The notes below the pieces were generated by a model that did no database searches, was not told the DNA's origin, and was given only the letters and a program-made list of their open reading frames with translations. 64,000 nt of DNA from Victivallis sp. Marseille-Q1083 (GTDB taxonomy: Bacteria > Verrucomicrobiota > Lentisphaeria > Victivallales > Victivallaceae), in assembly GCF_903645315.1 (NCBI RefSeq), contig NZ_CAHJXL010000001.1:1478001-1542000 (forward strand), in the 5' to 3' direction. The translations under genes and the position numbers were made by a program. Positions 1 to 64,000 of the stretch are shown here, one piece after another. Position 1 is the first letter of the stretch. Each line of letters opens with the position of its first letter.

Positions 1-70
1 TCATTCATATTTTTGCAGGAAAGCAAGCACTTCCGGAGCATCCTGCGGCCTGCCGATTATTTTAAGACAT
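1..70 (-). pseudogene. Truncated second copy of the putative immunity gene (5' end only)
   Basis: Reading leftwards, this stretch encodes CLKIIGRPQDAPEVLAFLQK followed by YE and a TGA stop at 1-3. It closely matches the start of the neighbouring gene (KMVGRPQDDPEVIAFMQKYD), about 80% identical at DNA level. The stop falls exactly where the intact copy has Trp (TGG to TGA). The fragment overlaps the 3' end of the intact copy in another frame and no good start codon precedes it. It is probably a dead duplicate, although the gene could continue to the left of the window. Confidence 0.6.
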
Positions 71-563
71 GCTTCTTGTTAAGACTTTTAACCAGTTTGA
101 TATCTGGCACATAAGCTGGAGCGATAAAACTAATCACCGTAATATTTTGAAAACTATCATCTCTAAATCCAATCGTCATTGTAAAATTCTCCAAATCATA
201 ACGTACTATAGGTGGAAGATCTATTGTAGATCCATTATGAGGGAATTTAAGAATTCTTTTACCATATTTCAGGTCTGGTCTTCCGAATTGCTTTTCAAAA
301 TCTTCATAAGAACTTTGAAAAGTAATTTCAAATGGCAGCTCTCCTTGAAAAGGACGAAAACCTTCGCAACCTTTAGGCCCAATCAAATGTATGGCAGTGA
401 AAGTTGAATCTTCAAAATGTAATTCGATGCCGTGCTTCCTTAGCGCTACAATATCCCGACCAGCCGATTTTTGAAATCTTCCTTTCCAATCATATTTTTG
501 CATAAAAGCAATCACTTCCGGATCATCCTGCGGCCTGCCAACCATTTTGAGATATTCACACAC
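57..563 (-). CDS. Putative immunity protein of the Rhs locus (unrecognised family)
   Basis: This is a soluble protein of about 168 residues with no signal peptide or membrane segment. I do not recognise the family. The GTG start at 563 is chosen because AAAGGA lies 8 bases upstream and because similarity to the duplicated fragment at 1-70 reaches upstream of the ATG at 545; the ATG remains possible. An in-frame extension to 659 is rejected because it runs into the preceding gene. It lies downstream of the Rhs toxin gene and two paralogous putative immunity genes in the same orientation, and is itself partly duplicated, which is the usual pattern of immunity-gene arrays. Base composition is AT-richer than the downstream genome. 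The immunity role is inferred from position only. Confidence 0.55.
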   Translation of the reverse strand: MCEYLKMVGRPQDDPEVIAFMQKYDWKGRFQKSAGRDIVALRKHGIELHFEDSTFTAIHLIGPKGCEGFRPFQGELPFEITFQSSYEDFEKQFGRPDLKYGKRILKFPHNGSTIDLPPIVRYDLENFTMTIGFRDDSFQNITVISFIAPAYVPDIKLVKSLNKKHVLK

Positions 564-589
564 AAGAAACGTCCTTTCCAAGAAGATAT

Positions 590-1123
590 TTATGCTCCGG
601 CTTGTTCCGTGGCTTGGGTCGCCCTCTCTATATAGCGCCTGGCTTCTTTCCGATTCCAAACGTAATCCGGAGATTTTACCATCTCCGCAACAATGGGCGC
701 CAGGCGATATTCTTTTAAGCGCCGAAGGGCATATACCACATGGCCAACCACATCGTGATCCGACAACGAAGCTTTTAGAAATTCAAAGTCATAGCGCTTC
801 AATTTCGGCAGCAGCATAAAAAAACTCTGTCGGCCATGGCCAAATCTTTTATCTCGAATAATTGTATCGACAAATTCATACAATAAATTACTTTTGGGAG
901 ATAATTTCTTTTGCAGAAGTAATTGACGCAACTCTTCTCCCAAGGCCCAGACATAAAATTCCCGCCATGTCCAAGGAGGTGCCGCTGGGTTCGGGAATAT
1001 ATCTGGTCGAATTTCCTCACTGCAATGAAAGCACGCAGCTAATAATTCTTTATATAGCTCTTTTTCCGTCAATTCTGCTTGACAAAAGCGTTTCAATAAA
1101 GTTGACATTTCCTTGGAAATCAT
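590..1123 (-). CDS. Putative HEAT-like immunity protein, copy 2
   Basis: This is a 177-residue cytoplasmic-type protein. The C-terminal two-thirds looks like helical HEAT-type repeats (DHDVVGHVVYAL, then LAPIVAEMVKSPDYVWNRKEA). It is a paralogue of the gene at 1198-1725: from about residue 60 onward the two differ at roughly 9 of 118 positions, whereas the first 60 residues are strongly diverged. It is preceded by a leftover copy of the toxin's last 19 codons, so the pair toxin-tip plus immunity appears to have been duplicated as a unit and the toxin part then lost. Role inferred: neutralises an Rhs nuclease tip. An orphan immunity gene against a former or foreign toxin variant is the simplest reading. 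Confidence 0.65.
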   Translation of the reverse strand: MISKEMSTLLKRFCQAELTEKELYKELLAACFHCSEEIRPDIFPNPAAPPWTWREFYVWALGEELRQLLLQKKLSPKSNLLYEFVDTIIRDKRFGHGRQSFFMLLPKLKRYDFEFLKASLSDHDVVGHVVYALRRLKEYRLAPIVAEMVKSPDYVWNRKEARRYIERATQATEQAGA

Positions 1124-1127
1124 TTTT

Positions 1128-1199
1128 CTACTCCATTTTTTTGTTTAATTCTTTTATAATTATATGTAATGCATCTTGTGGATCACCCGGAAGACATTT
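1128..1199 (-). pseudogene. Remnant of an Rhs toxin C-terminus between immunity genes
   Basis: The frame ending at TAG (1128-1130) encodes GDPQDALHIIIKELNKKME, nearly the same as the last residues of the intact Rhs protein (NDPQNALNIIIKELNKKVE). No RHS repeats precede it; it starts just after the stop of the first immunity gene. It is the scar of a displaced toxin tip, as seen when Rhs or CDI toxins swap C-terminal cassettes. Confidence 0.75.
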
Positions 1200-1725
1200 A
1201 TGATCCGGCTTGTTCCGCGGCTTGGGTCGCCCTCTCTATATAGCGCCCGGCTTCTTTCCGATTCCAAACGTAATCCGGGGATTTTACCATCTCCGCGACA
1301 ATGGGCGCCAGGCGGTATTCCTTTAAGCATAGAAGCGCATATACCACATGGCCGACCACATCGTGGTCCGACAATGAGGCTTTCAGAAATTCAAAGTCAT
1401 AGCGCTTCAATTTCGGCAGCAACATAAAAAAGCTCTGCCGGCCTCGACCAAATCTTTTATCCCGGATAACTGTGTCGACAAATTCATACAACAAATTGTT
1501 TTTGGGAGATAATTTCTTTTGCAGAAGTAATTGACGCAACTCCTCTCCTAGTCTCCAGACATGAGTTTCCCGCCATGACCAAGGATTATCATAAGGGATA
1601 GCCGTAGGTCGGACCATGTCACTACAATTTAAACATTCCTTCAGTAATTCTTCGAAAAACTCTTTTTCTGCAATTTTATTTTGACAAAAACAATCTGACA
1701 AAAAATTCATTCTTTCTGTAGTCAT
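1198..1725 (-). CDS. Putative HEAT-like immunity protein, cognate to the Rhs toxin
   Basis: This 175-residue soluble protein starts with an ATG that shares its first base with the last base of the Rhs stop codon (TAATG), so translation is likely coupled to the toxin. Such tight coupling is typical of toxin-immunity pairs. The C-terminal part carries helical HEAT-like segments identical in most positions to the paralogue at 590-1123, while the N-terminal 60 residues, including Cys-rich and acidic stretches, differ. This suggests the N-terminal part contacts the variable toxin tip. The family is not one I can name with certainty, and the function is inferred from linkage. Confidence 0.7.
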   Translation of the reverse strand: MTTERMNFLSDCFCQNKIAEKEFFEELLKECLNCSDMVRPTAIPYDNPWSWRETHVWRLGEELRQLLLQKKLSPKNNLLYEFVDTVIRDKRFGRGRQSFFMLLPKLKRYDFEFLKASLSDHDVVGHVVYALLCLKEYRLAPIVAEMVKSPDYVWNRKEAGRYIERATQAAEQAGS

Positions 1726-4700
1726 TATTCTACCTTTTTATTTAATTCTTTTATGATGATATTCAATGCATTTTGTGGATCATTATGTAATTCCTGCAAA
1801 GTTTTTGAAACTCTTGTTCTGACATCAATAATTAAATCAACTCTTCCATTTGGACCAACATGTTTAATGTCCTCCTTTAATTGAGAAGTAAGTGACTGAA
1901 AATTTACATTTTTCACTTCTTGAAAATGATGCTCATTAACAATTCCATCAGGAATAAAGTACTCTTTATTAGGAAGCTGACTCGGAATGTGTTTGGTATT
2001 CTTTACAATTCCAGCATTAATTTCTCCTAGTCGTCCCTTTTCCACATTTTCTTTCAGGCGGCTAACTTGTGTAGAAACATTATTAATGTCGGCAGCCTTC
2101 TCTCCCTGCTTCCACACTCTGGCACCATCGGCAGCCTTCTCTCCCTGCTTCCACACTCTGGCACCATCGACAGCATGATCCCCCTGCTTCAGTAAGCTAG
2201 AGGCACCTTTGGCTCCCCCCAAACTCTCTTTTACGATTTTTTTGGCAGCGGTACCAAGCCTCCCCACCAAGTTGACTGCTGTAGTTACCGCCTCCCAAGC
2301 AATTTCCTCATCTGAAAGTTTTCGTCCTGAAGCATCCTGCTTAGCACCAAAAGTCAGAGATTCATGCAATACAGGAATATTGCTTATATAAAAATTCATA
2401 AAGGCTTGGCTGCCACTGTTAATACGCTGCACGCCCTGCATGTCCTCTGGAGCCTCTTCTTCCAACGCTCTGTATCGTTGAGCAAAGAATGTCTGCTCAA
2501 GGGGAATGGTTTTCTCATCCAATGCTTCCAGCCCCAAGACATCGATCAGATTCACCGGATTGTTCCGGCAATAGAGATAGTTGTTCGGGCCGTCCGGGTA
2601 ACCGGATGGGTCGCGGGAGATGAAACGGCCGAGCTCGCCGTCGTAATAACGGAAACCGAAATAATCAAGCTTAAGCGATGCGGACCGTTCTTTCGTGCAG
2701 AACAGCCGCTCGTTGTCGTTGTTGCCGGTCGAGGAAGCGACCACCCCCCAGGCGCCGTAACAGTTTGTCGCCGTCACTGCCCCGGCGTCATTGCACAACG
2801 CCGCTGTCGAGCCCAACAGATTATAGAGGAAATATTCCCGGTCGGCACCCAGGCCATTTTCCGTATAGATCACACTGCCGATGCCGCCGCCGTAGCCGCC
2901 GGCGCGCACCAAATGAGTTGTCAAAGAACCCTGCGAATCGTATTCCTGCACCGATTCGCCACCATCGTAAAGATATGATACCGTAACTTCGTTTTCGGTT
3001 TTTGCAAGACGGCGGCAGCGATAATCGTACACCGCGCTGAAACTGGAAATGCCGTCGGCGCTGACATCGACCAGGCGCCCGGCCCGGTCATAGCTGAAGC
3101 TTTCCGTCACGCCGCCGGTGGTCCGGGTCGCCAGTTCACCGTTGAGGTTGTAACTCCAACTGGTCAACAAGTCGGTGTCGTTCTTCGCTTCCGTCACCTG
3201 GTCAAGCCGATTGACGGTATAGGTCGTCGTCGTGCCGTCAAGCTGTTTGGTCAGCCGGTTGCCGGCGGTATCATAGGTATAAACTGCCGTCGCGCCGGTG
3301 CTGTCCGCCTCACTCAGCAACCGGTAAACGTTGTCATATGTGTAGCGCAGAATCCGGTTCGAGCGGCCGGAGCCGCTCTCATCAATCCGCAGCCGGTTGC
3401 CGGCCCGGTCCAGGCGGTAGGCGGCGGTATACAAATTCACGCCGTTCCGGGTATGGGTGATCTTCGTCTGACGATTCGCGGCATCGAAAGTGTAAGCCGC
3501 CGCCACGCCGTTCGGCATCAGCATCGTGATGCGGTTACCGGCATTGTCATAACTGTAAGTCGTTTCTTTCGCCGGTCCGCCGCTGGTTGTGGCGGTTACT
3601 TTGGTCAGCAGATTGCGCCGGTCGTAAGTGCAATTCAAGCCGCGGCCGGACGGATAGGAGACCGTCAAACGGTTGCCGACCGCATCGTAGGTGCTCGAAA
3701 TAACACTTTGCTGCGTCCAGGCCGAACCAGTTTTCTTCGAGGTTTTTTCCGCCGTCACCCGACCGAAAAGATCGTAGGTATAGCTGGTCCGGTGCGTGTT
3801 TTCAGTCACCTGGGTAATCTGTCCGTTCAGATTGTAGACATATTCCCGGTTCTGCTCCATCGCGTCGAGATAGCCGGTCATCTGCAGCCGATTCAACGCG
3901 TCATAGGCATAGCCCGTTTCCTTGCCGTCCGGCCGGATTAACGACAGCAGATTGCCGTTGGCATCGTACGTGTTCGTCGTCGTCCGTTCCAGACCGGTGA
4001 CGCCGGGATTCAACGTTTCGGTCAATTTCCGGTTCAACAAGTCATAAGTCCAGACCGTCACCCGGTCGCCGCCCGACCGGGTATTGCGTACCGTTTGCTT
4101 GACCGGATTGCCGGCCGCGTCATAGACGTACTCGACGATGCCGCCGGCCGCATCGGTCGTTTTCAGCTTCCGTCCGCCCTGGTCATAGACGTTCGTCGTC
4201 ACCTTGCCGTTCTCATCGGTGGTCGTCAACACCCGTCCCACCTTGTCATAAGTCGTCAGCGTCGCCGGGCGCACCGACAGGGCGGCACTGTCCGCCGCAG
4301 TGTAGCAACTGACCGACGGCAACTGGGTCTGAGTCAAACGGTTCGCTTTGTCGTAGGTGTAATTCGTCGTATAGTTGCGTCCGTCGGTGGAGGACAGTTT
4401 GTTTCCCACCGTATCGTAGGTGTAGGAAGTCGTTTTGCTCTCCGGATCGATGACCTTGATGACCCGGTTGAAATTGTCGTATTGCGTTTGCGTCACCAAC
4501 GGCGTCGAACCGCGCATGACCTGCTCCCGGGTGACGTTGCCGTTGGCATCGTACTGATAAGTCGTCGTCAGCGGCGTACTGCTGCCGGATCCGACCACCT
4601 GCTGCGTCAACTGTCCCAGAATGTTATAAGTATTGACCGTCAAAAAACCGCGCGGATCAGTCTGACGCAGCACGGCGCCTTTTTTGTTGTAAATCGTCGT

Positions 4701-7700
4701 CGTCACCGGCGAAGTCACCGTCCCGGATTCGCCGTCCAATACCGCCGGCAAGGTTTCCTTGACCGGACGATTCAACTGGTCGAATTCCGTCACCGTCACT
4801 CTGCCGAGCTTGTCGGTTTTCCTGACCGGGTTGCCGGCCAGATCATAAGCAAAAGATTCGGTATGATTTAACGCATCCTTTCGAACCATCAAACGATTCA
4901 GGGCGTCATACTGCATCGAAGTGGTCTGGTCGCCGCTGCCGTTTGCTGCCGCGCCATTGCGCAAAACAGCCGTTATCACATTGCCATTGGCGTCATAGCT
5001 CAATTCCGTTACCGCTGAATGCGTCGCATCCAGGTCAACTGTCCGTTTCGTCGGCCGCCCGGCGCCGTCATAAACAAAAGAAGTCGTATTTCCCTCCGCA
5101 TCCACCAATTGAACCGGTTTGCCGGAAGCGTCGTAAACGTAGCGCGTCACCAGATTGACCGAGGAAGTCAAGGCCAGCGATTCAGTCAATGGCTGATGAA
5201 AAGCGTCATAGGTGTAAGTGAATACCTGATCTCCGCTGCCGGGCGACGAATTGTGCAGCGTTTTTTTCTGAACGTTTCCCTTGCGGTCATATTCATAACT
5301 CTCCAATGAAATTCCCGACCGCTTCTTATTGGTCACCTGAAACAGCGAATCATAGGTCAACTCGGTGGCAATTCCTTTCGGATCGGTAACCCTGGTCGGC
5401 TGGAACCAACTGTCGCTGAAAATATCGTTGCCGGCAAAACGGCCGTAGGCATAGGCTGTCACCAACGGCGGTCCGGATGGATTCGGGCGCGATTCCGAAA
5501 TCAGCCGGCGGCGGCCGTCATATGTATAAGTCGTCACGCAGCCGAGTGGATCGGTATAGGTCTTGCGGTTGCCGGCCGCATCGTATGTATACTGCTCCGT
5601 AACATCATCCGAACCGGTCACATCAATTCGTTTTGACAGCAGCCGGAACATATTGTCATAGGTGAAATAAGTCCAGGTGCCGTTCTCGTCTTTCTGGGCC
5701 GCCACCTGTCCCATCACCGTCCGGCGGTATTCCACGGTCGGCTGTACCGACTGTCCGGTGGCCGGATTGATCACGGCCGGCCGGGTGATCTTCTCCAGCT
5801 TGCCCAGCGTGTTGTACTGGTAACTGGTCGTGTTGCCGTTGCCGTCGGTCTCCTCCAGCAGCAGACCGCGTTTATCGAATTTTTTGACCGTGACGATGTT
5901 CAATTCATCGTTGCAGCCCTTGACGGTCGCCGTGTCCTGCCAGCCGGAAGCGGTGTATTGCCGCTGATACAGCGTCACCCGCCCGGCGCCGTCAACCGTT
6001 TTCTTGACCAGGCCGTAATCGTCATACTCGAATTGCAATGTCCGGACCGCCTCGCCGCCTTTTTTCGTCACTTCCCGGAGGCGATTGCCTTTGGCATCCA
6101 AAGTATAAACCGACTTTACCTCATTGGCCGTATCGAGTGCGCCGGCACTCCCTGCCGAGCTGTCCGGGGCATAATCCGTATCGCTGACGCTGGTCATCAC
6201 ATGGAAAGTCGGATCATAGGTAAAATATTTGCCGACATATTTCTTCAGATTGTAGTCATACCGCAATTCGCCGCGAGTATTGTTGTACTGAGGATAGGGA
6301 TAGATTTTGACCGGATCGTTGGAAGGCAGCAGAGTCGTAACCGGCGGATTATAAACGTAAGTGATTGAGGCCCCGTCCTCATCGGTAGCCCGGATCAAAT
6401 TCGAGGCGTAATTCGTTTCGAAGCCGTATTCCCAAACCGCCGTCGGGCCGCTATCGCTTTTATCCGACTGGCTTCCCAAAAAGGTACGGCGAGTCTGAGC
6501 ATAAGAAAAACTCTTCAAACTGCTGCGAATCGGCGTGCCGCCGCCGCTGCTGACCTGGGTTACCGAAAATCCCCCGCTGATCACCGGTTGTTCAAAGCAA
6601 TATTGCCAGACGTTGCCGTTGGTGTCGGTCACCCGGTTGATGATACGGTTGTCATAGCATCTCGCCAAATCGGTACGGAATCTCGGCCCGCATGCGTCCA
6701 TTTGTTCAAACTTGACCGTACCGTCCGGAGAAGTCACCTGGGACAATACCAGGGCTTTCCGGGGCGTTATCACGTCATTGTATAAAATATCGTTGACATA
6801 CTGAAATGTCACAGCATTGCCGTTGGGATAAGTGATCGAGCTGATGAGATTGTACCCGGTATTGGTATTGCCGACGGCATATCTGTTCGAATCTTCAAAA
6901 TAATAATGAAGCGAACACCATTCAATGGTTGAGCGATTGAGGTTATAAGTGTAGCGAAAAGTCGGCCGTTCGGAAACCACCGTACCGTTTTCATAAACGC
7001 CGACTGCCGGCTGCTGAACGCTGGTCAGAAAATATTTCCCGCCTTTTATTTCGTAATTGTAATTGTAGGTGTTGCCGGCCGGATCGGTGACACTGGTAAT
7101 CTGTCCCGCCGTCCCGTAGGCAACCGTCAGGGCAATGGCGGCGGACTGGTCGGCGTTTGCCGGGACATAGACCAATTTCACCGGCCAGGTTAACTGTCCC
7201 GGCTGGGTGGAATATTGGTATTCGATGGCATTGCCGTTGCGGTCGACCACCTGCGCCAGACGGTATGTTGCCGAGTTGATCGGCTGAAAAATATACTGCG
7301 TCCCGAATTTCCTGGTCCAGGTAATCGTATTGGTCGTCGAATCCCTGACGACGCTGCTGCCGAAAGCCGCCGCCGAAGCAAAACCGTTGGTTACCGGCGA
7401 ATAGCTCTGTGTGGTCGATTGGTCCGGAATACCGTCTGCCGTGAAAACATATTCAGTACCGGTTTCATCATAGACTTTCAACGTCGTGGAAATCCGGCCG
7501 AAAATACTGCCGGAAGTTGTATTGATCAAAGTCAGTTGCCCAACCTCGGCCCGGGCTTGAAAGTTGGAGCGCCACGCCTCACCGAAGCCAAGCGGAAAAC
7601 CGGCCGGCGGGGCACCGGAATTTTCAATTTGATAAGAACGCCGCACTTCCAGTTTCAAGTCGCCATTGCCTACCGGAATCGAAATGTCGGCAACGGAAAT

Positions 7701-8423
7701 GCTCGGCATCAGCGAGCCGACATCAATTCGGAAAAAAGAATCGGGCTGGTCCTTTTCCTCCTCCTGCTGCGGTCGCTTCGCCGCCTCCGGCAAACCGTGA
7801 ATATCGACATACATCGGCTGGGGAACCGCCGGCCCTTTCAACGCAATGGATACTTCACCGGAGGACGACGGCGGCAGAGACGGACCTTCCTGTTCCGGCG
7901 GTGTCGTCGGATCTTCCGGCAGAGACGGCGGGGCCGGCGATTCCGGCGGAGACGGTTCCGGCGGCTCCGGACCGGTGGGGTTGTAGTACGGCACTACGGT
8001 AATCGTGCCGCCGTCCGACGCTTCGAAGCCGCATTCGAAGCAGCGGACCAGCAAGCCGAAAGAACGGGTCCCCGGCGTAGAACCGCCAATGGTCCCATCG
8101 CCGTTGGCGCCGGGATAATAACGCCCCCAGGGATGGAAACGTTTGTCCGTGACTTCCGTATATCCGCAACGCTTGCATTTCTTGGAAACATAGTAGTAGC
8201 CACAGGAACATTCGATCACCCAGCTTGGCGAATAATTGGTATATTGCTTTATGGTGACATTCCTGGCGGATAAGAGGCGAACGCTGCCACTGCAATTCTT
8301 GGATATCGGCACATTAAAAAAATCATGGGGCGGACATAGCGGCGGATTATTTTCATTGGCGATCAAAATGCTGCATGTCAAGCCGAAGACAAACATCGCT
8401 AACAACGATTTCAGTAATCCCAT
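1725..8423 (-). CDS. Secreted Rhs/YD-repeat protein with C-terminal nuclease toxin tip
   Basis: This protein has 2232 residues. Residues 1-22 form a signal peptide (hydrophobic LLAMFVFGLTCSILIA), so export is Sec-dependent rather than via a PAAR/T6SS domain. Next come Cys pairs resembling a zinc ribbon (CSCG, CKRCG, CFECG) and a Pro/Glu-rich linker near 150-190. An N-terminal RHS-associated segment begins near 230. Dozens of YD repeats (YDxxGN, TTYTYD) follow up to the conserved core end (FISRDPSGYPDG, then NPVNLIDVLGL) near residue 1962. The last 105 residues hold GRLGE (E2134), PDG (D2159) and EVK (E2169, K2171), a PD-(D/E)xK nuclease pattern of the Tox-REase type. The core presumably forms the RHS shell that stores the tip. 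The immunity gene follows at TAATG. The tip region is AT-richer than the core, in keeping with cassette exchange. Confidence 0.9.
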   Translation of the reverse strand: MGLLKSLLAMFVFGLTCSILIANENNPPLCPPHDFFNVPISKNCSGSVRLLSARNVTIKQYTNYSPSWVIECSCGYYYVSKKCKRCGYTEVTDKRFHPWGRYYPGANGDGTIGGSTPGTRSFGLLVRCFECGFEASDGGTITVVPYYNPTGPEPPEPSPPESPAPPSLPEDPTTPPEQEGPSLPPSSSGEVSIALKGPAVPQPMYVDIHGLPEAAKRPQQEEEKDQPDSFFRIDVGSLMPSISVADISIPVGNGDLKLEVRRSYQIENSGAPPAGFPLGFGEAWRSNFQARAEVGQLTLINTTSGSIFGRISTTLKVYDETGTEYVFTADGIPDQSTTQSYSPVTNGFASAAAFGSSVVRDSTTNTITWTRKFGTQYIFQPINSATYRLAQVVDRNGNAIEYQYSTQPGQLTWPVKLVYVPANADQSAAIALTVAYGTAGQITSVTDPAGNTYNYNYEIKGGKYFLTSVQQPAVGVYENGTVVSERPTFRYTYNLNRSTIEWCSLHYYFEDSNRYAVGNTNTGYNLISSITYPNGNAVTFQYVNDILYNDVITPRKALVLSQVTSPDGTVKFEQMDACGPRFRTDLARCYDNRIINRVTDTNGNVWQYCFEQPVISGGFSVTQVSSGGGTPIRSSLKSFSYAQTRRTFLGSQSDKSDSGPTAVWEYGFETNYASNLIRATDEDGASITYVYNPPVTTLLPSNDPVKIYPYPQYNNTRGELRYDYNLKKYVGKYFTYDPTFHVMTSVSDTDYAPDSSAGSAGALDTANEVKSVYTLDAKGNRLREVTKKGGEAVRTLQFEYDDYGLVKKTVDGAGRVTLYQRQYTASGWQDTATVKGCNDELNIVTVKKFDKRGLLLEETDGNGNTTSYQYNTLGKLEKITRPAVINPATGQSVQPTVEYRRTVMGQVAAQKDENGTWTYFTYDNMFRLLSKRIDVTGSDDVTEQYTYDAAGNRKTYTDPLGCVTTYTYDGRRRLISESRPNPSGPPLVTAYAYGRFAGNDIFSDSWFQPTRVTDPKGIATELTYDSLFQVTNKKRSGISLESYEYDRKGNVQKKTLHNSSPGSGDQVFTYTYDAFHQPLTESLALTSSVNLVTRYVYDASGKPVQLVDAEGNTTSFVYDGAGRPTKRTVDLDATHSAVTELSYDANGNVITAVLRNGAAANGSGDQTTSMQYDALNRLMVRKDALNHTESFAYDLAGNPVRKTDKLGRVTVTEFDQLNRPVKETLPAVLDGESGTVTSPVTTTIYNKKGAVLRQTDPRGFLTVNTYNILGQLTQQVVGSGSSTPLTTTYQYDANGNVTREQVMRGSTPLVTQTQYDNFNRVIKVIDPESKTTSYTYDTVGNKLSSTDGRNYTTNYTYDKANRLTQTQLPSVSCYTAADSAALSVRPATLTTYDKVGRVLTTTDENGKVTTNVYDQGGRKLKTTDAAGGIVEYVYDAAGNPVKQTVRNTRSGGDRVTVWTYDLLNRKLTETLNPGVTGLERTTTNTYDANGNLLSLIRPDGKETGYAYDALNRLQMTGYLDAMEQNREYVYNLNGQITQVTENTHRTSYTYDLFGRVTAEKTSKKTGSAWTQQSVISSTYDAVGNRLTVSYPSGRGLNCTYDRRNLLTKVTATTSGGPAKETTYSYDNAGNRITMLMPNGVAAAYTFDAANRQTKITHTRNGVNLYTAAYRLDRAGNRLRIDESGSGRSNRILRYTYDNVYRLLSEADSTGATAVYTYDTAGNRLTKQLDGTTTTYTVNRLDQVTEAKNDTDLLTSWSYNLNGELATRTTGGVTESFSYDRAGRLVDVSADGISSFSAVYDYRCRRLAKTENEVTVSYLYDGGESVQEYDSQGSLTTHLVRAGGYGGGIGSVIYTENGLGADREYFLYNLLGSTAALCNDAGAVTATNCYGAWGVVASSTGNNDNERLFCTKERSASLKLDYFGFRYYDGELGRFISRDPSGYPDGPNNYLYCRNNPVNLIDVLGLEALDEKTIPLEQTFFAQRYRALEEEAPEDMQGVQRINSGSQAFMNFYISNIPVLHESLTFGAKQDASGRKLSDEEIAWEAVTTAVNLVGRLGTAAKKIVKESLGGAKGASSLLKQGDHAVDGARVWKQGEKAADGARVWKQGEKAADINNVSTQVSRLKENVEKGRLGEINAGIVKNTKHIPSQLPNKEYFIPDGIVNEHHFQEVKNVNFQSLTSQLKEDIKHVGPNGRVDLIIDVRTRVSKTLQELHNDPQNALNIIIKELNKKVE
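2088..2165 (-). repeat. 39-bp tandem repeat in the Rhs linker
   Basis: Two adjacent near-identical 39-bp units encode GARVWKQGEKAAD twice (residues 2087-2112), preceded by a diverged related stretch (GDHAVD). They lie between the RHS core end and the nuclease tip. The variation suggests recent slippage or recombination in the linker where tips are exchanged. Confidence 0.85.
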
Positions 8424-8807
8424 CTTTCCCTTTGCCCTTTGTTAAAAATCACTAGCAATAAAACACAGATAAAAAGCGTAATCAATCAAAATAATAATAC
8501 ATAAAATATTTCAATCTACACAGCAAATTCAAATCTGTCAAGATAAATGCTTATTTATTTTTCAAAAAAACATTTTCCCTATAATTTACATTTTTCAGAG
8601 AAAACATTTCACTTATTTTTTTTAATCTTCAAAATATAATGAAATTTATCTTCCATTTATCTCAAATCGCTGTTTGTCAGTCATTTGCTCACAATTATAA
8701 CTTTTACCCTATTTTACTTTCCAAATAAGACGATTCGTTATTTCCAGATATGACGAATTCCCCTGTTCCCAAACCTGATTATCATTTATGTTTTCCTTTT
8801 AAGCTTC
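8424..8807. other. AT-rich intergenic region between divergent genes
   Basis: This non-coding stretch of nearly 400 bp is much AT-richer than the rest of the window, with runs of A and T. It separates the divergent Rhs and ceramidase-like genes. I see no open frame, RNA gene or clear repeat. It probably holds the Rhs promoter, but no single -35/-10 pair stands out for that gene. Confidence 0.5.
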
Positions 8808-8836
8808 TTGCATTTTCCCGGTTCCTGAGGTATAAA
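8808..8836 (+). promoter_or_regulatory. Sigma-70-type promoter of the ceramidase-like gene
   Basis: TTGCAT (8808-8813) and TATAAA (8831-8836) are separated by 17 bases. The start codon lies about 30 bases past the expected transcription start, with AGGAAGG as ribosome-binding site. Confidence 0.7.
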
Positions 8837-8870
8837 TACCCTCGAATAATCAAGCAGGAAGGTCTTCGAT

Positions 8871-10385
8871 ATGGCTAAATGCAGTTTCGCCAAAGTAACT
8901 ACGCGTGGAGTTTACGACTCCCGTATCGCCCGCGGCGCCATGGCGGATTGGGAATATGGCACCGAATTGTACGGGCGGTTCTTTTATCTGGAATCCGAAG
9001 GGCAACGGACCCTGGTCGCGGCCTTCGATTTTCTGGGGACCTTCTCAAAAGACGCTAACCGCTGGCGGCGGGCGGTGGCGGAACGCACCGGAATCCCGGT
9101 AGATCATATCTGGTATCATGAGTTGCAGATTCATGCCGCGCCCAAAGGGCCGGAACTGAGCGGCGAAGTGATCGATCGCCTGGTGGAACGCTGCATTCCC
9201 GTCATTCTGGAGATGATGGACCGGGCGGAGGAATTCACCTGTCAGGTGGCGGAAGCCGACTTCGGGACCGAAGGCAATTTCAATCGGGAGCAATATGTGG
9301 CGGGCCTGGGCGGCGTCACCGTCTGGTCCGGAATGGATTTCGACGGGGAAGGACGGCCCTGTACGCAGAACGACAAAATCATGCTGCTGCGGGGATATCA
9401 TCCTCTTCTGCCGGTGTTCGACAAGCCCATCTATTTCGACAACCCGGCGGACCCCAAAGCTTATTTGTTCCGTTTTTCCAATCGAAAAGGAGAAACCATC
9501 GGCACTGTTTCCCGGTTTGCCGGACATCCGGATGTGGCAGTGCTGTTTGAATTGCGGGGCGTGGACGACCAGTACAAATTCAATTTCGACTGGCCGGGCT
9601 ACCTCTGTGAAAAGCTGGAACGGGACCTGGGCGGAACCGCCGTTTATCTCAATGGTCCCTGCGGCGATTTGACGGTGAAGAAAGGGTTCGCCGGGATGGA
9701 TAGCTATGAAGCATGCGCCGCGGAAGCGCGCCGCCTCGGAGAAAGTTTCGCCGACCGCCTGGAACGCCGGTTGGCCGACCGCCCCCGGCCGTTGAAAAAC
9801 GCCGGCCGGCTGAAGGCGGAGACTTTTCATCTGGAAATGCCCATGCGGGATGATTTTCCGATCAGTCACGATTTTTCCCGCTGGGCTGAGGAGGTCGACG
9901 CCGCGGAACAAAGACTTCAGGACGCCATTGCCGCCGGAGCGCCCCCCAGCCGGGTCAAACAACTGATCGATGACCGGTTCCGCGCCTCCGATGAACGTTG
10001 GCTTCTGCAGGATGGCCTGGGCTTCGACGACGAGATTCTGCGCCGCCGCCGCGTGCCGGTGACGGTCTCCGCCCTGCAACTGGGAGAATACACTTTCGTC
10101 GGGGTGCCGGGCGAGAGCCTGTGCGACATGTCCATCTGGCTGCGCTCCCAGTTCACCGGCGTAAAAACCATTCCGGTGGATCAGGTAAACGGTTACTACG
10201 GCTATGTGGCCACGCCCCGGTCGCTGACGCTGGGCGGCTATACCTATTGGTCCAGTTGGGTGCGCCGCGATGCCACCGACGTGCTCAAGAAGCAGTTGAC
10301 GCCTCTTCTCGAAGCGTTCATCGGCTGGGCGGAAAACGCGGGAAGAAAGAACAGTTTTTTTCTTCCCGCGTTTCGTATCGTTTAA
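8871..10385 (+). CDS. Neutral/alkaline ceramidase-like protein
   Basis: This is a 504-residue protein without an obvious signal peptide. Its order of conserved blocks resembles the neutral ceramidase fold. These blocks are a His-containing segment (HELQIHAAPKGPEL) where ceramidases have HTHSGPGG, then FAGHPDV, LNGPCGDLTV (like NGAAGDV), and late VGVPGESLCDM and NGYYGYVATP with GGYTYWSS. Ceramidases hydrolyse N-acyl linkages of sphingolipids with a zinc ion, but several canonical ligands are altered here, so the substrate is open. The gene stands alone behind its own promoter and faces the synthase gene at 10397. The last codons form a long hairpin that probably acts as terminator. Confidence 0.55.
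   Translation: MAKCSFAKVTTRGVYDSRIARGAMADWEYGTELYGRFFYLESEGQRTLVAAFDFLGTFSKDANRWRRAVAERTGIPVDHIWYHELQIHAAPKGPELSGEVIDRLVERCIPVILEMMDRAEEFTCQVAEADFGTEGNFNREQYVAGLGGVTVWSGMDFDGEGRPCTQNDKIMLLRGYHPLLPVFDKPIYFDNPADPKAYLFRFSNRKGETIGTVSRFAGHPDVAVLFELRGVDDQYKFNFDWPGYLCEKLERDLGGTAVYLNGPCGDLTVKKGFAGMDSYEACAAEARRLGESFADRLERRLADRPRPLKNAGRLKAETFHLEMPMRDDFPISHDFSRWAEEVDAAEQRLQDAIAAGAPPSRVKQLIDDRFRASDERWLLQDGLGFDDEILRRRRVPVTVSALQLGEYTFVGVPGESLCDMSIWLRSQFTGVKTIPVDQVNGYYGYVATPRSLTLGGYTYWSSWVRRDATDVLKKQLTPLLEAFIGWAENAGRKNSFFLPAFRIV
10335..10372. terminator. Bidirectional hairpin terminator embedded in coding sequence
   Basis: The 14-bp perfect stem AACGCGGGAAGAAA (10335-10348) pairs with 10359-10372 around a 10-base loop, with A/T-rich inner arms. 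It encodes the last residues of the ceramidase-like protein and lies 25 bases from the stop of the convergent synthase gene, so it can serve both transcripts. Confidence 0.65.
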
Positions 10386-10396
10386 TCAAAACGGCA

Positions 10397-11935
10397 TCAA
10401 TCGGTCACCAGGTTCAGCATCTTCTCGGTGGCGATGATCGCCGCCAGCAACTGGTCGCTGTCGACGCCGGTGGTAATCAGCGCCCGTTCACCGGCTTGAG
10501 CTTCCCAGGTGATCGTCGTCTCCACCAGCGCGTCGGTTTTGCCGCCCGGTGGAATTCGTACCTCGTAATCCTCCAGCCGCGGCAATACCACACCGACCGT
10601 TTTCAACGCCTTGCGGACCGCCTTCATAAAAGCATCGTAGCCGCCGTCGCCGGAAGAACTCGCCTCCAGCGTTTGGTCGTGATAATCGATCACCACTCTG
10701 GCGACCGGCTCGGTACGGGCACCGTTGGTCACCTGGAAATCCTTGATTTTCACTCTGCTGTCCAGCGGCGTCCGCAGCACCGCCGCGATGATAAACGGCA
10801 AATCCGCCGGCGTCACCTGCTTTTTCTTATCGCCCAGCCGGACGATTTCCTGAAGCACCCGACTGCGCATTTCCGGCGCCAGTTCCAGCCCCATCTCTTC
10901 CAGATTCTTATCCAGCGACGCTTTGCCGCTCAATTTCCCCAGCGCGTAATTGCGCCGCCGGCCGAAACGCTCCGGCAGCAGCTCGTTGGCATACAGGTTG
11001 CCTTTTTTATCGCCGTCGGCGTGAACCCCGCAAGTCTGGGTAAAGACATCGGCGCCGACCACCGGCGTATTCCACGCACAGCGCTTGCCGGAAACCGCCT
11101 GAACGACCGCGGTGGCATATTGCAACTGTTTCTCGTTGACATGGGTGGTGCGGTCGGTCATATCGTTGACCGCCACCACCAGCGGCGCCAGCGGCTGGTT
11201 GCCGGTCCGTTCGCCCAGGCCGTTGACCGTCGTATGAACCCCGCTGATGCCGGCGCGCACCGCGGCCAGCGAATTGGCCGTCACCAAGCCGTAATCATTG
11301 TGGCCGTGGAAGTCCAGCTTCAGCGCCGGAAACGCCGCATAGATCCAGTCCAGATAAAGCGATACCTGATCCGGCGAAAGAATCCCGAGCGTATCCGGCA
11401 GCATCACCCGCGCCACCGGCACTTTCTGCAATTCCGCCAGGAAATTATAGACATAGGTGAAATTTTCGCGCATGCCGCCGGACCAGTCTTCCAGATAGAC
11501 ATTGACCGCCAAATTCCGGCTGGCGGCATATTCGATGTCGCGCAGCACCTCGGCGTAATGCTGCTGCGGCGTTTTGCCCAACTGCACGGTGCAATGCCGC
11601 TCCGACCCTTTGGTCAACAGATTGATCACCCGCCCGCCGGCATCGCTGATCCAGTCGACCGATTTGCCGCCGTCGACAAAACCGAGGATTTCAAGGCGAT
11701 CGCCGAGATTATGGCGGTCCGCCCATTCGACAATCCGCCGGACGCCGTCGCGTTCGCCGTCCGACACCCGTGCCGAACCGACTTCCAGCCGGTCGACCCG
11801 CAATTTGCCGAGCAGCATCCTGGCCAACTGTTGTTTTTCCTGCGGTGTAAACGCCACGCCCGGCGTCTGTTCGCCATCACGCAGCGTCGTATCCAGCAAC
11901 TCCACATACCGCCCGAAACGGTTTTTCTGTTCCAT
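10397..11935 (-). CDS. 2-isopropylmalate/(R)-citramalate synthase family protein (LeuA/CimA-type)
   Basis: This 512-residue enzyme of the HMGL-like acyltransferase family condenses acetyl-CoA with a 2-oxo acid. The catalytic barrel carries LLDTTLRDGEQTPG near the N-terminus, HGHNDYGL and NGLGERTGN. The C-terminal third is the LeuA dimerisation/regulatory domain, the site of leucine or isoleucine feedback. The sequence resembles the Bacteroidetes-type LeuA2 proteins more than classical LeuA, so citramalate synthesis for isoleucine is possible; substrate choice cannot be read from the sequence. The ATG at 11935 is preferred, with AGGAAAG upstream. A longer GTG frame starting at 11977 would begin inside the attenuator stem. 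A leader peptide and terminator precede the gene, and no other leu/ilv genes are near. Confidence 0.9.
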   Translation of the reverse strand: MEQKNRFGRYVELLDTTLRDGEQTPGVAFTPQEKQQLARMLLGKLRVDRLEVGSARVSDGERDGVRRIVEWADRHNLGDRLEILGFVDGGKSVDWISDAGGRVINLLTKGSERHCTVQLGKTPQQHYAEVLRDIEYAASRNLAVNVYLEDWSGGMRENFTYVYNFLAELQKVPVARVMLPDTLGILSPDQVSLYLDWIYAAFPALKLDFHGHNDYGLVTANSLAAVRAGISGVHTTVNGLGERTGNQPLAPLVVAVNDMTDRTTHVNEKQLQYATAVVQAVSGKRCAWNTPVVGADVFTQTCGVHADGDKKGNLYANELLPERFGRRRNYALGKLSGKASLDKNLEEMGLELAPEMRSRVLQEIVRLGDKKKQVTPADLPFIIAAVLRTPLDSRVKIKDFQVTNGARTEPVARVVIDYHDQTLEASSSGDGGYDAFMKAVRKALKTVGVVLPRLEDYEVRIPPGGKTDALVETTITWEAQAGERALITTGVDSDQLLAAIIATEKMLNLVTD

Positions 11936-11960
11936 TATCGCAAAATCTTTCCTGTTTTCC

Positions 11961-12008
11961 AAATAAAAAACGGCCACGCTTCAACCCGGTGAACGAGCGG
12001 CATGGCCG
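11961..12008 (-). terminator. Attenuator (rho-independent terminator) upstream of the synthase
   Basis: On the minus strand CGGCCATGC (12000-12008) pairs with GCGTGGCCG (11971-11979), 9 pairs with one G-U, followed by TTTTTTATTT (11961-11970). It lies between a short leader ORF and the synthase start and so would stop transcription before the gene. The leader-coding segment CGGCAT (minus strand, 12099-12104) can pair with ATGCCG at 11998-12003, a possible antiterminator. Confidence 0.75.
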
Positions 12009-12046
12009 ATGTTTCATTATTGGAATGGAGCACGCACGGACACCTG

Positions 12047-12154
12047 TCAGACTACGGCACGGGCCTCGCCGGCAATGTCCAAGCAAGACCCGGTCATAAT
12101 GCCGATCGCCATAATCAACAGATTCAGATGTTGCACGTACTTTGACAAGATCAT
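12047..12154 (-). CDS. Putative branched-chain amino-acid leader peptide (35 aa)
   Basis: This short ORF starts at ATG 12154 behind AGAGAAG and ends with TGA at 12047-12049. It encodes MILSKYVQHLNLLIMAIGIM and 15 further residues ending AVV. The middle is rich in Leu and Ile codons (LNLLIMAIGI). It lies between a strong promoter and the terminator at 11961-12008. The arrangement matches ribosome-mediated attenuation of leu/ilv operons: stalling at Leu/Ile codons under starvation would favour read-through. The peptide lacks the long uniform codon run of classical ilvL or leuL, so regulation remains inference. Confidence 0.55.
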   Translation of the reverse strand: MILSKYVQHLNLLIMAIGIMTGSCLDIAGEARAVV

Positions 12155-12186
12155 TTTCTTCTCTACCAATCGAAAGTTTAAATCTA

Positions 12187-12215
12187 AATATAGCCGATTT
12201 TTTTACAAAAAGCAA
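12187..12215 (-). promoter_or_regulatory. Promoter of the leader-synthase transcript
   Basis: On the minus strand TTGCTT (12210-12215) and TATATT (12187-12192) are spaced by 17 bases. Transcription would start near 12180, about 25 bases before the leader ATG. Confidence 0.75.
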
Positions 12216-12268
12216 TCCCCTGCCGGTAAAAAGATTTATTTTTTTTATTACGCCCGTTCCGGACTGTT

Positions 12269-14026
12269 CTATTGCCGGGCGATGATCTTCTCGCCCAGCG
12301 TCGCCAGCGTCAAGCCCTGCCATTTCTCCTTCGGCTGCCGCGGGCAGAACCAGAGCAGGATAAAGGCGCCGATGAAACTCAGCGGCAGCCCGAAGGCGAA
12401 ACTTCTCGAACGCGGCAGATCCGTGATCAGCAACTGGCTGTAGCCATACCAGATCAGCATCCCGAACGACCAGCCCAATACGATCATGCCCAGCAGCGCG
12501 CATATTTTAGATGAACGCAGTTGCCGGCGCCGTTTCACCAGGTACGGAACCAGCAGCAGCGCACCAACCACCAGCGGAATCAGCACATGGATGAAATCCA
12601 GTTTGCCCGCCCAGCCGAGCGGCATTCCCGGCTGCCAGAGCGCCTCCGCCCGCCGGGAAAGAATGTACCACAGATTGCCGGACAGCGTTTCGCCGAAGTT
12701 GAAGAAAGTGAAGCCCCAGATCAGTTTCGCGTTTGCCCGGTCGGACAGCACTGCGAACAGAAACGCCGGCAGCACCACCGCGCCGATCAGGCCGAAAATC
12801 GTTCCCACCTCGACCAACGACTGTTCCAGCCAGCGGCCGGAAACGTCCAGCGCCAACCCGAGCAGGATGGCGAACAAACCGATCACGAAGGTCGCGCAGC
12901 GCGACACCGTGACCTCCTGTCGCGGCGTCAGATGCCTGTTGATGAAACGCTGGTGGAACTCCTTCAGCCACACCGTCGCCATCGAGTTGATGCCGGAGTC
13001 CAGCGTGCTCATGATCGCCGCCAGCATCGCCGCCATGAACAAGCCGGGCAGCGGCGTCGGACATTAGGTAGCGACGAAGTGGAAGAACACCGCGTCGCCG
13101 CCCAGCTTCGCCAGCGCCGGGTCGAGATTCAGGCGATAGTATGTGGCGAGCGCCATGCCGATGAACTACATAATCAACACCGACGCAATGCCGAGCACCG
13201 TAGAGGTGATCTGCGATTTGAATCCCTCACGCCAGTTCCGGGTGCTCAGCAGCCGCTGGATATTGATCTGATCGCTGCAGGCGCTGGTCAGCGGCTCTAT
13301 CACCGCGTTCCACAGCATCAGGAAGAACAGCAACCGGACATACGGCGACAGCGAATAGAACGACGGATCGGAAAATTGCGGCAGCCCGTGGCCTTCCCGG
13401 AACGTGCACAGCACCGCTTCCAGCGGGCCGCCGTCGATGCTCCGGCACAACACCCAGACGATCACCGCGAAACCGCCGAACAAGACGAAAAATTGCAGCA
13501 CGTCGGTCCACACCACCGCCTTCATGCCGCCCATCACCGTATAAATTACGCCGAACACCCCGACCAGGGCAATGGTCACCCAGGCCGGCCAGCCGTAGGC
13601 GCCTTCGAAAATCTTCGACGTCGCATAGAGCACCATGCCGACATACAGCACCCGGCCGTAAAAAGCGGAAACCGCCACCACCACCCGCACCGTCGAATCG
13701 TAACGGTATTCCAAATATTCGTACGGCGTGTAGCTGCCGAGCTTGAAATAGAATTTCGTGAACAGCAGATAACACGGAATCGACAGCGGCAAAAGCACCA
13801 GCGGCGTCAGGATGAACAGCGTCAAGCCGTTGTTGTAGATTTCTCCGGGCACCATGACCAGCGATTTCGAACTCAGCAGCGACATCATGCAGGAGATGCC
13901 GATCGCCAGAAACGGCATGTTCCGGCCGCCCAGCAGATAGTTCTCGGAAGTGTTCTCTCCCTTGCTGAAATAAAACCCGATCCACAGCACCGCGATCAGG
14001 TATGCTCCAATGATGGCGTAATCCAA
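12269..14026 (-). pseudogene. Sodium:solute symporter (SSS family), broken by two nonsense codons
   Basis: A single frame of about 585 codons encodes a typical SSS permease: many hydrophobic segments, YLLGGRNMPF, YTPYEYLEYRYD, VVWTDVLQFF and MSTLDSGINSMAT. Two in-frame stops interrupt it, TAG at 13166-13168 and TAA at 13064-13066, 34 codons apart, with no frameshift. The reading frame between and after them still encodes a normal SSS segment. The proper start is the TTG at 14026, six bases behind GGAGG. SSS permeases take up sugars, sialic acid or amino acids with sodium; the upstream lyase suggests a sialic acid-like or sugar-acid substrate. The choice is a recently dead gene or two sequence errors. 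Read-through of both a UAG and a UAA is unlikely. Confidence 0.85.
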
Positions 14027-14074
14027 TTCAAGCCTCCTTTCGGTAAAACAATTCACAGCCGACGGCCGGCTCAA

Positions 14075-14974
14075 TCAATCCAGTTCGTCGCGGTATCGGG
14101 CCAGACACGCGGAAATGCGCTGTTTGGCCGCGTCGGAAAGCGAACTCATCTCCTGGGCGTAAGTGAATGGCGAAGCGATCAAACCGAGCTCGGCCAACGC
14201 ATATTTCTGGCCGTTCCAGACATTTTCCAGCGACGAACCGTAGACGCCGTGAAAGATATCGATCAGAATATTCTGCCGCCGGATTGCCTCGGCAATATTG
14301 CCCGTGTCGACCGCCCCGGCAATGCCGGTCAGCACCTTCGAGGCCAGCGCCCCCATGCCGCACAGCATGCCGTCGCAGCCGACGATCAACGCTTCGTCGA
14401 CCGCCCACTCCTGGCCCTCCAGGATCCGGGTGGACAAACGCCGTTCGTCCCGCAGACGGAGGAGTTCCCGGCGCAGGTACATGCTGCCGGCGGAATTCTT
14501 GATCCCCTTGAGCTTCGGATGCCGCATGATCGCCGCGAAATCATCCGGCGACAGATTGATGTTGTTGTTGGGCGGGCAATGATAATAATAGACCGGCCGG
14601 TCGGCGGCGTCGAGTACGGCAAAAATCGACTTGACCGGATCGAGCGCGCTGGTCCGGCCCGGCAGCATGAACACGTAACTGTCGAATTCGTAAGTTGAAT
14701 AACGTTCCAGCAGTTTCAGCGACAGCGGCAGACTGGTCGCATTGATGCCGACCAGCAGTTCGGCCCGTCCCCGGAGCGCCGCGGCGGCAATCCGGATCAG
14801 TTCCTCCTTGAATTCCTCCGAAAAACTGCCCCACTCCCCCATGCTGCCGAGCAGAAAGAACCCGTCGACTCCGTGGCGGATATTGCGATCAAACAGCTTG
14901 TTCAATCCGTTTTCATCCAGTGATCCGTCGGCATGCAACGGCGTAATGGCGGCAGAATAAACTTTTTTTCTCAT
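14075..14974 (-). CDS. Dihydrodipicolinate synthase / N-acetylneuraminate lyase family protein
   Basis: This is a class I aldolase of 299 residues in the DapA/NanA superfamily, which cleaves or forms C-C bonds of 2-oxo acids through a Schiff base. The Schiff-base lysine is K159 (KGIKNSAG) and the paired tyrosine lies in VYYYHCP (about 129-131). The family's GxxGE loop appears as GSMGEWG. The start is the ATG at 14974 behind GGGA; the longer frame to 15004 lacks a ribosome site. It sits in a run with an aldo/keto reductase, an SDR, a secreted TIM-barrel protein and an SSS permease, so a catabolic lyase (sialic acid or sugar acid) is more likely than lysine synthesis. The exact substrate is unknown. 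Confidence 0.85.
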   Translation of the reverse strand: MRKKVYSAAITPLHADGSLDENGLNKLFDRNIRHGVDGFFLLGSMGEWGSFSEEFKEELIRIAAAALRGRAELLVGINATSLPLSLKLLERYSTYEFDSYVFMLPGRTSALDPVKSIFAVLDAADRPVYYYHCPPNNNINLSPDDFAAIMRHPKLKGIKNSAGSMYLRRELLRLRDERRLSTRILEGQEWAVDEALIVGCDGMLCGMGALASKVLTGIAGAVDTGNIAEAIRRQNILIDIFHGVYGSSLENVWNGQKYALAELGLIASPFTYAQEMSSLSDAAKQRISACLARYRDELD

Positions 14975-15010
14975 TTTTTTCCCGTTTTTATCGATTCGTT
15001 CCAACGATCG

Positions 15011-15880
15011 TCAAGCCGCCCAGCAATGCGGACGGACCAGCCGTTCGGCCAGGACCGGCACCATTTGCCGGATTGCCGCCAGAAGGTCTTCCGGCAGCGG
15101 CCCGGCCGACGCCAGTCGTAAATTTTCCTCCAACTGCGCCGGAGAATCCACCCCGATCAGGATGCCGGACAGGCCATTCTGCGACAGCAGATAGCGAAAA
15201 TACAGTTCCCGCGGCGGCATTCCGGCGGTTCCCGCCAGCTGTTCCAACCGGCGCCGCAACGGAATGATTTCCCGCAATCTGTCCGGAATTTTTTCTTCCG
15301 GCATCAACAGCAATCCCTGCAGATAGACACTCCGGGCGAAAATCATCTGAGGCGCCGGCGCTTCCGCCAGCAGCCGGTTGAAACGCCGGTCGAGAATATT
15401 GCAGGGAATTTGCACGCAGGCAGCTCCGGCGACGGCCGGCACCACTTTTTCATCGAGCGACACGCCGGCGGCGCCGACCAGGCCGGCAGCGACGAACTCC
15501 TGCAAAATTTCCCGGTAACATAAATTGCCTTCTTCATGAAACAAACCGATCGGCAGCCGCTCCAGCTTCAGCCGCCGCAACGACCGCTCCAGACTGCCGC
15601 CGATGCGTTTCCTCGCCTCCGCCGCCGTCAGATTGCCCGGCAGATGCTCGATCTTGCTGACCACCGTCATCCGCCCGCGCAACCCCAGTTCGGCCAGCGC
15701 CCGGCCGAGGACGGCTTCACTTTCGCCGTAGTCGGCCGCGGTGTCCAGCATATCGACGCCGCCGGCCGCCGCGGCGGAAAGGATGTCGCAGACCGAACGA
15801 TAGGAGGGTTGGCCCGACGTATTGGCAATGCCGTAAGGCAGACCGAACTGAACCGTGCCGAGAATCAACTTGACCGCCAT
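15011..15880 (-). CDS. Aldo/keto reductase
   Basis: This 289-residue (alpha/beta)8 barrel oxidoreductase belongs to the AKR superfamily and uses NAD(P)H to reduce sugar carbonyls. The catalytic tetrad is visible: Asp and Tyr in DTAADYGESE, Lys in VVSKIE, His in GLFHEEG. The opening LGTVQFGLPYG is typical of AKRs found in sugar-modification and sugar-catabolic clusters. The gene lies 36 bases upstream of the lyase and 15 bases downstream of the SDR gene, all in one direction, which suggests a shared operon in which two oxidoreductases interconvert a sugar before the lyase step. Confidence 0.85.
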   Translation of the reverse strand: MAVKLILGTVQFGLPYGIANTSGQPSYRSVCDILSAAAAGGVDMLDTAADYGESEAVLGRALAELGLRGRMTVVSKIEHLPGNLTAAEARKRIGGSLERSLRRLKLERLPIGLFHEEGNLCYREILQEFVAAGLVGAAGVSLDEKVVPAVAGAACVQIPCNILDRRFNRLLAEAPAPQMIFARSVYLQGLLLMPEEKIPDRLREIIPLRRRLEQLAGTAGMPPRELYFRYLLSQNGLSGILIGVDSPAQLEENLRLASAGPLPEDLLAAIRQMVPVLAERLVRPHCWAA

Positions 15881-15895
15881 GAAAATCGAACTCCT

Positions 15896-16684
15896 TTATT
15901 TCGCGGTATAACCACCGTCGACCGGCAAATTGACGCCGGTGATATAGCTGGAAGCTTCGGAAGCCAGAAAGACGACGACCCCTTTCAAATCACTGCCGTT
16001 CGCCATCCGCCCCAGCATCGTATTGCTGCTGTAATTTCGGACGAACCGGTCCGTCTCCCCGCTTTGGAAGCCGCCCGGCTCAATGCAGTTGACCCGGATG
16101 TTGTCAGTCCCCAGCACACTGGCGGCGAAACGGGTGAAATTGGCCATGCCGCCCTTTTCATAAAAATAGATCGGCGAAGGATGTTTCATCATGTCGGTTC
16201 CCAGGTAGTTGGACGGATTCGGGCCGAGCAGCCCCATATAAGAGCCGACGTTGATGATCGAACCGGAGCGCTGTTTTTTCATCTCCTGCGCCGCCAGCCG
16301 GGTCAGGAAGAACAACGATGACGCATTGACGTGCAAACTGGCGTCGAATGCCGCCATCGGCTGCTCCCAGCCGCCCGGAATCGCCGAACGGGTCACCGCG
16401 TTGTTGACCAGCACATCGAACCGGCCGGCTTCCGCCGTCACCGTCTCCACCGCCCGGCAAATCGACGACTCGTCGGCCAGATCGAGCCGGATGGCCCGCA
16501 CCGCCAAACCCTGTTGCCGCAACTCGGCGGCATACGCTTCCGACGCCTCCAGATTCCGGGCGGCGATGAAGGTCAGCGCGCCGGCTTCCGCCAGCGCCGC
16601 GGTAATCTGCCGGCCGTAAAGACCGGCGCCGCCGGTCACCAGCGCCGCCCGGCCTTGTAAAGAAAAACTCTCCAATACGTGCAT
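15896..16684 (-). CDS. Short-chain dehydrogenase/reductase (SDR)
   Basis: This is a classical SDR of about 262 residues. The nucleotide-binding motif is TGGAGLYG, followed by LVNNAV, the catalytic Ser in NVGSYMG and YxxxK as YFYEKGG, where the Lys position is kept (Y-F-Y-E-K). The C-terminus has the usual FLASEASSYITG and VDGGY. SDRs oxidise or reduce secondary alcohols with NAD(P). A GTG at 16690 overlaps the stop of the upstream gene (GTGA), and an ATG follows at 16684; either start is possible, and coupling with the upstream secreted protein gene is clear. Likely part of the same sugar pathway. Confidence 0.85.
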   Translation of the reverse strand: MHVLESFSLQGRAALVTGGAGLYGRQITAALAEAGALTFIAARNLEASEAYAAELRQQGLAVRAIRLDLADESSICRAVETVTAEAGRFDVLVNNAVTRSAIPGGWEQPMAAFDASLHVNASSLFFLTRLAAQEMKKQRSGSIINVGSYMGLLGPNPSNYLGTDMMKHPSPIYFYEKGGMANFTRFAASVLGTDNIRVNCIEPGGFQSGETDRFVRNYSSNTMLGRMANGSDLKGVVVFLASEASSYITGVNLPVDGGYTAK

Positions 16685-16686
16685 GG

Positions 16687-18435
16687 TCACTTTTCCGCCG
16701 TTCGGCCGCCGTCGCGGCCGGCCGCCTGTTTCAATGCTTTCAATTTCTCGAATCTGGCCGGATGGTTGGTCAATTCCAGCGTTTCATACAATTCAATTTC
16801 ATCGATGGAGTCATCGGTGAACAATTCCGCCATATCCGCGTCGAAATCATATCCTTTCTGCGGGAAAGCCATCTCGCGGAAAACACCGACGGCGATGTCC
16901 TTCCCGGCCGCCGCCTCGGCCAGTTCGGCCGGAAAATAATCGCCGATCATCATCACTCCGTCAATGGAACCGTCGGCGAACCAGCGGTCGAAATGCCAGG
17001 GAATGCCGAGCGTTTTGGCCCAGCGGACCATCTTGTAATGGGCGCCGGCCTGTTCCGGACCGTTGGAAGTCGCCGTGAAATAGAGCGGCCGTCCGCCGGT
17101 TTCGGCTTTGCAGCGCCGCAAAAACTCGTCGAGCGCCTCGGCCCGCAATTCATCGAGCGCCGCCCGGTCGAAATCCTCATCCCAGATATCCCGGCCGTAA
17201 CGGGCCAGGTACTGATCGCGCAACGCGGCATTGAAGCCGTATGCAGCCGGATCGGCCACTTCGCTGTGGCTGCGCAGATTGAAGAGAAAGCCGTCGAAGT
17301 CGTAAGCGGTCAGCTCCCGGAACCGGGCCACTTTGTGCGCCATCACTTCCGGCTCGGCGAACTCGCAGATGCCCAGGAAATAAGCTTCCCGCTCATCCGG
17401 CTCCGGTTCGCCGACGACAAATCCCAGTTGCCGGGTCCCGTAATCCCAGGCAAACCGGGCGAACGGGGAAAACACCAGAGCCGCCGCTTCGCCGCCGTTG
17501 AGCACCTGCCCCCAGACCGCCGGCACCGCTTCGCCGTCGACATTGAAAATTTGGCCGAGCGGCGTCCGGGGCTGATCGATCACCATCGCGAACCGGTCCT
17601 GCGGCCACGCCTGCCGGGGGACCAGCTTGACGAAAGGCCGCGTCAACTCCAGCTGGTCGATAATCAGTTTCCAGCGGCCGTCCGCCGTCTGCTCGGTCCG
17701 GAACTGCCGGGGACCGTCGTAAGGCCGGTATTCCCGGTTGTCCCCGCTGCACCAAATTTCCAACGTTTCATCGGAAAACTCCGGCTGCGGCCGGCCGGTG
17801 ACGGAGCTGGTGATTTCAATCCGGCCGACCGGCCGGCGGCGAGCCGCCTGATTGATCGCTTCCACCTGCTGCGGCGAAAACGTCAAACGCGGATCACGCT
17901 TCGAATACCCGTCAAAGTTCCGGCGGAAAAACGGGTCCATCAACGGATAATGGCCGTATTCGGCCACCAGTTCCGGATAGTCGTTTTCCGACATGAAAGC
18001 CCAGCCGGCGGCATCGTCCCACAAGCTTTCCCAGCACCACACTTCCAAACCGTATTGGTGCCCGAGCCGGATCGTTTCCGTCAGCGGATCGTAAGTCCGC
18101 AGCGTCCGGATCAGCCGGTCCGGCCCCTCCGCCGCCGGAATGTTCCAATGATAGCCGCCTTCATCGCCGTACATCGCCGCCACTTTAGTCGGATAGAGCG
18201 TCAAACCGCAGCAGTTGACCCGCAGATAAATCTTATCCAGGCCGCCGGCCGCCATTTCGGCGATCCGTTTTTCCCAGACTTCCAGCGGATAATATTCCGA
18301 GCCGTCGGCCGCATTGTAAAACACGTAGTCCAGGAAATCAATCGTACTGGCCAGTTTCGGCCCCGCCGTTTCCGCCGCACCGGCGGCATTCCAGGCGGCC
18401 AGCAACAGTGCCAGCCGGAGAAAAATTTTCTTCAT
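16687..18435 (-). CDS. Secreted glycoside hydrolase-like TIM-barrel protein
   Basis: This is a 582-residue exported protein. MKKIFLRLALLLAAWNAAG is a signal peptide, and the ATG at 18435 is behind AGAGAG, so the longer frame to 18591 is rejected. The N-terminal part (LDKIYLRVNCCGLTLYPT, GLEVWCWESLW) looks like a family-10-like hydrolase barrel of the kind often annotated as hypothetical in Lentisphaerae and Planctomycetes. A middle beta-rich insert spans roughly 190-360, and barrel strands resume at DFDGFLFNLRS. I cannot name a GH family or the catalytic acids. It follows a pseudopilin gene by 82 bases and precedes the SDR, so it may act on the external substrate whose products the cluster degrades. 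Confidence 0.6.
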   Translation of the reverse strand: MKKIFLRLALLLAAWNAAGAAETAGPKLASTIDFLDYVFYNAADGSEYYPLEVWEKRIAEMAAGGLDKIYLRVNCCGLTLYPTKVAAMYGDEGGYHWNIPAAEGPDRLIRTLRTYDPLTETIRLGHQYGLEVWCWESLWDDAAGWAFMSENDYPELVAEYGHYPLMDPFFRRNFDGYSKRDPRLTFSPQQVEAINQAARRRPVGRIEITSSVTGRPQPEFSDETLEIWCSGDNREYRPYDGPRQFRTEQTADGRWKLIIDQLELTRPFVKLVPRQAWPQDRFAMVIDQPRTPLGQIFNVDGEAVPAVWGQVLNGGEAAALVFSPFARFAWDYGTRQLGFVVGEPEPDEREAYFLGICEFAEPEVMAHKVARFRELTAYDFDGFLFNLRSHSEVADPAAYGFNAALRDQYLARYGRDIWDEDFDRAALDELRAEALDEFLRRCKAETGGRPLYFTATSNGPEQAGAHYKMVRWAKTLGIPWHFDRWFADGSIDGVMMIGDYFPAELAEAAAGKDIAVGVFREMAFPQKGYDFDADMAELFTDDSIDEIELYETLELTNHPARFEKLKALKQAAGRDGGRTAEK

Positions 18436-18467
18436 CGGATGTTCTCTCTTTGAATCTTTTGCGTTCC

Positions 18468-18502
18468 GGCGCCGTCCCGGCCGTCTCGAATGGGACGGCG
18501 CC
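18468..18502. terminator. GC-rich hairpin between pseudopilin and secreted-enzyme gene
   Basis: The 11-bp perfect stem GGCGCCGTCCC (18468-18478) pairs with 18492-18502. No U-tract follows, so it may be a partial terminator or an mRNA-stabilising stem that makes the pseudopilin message more abundant than the enzyme message. Confidence 0.5.
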
Positions 18503-18517
18503 TTTGCATTGCCTGTC

Positions 18518-19282
18518 TCAGAAGTAGAGTACCTGTGTCGTTCCGGCCCTGCCGAAGCAAATGAAACCGCCGGACGTCGTATTGAACACATTGGGATTAT
18601 CGCTGCAGTTATTGACGAACTCCTGCGGCGTCATGCCGGTAACATGGCCGTCGAGGAAGGCGAGGTTGAACTTGCCGTTATGGCGGGCGTCATGGTAATA
18701 GTCGCCCATCGCCCGGGTGATCAGATAAGTCTGTTTGCCGGCATTGCTCCGGGAATCGGCGATGACGCTGGCTGCGGACGGGCTTTCCACCAGGATCGAA
18801 TTCAATATCCGGGCATTGCCGCCGGTCGCCAGGGCCGTTTCCGTCATCAGCCCTTTGGTGAGGTTGTACATCGTCTGGGTGCCACCGGAGGCATACACGC
18901 CGTAAATATGTTCCAGAAAGCCGCGGGAATCAAGATCGATTTCCAGAGTCGGACAACTGAATTCCTTGGGATCGGTGCTGCAGTAACCGCTCAGTTCCAA
19001 TGCATCCGCCCAGGTATAACGCCAGTCGCCGTCGTCGTCCTGCTGCTGTATATACAGCGGAATCTTTTCGGTGTTGTCGTTGGCATACATCGTCATATAC
19101 AGCATCGACTGTTTCAGATTGGAAATGCACTTCGCATTCATCGCCGCCGCCTTCGCTTTGCCCAAGGCCGGCAGCAGCATACTGGCGAGAATGGCGATGA
19201 TCGCGATTACAACCAGAAGTTCAATAAGTGTGAAGTTGACTCGGTGGTCAGTCCGGTCGGTCAGGTGAGAATTGCGTTTCAT
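18518..19282 (-). CDS. Pseudopilin with C-terminal H-x9-DG motif
   Basis: This is a 254-residue type IV pilin-like protein. After a charged leader comes the prepilin cleavage/methylation motif [17 protein letters not shown], cut by a prepilin peptidase before Phe, then the long N-terminal helix ([20 protein letters not shown]). Near the C-terminus [13 protein letters not shown] fits the H-x9-DG signature common in Lentisphaerae and Planctomycetes. Such proteins are assembled or exported through type II secretion/pilus machinery; whether this one is a structural pseudopilin or a surface carbohydrate-binding protein is not known. It precedes the secreted TIM-barrel gene in the GntR-linked cluster. 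Confidence 0.9.
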
Positions 19283-19410
19283 GACATTTTTCCTTTCTGC
19301 TTGTTCAGAAAATTTCTGTTCTTCTTCGAAAACCGATCCCTTTTACTTATCTTAAACCGCCTCGCGCCGTCCGCTTGAATTCCAGCGGCCGGCATCCGCC
19401 GGCAATTCAA

Positions 19411-20235
19411 CTACCAGAACAACTGCTTTCGCCGGCAGATCAACTCGAAATCGCTGTTCAACGGCAGGCCGGCGTCACCGCAGAGCTCGATCAATTCATG
19501 CGCGCTTTTCACCTGGTCGCGAATGTGACGGCGGGAAACCTGCTCGGCCTCCTCCACCGCCCGGCGCCGGATACAATCGAGAATCTGCCGGTGATTGTCG
19601 AGGGCGATCTCATTGTTGTAGGTCATGAACTGCTCCGGCGAGTACAATTTCGGAAACCGGCAGTTATTTTTCTGCTGCGACAACCGGAATTCCAATTCGA
19701 AACAAACCTTGACGGTAAGCCGGAAAAGAACGGTAAAATAACAGAGGTTGTTCGGGCTGGCAAACCGGGAATTCCCGCAGGAGTTGATGATTTCCATATG
19801 GAAGTTCAAATCGGCGAAAATCGACTGATTCCGGTCTTTGTTCATCACCGCTTCTCCGAACAGCGTCACCAGGCGCTCCAGGCGCTCCAGCACCAGATCG
19901 GAACGATGCTCCGCCAGCCGGCGCGCGGCAATCGGTTCGATGCCTTCCCGCAGTTCGTTCCAGTCGAGCATGTCCTTCAAGGTAAAATTCTTCACCCGAT
20001 AACCGCAGTAAGGCACATACTCCGCCACGCCCCAGCCGACCGCCTGGCTCAGCGCTTCCCGGACCGACGGCCGGTTGAGGCCGAATTCCTTGGCCAGCAC
20101 CGACTCCTTCAGCGCTTGGCCGGCCGCCACCTCACCGCTCAGCAGTTTTTTCAACAGCAATTCCTGGGCGAGCACGAAACCGGACTCCTTGGTATCCACA
20201 CCCCATTCTTCAATTGTTGCGTTGACCGCCATCAT
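19411..20235 (-). CDS. GntR-family transcriptional regulator (FadR/FCD type)
   Basis: This is a 274-residue regulator. An N-terminal winged helix (LKESVLAKEFGLNRPSVREAL) binds DNA, and the C-terminal all-helical FCD domain (NELREGIEPIAARRLAEH, DLNFHMEII, DNHRQILDCI) senses a small acid, often with a metal bound by Asp and His residues. It heads the lyase/reductase cluster on the same strand. Its promoter contains the palindrome AAATTGC-AA-GCAATTT over the -35 box, and the same site controls the FG-GAP gene, so autoregulation and joint control are likely. The effector may be the sugar acid handled by the cluster. Confidence 0.85.
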   Translation of the reverse strand: MMAVNATIEEWGVDTKESGFVLAQELLLKKLLSGEVAAGQALKESVLAKEFGLNRPSVREALSQAVGWGVAEYVPYCGYRVKNFTLKDMLDWNELREGIEPIAARRLAEHRSDLVLERLERLVTLFGEAVMNKDRNQSIFADLNFHMEIINSCGNSRFASPNNLCYFTVLFRLTVKVCFELEFRLSQQKNNCRFPKLYSPEQFMTYNNEIALDNHRQILDCIRRRAVEEAEQVSRRHIRDQVKSAHELIELCGDAGLPLNSDFELICRRKQLFW

Positions 20236-20271
20236 GCTCCTTTTTGCGATTGATATTTATCATTATTGTAA

Positions 20272-20307
20272 AGTATAGCAAATTTTTCGAAAAATTGCAA
20301 GCAATTT
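20272..20307 (-). promoter_or_regulatory. GntR gene promoter with palindromic operator
   Basis: On the minus strand TTGCAA (20295-20300), 17 bases and TATACT (20272-20277). The palindrome AAATTGCAAGCAATTT (20292-20307) covers the -35 box. Nearly the same block occurs at 23181-23216. Confidence 0.8.
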
Positions 20308-20371
20308 CTGACTAAAAATTACTTTTTCAGCAATTTTTTTTCACTTGCGCTCAAAAACTCCATTCCCGTCG

Positions 20372-23125
20372 TCACTCAAACCACAATTCGACCGCCGAAA
20401 CGCGCGGCGAATTGCCGCCGTTGGCCGCCCCCAGCCCCAGTTGATATTGACAGAAGCGGCTGGCGCCGACCGGGATGTTGACTGTCCGCGAACCGTGAAA
20501 CGCTTTCTCGCCGTAACTGGCGCCGAACCACGGCGCCCGCCGCAACCGGTCCGGCGTCGCGGCCATCCGCAGCCGCAGCGACACCCAGGTTTTCTTCTGC
20601 AATTCGGCGGCAAGGACAATTTCGCACAGCCGGGTGACGCCGGGTGGGATTTCCAGCACTCTGGAGGTAAAATATTCCTCTTCGGAGCCATCGCTGAGGT
20701 TATAGGCCGACGCCGTCACCATGCCCAACGGACCGATCGTCGGCAGCCGGACGGTATTTTTCGCTTCAAAACCGTCCGGCCCGTTGTACCAGATTTTCGA
20801 GCTGGCGACATGATTGCCGTAGGCGCGGTGATGGCAGACGGCCAGATCAATCCGGCCGTCTCCATCGAAATCGACCGCCATGCAGCCGGCCCCGGAGTGA
20901 TTGAACAGCCGGGTGCGGCGCTGCACCGAAAAGCCGTCGGCCGAGTTCCAGTAAAGGTAGGCGTCGATGTCGCGCGCCCGGCCGTTGTGATAACTGGTGA
21001 CGAAGATATCCGGCCGGCCGTCGCCGTTGAAATCGGCGATCACCAGCGAATTGGCGCCGTGAGCCGGCAGCGCGCAGCAGCGCGACTGCGAATAGCCGTC
21101 CGGGCCGCCCCAGAAGATCAGCAGGTTGGAATCGAACTTTTCACGTTTGCTGGGCGCGCCGTAACAGCCGACCACCAGATCCAGCCAGCCGTTGCCATTC
21201 AAATCGGCCGCCCGCGCACAGCAGGCGCCTTCCACCGGCAGCAAAGCGACATTGTCGCGGGAAAAACCATCCGGACCGCCCCAGAAAATCATTGAATGGC
21301 TCGCCATGATCTGCGGCACGAACAAATCCAGATAACCGTCGTTGTTGAAATCCGCCGTATAGAGAAAACGCGGCTGCCCCCAGTTTTTGACATCGAAGGA
21401 CGGATCGTCCTGGTATCCGGTTTTGCGCGGCGCATATTCCCGGCAGTCCGGGTCCAGATTGATGATCTGCGGCCGCTGTCCGTCGATGCCGTCCGGGCCG
21501 CCGCGGAAAATGCGCAACTCCGGATTGAAAAATCCGGTGACGGCGATATCCAGATAACCGCTGTGCCGGAAGTCGCCGACCGCGCTGCCGTGGGCCCGGT
21601 AAGTGTCCAGCACCAGCGGTTCGTCCGGCCGGAAACCGTCCGGACCGCCGAAATAGACGAAAGAACCCGGATCGTGCCGCGGCGAACACTCTGCGCTGTT
21701 GGTCACCAGCAGATCGGCCCAGCCGTCGTCGTTGAAATCGGCACAAGCCAAATCCACCGCCGAATGGCCGGGCAGCTCAAGGCGGCGGTCGGGGGAAAAA
21801 CCGCGCGCCGAATTCAGATAAATATAGACCGGCACATCGCCCAACGCCCGGCCGCCCATATTGTTGACGAACACCACGTGATTTTCGCCGGCGATGCGCA
21901 CCCGGCGCGCCGCCACCGCGTTGTGAGTCGCAAACGAATGGGGGCACTCCTCAATCCTTCCGGCTTCATCGGTCCGGTAGATCAGCGATTCAGTCGTAAA
22001 CATCGTCTCATTCTGCCCCTGGACCAGTACGATCGCACTGCGGCCATGCCCTTCCAGTTCGATGACCGCGGCCCCGCGCACATTACAGCCCGGCAAAGCC
22101 GTCGACCGGGCCGGTGAGAATCCGGCTGCCGAACCGTGCAACACCAGCGAATGCTGGACGGAATCGTCCTCCTGCCGGCAAACCGCCAGCACCAGGTCGT
22201 CGTACCTGCCGCTGCCGATCCGGCCGGCAGCGGCATCGACCGCTCCGGCGACCGGCAGGGCAAACGCTTTTTCCACCCTGCGTGCCCGGTCCACCCGAAA
22301 GAAAGCCGCCTCCTCCGGCGTCGGCTGAAAACAATAAGCCCGACCGTCGATCGTCACTATGGCGGCCCGCCAGCCGGGACAGAAGGCCCGTTTCGCCGCC
22401 GTAGTCAGCGACTGCATCCGGCTTTCCGGCCATTCGTCGGTGCCGAGTTCGGTGTAACAGTCGGCGGAGAGGCCGTTCGGCCCGCCCCAGTAAATGCGCG
22501 GTCCGCCGGAACGCATCCGCAAATAAAGTTCGGCGCAGCCGTCGCCGTCGAGATCGGCGGCTGCCATGCTCAAGCATTCCAGCGTCAGATCGCGGAAGCC
22601 GTCGGCGGCGAAACCGGAAGCCGTCGCCTTGAACATCCGCAGCCGCTCCGGGTTGCACAGAACGATTTCCAACTGGCCGTCACCGTCGAAGTCGGCGGCA
22701 ACCACGCCAAGCGCATCGGGCAGATAGAGTTCGGTTTTCCGATTCTCGTCGAAGCCGTCCGGACCGCCCCAGTAGATGAAGGAGGAGACATCCGCCGAAG
22801 CGCCGTCGCTCTGGTTGGCGACGATCAGTTCCTCATGGCCGTCGCCATTCAAATCCGCCGCACAGACATCAAACGCTCCCAGCGCCGGCAGCGAACGCAA
22901 TTGCGGTTCTTCAAACGGATGCCCCACCAGTCCCAGCGGCGGGCACTCGTCGATCTCCTGGCCATTGGCGAAAAACGCGTCGGCATAGCCGCTCTGCGTG
23001 ACGTCGAAGCGATGAATCCGCTGCAGGATACCCCGCCTGGAAACATAAATATTCTGTCCGCCGTTGCCGAAAATCCCCTGCCTGAACTCTTCAAACGAAG
23101 CATCGCCGATTCTTTTCCGTTTCAT
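20372..23125 (-). CDS. Large FG-GAP/VCBS repeat protein
   Basis: This 917-residue protein has about a dozen FG-GAP-type repeats, each with a calcium-binding D-x-D-G-D/N-G loop (ADLNGDGHEEL, ADFDGDGQLEI, ADFNNDGYLDL, ADFNGDGRPDI) and a YWGGPDGF blade motif, so it should fold as one or two beta-propellers. I see no clear signal peptide at the ATG 23125 (MKRKRIGDASF), which is supported by AGGGAG six bases upstream. A C-terminal beta domain follows after about residue 840. FG-GAP propellers bind ligands or polysaccharides, or act in lyases of the rhamnogalacturonan type. No catalytic signature is evident. It shares promoter and operator with the GntR gene and probably belongs to the same regulon. 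Confidence 0.8.
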   Translation of the reverse strand: MKRKRIGDASFEEFRQGIFGNGGQNIYVSRRGILQRIHRFDVTQSGYADAFFANGQEIDECPPLGLVGHPFEEPQLRSLPALGAFDVCAADLNGDGHEELIVANQSDGASADVSSFIYWGGPDGFDENRKTELYLPDALGVVAADFDGDGQLEIVLCNPERLRMFKATASGFAADGFRDLTLECLSMAAADLDGDGCAELYLRMRSGGPRIYWGGPNGLSADCYTELGTDEWPESRMQSLTTAAKRAFCPGWRAAIVTIDGRAYCFQPTPEEAAFFRVDRARRVEKAFALPVAGAVDAAAGRIGSGRYDDLVLAVCRQEDDSVQHSLVLHGSAAGFSPARSTALPGCNVRGAAVIELEGHGRSAIVLVQGQNETMFTTESLIYRTDEAGRIEECPHSFATHNAVAARRVRIAGENHVVFVNNMGGRALGDVPVYIYLNSARGFSPDRRLELPGHSAVDLACADFNDDGWADLLVTNSAECSPRHDPGSFVYFGGPDGFRPDEPLVLDTYRAHGSAVGDFRHSGYLDIAVTGFFNPELRIFRGGPDGIDGQRPQIINLDPDCREYAPRKTGYQDDPSFDVKNWGQPRFLYTADFNNDGYLDLFVPQIMASHSMIFWGGPDGFSRDNVALLPVEGACCARAADLNGNGWLDLVVGCYGAPSKREKFDSNLLIFWGGPDGYSQSRCCALPAHGANSLVIADFNGDGRPDIFVTSYHNGRARDIDAYLYWNSADGFSVQRRTRLFNHSGAGCMAVDFDGDGRIDLAVCHHRAYGNHVASSKIWYNGPDGFEAKNTVRLPTIGPLGMVTASAYNLSDGSEEEYFTSRVLEIPPGVTRLCEIVLAAELQKKTWVSLRLRMAATPDRLRRAPWFGASYGEKAFHGSRTVNIPVGASRFCQYQLGLGAANGGNSPRVSAVELWFE

Positions 23126-23180
23126 CCAAAGCTCCCTGGCTTGCTGCAAAAACTTGTATCGGATATTCCCTGTATCGGCT

Positions 23181-23216
23181 AGTATAGCAAATTATTTTAA
23201 AAATTGCAAGCAATTT
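23181..23216 (-). promoter_or_regulatory. FG-GAP gene promoter with the same palindromic operator
   Basis: On the minus strand TTGCAA (23204-23209), 17 bases and TATACT (23181-23186), with the palindrome AAATTGCAAGCAATTT at 23201-23216. Spacing is identical to that at 20272-20307. Confidence 0.8.
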
Positions 23217-23282
23217 TTGTATAAAGTTTACTTTTTCTTTGAATTTTTGGCCATTTATGCCGTCAAACCCGATACGGTATCG

Positions 23283-23311
23283 TTGCATCGCCGGCAATCA
23301 CTCCGTATATT
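23283..23311 (+). promoter_or_regulatory. Promoter of the GNAT gene
   Basis: TTGCAT (23283-23288) and TATATT (23306-23311) are separated by 17 bases; AAAGGA precedes the start at 23344. Confidence 0.65.
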
Positions 23312-23343
23312 ATCCCGTTCATTTTCAGAAAGGACTGGTTTTC

Positions 23344-24069
23344 ATGTTTTCCTCCACTGCGGCCCTGCTGGCGGAAGTCCGGCGGCAACTGGCCAAAGAT
23401 ATGAATTGCAGAGAAGAAGATTTCCGGCGCGACGGCACCGTGTTCTGCGAGGCCGCCCTGCACCCGGAACGCCGTTTATTCGACCGGCAGCAGCCGTACG
23501 CCGAAGCGGCCACGATGGGCAATGGGATCGTCGTTTCTGCCGAAGCCGCAATTCTGCCCCGCCTGAAAACGGCGTTGAAAGATTTGTCCAGAGACGATCT
23601 ATTTGCTTCGCCGTGGTTCAGCGGCCATTCGCTTTACTATCTGCCGGACTGCCGGATTCTCCGTCCATTGCCCTGTCCGGCCGGCTTCCGGCTCCATTGG
23701 GCGGAAGGCAGCTCCATCGTCCAACTCTATCGGCATCCGGGTTTTCACAACGCCATCCAATATGACCGCAACCATCCCCGGCCCGATACACTGGTCATTT
23801 ATGCCGACAATGCGGACGGCATCGCCGGCATGGCCGGCGCGTCCGCCGACAGCGCGACGATGTGGCAGATCGGCATCGACGTGGAACCGCGCCACCGGCG
23901 GAGCGGACTGGCCGGCTGCCTGGTCAGCAGGTTGGCCGCAGCGATTCTCGAACGCGATATCGTTCCCTATTACGGAACGGCTTCGTCGAACATTCCTTCC
24001 CAGGCAACGGCTCATCGCAGCGGTTTCCGTCCGGCCTGGATGTGCACTTACCGGAATACGCTGACTTGA
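23344..24069 (+). CDS. GNAT-family N-acetyltransferase
   Basis: This is a 241-residue cytoplasmic enzyme. The C-terminal half has the GNAT fold: MWQIGIDVEPRHRRSGLAGCLV contains the acetyl-CoA pyrophosphate loop (R-R-x-G-L-A), followed by ERDIVPYYGTASSN and a late strand (HRSGFRPAWM). The N-terminal half is an unrecognised extension (RREDLFASPWFSGHSLYYLPD-like) that may bind the acceptor. The start is the ATG at 23344 behind AAAGGA; the longer frame to 23239 would overlap the promoter. It is a single gene, divergent from the FG-GAP gene. The acceptor substrate is unknown. Confidence 0.75.
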   Translation: MFSSTAALLAEVRRQLAKDMNCREEDFRRDGTVFCEAALHPERRLFDRQQPYAEAATMGNGIVVSAEAAILPRLKTALKDLSRDDLFASPWFSGHSLYYLPDCRILRPLPCPAGFRLHWAEGSSIVQLYRHPGFHNAIQYDRNHPRPDTLVIYADNADGIAGMAGASADSATMWQIGIDVEPRHRRSGLAGCLVSRLAAAILERDIVPYYGTASSNIPSQATAHRSGFRPAWMCTYRNTLT

Positions 24070-24092
24070 AAAAACAACGCGGCCGGCACAAC

Positions 24093-24108
24093 CCGGGCGT
24101 TCGCCCGG
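24093..24108. terminator. Small GC hairpin between convergent genes
   Basis: CCGGGC-GTTC-GCCCGG forms a 6-bp stem with a tetraloop between the ends of the GNAT gene and the convergent TolQ/TolR-type operon. There is no U-tract. Confidence 0.4.
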
Positions 24109-24147
24109 AAATTGCCTGAATGGGGAATCGAAACAGGGGAATCGGCG

Positions 24148-24396
24148 TCAATAATTTTTCTTTTTGCGCAAAATGCACATCGAATTGCAGCGCGGGCAAC
24201 GGGTGATGTTGGAATCGTCTTCGAACAAGAAAACATACCGGCAATGGTCGCAGGAGAACAACCGGCCTTTGCTCAACTGCAAATCGTAACCGCGCTTCAG
24301 CCGCCACAACTCCCGCACCCACAAAATACCGATCGTCACCAGCCAGGCGAGCAGGTAAAACAGCAATCCCCCGGCCAAATCCATTCCGATTAACAT
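24148..24396 (-). CDS. Small membrane protein with a C-terminal zinc-ribbon
   Basis: This is an 82-residue protein. One hydrophobic segment near the N-terminus (GGLLFYLLAWLVTIGILWV) is followed by a short basic linker and two Cys pairs (CDHC and CPRC, 18 residues apart), a zinc-ribbon pattern, then a basic tail. The ATG at 24396 is preferred, eight bases past GAGGAG; a GTG at 24405 overlaps the previous stop. It is the last gene of the ExbB/ExbD-type operon. Function unknown; a small accessory or sensor of the proton-driven complex is possible. Confidence 0.65.
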   Translation of the reverse strand: MLIGMDLAGGLLFYLLAWLVTIGILWVRELWRLKRGYDLQLSKGRLFSCDHCRYVFLFEDDSNITRCPRCNSMCILRKKKNY

Positions 24397-24401
24397 TTCG
24401 A

Positions 24402-25139
24402 TCACTCCTCACGCCATTGAATGCGCACTTCCTGATTTTCATCGGCGCCGGCAAGTTCCGGCTGCTGCAGCAACAGCCGGATTGCCAGTTGTTCCTGCGC
24501 CGGAGCGCCGTTGGACTCACTCACTTCATACCGCAACATGCCGGCCGCCCGGGCCGGATAAAACCGAATCACCGAATAACTGCCTCCGGCCGCGGACTCT
24601 TCAAATGTTTCCGGCGGCACCGGCAAGTTCCACGGCCGCCCGTTCAAGCTGAAACGCGGCAGCGATGCTTTCACCGCCGGCGGCGGCTGCAGCAAAGCGA
24701 CCGTGGCCGCCCGATAACCGGCCAGCCGCGCCGGCACCGACGGCACCGACGGCAATTGCGGCAGCCGGCCGAAACCGATGGCCGGCCGCGGTTCCGGCTC
24801 CGCCAGCGGCAATTTCGCCGCATGGCCGGGCAGCGCTTCGCGGAATGCCGCCTCCTGCCGCACTGCACTGTAGGTATATTTCCGGTCCGGCCGGGAAATC
24901 AAGGCCGGATCGTGGTAGGTCAGCCAATTGTCCCAGAATTGCCGTTCTTCTTCCGGCAGCGCCGCCAGGTTCAGCATCATCACCGGTTTGCGCTCGGCGC
25001 CGGCCGCTTCCGCGATGCGCGGCGCATACCGGAACAGTCCCAGCAGGATCAGGTGAAACAATACGACAATGCCGACCGCTTCGCAAATGATGCGGCGATG
25101 AAATTTCTGTTGTTTCGCTTTGATCTCTTCAGCGTTCAT
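24402..25139 (-). CDS. Membrane-anchored periplasmic protein in the TonB/TolA position
   Basis: This is a 245-residue protein. A cytoplasmic N-terminus (MNAEEIKAKQQKFHRRI), one membrane segment (VGIVVLFHLILLGLFRY) and a periplasmic Pro/Ala-rich stretch lead to a C-terminal beta-rich domain (GSYSVIRFYPARAAGMLRYEV). The topology and gene order (after ExbB- and ExbD-type genes) match energy transducers such as TonB or TolA, but I see no TonB C-terminal motif. The start at 25139 overlaps the end of the ExbD gene by 11 bases, so translation is coupled; the longer frame to 25235 is a shadow of ExbD. Function inferred from position. Confidence 0.65.
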   Translation of the reverse strand: MNAEEIKAKQQKFHRRIICEAVGIVVLFHLILLGLFRYAPRIAEAAGAERKPVMMLNLAALPEEERQFWDNWLTYHDPALISRPDRKYTYSAVRQEAAFREALPGHAAKLPLAEPEPRPAIGFGRLPQLPSVPSVPARLAGYRAATVALLQPPPAVKASLPRFSLNGRPWNLPVPPETFEESAAGGSYSVIRFYPARAAGMLRYEVSESNGAPAQEQLAIRLLLQQPELAGADENQEVRIQWREE

Positions 25140-25611
25140 TGGGATTGAAAATGGTTTCGCCGCGGTCCTGCGGCGGCATCGTCGCGATGAAGGTGGACAA
25201 ATTGGCCCGTTCCGCCATCGCCATGATTTTGGCAATCGTTCCGAACGGCACCTGTTTGTCCGCCCGGATAATCACGGTGTTCATATTCGAAACCGTCCGG
25301 ACCATGCCGAGCTCCTCCGGCAATTTCTCCCAGGAAACCGGCCGGTCGTTGAAATAGATTTCGGTCCCGTTCTCCGTATAGGCCACGGTGATGCTGAATT
25401 TTTCCAATCCGACCGAACCGGTTGCCCCGACCGGCGGCAAATCGACGGCTATGCCGGAAACCTGTACGAAAGAGCTCGACAGCATGAAAAAAATCAATAA
25501 CAGAAACATCACATCCACCACCGGCGTCAAATCCGGACGCCCCTGAAAGGCGTGCAGCCGGCTGCGCAGCCGGCTGGTGCTGCAATGATAGATTCGCCTT
25601 CGCATTTTCAA
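25129..25611 (-). CDS. ExbD/TolR-family biopolymer transport protein
   Basis: This is a 160-residue inner-membrane protein. A single N-terminal membrane segment contains the conserved Asp (TPVVDVMFLLLIFFMLSS), the proton-path residue of the family, and is followed by a periplasmic domain ending in VIIRADKQVPFGTIAKIM, the usual ExbD/TolR C-terminal pattern. It forms the stator with the preceding TolQ/ExbB-like protein; start and stop overlap (ATGA, 25608-25611). The complex converts proton-motive force into motion of a periplasmic partner, here probably the protein encoded next. Confidence 0.92.
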   Translation of the reverse strand: MKMRRRIYHCSTSRLRSRLHAFQGRPDLTPVVDVMFLLLIFFMLSSSFVQVSGIAVDLPPVGATGSVGLEKFSITVAYTENGTEIYFNDRPVSWEKLPEELGMVRTVSNMNTVIIRADKQVPFGTIAKIMAMAERANLSTFIATMPPQDRGETIFNPNER

Positions 25612-26309
25612 GCTTCCTCGCCGCTCAACAAATCAACGTTGTTCTCGCTGGCCGTCGACAGATTGCTGACCCGGGTCAAAGCTTCGTCATTCTTGCTGTG
25701 ATATTGGAAAAAGCCCAGGATGGTCGATTCGGCTTTTTCCATGTCCAGCGTCATCGTATTGACGCGGGCCAGCAGATAGTTGTGCGCCACATAACAGGGA
25801 ATCGCCACCGCCAGCCCGGCGGCGGTGGTAATCAGCGCCATATTGATCGAACCGGATAACTGGGTGGCGTTCAAATAGACGCTCTGGGTGTCGTGGATGG
25901 TCTGGAACGCGCGCATCATGCCCAGCACGGTACCGAGCAGGCCGAGCAGCGGAGCGATATAACCGACGGTGCCGAGGATGTTCAGATGCCGTTCCAGTTT
26001 CGGCACCTCCTCCAGGTTGGCGTCTTCGATCGCCCGTTCCAGATCCTCGTCGCCCCGTTCATAGGCCAGAATCGCCGCGGAGAGCACCCGGGCCACCGGC
26101 CCCGGCGTGTTGTCGCACAAACTGATCGCCTCAACGAAACCGTTGCGCTTCAAGACATTGTTCAAGCCCTTCAGCAATTCGCGCACGTTGATCTGTTCGC
26201 GGTGGAACTGCAGCCATTTTTCCAGAAAAACATACATCGCAATCAAACTGCAAACCAAAATGAGCCACATCACCGGCCCGCCATCGTTCATCAATTGCAA
26301 AAACAACAT
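25608..26309 (-). CDS. MotA/TolQ/ExbB-family proton channel protein
   Basis: This is a 233-residue protein with three membrane segments: near residues 14-30 (VMWLILVCSLIAMYVF), about 110-130 (ILGTVGYIAPLLGLLGTVLG) and about 155-175 (INMALITTAAGLAVAIPCYV). The GLLGTVLGMM and TTAAGLAVAIP blocks are the family signature lining the proton path. It is cotranscribed with the ExbD gene and lies 29 bases behind a TPR-protein gene. The operon may be a Tol-like or a dedicated TonB-like system; no TonB-dependent receptor gene is in the window. Confidence 0.92.
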   Translation of the reverse strand: MLFLQLMNDGGPVMWLILVCSLIAMYVFLEKWLQFHREQINVRELLKGLNNVLKRNGFVEAISLCDNTPGPVARVLSAAILAYERGDEDLERAIEDANLEEVPKLERHLNILGTVGYIAPLLGLLGTVLGMMRAFQTIHDTQSVYLNATQLSGSINMALITTAAGLAVAIPCYVAHNYLLARVNTMTLDMEKAESTILGFFQYHSKNDEALTRVSNLSTASENNVDLLSGEEA

Positions 26310-26338
26310 CGTTTTTTCTCCTGTGTCGTTTCATTCAT

Positions 26339-28933
26339 TCAAAGCTGATACTGCCGGTTGATTGCCGCTTCCCAGGCGTCGAAATCCTCGCCGGTGTTCA
26401 AGTCGAGCTGCCGCATCAGCCGGATCAGTTTGATCGCCTGCTGCGCCCCTTCCGGCGTCCTGGACGCCAACGCCAGGTTTACCGCCGCATAGCCAGCCTT
26501 GGCCACCCACGGCGCGGCATACTCCTGCTCCTGCCGCTTCCAGTCCAGCGCCAGGTACAGCAGCTCGTCGTAAAGCTTCGCCGCCTCTTCCGGCTTCTGC
26601 TCCAGTTCCCGGCACACTCCGAGCTTGTAAATCGTCTGCGCCCGCAGAAAGGAATCCAGCGCCTCATCCGCCAGCAGCGCCTGGTAATCGGCGACCGCCT
26701 GCTGCAACTGTTCGGGCTGTTTATCCCGGGCATACAAACTGTAATTGCAATCCGCCGTCCGGCCGCGGGCGGCCCGGGCAAAGGCCGTATCCGGCCGTAA
26801 TTCGGCCGCCTGCCGGTAAAATTCGGCCGCCGCCGCGTAGTCCGCTTCCAAACTGGCCAGATCGCCGGCCAGGAAGAACGCTTCCGCCCGGATCGGATCC
26901 TGCGGATATTTTTCCAGCAGCTCCTTGAGCAGCACCAACGCTTTGCCGTTTTCGCCGTTCTTGCCGGCCACCACCGCCTGGTCGTACAGGATCTGCGGCA
27001 GCAGCTCCGGCTGGCGGCGCCTGGCCTGGTCGTACATCTCCTGCAGCAGGGTCTGCGCCTCTTTGAAGCGACCGGCACTTTTCAGAAAATCCACCCACCA
27101 GAATTGCGCCGCCGGGGTAAATTTGGAATCGGGATAGCGCTTCAGCAACTGCTGCATCAACTCCAGCATCGCATTGCTGTCCTCGAGAAAATAAGCGCAA
27201 TGCTGCGCCTGATAAAGCGCATCCGGCGCCAGATCGTTGTCCGGGTAGTCGGCCGCGAATTTCCGGAACGCCGCTTCGGCTTCGGCATAATTCCGCAATT
27301 TGAACTCGATCGATCCGATCGCATAACGGGCCGGCGGCGTGAACGCGCCGGCGGGATAGGCGGCCACGAAGGCCTGATAATCCTTCAACGCTTCCGGCAG
27401 CCGGTTCAATTTCTCCTCCAGCAGCGGTTTGAGGTAGGCGCTTTCCAACCGGTAAGCCTCCACCGCGCTTTCGGCCAATTTCCCGGTCAGCAGCAAAGCC
27501 GGTTCGAAATTGTTCAATTTCAAATGGGCTTGAATCATCCAGTAGATGCCGCGGTCGCGCCATTCGCCCTCGGCTTCCAGCAGCTTGCCGAGCGGTTCAA
27601 GCGCTTTTTGATACTCCCCGCTGTTGAAATAAAACTCTCCCAACCGGAAACTGGCGGTGTCCCGCGCCTCCGGCGTCGTCGCCTGCGCGCCGGCGTATTC
27701 GAGGAACCGGACCGCCCCCGCCCGGTCGCCGCGTTCCGCACAGACCTGGGCGGCATCGTAAGCCGCGGCCAGGCGAATCGGCTCCGGCAATTTCAAATCC
27801 TCGGTCAATTGCCGGTAAAGCGTCAGCGCCTCCTCCGGCTGGCCGGCCGAAACGTGCAATTTCGCCAATTGCAGCCGCAGCTCAAGCGCTTCCGGATCGG
27901 CCGGATAAAACGTCAGGTATTTCCTGAAATACTCAATGGCCTCGGCCGTCTGTTTCAAGTTCACCGCCGCGTTGATCAACTGCCGCAGGGTATCGCGGCG
28001 GTCGGTTTCGGTCGGCGCGTAATCAAACGCCGTCTCCAAGTAGGCCAGCGCCTCCGGCGACGGCTGATTGGTCAAAAAATGTTCCGCCAAATCGCGGTTG
28101 ATCCGGTAATATTGCAAATTCGGTCTGGCCGGCGCCGCAAACTGGGAATACAGTTGTTTGAGCTCCGAAAAACGCCGTTCCCCGACCATCTGGCTCATCT
28201 CCAGCAACTGCAGATTCTCCGGCAGCGGCTGGTCGGCATATTGCCGCTTCAAGGTATCCAGCAGTTTCCGGCTGTCCGCCAGGTTGCCGCTGGCGATCTG
28301 GGCGTACAAATCCTGGCACTGGGCGGTAAATTCGTAATTGGTGCCGGCCGCCGCCTTGATCAACTGCACATAAGTCTGGTTGGCTTCCAGAAATTTCTGC
28401 TGCTGCAGCAGCGCGAATCCCAGCGCCGACAGCAATTTGAACTGCAATTCTCCTCCCGGAGCCGCTCCCGCTTCCCTGTCGAGTTGCCGCAGCCGGCTTT
28501 CGGCGGCGGCGTATTCCTGCTTCAACAACAGCCGGTCCACCTCCAGCAACGCCAGTTCCAGATCGTTTTCATTCGGATTATTTTTCCGGTATTCGGCAAT
28601 TTCCGCCGCCGCCACTTCGAGTTGCCCGGCCTGCAGCAACGCGGCGACCAGGTGCCGGACGGCATCCAGCTCCGCCGGATGATTGCCGGCGGCCTCCGCT
28701 TTGTATTCGCGGTAAAAATCGACCGCCCGGTCGAAATCGCGGTTGGCAAACGCCGCGTCTCCCATCCGCCGCTTCTGATAGTCGGCCGGCTGCGGCATTG
28801 CCGGCGCTGGCGTTGGCGCCGGAGCAACGTTTTCCGCCGCGGCGCTGCCGGCCAGAAACAACAACACGACCGCCGCGAACCTTCCGCCGCGGCGGCCGGA
28901 GCCTCCGGTTGCCGATGGTAATTTTTTCTTCAT
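26339..28933 (-). CDS. Exported TPR-repeat protein of the ExbB/ExbD operon
   Basis: This is an 864-residue protein. The basic N-terminus and hydrophobic FAAVVLLFLAGSAAAEN form a signal peptide; an Ala/Pro linker follows, then tetratricopeptide repeats along the whole length (FANRDFDRAVDFYREY, SGEYQKALEPLGKLL, LRNYAEAEAAFRKF, LPEALKDYQAFV). It resembles the YbgF/CpoB or outer-membrane assembly type of TPR proteins that accompany Tol systems, but is far longer than CpoB (about 260). It lies 63 bases behind recA and 29 bases ahead of the ExbB gene. A periplasmic scaffold for the proton-driven complex is the likely role. Confidence 0.8.
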   Translation of the reverse strand: MKKKLPSATGGSGRRGGRFAAVVLLFLAGSAAAENVAPAPTPAPAMPQPADYQKRRMGDAAFANRDFDRAVDFYREYKAEAAGNHPAELDAVRHLVAALLQAGQLEVAAAEIAEYRKNNPNENDLELALLEVDRLLLKQEYAAAESRLRQLDREAGAAPGGELQFKLLSALGFALLQQQKFLEANQTYVQLIKAAAGTNYEFTAQCQDLYAQIASGNLADSRKLLDTLKRQYADQPLPENLQLLEMSQMVGERRFSELKQLYSQFAAPARPNLQYYRINRDLAEHFLTNQPSPEALAYLETAFDYAPTETDRRDTLRQLINAAVNLKQTAEAIEYFRKYLTFYPADPEALELRLQLAKLHVSAGQPEEALTLYRQLTEDLKLPEPIRLAAAYDAAQVCAERGDRAGAVRFLEYAGAQATTPEARDTASFRLGEFYFNSGEYQKALEPLGKLLEAEGEWRDRGIYWMIQAHLKLNNFEPALLLTGKLAESAVEAYRLESAYLKPLLEEKLNRLPEALKDYQAFVAAYPAGAFTPPARYAIGSIEFKLRNYAEAEAAFRKFAADYPDNDLAPDALYQAQHCAYFLEDSNAMLELMQQLLKRYPDSKFTPAAQFWWVDFLKSAGRFKEAQTLLQEMYDQARRRQPELLPQILYDQAVVAGKNGENGKALVLLKELLEKYPQDPIRAEAFFLAGDLASLEADYAAAAEFYRQAAELRPDTAFARAARGRTADCNYSLYARDKQPEQLQQAVADYQALLADEALDSFLRAQTIYKLGVCRELEQKPEEAAKLYDELLYLALDWKRQEQEYAAPWVAKAGYAAVNLALASRTPEGAQQAIKLIRLMRQLDLNTGEDFDAWEAAINRQYQL

Positions 28934-28980
28934 ACTGTCAATATTTCACCCGGCCGCCCGGACGGATCGGCCCGGACGGC

Positions 28981-28996
28981 AGCCGGCACCGCCGGC

Positions 28997-28997
<1 letters not shown>
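28981..28997. terminator. Hairpin directly after recA
   Basis: AGCCGGC-ACC-GCCGGCT forms a 7-bp perfect stem touching the recA stop codon. It has no U-tract and may only partly separate recA from the TPR gene. Confidence 0.4.
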
Positions 28998-30088
<1,091 letters not shown>

Positions 30089-30108
30089 TTTTATCCCAAT
30101 CCTATAGG

Positions 30109-32649
<2,541 letters not shown>

Positions 32650-32658
32650 TTACTTGGT

Positions 32659-32687
32659 AAGATACACCACAAGCCCGTCTTTTTCAA
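32659..32687 (-). promoter_or_regulatory. gyrB promoter
   Basis: On the minus strand TTGAAA (32682-32687), 17 bases and TATCTT (32659-32664). It lies between the thiI stop and the gyrB start and probably also drives recA. Confidence 0.7.
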
Positions 32688-32742
32688 GTAAAAAGCGTCG
32701 GATCGCCACCAAGAAAATCCGGATAAAAACAGCGAAAAAAAA

Positions 32743-33951
32743 TCAATCCGGAACCACGCACTCCGCCGCATCGACGATTTTGTCGAGCAGCGCCGGGTAA
32801 TCGCCGAGTTTCGCTTCCTCCGCCAGCGCCTTGTCGACCGGCACCGCCGTCGCCGGGCTGTCGGGAGCGAACACGGTACAACTGTCCGGCACCTGCTGCC
32901 GCGAAAGTTCGAACGTGCCGATCGCTTCGGCATAACGGACCGAATCGAGCTTATCCAGCCCGACCAGCGGCCGCAGCACCAGCAGCGACGTCGCCGCGCC
33001 GATGGTTCCCATATTGACCAGGGTCTGCGACGCGACCTGACCGAGCGATTCGCCGGTCAGCAAAGCCAGGCACCGGGTGCGCCGGGCGATCCGCTCGCCG
33101 ATCCGGAACATCATCCGCCGGTACAAAACCGTCCGCAGCCGCGGATTGCAGTTGTCGCGAATCGCCTTCTGCAGCTCGGCAATGTTGCACAGATACAGCC
33201 GGCCGGACTGCTGAAAACCATTCAGATAACCGGCGATCCGCCGGATTTTGTCCGTCGTTTCCGGCGGCGTATAAGGTGCGCTGTGGAACGCCAGAAAATC
33301 GACGTTGGAACCGCGCTTCATCGTCAGGTAACAGGCCACCGGCGAATCGATGCCGCCGGACAGCAGCGCCAATACCCGGTCGTTGCTGCCGACCGGCAGG
33401 CCGCCCGGCCCTTTCCAGGATTCGAAAAACAGAATGGCAAATTCATCGCGCACTTCGCAGCCGACGGTCAATTCCGCGTCATCCAGATTGAGCCGGAGGT
33501 TGTCGGCGCCGAACAGATCGCCGATCACCGTCGCCAGCTCGATCTCGATCTGCTGGGAACGCAGCGGAAAAGTTTTATCGCTGCGCCGGGCCCGGACCCG
33601 GAACTCCACCGGCGATTTTTCGGCCAAAACCGGCTGGAAAACCGCCGGCGCCGCCGTCCGCAACGCCGCCGTCAACTCCGCCATGACCGGCGCCGTTTTG
33701 ATCGCCGGCGAAGCCGACTCCAGACCGAACGCCCTGGGCAGCTGCCGGCGGCAGAAGGCCAGTTCTTCCGGTGAAAACGCCGAATGATCTTTGTGCTCGA
33801 TCCAGACCCGGCCGCGAATCCGGGCGATTCTGATCTCGGAGAGCTCGCGCAGCAAATAGTACAAATTATCCACAAGTCGCCGTTCAAACATTCCCCGGTT
33901 GTTGCCTTTGATCGCAATTTCATGATAACGGCAAATGATCGCATTGTACAT
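32743..33951 (-). CDS. thiI: tRNA 4-thiouridine synthase ThiI (short form)
   Basis: This 402-residue enzyme adenylates U8 of tRNA for sulfur transfer and can also serve thiamine thiazole synthesis. Seen: N-terminal ferredoxin-like region with RYHEIAIKGNNRGMFERRL, THUMP domain (to about 165), and PP-loop ATP pyrophosphatase motif LALLSGGIDSPVACYL. Later ALLTGESLGQVASQT and LVGLDKLD are typical ThiI blocks. There is no C-terminal rhodanese domain, as in many non-enterobacterial ThiI proteins. The ATG at 33951 is chosen; GGAAAG lies upstream. It has its own promoter at 34038-34066, divergent from the riboswitch transcript. Confidence 0.95.
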   Translation of the reverse strand: MYNAIICRYHEIAIKGNNRGMFERRLVDNLYYLLRELSEIRIARIRGRVWIEHKDHSAFSPEELAFCRRQLPRAFGLESASPAIKTAPVMAELTAALRTAAPAVFQPVLAEKSPVEFRVRARRSDKTFPLRSQQIEIELATVIGDLFGADNLRLNLDDAELTVGCEVRDEFAILFFESWKGPGGLPVGSNDRVLALLSGGIDSPVACYLTMKRGSNVDFLAFHSAPYTPPETTDKIRRIAGYLNGFQQSGRLYLCNIAELQKAIRDNCNPRLRTVLYRRMMFRIGERIARRTRCLALLTGESLGQVASQTLVNMGTIGAATSLLVLRPLVGLDKLDSVRYAEAIGTFELSRQQVPDSCTVFAPDSPATAVPVDKALAEEAKLGDYPALLDKIVDAAECVVPD

Positions 33952-34037
33952 CTTGACGCTTTCCTTCTCCACTGGTTTTGTCAGGCATTCCGGACTGGAA
34001 TTTCTCGAGCGGCTTTTCTGCCCGGCGGCAGAAGAAT

Positions 34038-34066
34038 AATATAGACTGCCGCCGAATAAATTACAA
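34038..34066 (-). promoter_or_regulatory. thiI promoter
   Basis: On the minus strand TTGTAA (34061-34066), 17 bases and TATATT (34038-34043). It is back to back with the riboswitch promoter. Confidence 0.65.
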
Positions 34067-34076
34067 TGCCGCGATC

Positions 34077-34105
34077 TTGCAATTGTCCCGAATCGAAATT
34101 ATATT
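34077..34105 (+). promoter_or_regulatory. Promoter of the riboswitch transcript
   Basis: TTGCAA (34077-34082) and TATATT (34100-34105) are spaced by 17 bases; transcription would begin about 34112, just ahead of the riboswitch. Confidence 0.7.
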
Positions 34106-34107
34106 AA

Positions 34108-34206
34108 TCTCCAGGTGATTCCAGTGCAATGAAGCCGGTGAAAATCCGGGACTATCGCGTAACTGTGAGCGGCGTGAGCCGCAAGTCAGAGCTTGCCGGA
34201 ATCAAA
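34108..34206 (+). ncRNA. Cobalamin (B12) riboswitch aptamer
   Basis: The conserved blocks of the cobalamin family appear in order: AGGTGATTCCAGTGCAATGA, then GAAGCCGGTGAAAATCCGG, then CGCGTAACTGTGAGCGG with its hairpin (GCGGCGTGAGCCGC), and the closing AAGTCAGAGCTTGCCGG. The ligand is an adenosyl- or aquo-cobalamin; in known cases binding shuts off expression. The next gene, 138 bases on, is a pseudopilin, an uncommon target. I see no clear U-tract terminator in between, so control at translation is more likely. Confidence 0.85.
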
Positions 34207-34343
34207 GTCGAATCGGCTGATTTCCGCGCCAGAAATCGATTCGGCGGGCACCCGACATCAACGGATGGCCTGTCGGTTCTTTCGGGGCGGGAAAACGCCG
34301 GTTCAGGTGCGCGCCACACTGAAAAACGAAAGGACGAATTCTC

Positions 34344-35156
34344 ATGCTGCGCATTGTTTCCGGAAATTCCACGACAGGGCGAACCGGAAGTTTCACTTTG
34401 ATTGAACTTCTGGTCGTCATCGCCATCATCGCCATCCTGGCCAGCATGTTGCTGCCGGCGTTGAGCAAAGCCAAAGCCAAAGCCCACGCCATTCTGTGCG
34501 TCAGCAATTTAAAACAGCTCGGCCTGAGCAACCTGATGTACGCGATCGATTCGAACGATTATCTGGTTCCCTACGCCACCGATATGATGACGACGAACCG
34601 CCACCGCTGGCATGGCGTCTCCGATACTTCCAGTTCCGGCGACGACGCCGACTACGACGCCTCGCGCGGTCCGCTGGCGAGCTATCTGGGCGGCACCGGC
34701 CGGGTGAACGAATGTCCGTCGATGACGGTGCCCGGCAACATCCAGGCTTTCGAGCGCGGCTGCGGCGGCTTCGGTTACAATACGATGGTCGGCACCTTGT
34801 TCGAAGGTTACAGCGACGAGGCATTTTCCGCCGGCCACAAAACGGTGAAGATCAATTCTTCCAGCCGGAAGATCATGTTCGCCGACTCCGGCATCCCGGT
34901 CAGTTCCTCCGGCGGCTGGGGAGAAGATTTGATGGGTTACAGTTCGTCGATCGAACCGGCCGGCGGTGTCTACCAGATGTGGCCGACGATGCATTTCCGC
35001 CACAACGACCGCGCCAACATCATCTTCTGCGACGGCCACGTCGAACCGATGACGATGGTGTCGACCAAAGGCAATTACGGCACGCTCTGGAACTTGGGGC
35101 ATCCCTGCACCAACGATGACGAAGGCCGGGCGGAGTTTTACGATCCGGACAAATAA
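34344..35156 (+). CDS. Pseudopilin with H-x9-DG motif, under riboswitch control
   Basis: This is a 270-residue pilin-like protein. A 16-residue leader precedes [17 protein letters not shown], cut by prepilin peptidase; then come [22 protein letters not shown] and a globular domain. The C-terminal [13 protein letters not shown] fits H-x9-DG. The start at 34344 has AAAGGA upstream. It is a monocistronic unit: a strong terminator follows at 35217-35262. The upstream B12 riboswitch suggests expression when cobalamin is scarce, which would fit a surface protein used to obtain cobalamin or corrinoid-bearing material, but nothing in its sequence shows a B12-binding motif. Confidence 0.9.
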
Positions 35157-35216
35157 TATTTTCAATGAATTGCGTACGAAACGGAGCCTTTTGACGAAAG
35201 GAGCTTATTCTCCCGC

Positions 35217-35262
35217 GCCTTTTTCCGCACTGGCTTGCCCGCCCGGAAAAAGGCTGTTTTTT
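35217..35262 (+). terminator. Rho-independent terminator after the riboswitch-controlled pseudopilin
   Basis: The 11-bp perfect stem GCCTTTTTCCG (35217-35227) pairs with 35244-35254, followed by TGTTTTTT (35255-35262). Confidence 0.9.
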
Positions 35263-35765
35263 ATGGCTGAAAAGCATTTGGACAGGAAGACTGGCCATGG
35301 CAAAATACAGAATTGCTTCGTTACCAGGCGGCCTGGCGCAGTCATCGCCTGTGTCAAAAATCGTTGCAGTGCCTGAGCTTTCGGATCAACCTCTCGTCGC
35401 CAGGCCGGTTAAATCTGCTCATGTCGCCCGTCTCTTGTTTCTGTGTTATATCTCGTTGTGAATTACCGTCTTTATGCATCCTCCAGGATGAAGTATCGCA
35501 CATTTTTGATGTCGCCGAAAAAAAAACTGTTGGACCGCCTCCGGCGAAAAAATAAATTTTCTACGGCACTCGGATTTTGCGGATTTATATGGGGTTCGTA
35601 AACAGTTTGAAACCTCTTGAATTCTTTCACGGCCCCCTGTGCTTCCGCACAATACGGGTTGGCTGCCGACCGGCTTCGCCAGACCGTTTCCCGGGTCCTG
35701 CCGTGTCATCCGAATGAAAGTCGCCTGAGGCGCGGAACGGCCGGAATCGTGCAGCTGTCCGGTTT
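35263..35765. other. Intergenic region with one weak small ORF
   Basis: This 500-base stretch follows a terminator. The only frame with a plausible ribosome site (AGGAAG) is 35297-35461 on the plus strand, about 54 codons, starting MAKYRIASLPGG and ending FLCYISL; it matches nothing I know and may be chance. The rest has no convincing coding frame, RNA or repeat. Confidence 0.3.
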
Positions 35766-36650
35766 TCAAGGCAGCCGCAGCAGGACGATGCCGGCCAGAC
35801 AGAGCAGGATGCCGCCCCAGGCCAACCAGGCCAGCCGTTCCCGCCGGACCAGCCGGCAGTAAAGGGTGAAAAAACCGATGCTTCCGCCGACGGCCACCGG
35901 ATAGACGATCGCTTCCATGCCGTGCGGGGACAACACATCCAGCGCCCAATAGAGCAGGAACTGGCCGGCCATGACGACGGCGCCGTAAAGCACGCCCCAG
36001 GCCCATAATTGCCGTGTCAGCGGCAGTTTTCGCTTCCATACCGGTAGAATCCATATCACCCCGCCCAACGAACTCAGCGGCAGCCGCCAGGCCAGCGCCG
36101 CCCCGCTCAGTTGGAGACCGTTCGGAATCAGCGTCAGGCTCTGCTGGCAGCCCAGCAGCAGAAAAGCGGCCAGCGCCCACCACGGGAAACGACGCCGGCC
36201 CTCCTCGGCCTGACGGTTTCCAGCGGCGCCGAGCATTGCCAGCGCCGCCGTCAGTACCGCCAGACCGGTCCATTGCCGCGCCGCCACCGGGTTGTCCAGC
36301 AGCAGCCAGCCGGTCAGAAACGGCATGATCAATGCCGCCTGCGAAAAACACCAGACGATGCCGTGCGACCCCTGTTTCATCGCCCTGGCCATGGTGAGGA
36401 ATCCGCCCTGACCGAGCAGAGCGGCCGGCAGCAGTACGGCGGCGACAATCCCCACTTCGCGCCAGTCGACCGCGAACGGCGGACAGCACAACAGCCAGGT
36501 CAGCAGCAGGAACGCTGTCCCGCCGGCGAAAAGGAACGGCGTCATTTCAATCCGGGTCGCCGCCGCCCGGCTGTAAACGATTCCGACCAGTGCCCAGGCG
36601 ACGGCCACCGCCAGAGTGAGCAGAAAACCGGCAGTCATTCCGGAGAACAT
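35766..36650 (-). CDS. EamA/DMT-type permease
   Basis: This is a 294-residue integral membrane protein with about ten hydrophobic segments arranged as two halves, typical of the drug/metabolite transporter superfamily: LTLAVAVAWALVGIVYSRAA, then VGIVAAVLLPAALLGQGGFL, up to GGILLCLAGIVLLRL. The family moves small metabolites, amino acids or nucleotide sugars; direction and substrate are unknown. It starts 12 bases after the Gfo/Idh/MocA gene on the same strand and so is probably cotranscribed with it, under the divergent AraC regulator. A role in exporting or importing a sugar derivative handled by the oxidoreductase is inferred from this linkage. Confidence 0.8.
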   Translation of the reverse strand: MFSGMTAGFLLTLAVAVAWALVGIVYSRAAATRIEMTPFLFAGGTAFLLLTWLLCCPPFAVDWREVGIVAAVLLPAALLGQGGFLTMARAMKQGSHGIVWCFSQAALIMPFLTGWLLLDNPVAARQWTGLAVLTAALAMLGAAGNRQAEEGRRRFPWWALAAFLLLGCQQSLTLIPNGLQLSGAALAWRLPLSSLGGVIWILPVWKRKLPLTRQLWAWGVLYGAVVMAGQFLLYWALDVLSPHGMEAIVYPVAVGGSIGFFTLYCRLVRRERLAWLAWGGILLCLAGIVLLRLP

Positions 36651-36662
36651 TTCATCGTTTCC

Positions 36663-37916
36663 TTACAGTTGTTCCCGGTATTCCCGGCGGTAACGATAAA
36701 AATCCTCCAGCGTTTTGGCCGGCAGTTCGATGTCGCCGAGCACGCTGGAATACGGCATGCCTTCCCGGCGGCGGGCGGGATCCGGATTCCAGTCGTCATG
36801 ACGGTACTGCTCCCGGACTGTCCGGTCGCGGAAGTCCGGAATTTCGATCGGAATGCCGCCTTGCAGCGCGGAGCGATAGCCGAGGATGCCGATTGAGGTC
36901 ATGTCGATGGCCTGATAGACATCGATCATCGGCCGGCCTCCGTCGCGGATCGCTTTGGCGAAGAAATAACTGGTGAAGAAATCGCCGCCGTTATGGCCGC
37001 ACTTTTCGGCCAGCAGCCGGAACTCTTCCGGAAAATTCGGTTTGTAAAAGAGGTTGACCGGTTTGGGCGGATCGAAGTCGAACAGTTCGTGGTGGACGCG
37101 CAATTCCGGGTTGCCCTGGTTCATCTCCATCGTTCCCCTGGAACAGCAGAAGCGGTAACGTTCGCCGTGGTCGCGGAGAAAGGCGCACGGCATGATTTTC
37201 GCCAGAGCGCCGTTGTCCATCCGGCAGATCAGCAGCGAGGCGAGGTCGGATTTCCGCAGTTGTCCGGTCAGGACCGGATCGTTGAAATCATAGGGAATCG
37301 CCAAACCGTTCACCGTCGTCGGCCGGGTGCCGGTAATGTGCATCACCGGTCCCATCGAGTGGGTCGAATAATAGAAGTTGACCGGGAGCCAGCAGCGCCA
37401 GTGGTCGGGGCCGCTGGTCAGCGACGCTTTGACGCGCGGCGTGACCGGGTGGATATATTCGGCTTCGCCATAGCGGAATTCGCCCATTTCGCCACTGTCG
37501 TAAAGGCGTTTCATCTCCAGCCGTTCCGCCGTGAACGGATAATTTTCCGCGAACATGTAAACCCGGCCGGACGCTTCGACCGCTTCGACCAGTTCGACCG
37601 CTTCCGCCATCGTGAACATCGCCATACATTCGCTCATCACGTGTTTGCCGGCGTTCAGCGCTTTGACTGCAGCCCAGACGTGCTGGGTAGCGTAGTTGGC
37701 GATCAATACCGCTTCCATGCCGTCATGTTCGAGGAAACGGTCGAAGTCGGTGTAGTAGACCACCGATTCGTCGTTGATCGACGCTTCCGCATGGCGCAGA
37801 AGCGGTTCGAACGCATCGCAGACCGCGACAATTTCAAAGCCCGCCGATCGGGCACACAAAGCGACCGCGGCGCCGCGGCCGCCGCCGAACACTCCCAAGG
37901 TGATCTTTCGTTCCAT
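36663..37916 (-). CDS. Gfo/Idh/MocA-family oxidoreductase
   Basis: This is a 417-residue NAD(P)-dependent sugar or polyol oxidoreductase. The N-terminal Rossmann fold begins LGVFGGGRGAAVAL; VLIANYATQHVWAAVKALNAGKHVMSE is the family's ligand loop, although the usual catalytic EKP motif reads SEC here. MFAENYPF and a C-terminal alpha/beta domain follow. The changed EKP motif is found in some non-canonical subfamilies and may alter the chemistry. The gene is divergent from an AraC regulator across 99 bases and precedes a permease. Substrate unknown. Confidence 0.85.
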   Translation of the reverse strand: MERKITLGVFGGGRGAAVALCARSAGFEIVAVCDAFEPLLRHAEASINDESVVYYTDFDRFLEHDGMEAVLIANYATQHVWAAVKALNAGKHVMSECMAMFTMAEAVELVEAVEASGRVYMFAENYPFTAERLEMKRLYDSGEMGEFRYGEAEYIHPVTPRVKASLTSGPDHWRCWLPVNFYYSTHSMGPVMHITGTRPTTVNGLAIPYDFNDPVLTGQLRKSDLASLLICRMDNGALAKIMPCAFLRDHGERYRFCCSRGTMEMNQGNPELRVHHELFDFDPPKPVNLFYKPNFPEEFRLLAEKCGHNGGDFFTSYFFAKAIRDGGRPMIDVYQAIDMTSIGILGYRSALQGGIPIEIPDFRDRTVREQYRHDDWNPDPARRREGMPYSSVLGDIELPAKTLEDFYRYRREYREQL

Positions 37917-37977
37917 CGCTGGTTTCCGTCCTTCTGTTTTTTTCCGCCGTTGGCGGCTTATTTGTCCGCCGGTTTCT

Positions 37978-38005
37978 AATGTAAATTTGAATTTTTATAT
38001 TTCAA
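37978..38005 (-). promoter_or_regulatory. Promoter of the oxidoreductase-permease operon
   Basis: On the minus strand TTGAAA (38000-38005), 16 bases and TACATT (37978-37983), in the AT-rich gap shared with the divergent AraC gene; a likely binding region for that regulator. Confidence 0.5.
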
Positions 38006-38015
38006 CGCTATTTTT

Positions 38016-38915
38016 ATGATTGAAAATTCTATAAATAACCATAAAATTTCTATTTTTACGACAATGGCCGAATCTTTTACCCTGCTTTCCTGCGGTTGCT
38101 ATACCTTCGCCCAGAAAGGGGAACAGCTTCTGAACAATTTCATGCTCTCGCTTTCCGTTTCGGGCCTGGCGGCGCGGCAGGTTTATGCGCCCGGCGGCAA
38201 GCTGCTGGAATCGTACGACCGGAAGCGCGACGGCAGTTACCCGTACACGCTCTGCCTGCGGCCGCCCGGCGTCCGGCTCCGTTTCGAATTCGATGCGAAC
38301 CGGGAAAACTGGGTGATTGTGTTCGGAGAAACGCCATTGGAATACCAGGCCGCCACGGGGAGGATTTGGCTGAATCACCGGCAGGAAAAAATTCCTCTGC
38401 ATGCGTCCTGCCGCCTGGAGGCGGCGGAATTCGACGCGGTCCGGGATGGCTTCCGCCGCATCCGTACGCTGCGGACGGCGGCGCTGCCCGGCGATTTTTA
38501 CCGTTCCGAACTGATCGCCGGGGAACTTGTCGCCCGGCTGCTGCCGGAGCCGCGTCCGGAAACCTTACCGCCGGAGCAGCAGCTCCGGCTGCTGATTGAG
38601 CAGGATGTTCATTGCCGGAAAAAACTCGTCGCACTGGCCCGGCAGGTCGGCCGGCACCGCGATGCGCTGCGCCGGCGGTTCTGCGACGCATTCGGCTGTA
38701 CGCCGGGCGAATACCGCGACCGGCTGCGGCTGCGGCAGATCGCCGACTGGATGCTGCACAGCGATCTGTCGATGAAGGAAATCGCCGATTTGGCCGGTAT
38801 GAAGAACGTCTCCCATCTGAATGCTTTTTTCGGCCGTTTGACCGGCGGCACGCCCGGCGCATACAAGCGCGCGCTGCGACAGAACAGCGTTTCTCCGGCG
38901 CCGGAGAAACGCTGA
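38016..38915 (+). CDS. AraC-family transcriptional regulator
   Basis: This is a 299-residue regulator. The N-terminal 190 residues form a variable sensor domain (cupin-like, YPYTLCLRPPGVRLRFEF). The C-terminal double helix-turn-helix has LARQVGRHRDALRRRFCDAFGCTPGEYRDRLRLRQIADWML and a second helix pair (SMKEIADLAGMKNVSHLNAFF), with the family ending at GGTPGAYK. The start is unclear: ATG 38016 or ATG 38064, neither with a strong ribosome site. It is divergent from the oxidoreductase-permease operon, which it probably controls. Confidence 0.88.
   Translation: MIENSINNHKISIFTTMAESFTLLSCGCYTFAQKGEQLLNNFMLSLSVSGLAARQVYAPGGKLLESYDRKRDGSYPYTLCLRPPGVRLRFEFDANRENWVIVFGETPLEYQAATGRIWLNHRQEKIPLHASCRLEAAEFDAVRDGFRRIRTLRTAALPGDFYRSELIAGELVARLLPEPRPETLPPEQQLRLLIEQDVHCRKKLVALARQVGRHRDALRRRFCDAFGCTPGEYRDRLRLRQIADWMLHSDLSMKEIADLAGMKNVSHLNAFFGRLTGGTPGAYKRALRQNSVSPAPEKR
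38885..38914. terminator. 30-bp perfect palindrome at the end of the AraC gene
   Basis: CAGCGTTTCTCCGGC followed directly by its complement forms a 15-bp stem overlapping the AraC stop codon, 25 bases from the stop of the convergent gene. It is a probable bidirectional terminator inside coding sequence. Confidence 0.6.
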
Positions 38916-38939
38916 GCGATTATGCCGGGAGCCGGCCGG

Positions 38940-41318
38940 TCATTTCAGCTCGGCCAGAAAAACTTCCAGGCTGTCGAGCTCCAGCGGCAGCACCCCGTTC
39001 CGGACCGGTCCCGGCGAGGAGGAACCGAACAACGGTTCGAGGTTCTTCCGCCCGGACAGCGGGAGGTTGACGGCAGCAGCGTGACGACTGGCGTTGACGA
39101 CCGCCAGAATCTGCCGGCCGTCGCCTTGCCAGATGCCGGCATAAACCGCCGGTGCCGGATCCGGCAGGCGGATCAACTCGCCTTCCAGCAGGAACGGTTC
39201 GAGGAATTTGATTTCCAGCGGCAGCTTTTTCATGAATTCCAGCGGTTCGGGCAGCTCGGCCAGCTTGAACTCGTTGTCGCTGTAAGTGTAGAAAATCAGG
39301 CCGGAAACGTCGGCCAGCAGCGCCTGATAGGTCATGTTGCGGATTTCCGCCGGTGTGCTGTAAGGTTGTTCGCCGAAAGCGAAAGTCTGGACGACCGCCA
39401 GCGGAATGCGTTCGTCCGCCCGCATGGCTTCGACCAGCATCGTCTGGACCGGATTGACTTTTTCGATTTTGCCGGTGGAAACCGGGTAATAGTCGTTGGC
39501 GATGACATCGGCGACCGCCCGGTAACGGGCGAAATTCATCGGCATGACGATCACCGTGTAAATCAGCCGTTCCGGATCGAGCTGCTGCCATTTCCGGTAA
39601 ACTGACGCGAGCGATTCGGAGGCGACGCCGGAGAGATCCGGTTCGTCGGTGACATTCCAGCCCATGATCGCTTTGCGGTCGAGCAAGCCGGTCAGCAATT
39701 TGTCGTCGACGCCTTCCAGGATGACCCGGACGCCCAACGCTTCGGCCCGGTCGAGAAAGGCCGCCAGCGCCGGGTCTTCCGGTTGCTTGCAGGAGACGTG
39801 CAAGGTATTGTAGCCGTAGCGTCCGGCGAATTCCAGACAGGCCAGACGGTCTTCGGCCGGCAGGCTCCAGGAAACGTGGTAGAGGCCGAGCGGAAAGAAT
39901 TTCCGGCCGTTTTCGACGAAGCGGTTTTTCGGCGGCGCCAGCGAAAAGCGCGGCGAATCGGCGCGCACCGTCAGTTGGTCGGCCGGCGTCTGAAAATAAC
40001 TCTTGCCGTCCGGAGCGAGAACCGTCCCGCGGAATTCATACGTCCCCGGCTCCAGCTCGGCCAGCTCCAGCAAGGCGTAATTCCGATCCAGCGGCTTGAC
40101 CGGAACGGGGCGGTCGTTGCAGCGCAATTCCGCCCGGTAACCGGCCCGGGCCAGATAATCGGCGAAATTCCAGACGATGGAAACTTTGTTCCGGGTGGCC
40201 GGGTAGACGATACTGCGATTCAGCGCGAATACCAACGGTTGCGGGATGGAAACCTGGCGCGCCAGATGCAGCGAACGAGGCGTTTCGATTTCCAGCGCCA
40301 GATCCGCCCCGGTCCGGCCGCCCGGTGAAACCGGGAAACTTTGTTCCCGTCCTGTGGCGGTGAAGGCTTTTTCATACCATAGGTTGCCGTCGGCCGGATC
40401 GGTCAAACGCAGGACGCCGGTCGGAGCGGGTTGATTTGCCGGGAAACGCAGGTCGAGCACGATGGAGTCGCCGTCCGGTGTCCGGCGCAGGGTGAAGGCT
40501 TCCAGGGTCCAGCCGGCCCGGCGCATCTTGCTGTCGACAATCAGGTTGTCGAGCAGCGCCCCGAAGGCTTCCGGCGCCCGGCCGATGACGGCGCAGGAGG
40601 TCAGGGCAACGGTGCCGCCGCCCAGTTTTCTGACTGCCATGAAACTGTCGTTTTCGGGACAGGCGATCAGATTTTCCCAGCCGTCCGGCAATTTGAGATG
40701 CGCCCAGAGGCCGAACGCGGCGGCAGCGAAGGATTCGGCCGCCGGCTGCGGCCTGGTCAGCAGCGGATGCTCCCGGAAATGCATCAGTCCGGCCCGTTCT
40801 TCGTACGAGGTCGTCGAAACGTCGTAATCCAGTGCGGCACAGCCGGTGGTTTCCACCTCGGCTTCAAATGCTTTGCCCAGGTGGTGAATGACCGAATCGA
40901 CCGCACTTTGATAATTGGCGTCGACGACCAGCAACACGCCGCCGCCGGTCAGGTAGGCCAGCCAGGCGTCATGCCAGACTTTGAAATCCTGCGGCTCTTC
41001 GTAATTGCCGAGCGTTCCCACCACCACGGCGTCGTATCGGGGCAGCGAACCGGCCAGACGGTCCAGGGCGGCCGGCGTATTGTCATAGGCATCGACTTCG
41101 AAAAAACGGGAAAGGGCCTCGGCTTCCGGATAGCCGCTGCGGGCCTGGATGACGGCAATTCTGCCGGCCGGCCGGGCGGCGCAGCAGAAGACGGACATGA
41201 AAACCGCCAGCACCGGAAAAAGCCGGTGGAAAAATATGTTTCCGCCCGGCGGGGCGAACCGCTGCCGGGTGAAAAGTGAACGGGACCGGAGAACGAAATC
41301 GATGTTTGCTTTCATCAT
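38940..41318 (-). CDS. Secreted TIM-barrel glycoside hydrolase-like protein with N-terminal GATase-like domain
   Basis: This is a 792-residue exported protein: a long basic N-region, then hydrophobic LFPVLAVFMSVFCCA as signal sequence. Residues about 50-250 resemble a class I glutamine amidotransferase-like fold (YDAVVVGTLGNYEEPQ, GGGVLLVVDANYQS) as found fused to glycosidases. Beta-sandwich domains cover about 260-450. A catalytic-type barrel starts at FVENGRKFFPLGLYHVSW and includes MGWNVTDEPD, a GH-A clan-like strand-4 N-x-x-D-E-P pattern. A C-terminal beta domain ends the protein. It follows a pseudopilin gene by 28 bases. It shares its central barrel architecture with the protein at 48622-50628. 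GH family not identifiable by eye. Confidence 0.65.
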   Translation of the reverse strand: MMKANIDFVLRSRSLFTRQRFAPPGGNIFFHRLFPVLAVFMSVFCCAARPAGRIAVIQARSGYPEAEALSRFFEVDAYDNTPAALDRLAGSLPRYDAVVVGTLGNYEEPQDFKVWHDAWLAYLTGGGVLLVVDANYQSAVDSVIHHLGKAFEAEVETTGCAALDYDVSTTSYEERAGLMHFREHPLLTRPQPAAESFAAAAFGLWAHLKLPDGWENLIACPENDSFMAVRKLGGGTVALTSCAVIGRAPEAFGALLDNLIVDSKMRRAGWTLEAFTLRRTPDGDSIVLDLRFPANQPAPTGVLRLTDPADGNLWYEKAFTATGREQSFPVSPGGRTGADLALEIETPRSLHLARQVSIPQPLVFALNRSIVYPATRNKVSIVWNFADYLARAGYRAELRCNDRPVPVKPLDRNYALLELAELEPGTYEFRGTVLAPDGKSYFQTPADQLTVRADSPRFSLAPPKNRFVENGRKFFPLGLYHVSWSLPAEDRLACLEFAGRYGYNTLHVSCKQPEDPALAAFLDRAEALGVRVILEGVDDKLLTGLLDRKAIMGWNVTDEPDLSGVASESLASVYRKWQQLDPERLIYTVIVMPMNFARYRAVADVIANDYYPVSTGKIEKVNPVQTMLVEAMRADERIPLAVVQTFAFGEQPYSTPAEIRNMTYQALLADVSGLIFYTYSDNEFKLAELPEPLEFMKKLPLEIKFLEPFLLEGELIRLPDPAPAVYAGIWQGDGRQILAVVNASRHAAAVNLPLSGRKNLEPLFGSSSPGPVRNGVLPLELDSLEVFLAELK

Positions 41319-41346
41319 GCATTTCCCTGGAATGTGATTGAAATGG

Positions 41347-42111
<765 letters not shown>

Positions 42112-42159
42112 GGACTTCCTTCTCCCATGATAAATTTCCACTTCGATGTCGAGAAAAAC

Positions 42160-43179
42160 TCAATTTTTTACGAGCTTGAATTGAGTAAAATTCTCAAACA
42201 TCCAATTGTTTTTTAATGTTCTATACACGATATCGAGGAATTTGCGAGCCAAGGCGATATTGGCTTTCGCACCTCCCCGCCGACTTTTTACCGATTCATG
42301 AAAGGCATTGAGATACGGGCTGTAGCGTTTGGCGATCAAAGCGCATTGCACCAAAGCGGTTCTGGCGATCTTGCTGCCGCTCTTCGTGATTCTTCCGTGG
42401 CAAACCGTGTCATTTGAATTGCTCACTCTGGGGACGATTCCGATATAAGCGGCCAACTGCTTTGCCGATCGGAAATCAGCGATATTGCCGATGGTTGCCA
42501 ACAGGATCGCCGCACCTTTCGAGCCGATTCCCTTGATGGATTTCAGGTTGTCGAAGCCGTCCATCTTGCTGCCGTGATCCTCAATCGCCTTATCCAGTTT
42601 TTCAATGCTTTTGTTCAGACTGCGAATCTGTTCGACAACCACCAGCATTTCCGTGTCGGTGATCGGGTCGAAGTGATAACTCAATGCTTTCAAAAGCCCT
42701 TTCTCCGTGGACAGTTCTTCCCGTTTCAGCACGATGAAGTTAGCTGCTAACAGATTGTTGACTTTGTTTTTCAATACGGTACGCAACTGAACCAGTTTTT
42801 CCCTGGTCTGCGTCAGACTTGAAATTTTCGCCTGCAAATCGTCTTTCACTCTTACCTCCGGAAGCATATCCTTTTCCAGGAACTCCGCCAACACTTTTGC
42901 GTCATGTTTGTCCGTCTTTTTGGTGGACATGCTGATGACTTTGAACTGTGATGGATTCACCACCACCAGTCGCCCGACATGAGCTTTCAGCGAGCTGCAA
43001 AACATGAACGTATTTCCGGTCGCCTCCACCGCCATCGCCGTGTTCGGACCGAGCATTGCGGCAAAGCCCTTCAGTTCGGTAATCTCACACTTGCCGATTT
43101 TCCGTTCTTCCCCATTTACCCGGATGCAATAAGTAAAATTGTTCCGGTGCAAATCCACTCCAACAAAACTTGTCATCAT
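42160..43179 (-). CDS. IS110-family transposase
   Basis: This is a 339-residue DEDD-type recombinase. The N-terminal RuvC-like part has SFVGVDLHRNNFTYC (first Asp), AVEATGN (Glu) and KKTDKHDAKVLAEFL (the Asp pair). The C-terminal Tnp_IS116/IS110/IS902 domain has IKGIGSKGAAILLATIG and AYIGIVPRVSNS, with the catalytic Ser region near GRITKSGSKIARTAL. The ATG at 43179 sits six bases behind GGAGG. Recent work shows such elements use a bridge RNA from a non-coding end for target choice; a candidate lies upstream at 43228-43330. The frame is intact and full length, so the element may be active. Its exact ends are not visible because this group lacks long inverted repeats. Confidence 0.92.
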   Translation of the reverse strand: MMTSFVGVDLHRNNFTYCIRVNGEERKIGKCEITELKGFAAMLGPNTAMAVEATGNTFMFCSSLKAHVGRLVVVNPSQFKVISMSTKKTDKHDAKVLAEFLEKDMLPEVRVKDDLQAKISSLTQTREKLVQLRTVLKNKVNNLLAANFIVLKREELSTEKGLLKALSYHFDPITDTEMLVVVEQIRSLNKSIEKLDKAIEDHGSKMDGFDNLKSIKGIGSKGAAILLATIGNIADFRSAKQLAAYIGIVPRVSNSNDTVCHGRITKSGSKIARTALVQCALIAKRYSPYLNAFHESVKSRRGGAKANIALARKFLDIVYRTLKNNWMFENFTQFKLVKN

Positions 43180-43227
43180 TCTCTGCCTCCATTCGTTTTT
43201 CACGAATCGAAGCGGAACTGCTGTCAC

Positions 43228-43330
43228 GGCCTCACCATCCTCCCATACAGAGTAGTCGATTAATCAGTCGCTCTCTACGGTGGCGCTCTGGTTTACAGAT
43301 CTGACTAATCTCCTTTCCGGGGTCGTCATC
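43228..43330 (-). ncRNA. Candidate IS110 bridge-RNA region
   Basis: This non-coding stretch upstream of the transposase can fold. On the minus strand CACC, AGAG and CGA pair with downstream TCG, CTCT and GGTG around a loop with CTGATTAA, and a second AGTC/GATCTG-rich hairpin precedes it. Bridge RNAs of IS110-group elements come from this end and have two such internal loops. The fold was judged by eye only. Confidence 0.4.
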
Positions 43331-43549
43331 GTTTCTGATGCGCCTCATTGAAACATTCAGTCTGCAACCTGTCCGCTTCCAAACGTGTAAGTTAATCGCC
43401 ATAAATTACACGCAGAAAGCTGATTCCGCGAACGTCAGTTATTTATCATACCATCTCCTTTGCAAGACGAATTTAAGGAACTGTTCATTTTGCTTTCTGA
43501 AAATCGCCACCATCCGGATTGCGGCAAAAGAATTTATTTGAATCCTTTT

Positions 43550-43780
43550 ATGAATCGTTTCATTTGTCTTTATAGGAAGAATAGCAAAAAAATCGGCAAT
43601 AGTCAAGAGTTGAATGGAAAAAAATCCGATTTCTTATTCGTCGGCCGGCGGAAAACTTTCACATTCACAGAATTGCTCGTCGCTCTCACAATCATTTCGA
43701 TTCTTTTCAGTGACATTACCCCGTACTATTGCCGGGCGGTGAATTTTGATAATTCACACGCGATCTCGGCGAGAAGCTGA
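43550..43780 (+). pseudogene. Pseudopilin N-terminal remnant
   Basis: An open frame encodes RRKTFTFTELLVALTIISIL, then FSDITPYY and a short unrelated tail ending SARS. This matches the prepilin motif and first helix but lacks the rest of the protein and the DG motif, and the frame upstream is not pilin-like. Prepilin motif residues such as Glu5 are kept. It appears to be a truncated, decayed pseudopilin next to the IS110 element. Confidence 0.6.
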
Positions 43781-43901
43781 TGACCTGTCCGGCTGCCGCT
43801 GGTTCGATGCCGGCATTTTCGAAATCGACGATTCGAGTTTGATCTTTGTGCCGTCGGCGGCCAATTGATTCTGATCGCCGGAGCATGATTCTGCCGAAAT
43901 G

Positions 43902-44828
43902 TCATCGGGAATCGGCCGTACCGGCGGCCAGTTCCCCACGCAGTTTCCGGATCGCCAGTTCCTTCGCTTTCGCTTCGACGTCGACGGTCAAATCCAAATG
44001 GCGCCAGCCGGCAGGAAAGTCGGCTGGATCGATCGTTTCGGCGTGAGAGCGGTGATCGCCGGGTTCCTGCCACGGAATCGCCGGACTGGACAAGTGGAAA
44101 TGCGGGGTGGCATGACGGCTCGCCCAGGTTCGGGCGGCGGCGCGAGTCGCTTCCTCGATGGACAGATGGTCCGGGTTGACCCGGTGATGGTGAACGTCGT
44201 AAACCAGCGGAATCTGCAATTCCCGGCAAACCGGCAGAAGGTCGGCAGGCGTGTAACAACGGTCGTCATTTTCCAGCGTCAGGCGCTGTACGACCGCCGA
44301 CGGCAGCCCGGCGATAGCGTTGCGCCAACGCTGCAGGGCGGATCGTTTGTCGCCATAGACGCCGCCGGCATGCAGGTTGATTTCAGCGGCGCCGCACAGC
44401 CCGGCCAGCAATGCCTGATGCTGCAATTCCCGAAGGGAGTTTTGCACCACCGCGCAGTTCGGGGAATTCAGCACGACGAACTGATCCGGATGGAAGCTCA
44501 AGCGCAGGGCATGGGCGGCGGCATAATTCCTGACCTCGGCAAATCGTTGCCTGATCCGCTCCGCCCCCGGCAGTTCGTCAAGCTGATAACCGACCGCGGG
44601 ATGGGTAGCCAGCGGCAGCAGTTCCGAATTGATCCGGAAAGCGCCGATGTCCAACCGTCGGCAGGTGGCCAGAGCCAGAACAAGGTTTTCCAGATTGAAC
44701 CGAACGAGTTCAGCCAGCCGATGCAGTTGTTCCCGGCGGCCGTAACCGGCCAGACCGGCGGCGGTGGCGCGACGGAATTTGATCGGTTCTCGACGAAACA
44801 GACAACATAACCCCCAGGTGATCATCAT
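43902..44828 (-). CDS. uvsE: UV DNA damage endonuclease
   Basis: This 308-residue enzyme of the UvdE/UvsE family nicks DNA 5' of UV photoproducts and some other lesions, starting an alternative excision repair. It is a TIM barrel with metal-binding His, Asp and Glu residues: GAFRINSELLPLATHP, LSFHPDQFVVLNSP, INLHAGGVYGDK, LTLENDD, LVYDVHHH and FHLSSP are family blocks. It starts at ATG 44828 behind AAGGAGG (a second ATG follows directly). Its promoter is about 130 bases upstream. It stands alone and is complete. Confidence 0.93.
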   Translation of the reverse strand: MMITWGLCCLFRREPIKFRRATAAGLAGYGRREQLHRLAELVRFNLENLVLALATCRRLDIGAFRINSELLPLATHPAVGYQLDELPGAERIRQRFAEVRNYAAAHALRLSFHPDQFVVLNSPNCAVVQNSLRELQHQALLAGLCGAAEINLHAGGVYGDKRSALQRWRNAIAGLPSAVVQRLTLENDDRCYTPADLLPVCRELQIPLVYDVHHHRVNPDHLSIEEATRAAARTWASRHATPHFHLSSPAIPWQEPGDHRSHAETIDPADFPAGWRHLDLTVDVEAKAKELAIRKLRGELAAGTADSR

Positions 44829-44962
44829 CCTCTCCTCCTTGGGAAAGAGTATCATACCAATTTGCAATCAAACAGAGATGGACTAACTGGTATCATTCTG
44901 CAAGGCCGGACACTTGACTGCACCGAGCTGCTTTTTCTGATCTATCATTCGAAAACAGTTAT

Positions 44963-44991
44963 AGTATAGGGTTTCTTTGTCTTAAAAGCAA
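44963..44991 (-). promoter_or_regulatory. uvsE promoter
   Basis: On the minus strand TTGCTT (44986-44991), 17 bases and TATACT (44963-44968). The leader to the start codon is long, about 130 bases. Confidence 0.65.
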
Positions 44992-45086
44992 ATTCACACT
45001 CTGAAAATTGGCGGAATGAAAAAATTCCGGCGGCACAAATGTTGTATTTTTCCCAGATCGTGATAAGGTGGAACCAGGAGGAGGAA

Positions 45087-45632
45087 ATGATGAAAAAAAT
45101 CAGTCAATTATTGTCGGCGGTTGTCGTGGCGGGGCTATCGGTCGGGCAGCGGCGGGCCGGAACAACAACCGGTATTCCGGCGGTGACCGGTTTCGAGGCG
45201 GAACGCTACCTGGGACGGTGGTATGAAATTGCCAGATTGCCGCATTTTTTTGAACGGGATATGGACTTCGTTACCGCTGAATATTCACGCCGGAAGGATG
45301 GCCGGATTCGGGTGTTGAATGCCGGGGAGCGTGATGGCCGGAGAAAAACGGCGGAGGGGATTGCCGTCCCAGCCGGCGCCAGCACGGTCGGTGAATTGCG
45401 GGTTTCATTCTTCCGGCCGTTTTACGGCGGTTATCGGATTATTTATCTGGAACCGGATTATTCCGCCGCAATCGTTGCCGGTTCGACGAAGACTTATCTG
45501 TGGCTTCTGGCACGTTCTCCGGAGTTGCCGGCGGAACAGCTTCAACGCTATTCGGAACGAATCGCCGGTTGGGGCTTTGAAGTTGACCGGCTGGAATATC
45601 CACAGCAATCATCTGATCGCGCATTGGCATGA
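45087..45632 (+). CDS. Blc-type bacterial lipocalin
   Basis: This is a 181-residue lipocalin that binds small hydrophobic ligands such as fatty acids or lysophospholipids. The signature is GRWYEIARLPHFFERDMDFV, then FFRPFYGGYRIIYL and YLWLLARSPELP, the Blc pattern. The N-terminal segment ISQLLSAVVVAGLSVGQ is a signal peptide, but the usual lipobox Cys after LAG is replaced by Leu, so the protein is probably periplasmic and soluble rather than a lipoprotein. The start at 45087 has AGGAGGAGG upstream. A GC hairpin follows the gene. Confidence 0.9.
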   Translation: MMKKISQLLSAVVVAGLSVGQRRAGTTTGIPAVTGFEAERYLGRWYEIARLPHFFERDMDFVTAEYSRRKDGRIRVLNAGERDGRRKTAEGIAVPAGASTVGELRVSFFRPFYGGYRIIYLEPDYSAAIVAGSTKTYLWLLARSPELPAEQLQRYSERIAGWGFEVDRLEYPQQSSDRALA

Positions 45633-45642
45633 AACAGTTGTC

Positions 45643-45660
45643 CCCCGCCCTGCAGCGGGG
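45643..45660. terminator. Hairpin after the lipocalin gene
   Basis: CCCCGC-CCTGCA-GCGGGG, a 6-bp GC stem 10 bases after the stop, without U-tract. Confidence 0.4.
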
Positions 45661-45704
45661 AACACATTGCCTGGTGTCGGAAACGATCAGCCGGGCCGGG
45701 AAAA

Positions 45705-46091
45705 TTATTTTTCCCGATTTTGCTCCTGCTCCTGCTGTTCGGCCAACCATTTCTGCAATTGATTATTGCACGCTTGGATCACGATTTCTCTTTCCTGTCA
45801 TCTCTGATCGGCCAATTGCGGCCGGTCAAGGCGGCCAGTTCGGCTGTGTTGATCTTCAGAATGGTCGGTGTATCGCCAGTCAGATGTTCGATCTCCCGGT
45901 ATAAATCCAGGGATAACAGTACCCGGCAAGGTGCCGCAAAATGCCGGCACCGCAAAAGAACGGCGTTCAACCGCCTGGAGGAAAGCGGCAGCGGCCATTA
46001 GGCCGGGGGTGAAGCGGTCGAAAGTCAGAACTTTCTGCCAGGCCGAATTGGGGTCGGCGACGACGATGGGCGAATCGGAGACGACGTGCAT
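45705..46091 (-). pseudogene. Decayed PfkB-family sugar kinase
   Basis: The start at ATG 46091 encodes VVADPNSAWQKVLTFDRFTP, like the opening of 1-phosphofructokinases (TxNPA...FDRFxPG). Then comes PAFCGTLPG, like the CGSLPPG block, and in another frame EHLTGDTPTILKINTAELAA, like the KPNxEEL block. A last segment (VIQACNNQLQKWLAEQ, stop at 45705-45707) returns to the first frame behind a TGA. Frameshifts and deletions leave about 130 codons where the family has about 310. It lies 22 bases after the zinc dehydrogenase gene and was probably its operon partner. Confidence 0.6.
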
Positions 46092-46113
46092 GGTCAGTTT
46101 TCGAATTTCAAAG

Positions 46114-47781
46114 TTAAGGTTCAGTTGAAAAGCGGGCTTTCAAAGCTTGTTCAGTCGCCAGTGTATAATTTCCGGCGTCATCCAGCATCGAAGCAATTTC
46201 CGGGAATTGGGAGGTCAGTTGGGCCAACGGCATCAGCGGCAGGTCCGGACAATTCGGGAAAATTACCGTTTTGCCGGGAAAACCGGCGTCGGCAACCGCC
46301 TTCAAACCGGCGGGGACGGCATTCATGCCGCCGATGGCCGCCAGGGCGGAGCCCGGATGCAATCTGCCTTGCGAAACCAGCTCAAGACAGTGGCGCATGT
46401 CGGCGGTGGTACTGCCGCTGGAGCCGACGAAACGGACTCCGTCCCGGATGATCGGCGACAGTTCAAGCTGTCCGGCATTGCCGGCCGGAATGCCGGCGAA
46501 GATATTCATCAGACCGTCCGCACCGAGAAATCGGGCCGCGTGCTCCAACACTGCCGCTGTTGGAACCAGCATGATGATATCGTCGAACCCGTCCGGGGCG
46601 AAACGTTGCAGTTGTTCGTCGAACGCTTCCGCCGTCATCGTCGCCGGATTCAACGCCAGAAATTCAATCCGGCGTGCGGCAATCCGGTCCGCCAGCAGCC
46701 GTTTCAGGTGATCGAGGCGGGCTTGGTCGGGATCGCTGACCAGGATATGCGCCGGGCCGTCTGCCGTTTCGACGGCCAGTTGGATATGCATCTGCCCCAT
46801 GGCGCCGGCACCGCCGGGCAGCCAGCAATAACCGCCCGGCTGGCAATGGCTGCGGACATTACGGCGGCAGGCCAGCGACAGGTTGCGTTCGGGTGTACCC
46901 TGGTAGAACCAGCCGCGATAATGGATGCTGCCGACATCGAGATTGAGCCGCTCGGGGGCGACGCCGATAAAATTGATACAGGCACCGCGTTCGCCCAGCC
47001 GGGAGGCAGCCGCCGCCAGTTCCGGATCGGCGACGTCAAGCAGAAAGATGTCACTGTATAACGGACGGTCCGGCAACGCGGATAATTTCCGGCATTCGAG
47101 CCGGAGCTGCCGATTGAATTCCGCGAGTTGATTTTTCGTTAATAAATAAGCGTCTACGGTTTCAAATCTAATTGATTCGAATGCTTCGCCGGCCTGATAG
47201 CCGGCTTGGGGATCACCGCCAACCAGCAGGGCACGGCCGTGCGGTTTCGGGTCGGTACGCTTGGTGATTTGATAGGCGGCCAGTACACAGGTCCAGGGTT
47301 CGAACAACGCTGCCACCGCACTCGGGATCGACTCGTCGAGTTCGAGGAGATAACAGCCGCCGTCGCCGTCGAGCGCCCGGTAATCGAGTACGCTGTATTG
47401 TGCCAGTCCGCCGTTGATCGCGTAACCGTAGGAATTATTGACGCCGTCGATATAGATATCCGGCTGGATGGCGAAACGCTGACCGATTTTAAAGCGTCCG
47501 GCCAAATCGGCGCCGACCTCGACGACCGTCATCACCGCTTCATGGCCGGGAATGACCGGATCGGCGGCCAGATCGCCGGAGATGACCCGCGGATGACGTT
47601 CGCCGGCCCGGATCAACTTGAGGTCGGAGAAGCACAGCCCGATTGCGTCAATCCTGACCAGCAGTTCGCCGGGGCGGATTGCCGGAACAGGGATACGGCA
47701 GGGGCGGCCGTGGCGGCCGAGCCGTTCAAGCCCGGCGCCGAACAGCGGCCAGGCCAGCATGGTGGGAGGAAGGGAATTCAT
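46114..47781 (-). CDS. Zinc-binding alcohol dehydrogenase family protein, sorbose-1-phosphate reductase-like
   Basis: This is a 555-residue medium-chain dehydrogenase, longer than the usual 350 because of inserted segments. N-terminal GroES-like zinc part: GELLVRIDAIGLCFSDLK and PVIPGHEAVMTVVEVG. The nucleotide-binding region appears after VALFEPWTCVLAAY and again as LPGGAGAMGQMHIQLA, so two Rossmann-like stretches are present. SorE-type sugar-phosphate reductases share this plan. The ATG overlaps the stop of the GDPD gene (TGATG), so they are coupled. The decayed PfkB kinase downstream fits a sugar-phosphate pathway. Substrate unproven. Confidence 0.75.
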   Translation of the reverse strand: MNSLPPTMLAWPLFGAGLERLGRHGRPCRIPVPAIRPGELLVRIDAIGLCFSDLKLIRAGERHPRVISGDLAADPVIPGHEAVMTVVEVGADLAGRFKIGQRFAIQPDIYIDGVNNSYGYAINGGLAQYSVLDYRALDGDGGCYLLELDESIPSAVAALFEPWTCVLAAYQITKRTDPKPHGRALLVGGDPQAGYQAGEAFESIRFETVDAYLLTKNQLAEFNRQLRLECRKLSALPDRPLYSDIFLLDVADPELAAAASRLGERGACINFIGVAPERLNLDVGSIHYRGWFYQGTPERNLSLACRRNVRSHCQPGGYCWLPGGAGAMGQMHIQLAVETADGPAHILVSDPDQARLDHLKRLLADRIAARRIEFLALNPATMTAEAFDEQLQRFAPDGFDDIIMLVPTAAVLEHAARFLGADGLMNIFAGIPAGNAGQLELSPIIRDGVRFVGSSGSTTADMRHCLELVSQGRLHPGSALAAIGGMNAVPAGLKAVADAGFPGKTVIFPNCPDLPLMPLAQLTSQFPEIASMLDDAGNYTLATEQALKARFSTEP

Positions 47782-48542
47782 CAGACTACCTCGAAGATTT
47801 CTGCCGGCGCGGAATTGCGCCGGACCAGTTCGTTCAGAATGACGTCAGCAGCATTGGTAGTGATGGTGTCGACCGGGAAAGCGAGGGCTTTGGCCAGGGC
47901 CGCAGGGGTGTCGACCGGGCAGGTGTCCACCTGAATGCCGCGGGCATGAAAACGATCGATCTCCGCCATGTCCAACTGGTCGAGCCAGATGCAGAGCCGC
48001 GTGATCAATTCGTAAGCATTCGGCACGGGAACCGCGAAATCGTGCAGCCGGAATCCCTGCAGCCGCACTGCCGGCAACAATTCGTGCATCGTGGCCAGTT
48101 GGTTGGCGTAAAACGACAGGACGGCGCAGCGGTCAACCAACCGCCGGCACTTCAATTCCCGGGCCAGCAGTTCAGTGCACGCCTCATCATTTTCCTTGAG
48201 TTCAATCAGGATTTCCAACGTCGGCGCAGCGCCCAGACAATCGAGGGTTTCCTCCAGGGTCGGCAGCCGGGTACCGGCGAATTCCGGCGCTTTCCAGCCG
48301 CCGAAATCCAGTTGCCGCAATTCAGCCAGCGTTTGCGCCCGGACCGCGCCGTGACCGTCGCTGCAGCGTTCCACCGTGTCGTCGTGGGTGACCACCAGCC
48401 GGTCGTCCGCCGTGCGATGGACATCGAATTCAATGGCATCGACGCCGGCGGCGATCGCCCGCTCAAAGGAAATCAGGGTATTTTCCGGATAAGTGGCCGG
48501 CAGGCCGCGATGGCCGACGATTTTCAAAGTCTTTTTTATCAT
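47781..48542 (-). CDS. Glycerophosphodiester phosphodiesterase family protein
   Basis: This 253-residue TIM-barrel enzyme hydrolyses glycerophosphodiesters to glycerol-3-phosphate and an alcohol. Family motifs: IVGHRGLPATYPENTLISF (first catalytic His), AIEFDVHRTADDRLVVTHDD (metal-binding Glu and Asp, second His) and LEILIELKE. The C-terminal DTITTNAAD is also typical. There is no signal peptide; the ATG at 48542 is used and the longer frame to 48881 is a shadow of the upstream gene. It couples by TGATG to the dehydrogenase. It may instead act on phosphodiester-linked surface glycans imported by the locus. Confidence 0.88.
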   Translation of the reverse strand: MIKKTLKIVGHRGLPATYPENTLISFERAIAAGVDAIEFDVHRTADDRLVVTHDDTVERCSDGHGAVRAQTLAELRQLDFGGWKAPEFAGTRLPTLEETLDCLGAAPTLEILIELKENDEACTELLARELKCRRLVDRCAVLSFYANQLATMHELLPAVRLQGFRLHDFAVPVPNAYELITRLCIWLDQLDMAEIDRFHARGIQVDTCPVDTPAALAKALAFPVDTITTNAADVILNELVRRNSAPAEIFEVV

Positions 48543-48621
48543 TTTTACTGCTCTTTGGACGACATCCGCCGTTGCGAATTGCGCCGGATCACCCGGCGCG
48601 GTGTATGGCTGAACTCCGCCG

Positions 48622-50628
48622 TCATCGTACGTTGTCCAGAAACAGCACATCCGAACACATCTCCTGTCCGGAGAAATGCCAGTGGTTGTTTTTTCCGGCG
48701 GCGGTTCGTCCCAGCCGGGACTGCCACCGGCCGGACGGCAGTACGATATCCGCTTCGGCCGGTCCCGGACCGAGGGCGACGACCAGCACCGCTTCGCGGC
48801 CGTCATCGGCGATAAAACGTCGCGCCAGCACTTCGCCTTGCTGGAGCTCGATTTCGACTTCCGGCGCGATTCGGTCGCCAAGGACGTAATCGCCCAGTTC
48901 CCGTGTCAGTGCCGCGACGCGGCAGATTGCCGGCCAGCGTTTGTCGAACTCCTCCGGGTCCGGCCCGGCGAACAGATCGAAGTAACTGTACATCAGGATG
49001 CCTTTGGCGCCGCCGATCAAGGCCAGATGGGTCTGGGCGTGCATCTGCGTCTCGGTCGGATAAATATATTCCTCGTGCCCGGCGAAACCGTCGGCTGCCG
49101 AAAGACGGTAATGGCCGAAATTGAAAATCTGCGGACAAATCCACATCGCTCCGGCGGAATCGACCGAAGTACGGGTAATACGGCGGTTGATTTCAATCCA
49201 GTCTTGACAGTTCCGGAGCGATTCCGGCTCGCTGTGCTTGCCGAGCGGATAGGGGTCGGCGGCGCAGATGTCGGCGGTGCCGCCGAGCAATAACGACATC
49301 GGCGAAGCCTGATAGAACACCATCAGCGTCGGATGCCACGGATCGAGCCGGTTGATCCAGTTGCGGCGGCCGCGGTGCAGGTCGCGCAGTTGGGGTGGAT
49401 CTTCATCGAACGTGTAGTAGGCCAGCAGCGCCGGATGGGATTGGAAGGCGGTGACGATGCGGCGCAGCGCGTCCCGTTCCCCCTGGCCGCCGGCGAAATC
49501 GGTCCACCAGGTTTTCTCCTCCCGGATATCTTTGACCGATAGAATCACTTTCAAATTATTTTTCGCCGCTTCGTCCAGAAAACCGTTGACGCGGGCGATG
49601 TCATCGGCATGGTCGCCACGCCGGTAGAGTAGAAAACTGTAAGGCAGGATTGTATTGAACGGCGATTCCCCGATGATCTGCAGATCAGTTTCCAGCGGAT
49701 TGGCAAGTTGCCGGGTGCGCGCGTCGATGGTGTTGAGAAACAAGCCCAACGGAAAGAATTTTTTGCCATCGACCAGCAGCCGGCCGGCCCGATCCAGAAT
49801 TGCGGCATTGGCCGGCTCAACGGCATCGGCCGGCAGAACCTGAAGCGGAATATCGGTTGTTTCGAGTATGTTGCCGGCGGCGTCGAGCAGCCTGGTCGTC
49901 AGCGTAAAAGCACCAGCTTCGGAAAATTTGAGTCTGCCGTGCGCCCGTTCCCGAGAAACGGCGGTGGAGAAGTGATCCACCAGTTGACCATCCCGGTACA
50001 ATTCAGCCCGAAGCTGTCCGGCCAGATTGCTGCCGGAATCGTAGACACCGAGTTCGATTTCCTGTTCGCCGGGGCGCAACGCGCCCGGCTGGGCCGGCTG
50101 CAGCAGATAGGTCGAATAGAAAATTTTCGGCATAACCGCCGCATGACGCAACCAGGCCTGACCGGTCGAACCTTTGAAGATGCCGAAGCCGAATTTGCCG
50201 CGGACCGCTTCGGACGGCACCGCCATTTCGAAACTGACCTCGGTCCAGTCCCGGGCGTTGGTTTTAGGATAAACGCCGCCGAGATATTCGCCGTCGCGGT
50301 CAAAATATTCGACATAGGCAAAAGCGACGCCAGCCGACAGTTCGGTTTTGATTTCGGCGGTGAATTCATAGATGCCCGGCGGAAGGTCGATCTCCCGCGA
50401 GGCGTGATAATAATCACCCCGCTCGGTTCGCCCGGCAACCAGAATATGAGTCCCGGGTGAATCGGGGTTGTCCAGAAAATGATGTTCGGGAGTGAGTGCC
50501 CACGCTGCGATATCACGTAATTCCGGATCGGCCAGTATGTTGTCCCCACTTGCGAAAGCGGCGGTAAAAGGCGTTCCGCTGAGCAGAAGCAATGCCGGAA
50601 ACAACAGGAAAAGAAAATGTTTTTTCAT
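48622..50628 (-). CDS. Secreted TIM-barrel glycoside hydrolase-like protein
   Basis: This is a 668-residue exported protein: MKKHFLFLLFPALLLLSG signal, start at 50628 behind GGAGA. Residues about 30-165 form a carbohydrate-binding-like beta domain (HASREIDLPPGIYEFTAEIK, YVEYFDRDGEYLGGVY), then a second beta domain, then the barrel from RLLVDGKKFFPLGLFLN. Barrel strands include LLAYYTFDEDPPQL with Asp-Glu in the position of a catalytic acid, and GILMYSYFDLFAG. The barrel start matches that of the 38940-41318 protein. It follows a pseudopilin by 32 bases and precedes the GDPD gene by 79. No GH family assigned. Confidence 0.65.
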   Translation of the reverse strand: MKKHFLFLLFPALLLLSGTPFTAAFASGDNILADPELRDIAAWALTPEHHFLDNPDSPGTHILVAGRTERGDYYHASREIDLPPGIYEFTAEIKTELSAGVAFAYVEYFDRDGEYLGGVYPKTNARDWTEVSFEMAVPSEAVRGKFGFGIFKGSTGQAWLRHAAVMPKIFYSTYLLQPAQPGALRPGEQEIELGVYDSGSNLAGQLRAELYRDGQLVDHFSTAVSRERAHGRLKFSEAGAFTLTTRLLDAAGNILETTDIPLQVLPADAVEPANAAILDRAGRLLVDGKKFFPLGLFLNTIDARTRQLANPLETDLQIIGESPFNTILPYSFLLYRRGDHADDIARVNGFLDEAAKNNLKVILSVKDIREEKTWWTDFAGGQGERDALRRIVTAFQSHPALLAYYTFDEDPPQLRDLHRGRRNWINRLDPWHPTLMVFYQASPMSLLLGGTADICAADPYPLGKHSEPESLRNCQDWIEINRRITRTSVDSAGAMWICPQIFNFGHYRLSAADGFAGHEEYIYPTETQMHAQTHLALIGGAKGILMYSYFDLFAGPDPEEFDKRWPAICRVAALTRELGDYVLGDRIAPEVEIELQQGEVLARRFIADDGREAVLVVALGPGPAEADIVLPSGRWQSRLGRTAAGKNNHWHFSGQEMCSDVLFLDNVR

Positions 50629-50660
50629 GATTCTCCGTATCGGGTTGGGGAATGAAAGAT

Positions 50661-51347
50661 TTAATGAACCGGCAGCCAGTAGACCTGGCAATAATCGTCT
50701 TCGGACCACTCGTCATAATGCCCGGCTTCGGCGCGGCCGTCCACATGAAGCTGATTCAGTTTTTTGCCGTGGCGCACATGCAGATATCGTTGGGCATCCG
50801 TCCGGGAGAGTACGGCGAAATAAGGCCCCCAGGTCTTCGTCGCGGCGGCGCAACCGTCGGCAATCTGAACCGTGTTTGAAGTCAGGCAAGCCATCCCGGA
50901 ACGCACCGGATTGTTGTAACCGCCCCACTCCAGCCGTCCCATATAGACGTTATAGAGATAATTGGTCGTCGTGATGATTATACCGGTGTTGGTTTCGTTG
51001 GTGGCAAATTCGCAGGAATCGGCCGGACAACTGAAAATTTCACTGTACTTATCGCCCGCCTTGAGTTCGGTCAAGGTTCCGCCGACGTATTCGTACATTG
51101 ATTCATGCCACGGGGTGCCGTAAAAGATTTTGCGGCCATTCGGATCCAACGTCATCGGCAGATATTCGTCGTTGTCGCCGCTGTACAACGCACTGGCCAG
51201 TCCCTGCTGTTTGAGATTGCCGATGCATTTGATCTGCAGCGCCTTGGCTTTGGCCTTGGCCAATGCCGGCAGCAACATGGAAGCAAGTATGGAAATGATC
51301 GCTATAACGACGAGTAATTCAATAAGTGTGAAGCTGGTTTTCGACAT
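50661..51347 (-). CDS. Pseudopilin with H-x9-DG motif
   Basis: This is a 228-residue pilin-like protein with a very short leader (MSKTS) and [17 protein letters not shown], then [22 protein letters not shown]. The C-terminal [13 protein letters not shown] keeps H-x9-DG. It is first in a run with the secreted barrel enzyme, GDPD and dehydrogenase genes; the LacI regulator gene lies 186 bases upstream. Cys pairs in the middle ([10 protein letters not shown]) may form a disulfide in the globular head. Confidence 0.9.
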
Positions 51348-51533
51348 ATTGCCGGTCTCCTGTAATTACCATGATTTGTCGTTCGGGACGGGTATGCAAT
51401 TGTGAGCGGATCGTACAGCCTCCTTTCTGCAGCAACGCCGCCAGGATGTCAGTTTTGTTGTTTTTCATTGCAATGATGGAAAATGATATCTTTAAAAATC
51501 GTTAAAAATTCAATTATTGCAAATACCAGACGA

Positions 51534-52583
51534 TCAGTCGGTTTCTGCTGCACTCACCGGCAACCGGGCGAAACACGCGGACCCCCGTTCGACCAGTTGC
51601 GGCATGATCTCGACCGAAGCGGGACGCTCACCGGTTTGAATCCAGTCAAGCAGCAATCTGGCGGCATCGTGTCCGGCCCGGGTATGATCAAGTTCGATCG
51701 TACTCAACGCCGGACGGGTAAAACGGCAGAAGCGCTCTTTGCCCCAGCCGACGACGGCCAACTGACCGGGCACCGAAACACCGGCATCGTTCAGAAGCGG
51801 CAACAGATCCATCGCCCAAAGATTGCTGGCGACGATCACGCTGTCCAGTTGTTCCCGCTTGATCAGAATTTCGACTGCCTGTTGCAGGTGCCGATGAGTT
51901 TCGGCGTCGGACAGTTTATCCACCGGCGGCATCAGATAGATGCGTCGCGGATCGACGATCCTGCGCCGGAACTGCTGGAGGCGGGTCCGGGAGGATGGAT
52001 AAGGGGAATCTTCGGTGATGATGCCGGAGCGGGTCCGGCCGCCGGCGTTGAAATGGTCGAGCGCGATGGTCACCGCGCAGTCGGCATAACTGACGCTGAC
52101 GGCGTTCGGCACAACCGGACGGTCGACAAAAACGATTTTATCTTCCTCGTTACCGAAATATTTCCGGATCCGTTCACTTTCGCCGGGATAGTCGTGCGCC
52201 ATCGTGATGACGCCATCGACACTGTATTGCTTGAATACCTGATAACTCTCGGCCAGTTCTTCGACGTTGTCGTGGGCGACTGCGACCATGACCCGGTATT
52301 GCCGGCCGGCGGCGAATTGTTCGATGCCGGCCAGTGTCTGCCAGCCGGACGCGGCCGCCATGCTGTCGATAAAAACACCGATCACCTGGGTTTTCCGCCC
52401 GGTCAGGGCGCGGGCGTTCAAATTGGGCCGGTAATGCAACCGCTCGGCCGCTTCGCGAATCCGCCTGGCAGTCTCCGGCCGTACCCGAATGTTGGTATCG
52501 CCGCCGGAAAGGACCTTGACCACCGTCGCTTTACAGACGCCGGCAGCTTTGGCGATGTCGATCAAAGTGGTACGCTGCTGCAT
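51534..52583 (-). CDS. LacI-family transcriptional regulator
   Basis: This is a 349-residue repressor. The N-terminal helix-turn-helix (TLIDIAKAAGVCKATVVKVL) is slightly divergent from the usual VSxxTVSRVL, and the hinge RLHYRPNLNARALTGRKT is present. The periplasmic-binding-protein core (VIGVFIDSM, VDGVITMAHD, KIVFVDRP, SVPGQLAVVGWG) should bind a sugar. It is located upstream of the pseudopilin-enzyme-GDPD-dehydrogenase run on the same strand and probably controls it. Its own leader contains a symmetric AT-rich site (52594-52613) suggesting autoregulation. Confidence 0.9.
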   Translation of the reverse strand: MQQRTTLIDIAKAAGVCKATVVKVLSGGDTNIRVRPETARRIREAAERLHYRPNLNARALTGRKTQVIGVFIDSMAAASGWQTLAGIEQFAAGRQYRVMVAVAHDNVEELAESYQVFKQYSVDGVITMAHDYPGESERIRKYFGNEEDKIVFVDRPVVPNAVSVSYADCAVTIALDHFNAGGRTRSGIITEDSPYPSSRTRLQQFRRRIVDPRRIYLMPPVDKLSDAETHRHLQQAVEILIKREQLDSVIVASNLWAMDLLPLLNDAGVSVPGQLAVVGWGKERFCRFTRPALSTIELDHTRAGHDAARLLLDWIQTGERPASVEIMPQLVERGSACFARLPVSAAETD

Positions 52584-52593
52584 GTTGATTTAC

Positions 52594-52613
52594 TTTTAAA
52601 ACGCTGTTTAAAA
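52594..52613. promoter_or_regulatory. Possible LacI-family operator in the regulator leader
   Basis: TTTTAAA and TTTAAAA flank ACGCTG, an inverted repeat 11 bases upstream of the LacI start codon and downstream of its promoter. It is AT-rich, so chance symmetry is possible. Confidence 0.4.
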
Positions 52614-52640
52614 TTTGATAACCCGAGTCTACTTTCTAAT

Positions 52641-52669
52641 ATTATAGCAAAATTTTCCAGAAAAGTCAA
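52641..52669 (-). promoter_or_regulatory. LacI gene promoter
   Basis: On the minus strand TTGACT (52664-52669), 17 bases and TATAAT (52641-52646), a near-consensus pair. The IS630 element begins about 45 bases upstream. Confidence 0.8.
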
Positions 52670-52715
52670 TCCCTTTAACGAAAAATTAATCGAAAAGGGT
52701 ATGAGGGTTATTGTG

Positions 52716-53818
52716 CCGGCAACTAACTAACTTGCATATAAAACAGTCTTGGAATGGAATAATTTCTTGATTCGTTCCGGTTGTTCAGCTATCATTTCCA
52801 TATGTAGCTTGGCATGTTCGGTTATTTTTCCTTTGGCGCGCCCCAAGGGCTTGTTGCTCAGATTTGATTTCAAGTCGCGGTTGAGATATTCATCCGGGTT
52901 CAGGTCGGGACTGTAGCTCGGCAAGTAAAATAGCCTGATGAAAGCCGCGTTTTCCTGCAGAAAACCAGTCAACGTTTTGCTGTGGTGAACCCGCAGGTTA
53001 TCCAGAATCAAATACACTTTCCGCTCATTTTGACGAATCAGACGTTCCATGAATTGGATCAGGAGTTGAGCTGTCATCGTTTCGCTGTAAAACATGAAAT
53101 GAGTTTTCCCCTGGTTGGTAATCGCGCTGATCATATTAACTTTTTCGCGTACCGGATTGACTGCTTGCACCGGGGGGTTGCCTTTCGGCGCATAACTGCG
53201 GCCCTTGGCCTCGTCATTGCGAATTCCTGTTTCATCCCCCCAAAAGATATCCGCATCTTCTGATTTTGCCAGCTTTTTGATTCGGGGATACTCCTCAATC
53301 AGCCATTTTTGAACGTGCGCCTCATTGCGCTGATAAGCTTTCTTAACTGGTTTTTGCGGCGTAAATCCCCAGCGTTTCAAGTACTCCCCCATGGTTCGGA
53401 CTGGTATTTCGATTCCAAACGAAATCTTGATGTGCAACCGTACCGCCTGACGAGTCCAGAGCGCAAATGGCAATTTTAACTGATCCGGACAATGATCGAC
53501 CAAATCTTTCCGTATCTTACTCTCTTCATGCGGAAGCAGACGGCGTCCAAAGCCGACTGGACGACCGCATTTCTTTACTTTCAAAGCAGACAAGCCGCTT
53601 TTTTTCCACTTGCTTATCCACTTGCCCACCGTGTTGCGGTGCGCTCCGACGATTTTTCCGATTTCTGTACAATTATTACATTTGCCGCTTTGATACAATC
53701 TCACGGCCTGCTTGCGCCGCTCTTCAAGAGCGACCTTATCGAGTTTTCGGGCATCTTGAGTTTCCATGATGATAATATACACCATCAAGCAAATATTGCA
53801 CGTATGTTAATTGCCGAA
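52716..53818 (-). mobile_element. IS630-family insertion sequence
   Basis: The transposase gene is bounded by inverted ends. The left end CGGCAACTAACTAACTTGCA is matched on the other strand at the right by CGGCAATTAACATACGTGCA, ending near 53818. The element lies between the LacI promoter and the IS5-like element, which begins only a few bases beyond its right end. The TA target duplication typical of IS630 could not be placed exactly. Confidence 0.75.
52727..53767 (-). CDS. IS630-family transposase
   Basis: This is a 346-residue DDE transposase of the Tc1/mariner-like IS630 group. The N-terminal helix-turn-helix part has KCNNCTEIGKIVGAHRNTVGKW and a winged helix (GFGRRLLPHEESKIRKDL). The DDE domain has DIFWGDETGIRND (first Asp), KVYLILDNLRVHHS (second Asp) and LPSYSPDLNPDEYLNRDLK (final Glu). 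The frame is complete and the ATG at 53767 is preferred over 53788. The intact motif set suggests possible activity. Confidence 0.93.
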   Translation of the reverse strand: METQDARKLDKVALEERRKQAVRLYQSGKCNNCTEIGKIVGAHRNTVGKWISKWKKSGLSALKVKKCGRPVGFGRRLLPHEESKIRKDLVDHCPDQLKLPFALWTRQAVRLHIKISFGIEIPVRTMGEYLKRWGFTPQKPVKKAYQRNEAHVQKWLIEEYPRIKKLAKSEDADIFWGDETGIRNDEAKGRSYAPKGNPPVQAVNPVREKVNMISAITNQGKTHFMFYSETMTAQLLIQFMERLIRQNERKVYLILDNLRVHHSKTLTGFLQENAAFIRLFYLPSYSPDLNPDEYLNRDLKSNLSNKPLGRAKGKITEHAKLHMEMIAEQPERIKKLFHSKTVLYAS

Positions 53819-53823
53819 TCTAT

Positions 53824-53945
53824 AATTGAAAAAGTAAACGCACCGCAGAAAATAGACAGGTTGCATTTAGTTTGTCGCAAAGAAGGAGGTCGCATTCAGT
53901 TTGACAAATAGAATAAGTTGCGTTTAGAACTTATCCCTAAATAAC
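53824..53945. repeat. Left 122-bp inverted repeat
   Basis: It is inverted relative to 54801-54922. It contains three related 18-20-base words about 29 bases apart: GGTTGCATTTAGTTTGTC (53859), GGTCGCATTCAGTTTGAC (53888) and AGTTGCGTTTAGAACTTATC (53916), like repeated transposase-binding sites. Confidence 0.9.
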
Positions 53946-54745
53946 TGCAAGTTTTCTATAAATAATCACGCATGTTGCCAGTTGAAGCAATGCTTCATAT
54001 GCGGCATGTGTTTTTTCAAAACGCACCAGAAGTTTTCTGAAGCGATTGAATCATGAATGGGCCACTTCCACAATCCAACGTCGAGCTTTGTAACCTTGCC
54101 TGACTGCAATTTTCTCCCCGCGGTCTGATGTGCGGAATATATCGGTACGCCTTCATAACTTCTCCAGAGCCGGTATAACCGGCATCCGCACAAAGATTCT
54201 GCTTTGTCCTTCCTCGCGGCTTTCTCATTTTTGCGCTCAAAACGGCATTCACTTGCGTAACATCATTCCGATTTGCTCCGGTTACGACTATTGACAACGG
54301 GATGCCACGCTCGTCTACGAGAACGTGACGTTTGGTCCCATTTTTTTCCCCTGTCAGTGGGATTGGGACCTACTGCTTCCCAGGCCAATGGGGCTTTGTT
54401 CATTGCTCCGTCGATACTTTGCCAACGCCAGGAAATCCCTTCCAACTCATCGTATTCCGCCAAACCTTTCTTCCACAATTTTTGAAACAATCCGGCTTTC
54501 GACCAGCGCTGAAAATAACGATGTATGCTGCTTGAACTCCCATATTCTCGGGGAAGCGCCTTCCATTGTATTCCCGTTCGCAAAACATACACGATACCCT
54601 CAAACACTCGACGCGCTTCCAACGGTTTGCGTCCCGCTCCGCGACGACGCTGATATTCTCGATTGCTATCACGCCTTGCACGGGGAATCAAAGGTTCGAC
54701 CTTCGACCAAAAAGCATCAGAGACTTCCCACGAATTCATTGCCAT
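53937..54745 (-). pseudogene. IS5-family transposase, frameshifted and with a nonsense codon
   Basis: The N-terminal part starts at ATG 54745 behind AGGAAGG: WEVSDAFWSKVEPLIPRARR, FEGIVYVLRTGIQWKALP and SIDGAMNKAP (first DDE Asp). At A7 (54341-54347) the frame must shift by one to continue with GTKRHVLVDERGIPLSIVVT and NLCADAGYTG (second Asp). A further indel near 54110-54118 leads to ARRWIVEVAHS, where Trp is replaced by TGA (54051-54053), and then FNRFRKLLVRFEKTHAAYEA. The A7 slip could be programmed, but the second indel and the stop mean no full product. Confidence 0.85.
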
Positions 54746-54800
54746 ATTCACCTTCCTAGTGTTTGATGATAACATAGCAATATTTTTCATGTTTTCAACT

Positions 54801-54922
54801 GTTATTTAGGGATAAATTCCAAACGCAACTTATTCTATTTGTCAAACTGAATGCGACCTCCTTCTTTGCGACAAACTAAATGCAACCTGTCTATTTTCTG
54901 CGGTGCGTTTACTTTTTCAATT
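54801..54922. repeat. Right 122-bp inverted repeat
   Basis: It is the complement of 53824-53945 with about two mismatches near the inner third (TTTGGAATTT against TTTAGAACTT). Confidence 0.9.
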
Positions 54923-54961
54923 GACCCCCCGAATTTAATCTAAAAAAAAGCGCAGGGGGGA

Positions 54962-55013
54962 TTGACTTTTTCTTCAAAATATACTATACTTCATTTAGCC
55001 ACTGGTATTACCA
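54962..55013 (+). promoter_or_regulatory. Chitinase promoter with palindromic operator
   Basis: TTGACT (54962-54967), 17 bases, TATACT (54985-54990), and 13 positions on the palindrome TGGTATTACCA (55003-55013). The same layout recurs at 56152-56203. Confidence 0.85.
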
Positions 55014-55045
55014 CTTTCCAAAAGAACACAACGAAAGGAACTGCG

Positions 55046-56155
55046 ATGAAAATAAGGTGGACAGGATTGCTTGCCGCGCTGACTTTGGGCTGGGTGAATG
55101 CCGCGGAGCTTCCCCCGCCGGTGATCGGCGGCTATTATGAAGTCGGCGGCGATTACGACAGTTATCCGTGCGACCGGGTTCATCCGGATTACAACATCCT
55201 TTACAATGCGTTTCTGCAGGCCGGTGCCGCCGGCGAACTGTTGCTGGATCAGGAGCATCTGCCGAACCCGGAGCTGGTCAGGCACGGCCATCAGCGCAAT
55301 CTGCCGGTACTGGTTTCGCTCGGTGGTGTCACGCCGTTCGTCGAAGTGACCGCCACACCGGAAAAATGCGCCGCTTATGTCGATAAAGTGATCAAACACG
55401 TTCAAAAGTACGATTACGACGGCATCGACGTCGACTGGGAGCACCCGCGCGAACCGGAGCAGGGCGCGCGCTGGACAGCATTGATCCGGTCGCTTCGCAG
55501 CGAACTGGACAAACTGGGCAAGCGGAACGGCCGGAAGATGTATTTGACCACCGCTTTGCCGCCGGGCGACTGGGCCTGGCAACATAACGACTTCGCGGTG
55601 ATGCGGGACTGCCTGGATTACATCAACGTGATGTGCTACGATTCCGGCTGGAACTCCTCGACCTATCATGCGCCGATGCACGCCAATCCAGCCGATCCCG
55701 GCCAGGTCAATTTCGTCGAGCAATTGGAATTTCTGGAAAAAAAGGTCGGCTATCCCCGCTCGAAAATCATCGTCGGACTGCCGTTTTACGGCAACTATTT
55801 CGAGGCGGACCAGCCTTTCGTCCCGGTCGATCCCCAGCATTGGCGGCAGGTGACTTATGCCGACGCGCTGAAGCTCAGCGAAGGATATAAACGGAGCTAC
55901 GAAGTAAACTCCGGCGGAGTCTGGGCCTGGGCGCCGGATCAAAAAAAGCTGGTCATTTACGATTCGCCGCAAAGCATTTACGACAAGACGCAGTATTATC
56001 TCAACCAGGGATACGGCGGGGTCTTCTGCTGGGCGGTCAACCGGGATGTGCTGCCGGACGGCAGCCAGCCGCTGACCGGGGCGATGATGCAGTCGGCAAA
56101 CGATTTCAGCGCCGCCCAGGCGGTAAAATCGAAAAAAATTACCGCCGGCGATTGA
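55046..56155 (+). CDS. Secreted GH18 chitinase-like enzyme
   Basis: This is a 369-residue exported protein: MKIRWTGLLAALTLGWVNAA is a signal peptide; the start at 55046 has AAAGGA upstream. The GH18 catalytic motif is complete: YDGIDVDWEHP with D125, D128, D130 and the acid E132. Other barrel blocks: LPVLVSLGGV, MYLTTALPPGDW, YINVMCYDSGW, KIIVGLPFYGNYF and GVFCWAVNRD. It should cut chitin or N-acetylglucosamine-containing glycans by substrate-assisted catalysis. No chitin-binding domain is attached. It shares promoter and operator with the hybrid regulator gene that follows, so it is presumably repressed by it until the sugar is present. Confidence 0.92.
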   Translation: MKIRWTGLLAALTLGWVNAAELPPPVIGGYYEVGGDYDSYPCDRVHPDYNILYNAFLQAGAAGELLLDQEHLPNPELVRHGHQRNLPVLVSLGGVTPFVEVTATPEKCAAYVDKVIKHVQKYDYDGIDVDWEHPREPEQGARWTALIRSLRSELDKLGKRNGRKMYLTTALPPGDWAWQHNDFAVMRDCLDYINVMCYDSGWNSSTYHAPMHANPADPGQVNFVEQLEFLEKKVGYPRSKIIVGLPFYGNYFEADQPFVPVDPQHWRQVTYADALKLSEGYKRSYEVNSGGVWAWAPDQKKLVIYDSPQSIYDKTQYYLNQGYGGVFCWAVNRDVLPDGSQPLTGAMMQSANDFSAAQAVKSKKITAGD

Positions 56156-56203
56156 CTTTTTATCGAAAATATACTATACTTTAATCAAATACTGGCAATG
56201 CCA
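56152..56203 (+). promoter_or_regulatory. Promoter-operator of the GntR/LacI hybrid regulator
   Basis: TTGACT (56152-56157, overlapping the chitinase stop), 17 bases, TATACT (56175-56180), then the palindrome TGGCAATGCCA (56193-56203) at the same 13-position offset as upstream of the chitinase. Probable binding site of the encoded regulator. Confidence 0.85.
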
Positions 56204-56260
56204 CTTCAAATCAACCGGAATGCCACAAATACGGATACGGAACTGGCGAAAGAATAGAGA

Positions 56261-57457
56261 ATGATGGAATCGGCGCCGAAAATAGTTTTAGACAACAACA
56301 GCCCGCTGGTCACCCAGGTGGCGCAATATCTGCGTTCCTACATCGGCGCCAATTTGCAAACCGGCGACAAACTGCCGTCGGAACGGATGCTGTGCAAAAT
56401 GTTCGGGGTGTCGCGGATCACGGTCGGCAAGGCAATCGCTTCGCTGGTTCAGGAAGGCGTCGTCTACCAACTGCACGGTTCCGGCACCTATGTCGCCGAT
56501 CCGGCGGCGGCGGATAGCAGCACCATCGCCGTGGCGGTCTACCACAGCGACAATGCCTTCTACAGCAAAGTGGTCAAGGCGATCCAGGAAGAAGCCGCCC
56601 AGGCCGGTTTCCACACGCTGCTGATCAACACCAAGGGCGAACGGGAGGCCGAAAATATCGCCCTGCGCAAGCTGCGCGGCAAAGTATCCGGCATCATTCT
56701 GGCGCCGGCGATGAACGCCGACGACGAAATTTCCAGCGAACTGGCGGCATTGATCGGTGGAAATTTTCCGGTGGTGGTCATCTGCCACAGCGGGCGGTTT
56801 CCGCTGCCGGTCAACACGGTGATCCCCAATTATCATCTGGGCGGTTATCTGGCGACCTCCCACTTGATTGAGCGCGGCTATCGCCGGATATTGTTCGGCG
56901 CGACCGGCAATATTTTTTACCGCCAGGACATTCAACTGCGTTTTTCCGGGTATCTCCAGGCGTTGAAGGACCACCGGCTGGCTTTCCATGAAGAGTGGCT
57001 GGTGATGGGCGACGGCCAGGATGTCTTCAACGGCTTCTTCCAGGACGGCCTCCAGGCGGCGGAACGGGTGGCGGCGCTGCTGGAACCGGATACGGCGCTG
57101 TTTTCGCTGGGCGACTCCTTCGCCATCGGCCTGCTGCGGGGACTGCGCGAGAAAGGCATCGCCGTCCCGGAGCAGTGCGGCCTGTGCGGCTTCGACGATA
57201 TCGAACTGGCCGGCCAGTGGGGCATCGAACTGACCACCGTCAAGGTACTGTGCGAGGACATCGCCCGGGAATCGGTGCGGATCGTCGCCGAACAGATCCG
57301 CCGCCAGCACCGATTGATCGAAAACGTCATCACGCCGGTGGAGCTGGTCCCCCGCCGCACCACCCTTGGCAAAGGCCCCCGGCAGAGGATCGGTTTCCCA
57401 ACCGGCAATAAAACAGGAATGGTTCCTCCGAATCAATCGTTTTCCAACCAAAATTAG
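56261..57457 (+). CDS. GntR-type winged helix fused to a LacI-type sensor (AraR-like regulator)
   Basis: This is a 398-residue regulator. The N-terminal GntR winged helix has [20 protein letters not shown] and [11 protein letters not shown]; the rest is a periplasmic-binding-protein-like sugar sensor ([41 protein letters not shown]). This is the AraR-type fusion, normally a repressor released by a sugar. A second ATG follows at 56264. The gene and the chitinase carry matching operators, so it likely represses both. A C-terminal tail of about 30 residues beyond the domain has no recognised function. Confidence 0.9.
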
Positions 57458-57473
57458 TGAAAGGACACTCGAA

Positions 57474-58124
57474 ATGAAACACCGGGAACAGTTTACATTG
57501 ATTGAATTGCTCGTCGTAATTGCGATCATTGCCATTCTCGCCAGCATGCTGCTGCCGGCACTCGGCCGGGCCAAAGCCAGCGCGATGGCCACCAAATGCC
57601 TTTCCAATCTCAAACAGAACGGCCTGACGCTGATCATGTATGCGGACGAGAGCGCCAACAGCCTGCCGCCGACCTACGACGACAACACGAATTGCACCTG
57701 GGGGGAAACGATGAAGAATTCCGGCTACGAATCTCCGGCCATCCTCTGTCCAACTGGCACGCCGTCCGACTACGACGCCGGCGACCACTGGTTCCGCTAC
57801 AGCTACGGCATGTGGGCCTACGATTACAACTACGTGATCAAACTGACCGACAGTTTCACCGGCGCCGGCGGCATTCCCTATACCAAGGAAGGCTTGAGCA
57901 AAATGATCGTGCTGGCCGACTCGCTGGACGATCCGGCCACCCAAACGCAAATGTATCACATCTATGGCTGGATTGAAGGCTCGCGCCTCTTCGATTTGCG
58001 GCACAACCAGAAGTGCAACGCTCTTTTCGGCGACGGCCATGCCGCCGGTTTCAATGCCGACGAAGCCAACGAGCTGGGCATCCAATACTATTACCGAAAC
58101 GGCGTGGTCGGCAAAAACTGGTAA
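57474..58124 (+). CDS. Pseudopilin with H-x9-DG motif
   Basis: This is a 216-residue pilin-like protein: [23 protein letters not shown] and [22 protein letters not shown]. The C-terminal [13 protein letters not shown] fits H-x9-DG. The ATG at 57474 is behind AAAGGA; the longer frame from 57366 overlaps the regulator gene. It lies 16 bases after the regulator and is followed by a GC hairpin and a LamG/phosphodiesterase gene. Confidence 0.92.
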
Positions 58125-58141
58125 CTGCGGGAATTCCGCAA

Positions 58142-58169
58142 CCGCCGGCGGAGGGTATCGCGCCGGCGG
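58142..58169. terminator. GC hairpin after the pseudopilin
   Basis: CCGCCGGCG (58142-58150) pairs with 58161-58169, a 9-bp stem with 10-base loop and no U-tract; a smaller GCGG/CCGC stem lies just upstream. Likely a partial terminator or processing/stability stem. Confidence 0.5.
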
Positions 58170-58210
58170 GGGTGTACCTTGTGCAAACCTCTGAACATCC
58201 GGAGCAAATT

Positions 58211-59803
58211 ATGATTTTTCGAAAACTGGCGGCAATCGTGCTGATGATCGGCGGTTGGAGCGGCGCGACGGGCGCGACGGACATTCATCTGAACTTTGAT
58301 GACGGCGTGATTTCACGCTTCGACCCTCCGAAACTGGACGGATCTTCCCACGAACGGGTAGCCTTACAGACCAATTCGTTCTGCGCCGGCATCGGCGCCG
58401 GACGGGCGTTGGATTTGTCGAGCCGGGCGCCGGCCCGCATCCCGCTGCAATTGACGGCAACGCCGGATTACGGCGACAGTTTCAGCGTAGTTTTCTACGT
58501 TAAAACGCTGCCCGGCGCGCCGCAGGGTACCGCGATCGCCGGCAACTGCCGTTATGACGACGGCGAATCGGCCGGCTGGCTGCTGTACGCCCAGGAAAAT
58601 GGCGCCTGGGCAGTCCGGCTTTCCGATGGCAAAAATAGCTATACCTATATGCCGACCGCCCGTCAGGCCATCAACGACGGCAAATTTCATCAACTGGCCT
58701 TCTGCGTCGACCGCCGGAACGGCTGTGTCCGCTTTTATCGCGACGGCGTCTGCCGGGCGATTTACAATACGCCCGGTCTGGGCGATTTGAGTTCCGGCAA
58801 TCAAACGGTGGTCGGCGGTTCGGCCGACCAGGACTATTACGGCCAGGAATACGCCTTCAACGGCATGCTCGACGAAGTGCGCCTAAGCCGGGGAACGCTG
58901 GACGATGAAACGGTGCGCCGGCAGTTCAATGAATTCTTTCCGGACCGGGCGGTCAGCGTACCGGAGAACCGGACCGGGCGGCTGCGCATTTTCGAATGGA
59001 ATATCTGGAGCGCCGGCAGGAATTTCGGCCGTAAAGTCGGCATCGAACGGACACTCGATGTCATTTTGAACGCCGATCCGGATGTCGTCGCGCTGATCGA
59101 AACCTACGGCCGCGGCGAGGAGATCGCCGACGCACTGGGATTTCAATTTTATCTGATCAGCAACAACCTGTCGATCCACAGCCGCTATCCGATCGAACAG
59201 ATCGTCAAAGTGTTCGATCCGTCGTTTTCCGGCGGCGCGGTCATCCGGCTCAATGAGCGGCAACAGATTGCCGTCTTCGATATCTGGCTGAATTACCTGC
59301 CCGACTATTGGAGCAGCATTTCCAAAGGCGAAAAGACCGATGCCGAAATGACGCAGGACGAAGAAGAAACCCGCCACGCCGAAATCAAGCGGATTCTGGC
59401 CGGCATCGAACCATTTCTCAACCAGGCCGACCAGATCCCGGTCGTCATGCTGGGCGATTTCAACAACGGTTCGCACCTGGATTGGACGGCCGCCGCCGCC
59501 GCCCAGCACCAGGGCCACGTCATCGCCTGGCCGGTCAGCAGGACCATGCAGGAAGCCGGCCTGACCGACTCCTACCGGCTGCTCAACCCGAACGTCCACG
59601 TCTCGCCGGGTATGACCTGGTCGCCGTGGTTCGTTTCCGGCGATTACAACGTCGACCGCTGGAGCCTGTCCGACCGGATCGACTACATTTATTTCAAAGG
59701 CAAAGCGCTGCGGCCGCTGCATTCCCGGGTCGTCGACTACCATCCGGTGATGTTTCCATCGGACCACGCCGCGTTGCTGACCGATTTCGCCTGGCTCGAC
59801 TGA
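58211..59803 (+). CDS. Secreted LamG-domain endonuclease/exonuclease/phosphatase-family protein
   Basis: This is a 530-residue exported protein: MIFRKLAAIVLMIGGWSG signal, start behind GGAG. Residues about 25-245 form a LamG/concanavalin-like jelly roll (FSVVFYVKTLPGAPQG, GKFHQLAFCVDRRNGCVRFY, GMLDEVRLSRGTLDD). Residues about 260-530 are an EEP hydrolase: LRIFEWNIWSAG, DVVALIETYG (metal Glu), VVMLGDFNNGSHLDW (Asp-x-Asn) and FPSDHAALLTDF (catalytic His in SDHA). EEP enzymes cut phosphodiesters in nucleic acids, lipids or inositol phosphates. Export plus LamG points to an extracellular phosphodiester on a glycan or membrane, perhaps a sphingomyelinase- or teichoic-type polymer. Confidence 0.85.
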   Translation: MIFRKLAAIVLMIGGWSGATGATDIHLNFDDGVISRFDPPKLDGSSHERVALQTNSFCAGIGAGRALDLSSRAPARIPLQLTATPDYGDSFSVVFYVKTLPGAPQGTAIAGNCRYDDGESAGWLLYAQENGAWAVRLSDGKNSYTYMPTARQAINDGKFHQLAFCVDRRNGCVRFYRDGVCRAIYNTPGLGDLSSGNQTVVGGSADQDYYGQEYAFNGMLDEVRLSRGTLDDETVRRQFNEFFPDRAVSVPENRTGRLRIFEWNIWSAGRNFGRKVGIERTLDVILNADPDVVALIETYGRGEEIADALGFQFYLISNNLSIHSRYPIEQIVKVFDPSFSGGAVIRLNERQQIAVFDIWLNYLPDYWSSISKGEKTDAEMTQDEEETRHAEIKRILAGIEPFLNQADQIPVVMLGDFNNGSHLDWTAAAAAQHQGHVIAWPVSRTMQEAGLTDSYRLLNPNVHVSPGMTWSPWFVSGDYNVDRWSLSDRIDYIYFKGKALRPLHSRVVDYHPVMFPSDHAALLTDFAWLD

Positions 59804-59813
59804 CCGACATTTG

Positions 59814-59868
59814 CGGTTCCCGGACGGCGGCGAAAAATTCGTCACCTTGAAGCTGCCGCCGGGAACCG
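59814..59868 (+). terminator. Stem-loop terminator candidate
   Basis: CGGTTCCC (59814-59821) and GGCGGC (59826-59831) pair with GCCGCC (59855-59860) and GGGAACCG (59861-59868), with a four-base bulge; a pyrimidine-rich tail follows. It lies just after the EEP gene. Confidence 0.55.
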
Positions 59869-60019
59869 TATTTCCTTCCCTTTATTACTCCTTCGGCCAT
59901 TCCCATCGTGCCGTTTTCGGGAAAGGGATTCGGCAACGGCGCGTCCCCGAAACGCCGGCAAAACCAGACAGGTACACCAGAAACATCCGGCAAAAGCGGC
60001 AATTCCAACTGGAGCCGGT

Positions 60020-60048
60020 TTGACACCACGACCGGTTCATGGTATGGT
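60020..60048 (+). promoter_or_regulatory. Promoter of the phosphatase gene
   Basis: TTGACA (60020-60025) and TATGGT (60043-60048) are spaced by 17 bases; the start codon is at 60094. Confidence 0.65.
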
Positions 60049-60093
60049 AAGCATATATATCGGAATGTTTTGAAGAAGAAAGGTTGTAAGAGG

Positions 60094-62274
60094 ATGAATC
60101 GGATTCTGGCTTGCCTGGTGATCGTGTGCTCCGTATGGTCGGCGGTCGCCGACTCCATTGTGCCGAACCGACCCTACGACGGCGCGGTGGTTTCCCAATT
60201 CAAAGCGGCGCAGAAGCTCTTTCTCCTGCTGACCGAGGCGGCCGGGCGCGAAGTCCTGGCCGATAACGCGCTGCGTTATGATTTCGACCACCGGGTCCGG
60301 TCCTTTCCGGAAGGTGTTGAATTGAGCTGGCATTTCAGCGGCGCCCGGCCCCGGATCCGCTCCCGCCTGCCCTGGGCGACCGCCGCCGAATTCAGCGACG
60401 CCCGGCAGGCCGCGCCGCCCCACAGTTCATACCGCCTCTACAACCTCGAAGCGGGCAGGACCTATTACTGGAAAGCCGCTGCCTGCTACGATGACGGCAG
60501 CGTAATCGAAACCCCGGTATGGAGCTTCAGCGTGGAAGAACTGACTCCCCGGGTCATGAACGTGCCCGATGTCGACAACTTTCGCGACCTGGGCGGCCGC
60601 CTCGGTCTGGAAGGCCGCCGCATCGCCCAGAACAAGATCTACCGCAGCTCCGGGTTGAACAACAATTCAAGTGACGGCAAAATTCCCGGCCCGGCCCGCT
60701 TCACCGAGGAAGGACGGCGCATCATGCTCGAAGAGCTCGGCCTCAAAACCGAAATCGATCTGCGCAGTTCGGGCGAAACCGCCGGCATGACCGCTTCGCC
60801 GCTGGGCGACGCGGTCCAATACATCAATATCTCTTCGACCAGCTATGCCGGCCTTTACTCTTCCGCCGGGCGGGACAATTATGCCGCACTCTTCCGGATA
60901 TTCTGCGATCCCGAAAATTACCCGGTGAATTTCCACTGCATCGCCGGAGCCGACCGAACCGGGTCGCTGGCCTTTCTGCTGGAGGCGATTCTGGGGGTTT
61001 CCCGCCAGGAGATGATGCAGGATTACGTCTTTACCAGCTTCTTCACCATCCGCGATTACAGCGGCTTCGACACGCTGGCTGAAGGCATGGACGCCTACGG
61101 TACCGCCGAGGAATCTCTGGCCGTCAAGGCCGAACGCTATCTGCTGCAGGCCGGCATCGAACCCGAGGAAATCATGGCTTTCCGCTCCATCATGCTGGGA
61201 GAAGGGGTGCCGCCGGGACCGGTCCTGGCCGGGATCATGCAACTCAAGGCATTGATGGCGGAATATCCGGCGGCGCCCGGCGGCCTCTCCGTCGAACCGG
61301 CGGCGCTCCGGCGCGAGACGGTGCGGGTTTGCGGCAAAGATTACGAGCTGGCGCTGCCTGTATGGCAAGGAAACGCGTTGCAGGCGATCGCCGGCGACGG
61401 CAACGGCGGCTTCCGTCTTCACCTCTTCAATTCCGGAGACGCTCCGCTTTGCTTCACGTTCGCGGCCGATCCGGAGCAGTTGGCCGCCGCGGAATATTCG
61501 GTCATGAAAATGCCGCTGCCGGCGCAGCCGCAAAGTCCGATTCTTTACAGCCATGACGGCGGCAGAACACTGTGGAGCGCGGAAGAATTGAATTCCTTCC
61601 GCATGATGTTGTCGCCGCAGGAACGCCTGCTGATTCAGGTGACGCCCGGCCGACCGGCCGGGAACGCCCTCCCGGCGATGGAACCGCCGGTGAAGATGGT
61701 GAATTTTCCGGCGCTCGCAGTGATGACGTCGAAGGAAGCGCCTGACATCGACGGCGTGCTGGATGACGAAATCTGGCAACGGGCGCAGACGCTTCCCCTG
61801 CAGGGAGTGAACGGAGAAAAACTGGAAAATCCGCCCACGGTCCAATTCGCCGCCGATCCGGATTTCAACGTGCTTTACCTCGCGGCCCGTTTTCCGGATA
61901 CCGAGATCATTTCGCGGCAGCGCGGCCGGGATTCGGCGGTTTATACCGATGACAGCATGGAACTGTTCCTCTCGGCGCAAAACGAAACGGACTATTACCA
62001 GATGATCTTCAACCCGGACGGCGAACTCTACGACGGGCGCAACCGGGATTCCTCCTGGTCGCTCGAAGCCTATACCGTCGGAACGCAACAGGACGAGCGG
62101 GGCTGGACGCTGGAGCTGGCGCTGCCGCTGGCGCAGTTCAATTTCACCGCGCCGCTGGAGTTGAACCTGGGGTGTTCCGATTATCCGGCCGGAAAACTTG
62201 CCAATCTCTTCCGGACCGGCGGCAGTTTCCACAACCGGAGCGCATTGCAGCCGGTGATCGGACGAGCCGACTGA
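60094..62274 (+). CDS. Secreted tyrosine-type phosphatase with C-terminal CBM9-like domain
   Basis: This is a 726-residue exported protein: MNRILACLVIVCSVWSAVA signal. Residues about 60-150 form a fibronectin-like beta domain (LYNLEAGRTYYWKAAACYDD). A Y_phosphatase3-type domain begins NVPDVDNFRDLGGRLG and has the P-loop HCIAGADRTGS, with nucleophile C282 and R288. Near residue 550 to the end, APDIDGVLDDEIWQRAQ through ELFLSAQNETDYYQM is a CBM9-like sugar-binding module. Secreted members of this phosphatase family are usually single-domain; fusion to a carbohydrate module suggests action on phosphorylated glycans. It is followed by the GH16 gene under its own promoter. Confidence 0.85.
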   Translation: MNRILACLVIVCSVWSAVADSIVPNRPYDGAVVSQFKAAQKLFLLLTEAAGREVLADNALRYDFDHRVRSFPEGVELSWHFSGARPRIRSRLPWATAAEFSDARQAAPPHSSYRLYNLEAGRTYYWKAAACYDDGSVIETPVWSFSVEELTPRVMNVPDVDNFRDLGGRLGLEGRRIAQNKIYRSSGLNNNSSDGKIPGPARFTEEGRRIMLEELGLKTEIDLRSSGETAGMTASPLGDAVQYINISSTSYAGLYSSAGRDNYAALFRIFCDPENYPVNFHCIAGADRTGSLAFLLEAILGVSRQEMMQDYVFTSFFTIRDYSGFDTLAEGMDAYGTAEESLAVKAERYLLQAGIEPEEIMAFRSIMLGEGVPPGPVLAGIMQLKALMAEYPAAPGGLSVEPAALRRETVRVCGKDYELALPVWQGNALQAIAGDGNGGFRLHLFNSGDAPLCFTFAADPEQLAAAEYSVMKMPLPAQPQSPILYSHDGGRTLWSAEELNSFRMMLSPQERLLIQVTPGRPAGNALPAMEPPVKMVNFPALAVMTSKEAPDIDGVLDDEIWQRAQTLPLQGVNGEKLENPPTVQFAADPDFNVLYLAARFPDTEIISRQRGRDSAVYTDDSMELFLSAQNETDYYQMIFNPDGELYDGRNRDSSWSLEAYTVGTQQDERGWTLELALPLAQFNFTAPLELNLGCSDYPAGKLANLFRTGGSFHNRSALQPVIGRAD

Positions 62275-62330
62275 TTCATTCCATTCCGGCGTAAAATCCG
62301 TTCCAACGGGTTGAAACGGCGGTCGGGCGG

Positions 62331-62359
62331 TTGCAATCCGGTCCGAATTATTTTATAGT
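62331..62359 (+). promoter_or_regulatory. Promoter of the GH16 gene
   Basis: TTGCAA (62331-62336), 17 bases and TATAGT (62354-62359), about 40 bases before the start codon. Confidence 0.7.
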
Positions 62360-62401
62360 AAACGCCGAGACAGGAAAACACTTTTGCGAAGGAGCGAGAA
62401 G

Positions 62402-64000
62402 ATGAACCGATTCCGGATTATGGCATGCGGTATGCTGCTGGCGGCGGCCGGCTGCAGCGCGCTTCCGCCGGCGGAAGATTCCGCGGCGAACAGCGATCGG
62501 CTGGTCGTCGCCGATTTCACCCGGGAAGCGGCGCCAGCCAATTTGAAAGTCAAACCCTCGGTGACGGTCGCGGCCGCACCGGACAACGGGCTGCTGGTGT
62601 CGATTCCGGCCCTGACGCCGGAAGAACGCTGGCCCGGCATCATCCTGTCGACCGCCCGACTGCCGCAGCGGGATTTCAGCCATTTCCCGACGCTGCTGCT
62701 GGACATCGCGCCGGAACAGGGCGATAATTTTTCCATGGAAATCGCTTTGTACAACAGCGCCGGCGAGGCGGGTTATGCCAAAATCCAACCCGGCGACGCC
62801 CAGACGGCGGAACGTCAGGTGGTGGTGGTCAATCTGGATGAAATCGCCATCGACAAGCATGACATCCGGGAAATTCATCTCTTCCACTCCCAGGTTCCCG
62901 AACCGATCCGTTATGAATTGTATCAGGTTTTCCTGCAGGGCAAGGATCTCGGGGAACAACTGGCCGGTCAAATGACACTGCTGGAACAGATCGCCGCCAC
63001 CGCCGTCGCCCCGGATTTGCGGAAAACGGCGGCGAACAAGCTGCAAGAGCTCAAGGGAAGCCGGGAGCTGCTGTTCACGGCCGGCGAAACCGGGCGGGCC
63101 GCGTTTCGCACGCTGCTGAACGATACCGGCGACTGGCTGAAAGCGAACGAAACGGCTTATTACGCCGCGTTGTGTCCGCCGGAACTGGTGACGGTCGACC
63201 ATACCCCGGCGCCCAGACACCGGCAGGACAGCCGGGGACGGGAGATGCAACTGGTCTGGCAGGATGAATTTGACGGCAGCGGTTTGCCGGATCCGTCCAA
63301 ATGGAATTACGAAGTGGGTTTCGTCCGCAACGGTGAACGGCAATTCTATACCGAAGCGCGCGAAAAGAACGTGCGGCAGGAAAACGGCTATCTGCTGATC
63401 CAGTCACACAAGGAATCCCTGCCGCTGCCGGAAGGTCAGCCGCTCCGGGGAGAGGGCTGGCCGGCAACCATCGAATACACCTCCGGCAGCATCACCACCC
63501 ACCGGCTGGCCAGTTGGTCGGCCGGCCGGATCGAAGTCCGGGCGATGCTGCCCGGCGGGCGCGGAATCTGGCCGGCCATCTGGCTGCTCGGAGAAAACAT
63601 CGACACGGCCGGCTATCCGGCCTGCGGAGAAATCGACATCATGGAATATGTCGGCTATGAACCGGAACGAATTTACGGTACCGTCCACATTGCCGGTTCG
63701 CCGAATCCCTACCCGCTGACCTCGCGCGGCGACAGTATTTTCGTCGAGCGGCCGGATTTGACTTATCATGTTTATGCGGTGGAATGGGACCGGGACGGCC
63801 TCCGTCTCTTCGTTGATGACCAGCAATATTTCGAGTATTCCAGTGAGCAGGCACTTCAACTGACCAACGGCACCCCGTGGCCGTTCAATCTGCCGCAATA
63901 TCTGATTCTCAATACGGCGGTCGGCGGCAGTTGGGGCGGTGCCCAGGGAATCGACGACAGTATTTTCCCGGCCGATTACAAAATCGATTATGTCCGGGTC
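62402..64000 (+). CDS. GH16 lipoprotein (laminarinase/beta-glucanase-like), 3' truncated by window edge
   Basis: At least 533 codons are present without a stop. The N-terminus MNRFRIMACGMLLAAAGC is a lipoprotein signal with lipobox Cys18, so the enzyme is membrane-anchored. The start has GAAGGAG upstream. Residues about 35-270 are an unassigned beta and helical region. The GH16 jelly roll begins at LVWQDEFDGSGLPDPSKWNY and has the catalytic block GEIDIMEYVG with nucleophile E410, D412 and acid/base E415. GIWPAIWLLG and LNTAVGGSWGG are further family blocks. The EIDIME form is typical of 1,3- or 1,3-1,4-beta-glucanases; substrate not proven. The last few residues lie beyond the window. Confidence 0.92.
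   Translation, partial: MNRFRIMACGMLLAAAGCSALPPAEDSAANSDRLVVADFTREAAPANLKVKPSVTVAAAPDNGLLVSIPALTPEERWPGIILSTARLPQRDFSHFPTLLLDIAPEQGDNFSMEIALYNSAGEAGYAKIQPGDAQTAERQVVVVNLDEIAIDKHDIREIHLFHSQVPEPIRYELYQVFLQGKDLGEQLAGQMTLLEQIAATAVAPDLRKTAANKLQELKGSRELLFTAGETGRAAFRTLLNDTGDWLKANETAYYAALCPPELVTVDHTPAPRHRQDSRGREMQLVWQDEFDGSGLPDPSKWNYEVGFVRNGERQFYTEAREKNVRQENGYLLIQSHKESLPLPEGQPLRGEGWPATIEYTSGSITTHRLASWSAGRIEVRAMLPGGRGIWPAIWLLGENIDTAGYPACGEIDIMEYVGYEPERIYGTVHIAGSPNPYPLTSRGDSIFVERPDLTYHVYAVEWDRDGLRLFVDDQQYFEYSSEQALQLTNGTPWPFNLPQYLILNTAVGGSWGGAQGIDDSIFPADYKIDYVRV

What the first reader, a model, noticed from the sequence alone, without database searches (positions are those of the whole stretch)
18518..58124. 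Repeated regulator-pseudopilin-secreted enzyme modules
Five intact H-x9-DG-type pseudopilins occur in 40 kb, four directly upstream of a secreted enzyme gene (TIM-barrel proteins at 16687, 38940 and 48622; LamG-phosphodiesterase at 58211), three of them near a GntR, LacI or GntR/LacI regulator. The fifth is behind a B12 riboswitch, and a remnant lies at 43550. One pseudopilin per substrate locus suggests dedicated secretion tips or substrate-binding surface pilins, functionally like the SusD partner of Bacteroidetes loci. This is the best candidate for an undescribed system in the window.
Basis: partly seen in the sequence, partly recalled or inferred. Interest (0 to 1): 0.75.

Follow-up and report, generated by a model that had tools for sequence, protein, structure and literature searches.

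The report
Sugar-regulated pilin and enzyme gene modules
This bacterium carries well over a hundred separate pilus-fibre genes, most of them directly in front of a gene for an exported protein, often a sugar-cutting enzyme, and often behind a sugar-sensing regulator, which suggests that it captures different food molecules with different fibre proteins.

Summary
The first 24 mature residues are nearly invariant, the heads diverge. For 136 of 148 the next gene is on the same strand; of 115 direct, tight, non-pilin followers 100 look secreted, against 22 of 104 genes in seeded random stretches. The commonest follower families are GH123, DUF4838 and GH42. The upstream gene is a LacI/GntR/AraC regulator for 87 of 148 pilins.

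The one-to-one "dedicated tip" reading is weakened: near-identical pilins precede unrelated genes, with DNA homology ending at the pilin gene's edges, and head-enzyme covariation is weak. The four type II systems have their own GspG. No SusD or TonB plug was found. A lone pilin follows a B12 riboswitch.

Most likely (inferred): exchangeable capture subunits of a retractable type IV pilus, co-induced with enzymes that digest the cargo. Ligand binding, assembly machine and import are untested.

The parts
18518..19282 (-). modular pilin (254 aa), H-x9-DG, module 1
   Evidence: PF07596 24.1 bits, cut-off 23.3
16687..18435 (-). secreted-looking protein directly downstream of pilin 1; family unassigned
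   Evidence: no Pfam match
19411..20232 (-). GntR-FCD regulator upstream of pilin 1
34103..34246 (+). cobalamin (AdoCbl-type) riboswitch in front of the lone pilin
34344..35156 (+). lone modular pilin (270 aa), H-x9-DG, no co-directional gene behind it
41347..42111 (-). modular pilin (254 aa), H-x10-DG, module 3
38940..41318 (-). enzyme-like protein downstream of pilin 3, distant homologue of 48622; signal-like stretch seen by eye, not called by rule 1
42160..43179 (-). IS110-type transposase directly upstream of pilin 3
43658..43729 (+). broken pilin N-terminus (remnant); described only
50661..51347 (-). modular pilin (228 aa), H-x9-DG, module 4
48622..50628 (-). secreted enzyme: CBM-like N-terminal domain plus TIM barrel related to GH158/GH5/GH2
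51534..52583 (-). LacI regulator upstream of pilin 4
56264..57457 (+). GntR + LacI-type sensor regulator upstream of pilin 5
57474..58124 (+). modular pilin (216 aa), H-x9-DG, module 5; AlphaFold2 model made
58211..59803 (+). secreted Laminin_G_3 + Exo_endo_phos protein downstream of pilin 5

Best explanation
Each module is a regulated nutrient-acquisition unit. Its first gene codes a type IV pilin whose invariant N-terminal helix lets it enter a common filament and whose variable head is the capture surface; the next gene usually codes a Sec-exported protein, often a hydrolase. Inducer binding to the LacI/GntR/AraC regulator makes both together. The pilin is assembled by a type IV pilus machine (PilB/GspE-like ATPases, PilT-family retraction ATPases, a PilC/GspF-like platform, Amuc_1098-related secretins), binds a polymer or other ligand at the surface, and retraction delivers it to the envelope, where the co-made enzyme cuts it. 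The lone pilin behind the B12 riboswitch would be the same device for a ligand that needs no cutting. SHOWN: the modules and their number, association with regulators and secreted proteins, the invariant helix, relocation of single pilin genes, the machine genes, no SusD or TonB plug match. INFERRED: which machine builds them, that heads bind ligands, retraction, import and the site of cutting.
For: Followers secreted 100 of 115 against 22 of 104; regulators 78 of 128 upstream genes against 11 of 369 control genes, 87 of 148 pilins; hydrolase families. Over 61 genomes pilin number follows Peripla_BP_3 sensor number (partial rank correlation 0.80 given genome size, on first-look counts; 0.76 on scored counts in the 39 uncapped genomes), not T2SSE number (0.015). 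Identical 24 residues in 133 of 147 distinct pilins, all 133 DNA versions different. Four T2SS each with its own GspG; PilT family over cut-off at five genes; the 10-kb stretch around the PilB-like/PilT/PilC-like cluster holds no pilin gene. B12 riboswitch on a lone pilin. No SusD, no TonB plug. Precedents, passages only: gold-dextran on pili-like fibres and dextran in the periplasm of Planctomycetes (PMC5394234); glycan accumulation dependent on mul genes in Akkermansia, MUL2 being pilus-like (PMC13174399); pulG-like pseudopilin in an alginate-induced operon, 67 homologues in that genome (PMC13274419).
Against: No ligand binding shown; Foldseek found no structure at E 0.001 for the model (best 0.47, pilins), and 44 of 216 modelled residues have pLDDT under 50. 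Regulator-head correlation is near zero (r 0.02, reached by 112 of 2000 permutations), though substrate-specific heads should track sensors. Near-identical pilins sit in unrelated loci. Several secreted-looking GH123-type proteins have no pilin directly upstream, so the pilin is not obligatory. PilB, PilC and Amuc_1098 matches fall below curated cut-offs, and pilin genes do lie about 5 and 6.5 kb from the ATPase cluster. The Akkermansia paper itself gives MUL2 a likely attachment role and calls MUL1 Sus-like. The cross-genome correlation is not corrected for phylogeny.
Confidence: 0.4

Rival explanations
1. The pilins are extra pseudopilins of the type II systems: each enters the pseudopilus when its operon is on and helps to export the co-expressed protein.
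For: Most tight followers look Sec-exported; the genome has four T2SS operons; a GH123 enzyme without signal peptide (C1:2461231) has no pilin beside it; significant head-enzyme Mantel correlation. The Verruconatronum authors propose T2SS export for their alginate case.
Against: Weak covariation and frequent mismatch; for 10 of 10 pilins in front of 48622 homologues in six other genomes the most similar own-genome head stands before a non-homologous gene (with 8 homologous of 126 modules this is also what chance would often give); own GspG in each T2SS; pilin number does not follow T2SSE number given size; lone B12-controlled pilin.
Confidence: 0.22
2. The pilins are surface adhesins or anchors: they tether the cell, or the secreted enzyme, to the substrate without import, as proposed for pilin-like cellulose-binding proteins of Ruminococcus (recalled).
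For: Same genomic data; 7 of 33 followers in other genomes are Wzy_C proteins, a family that includes pilin glycosyl ligases (recalled), which fits true surface pili; the Akkermansiaceae paper sees MUL2 as likely for attachment.
Against: A B12-riboswitch pilin makes little sense as an adhesin; five PilT-family genes point to retraction. Not otherwise separable here.
Confidence: 0.23
3. Generic dosage: many secreted-protein operons simply carry one interchangeable pilin to keep filament supply in step with load; heads carry no specificity.
For: Pilin genes relocate as single genes and the N-terminus is invariant.
Against: Heads stay under purifying selection (dN/dS 0 to 0.48 in nine of ten pairs, one not computable) yet differ widely between loci; most large secreted-looking proteins have no pilin (3 of 20 in seeded stretches follow one).
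Confidence: 0.12

Closest known systems
N_methyl + SBP_bac_10 (DUF1559) pilin expansions of Planctomycetes (PMC8567305, passages seen)
   Different: Here regulator-pilin-secreted protein order is counted against controls; one of five window pilins passes the PF07596 cut-off
Alginate-operon pseudopilin of Verruconatronum (PMC13274419, passages seen)
   Same: pulG-like pseudopilin in an induced polysaccharide operon, 67 homologues in the genome
   Different: One substrate, explained by T2SS export; in the passages seen no genome-wide module, gene relocation or riboswitch
Akkermansia MUL2 pilus-like locus (amuc_1099-1102; PMC13174399 passages; primary paper recalled, not held)
   Same: Pilus-like genes linked to glycan acquisition; Amuc_1099 family here over cut-off, Amuc_1098-type secretins here below cut-off
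   Different: One locus, seen there as likely attachment; here well over a hundred pilins under separate control
Dextran-binding pili-like fibres of Planctomycetes (PMC5394234, passages seen)
   Same: Fibres bind polysaccharide and the polymer reaches the periplasm in a CCCP-sensitive way
   Different: The word pilin does not occur in that text; no experiment here
Bacteroidetes PUL with SusC/SusD
   Same: One regulated surface component plus enzymes per locus
   Different: No SusD or TonB plug in this genome; the repeated component is a pilin
Type II secretion pseudopilins GspG/GspH
   Same: Class III signal peptide, hydrophobic helix
   Different: 25-31 bits against cut-offs of 88.85 and 80; true GspG genes exist elsewhere in the genome

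Membership tests
Type IV pilin / pseudopilin superfamily | prepilin cleavage/methylation motif with Glu5 and long N-terminal helix | tested here: met
   TIGR02532 over cut-off in 5 of 5 window pilins; Glu5 148 of 148; modelled helix 9-59; pilin structures match the N-terminal profile
H-X9-DG-CTERM proteins (TIGR04294) | domain score over the curated cut-off | tested here: inconclusive
   3 of 5 window pilins; H-x9-DG string in 109 of 148 own rows
SBP_bac_10 / DUF1559 (PF07596) | domain over gathering score | tested here: not met
   1 of 5 over cut-off, one just below, three no match
T2SS major pseudopilin GspG | TIGR01710 over 88.85 bits | tested here: not met
   25.2 to 30.5 bits for the five
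T2SS tip (GspK-like) pseudopilin | no Glu5 in the helix (recalled) | tested here: not met
   Glu5 in 148 of 148
Sus-type PUL | SusC (TonB-dependent) and SusD pair | tested here: not met
   0 matches of PF07980 and PF07715 in the own genome; control genomes rang; PF00593 not searched
Akkermansia MUL2-type pilus locus | Amuc_1098 secretin, Amuc_1099, PilM and pilin together | tested here: inconclusive
   Amuc_1099 family 63.7 bits, cut-off 50; Amuc_1098-type secretins 277 and 217 bits, cut-off 750; PilM and Amuc_1102 not tested
Type IVa pilus machine | PilB, PilC, PilT, secretin | tested here: inconclusive
   PilT family over cut-off; two assembly ATPases at 658 and 604 bits for PilB (cut-off 675.65), the second slightly nearer GspE; PilC/GspF-like below cut-offs; secretins present
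Retraction-driven uptake | ligand carried inward on pilus retraction | not testable with these tools
   needs live cells

The most novel reading that the evidence does not exclude
A TonB-independent nutrient-uptake system in which one retractable type IV pilus is fitted with any of well over a hundred receptor pilins, each induced by its own sugar (or by lack of B12) together with the enzyme that digests the cargo, and in which pilin genes are relocated between loci as single-gene cassettes. It would be the genetic basis of the 'selfish' polymer uptake seen in the wider Planctomycetes-Verrucomicrobia group.
Probability: 0.32. Interest if true: 0.93.

Novelty: new variant of a known kind. Interest (0 to 1): 0.8.

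Why it matters
How Planctomycetes, Verrucomicrobia and Lentisphaeria take up large glycans is open; published work saw polysaccharide on pili-like fibres and in the periplasm and called the uptake system still to be characterized (PMC5394234, passages). Here a gene module is offered, in numbers, with regulators that predict inducing conditions, and present in a cultured relative (Victivallis vadensis, L282 and L297), so the question becomes directly testable. It would also give a function to a very large pilin expansion and show pilins evolving as exchangeable parts. If the import reading fails, the result is still a large, regulated pilin repertoire tied to exported proteins.

Tried and rejected
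Clustering of pilins in the window: not special. The listed pilins give 2.3 per 64 kb on C1, and 111 of 954 sliding 64-kb windows there hold five or more. Recent duplication or gene conversion of the N-terminus: rejected, since the 72-base stretches differ by 12.8 bases on average against 14.7 simulated from codon usage. Other riboswitch-driven pilins: no riboswitch at gathering scores in 48 of the 49 stretches that hold a pilin without upstream regulator; L107 was not given. Lectin fold of the head: none found. Single-protein relatives of pilin 41347 in named genomes: none. First control set L123-L132: I had chosen gaps, so it held no pilins, and L130 reads N throughout; a seeded random set was added, of which L317 reads N throughout, leaving 14 of 15. 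The signal-peptide rules are my own crude ones; rule 1 missed cases clear to the eye, rule 2 gives 100 of 115. In the rule-1 control (109 of 494) following pilins count as not secreted, which lowers that control. The 148 rows include one pilin twice, at a stretch edge. Pilins beyond the 150 listed matches were not collected; one was met by chance (L332). The 27 close-head pairs share members (29 pilins), and some followers are regulators, an oxidoreductase or a symporter. Pair 62-93 stems from operons that share an SSF gene, so not a clean swap. In other genomes the sample was biased to the best N_methyl scores. Taxon labels of named records are the records' own; several 'Akkermansia' MAG labels look doubtful.

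Literature: open PubMed Central papers only; listings plus passages of the papers named. In PMC8857213 and PMC10880615 the searched words did not occur; PMC6388578 and PMC11361711 passages gave nothing on pilins.

Full report
WHAT IS THERE. The window lies at C1:1478001-1542000 of a 4.82-Mb genome in five contigs. All five pilins of the finding are intact, four directly precede a co-directional gene, three follow a regulator and one follows a cobalamin riboswitch. Corrections: one of the five (41347) has H-x10-DG, TIGR04294 is reached by three of five, and the remnant is near 43658.

GENOME-WIDE COUNT. PF07963 gives 150 scored matches in the own genome out of 198 first-look candidates, 142 on C1 and 8 on C2. 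In 110 stretches around them plus the window my own gene caller and motif search found 162 pilin-motif frames, 148 of the modular type, 147 distinct. The first 24 mature residues are letter-identical in 134 of the 148 rows; Glu5, Pro22 and Cys36 hold in all 148. The 133 readable DNA versions of that stretch all differ, and synonymous sites are close to what codon usage would give, so the protein sequence is held by selection. The heads diverge: 83 of 148 do not cluster at normalised score 0.3.

THE MODULE. The next gene downstream is on the same strand for 136 of 148 (9 of these are pilins), within 250 bases for 121. Of 115 direct, tight, non-pilin followers 100 look secreted by my second rule, against 22 of 104 genes that follow a gene in 14 readable seeded random stretches (Fisher P 6e-24). 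Median length of same-strand followers is 753 aa. Of 120 followers given to Pfam (of 127; seven left out), 22 match GH123_cat, 11 DUF4838, 8 Glyco_hydro_42, 6 DUF6259, 6 Laminin_G_3; 7 match Peripla_BP_3, so some followers are regulators, and many match no listed family. Of 128 upstream genes scanned, 55 match Peripla_BP_3, 41 GntR, 23 LacI, 10 AraC-type (overlapping); by my profiles the union is 78 of 128 against 11 of 369 control genes, and 87 of 148 pilins have a regulator as first non-pilin upstream gene. Of 38 GH123_cat matches in the genome, 21 stand directly behind a listed pilin, 5 further down its operon, 5 have none in view and 7 lay outside the pilin stretches. Of those 7, five were fetched: one is behind an unlisted pilin (L332), one lacks a signal peptide and a pilin (L331), three have no pilin directly upstream although two look secreted by rule and one by eye (L333-L335); two were not fetched. 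The pilin is usual, not obligatory.

OTHER GENOMES. Forty stretches from twelve other genomes hold 42 such pilins; 39 have a same-strand neighbour (6 are pilins), and 17 of 31 tight non-pilin followers look secreted against 30 of 115. Of 33 followers scanned 7 are Wzy_C, 3 DUF4838, 2 each GH42 and GH123; of 37 upstream genes 8 are GntR, 8 Peripla_BP_3, 6 AraC-type. Eighty named loci: tight followers look secreted in 16 of 20 cases for 22 Lentisphaeria-labelled records, 10 of 17 for 44 Verrucomicrobia-labelled, 1 of 3 for 8 labelled Akkermansia, 1 of 2 for 2 Planctomycetes, 0 of 1 for 4 unlabelled; control 72 of 239. The pattern is thus clear in Lentisphaeria and weaker elsewhere. Victivallis vadensis DSM 14823 shows GntR+Peripla_BP_3 regulator, pilin and a GH42 or CBM-bearing protein in a row (L282, L297). 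Over 61 genomes pilin number tracks Peripla_BP_3 number (rank correlation 0.92; 0.80 given genome size; first-look counts) and not T2SSE number (0.015 given size); no phylogenetic correction.

ARE HEADS MATCHED TO ENZYMES? Mostly not. Mantel r is 0.21 (0 of 5000 permutations) over 126 modules and 0.046 on presence of similarity (25 of 5000); with close heads set aside an enzyme hit accompanies 6.8% of head hits against 5.0% of other pairs. Of 27 pairs with close heads and direct followers, 18 have unrelated followers. Homologues of the 48622 enzyme: of 22 loci checked 13 have a modular pilin within 1.5 kb upstream, 3 in the own genome and 10 in six other genomes of three genera; several of the 9 others are cut by contig ends. 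Heads of these ten are close (71-73%) only within a genus; one is 34% identical to an own-genome one, others weaker or without clear similarity; the best own-genome head stands before a non-homologous gene in 10 of 10, which chance would often give. For two pairs of about 95-96% DNA identity, homology begins 15 bases before the start codon and ends at the stop codon or 23 bases behind it, beside unrelated genes; a third pair (90%, weakly related enzymes) ends at both edges of the gene. In another pair the enzyme genes are almost identical (dS 0.01) while the pilins before them have diverged (dS about 0.45) and the upstream sides differ, the change lying at the 3' end of the pilin gene. Pilins, enzymes and regulators are therefore reassorted; regulator-head correlation is about zero, regulator-enzyme 0.08. 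Heads remain under purifying selection.

WHICH MACHINE? Four type II operons exist, each with a GspG over the cut-off. A cluster of two PilB/GspE-like ATPases, PilT and a PilC/GspF-like protein has no pilin in its 10-kb stretch, though pilin genes lie about 5 kb before and 6.5 kb behind the cluster. PilT-family proteins over the cut-off occur at five genes, one with two domains. Two secretins match the Amuc_1098 pilus family below its cut-off, a neighbour matches Amuc_1099 above it, and a pilin gene of related N-terminus lies beside them on the other strand (L337:3624-4283). I infer that the modular pilins feed this pilus; it is not shown.

HOW IT MOST LIKELY WORKS. Best: exchangeable capture pilins on a retractable pilus, co-induced with the enzyme (0.40). 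The B12 riboswitch before a lone pilin, in a genome without TonB plug match, separates the pilin from enzyme export and favours a nutrient-binding role. Published observations in the same superphylum fit in part (passages), although MUL2 is seen there as an attachment device. Against: no binding data, no known lectin fold, no regulator-head correlation. Rivals are T2SS adaptors, adhesins and dosage.

NOVELTY. Pilin expansions in Planctomycetes (PMC8567305) and a pseudopilin in one alginate-induced operon with 67 homologues (PMC13274419) are in print (passages seen). The genome-wide regulator-pilin-secreted protein module, the relocation of pilin genes and the B12-controlled member were not met in my ten searches of open papers. 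I rate it a new variant of a known kind.

Noticed in passing
window 34103-35156: A cobalamin riboswitch stands in front of a single pilin gene with no co-directional gene behind it; no TonB plug domain was found in the genome.
   Followed up: partly
L193-L232, downstream of top-scoring N_methyl pilins: 7 of 33 followers in other genomes are Wzy_C (PF04932) proteins, a family that includes pilin glycosyl ligases (recalled). The own genome has seven over the cut-off, none within 5 kb of a listed pilin; Wzy_C is not among the first 25 families listed for own followers.
   Followed up: partly
L071 and L095 (G000:C1:2056367 and 2946594): Two modules with nearly identical enzyme genes behind diverged pilins and different upstream sides; the switch lies at the 3' end of the pilin gene.
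   Followed up: yes
L337:3624-4283 (G000:C1:1283123-1283782): A pilin gene lies beside the Amuc_1098-type secretin genes, on the opposite strand.
   Followed up: no
window 12269-14026 (-): A sodium:solute symporter region appears in two reading frames (12269-13036 and 13166-14026; SSF match for the second), possibly broken; it lies downstream of module 1.
   Followed up: no
window 42160-43179 (-): An IS110-type transposase stands where other modules have their regulator; 4 of 128 upstream genes scanned match IS110 transposase.
   Followed up: no
G000:C1 and C2: 142 listed pilins on C1 but 8 on C2, while three of four T2SS operons are on C2.
   Followed up: no
L340:1450-3654: A 734-residue protein with two PilT stretches in tandem.
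   Followed up: no
window 590-1425 (-): Two near-identical short reading frames (590-817 and 1198-1425) at the left edge.
   Followed up: no
L029:9404-9480 (-): Group II intron match in a pilin stretch.
   Followed up: no
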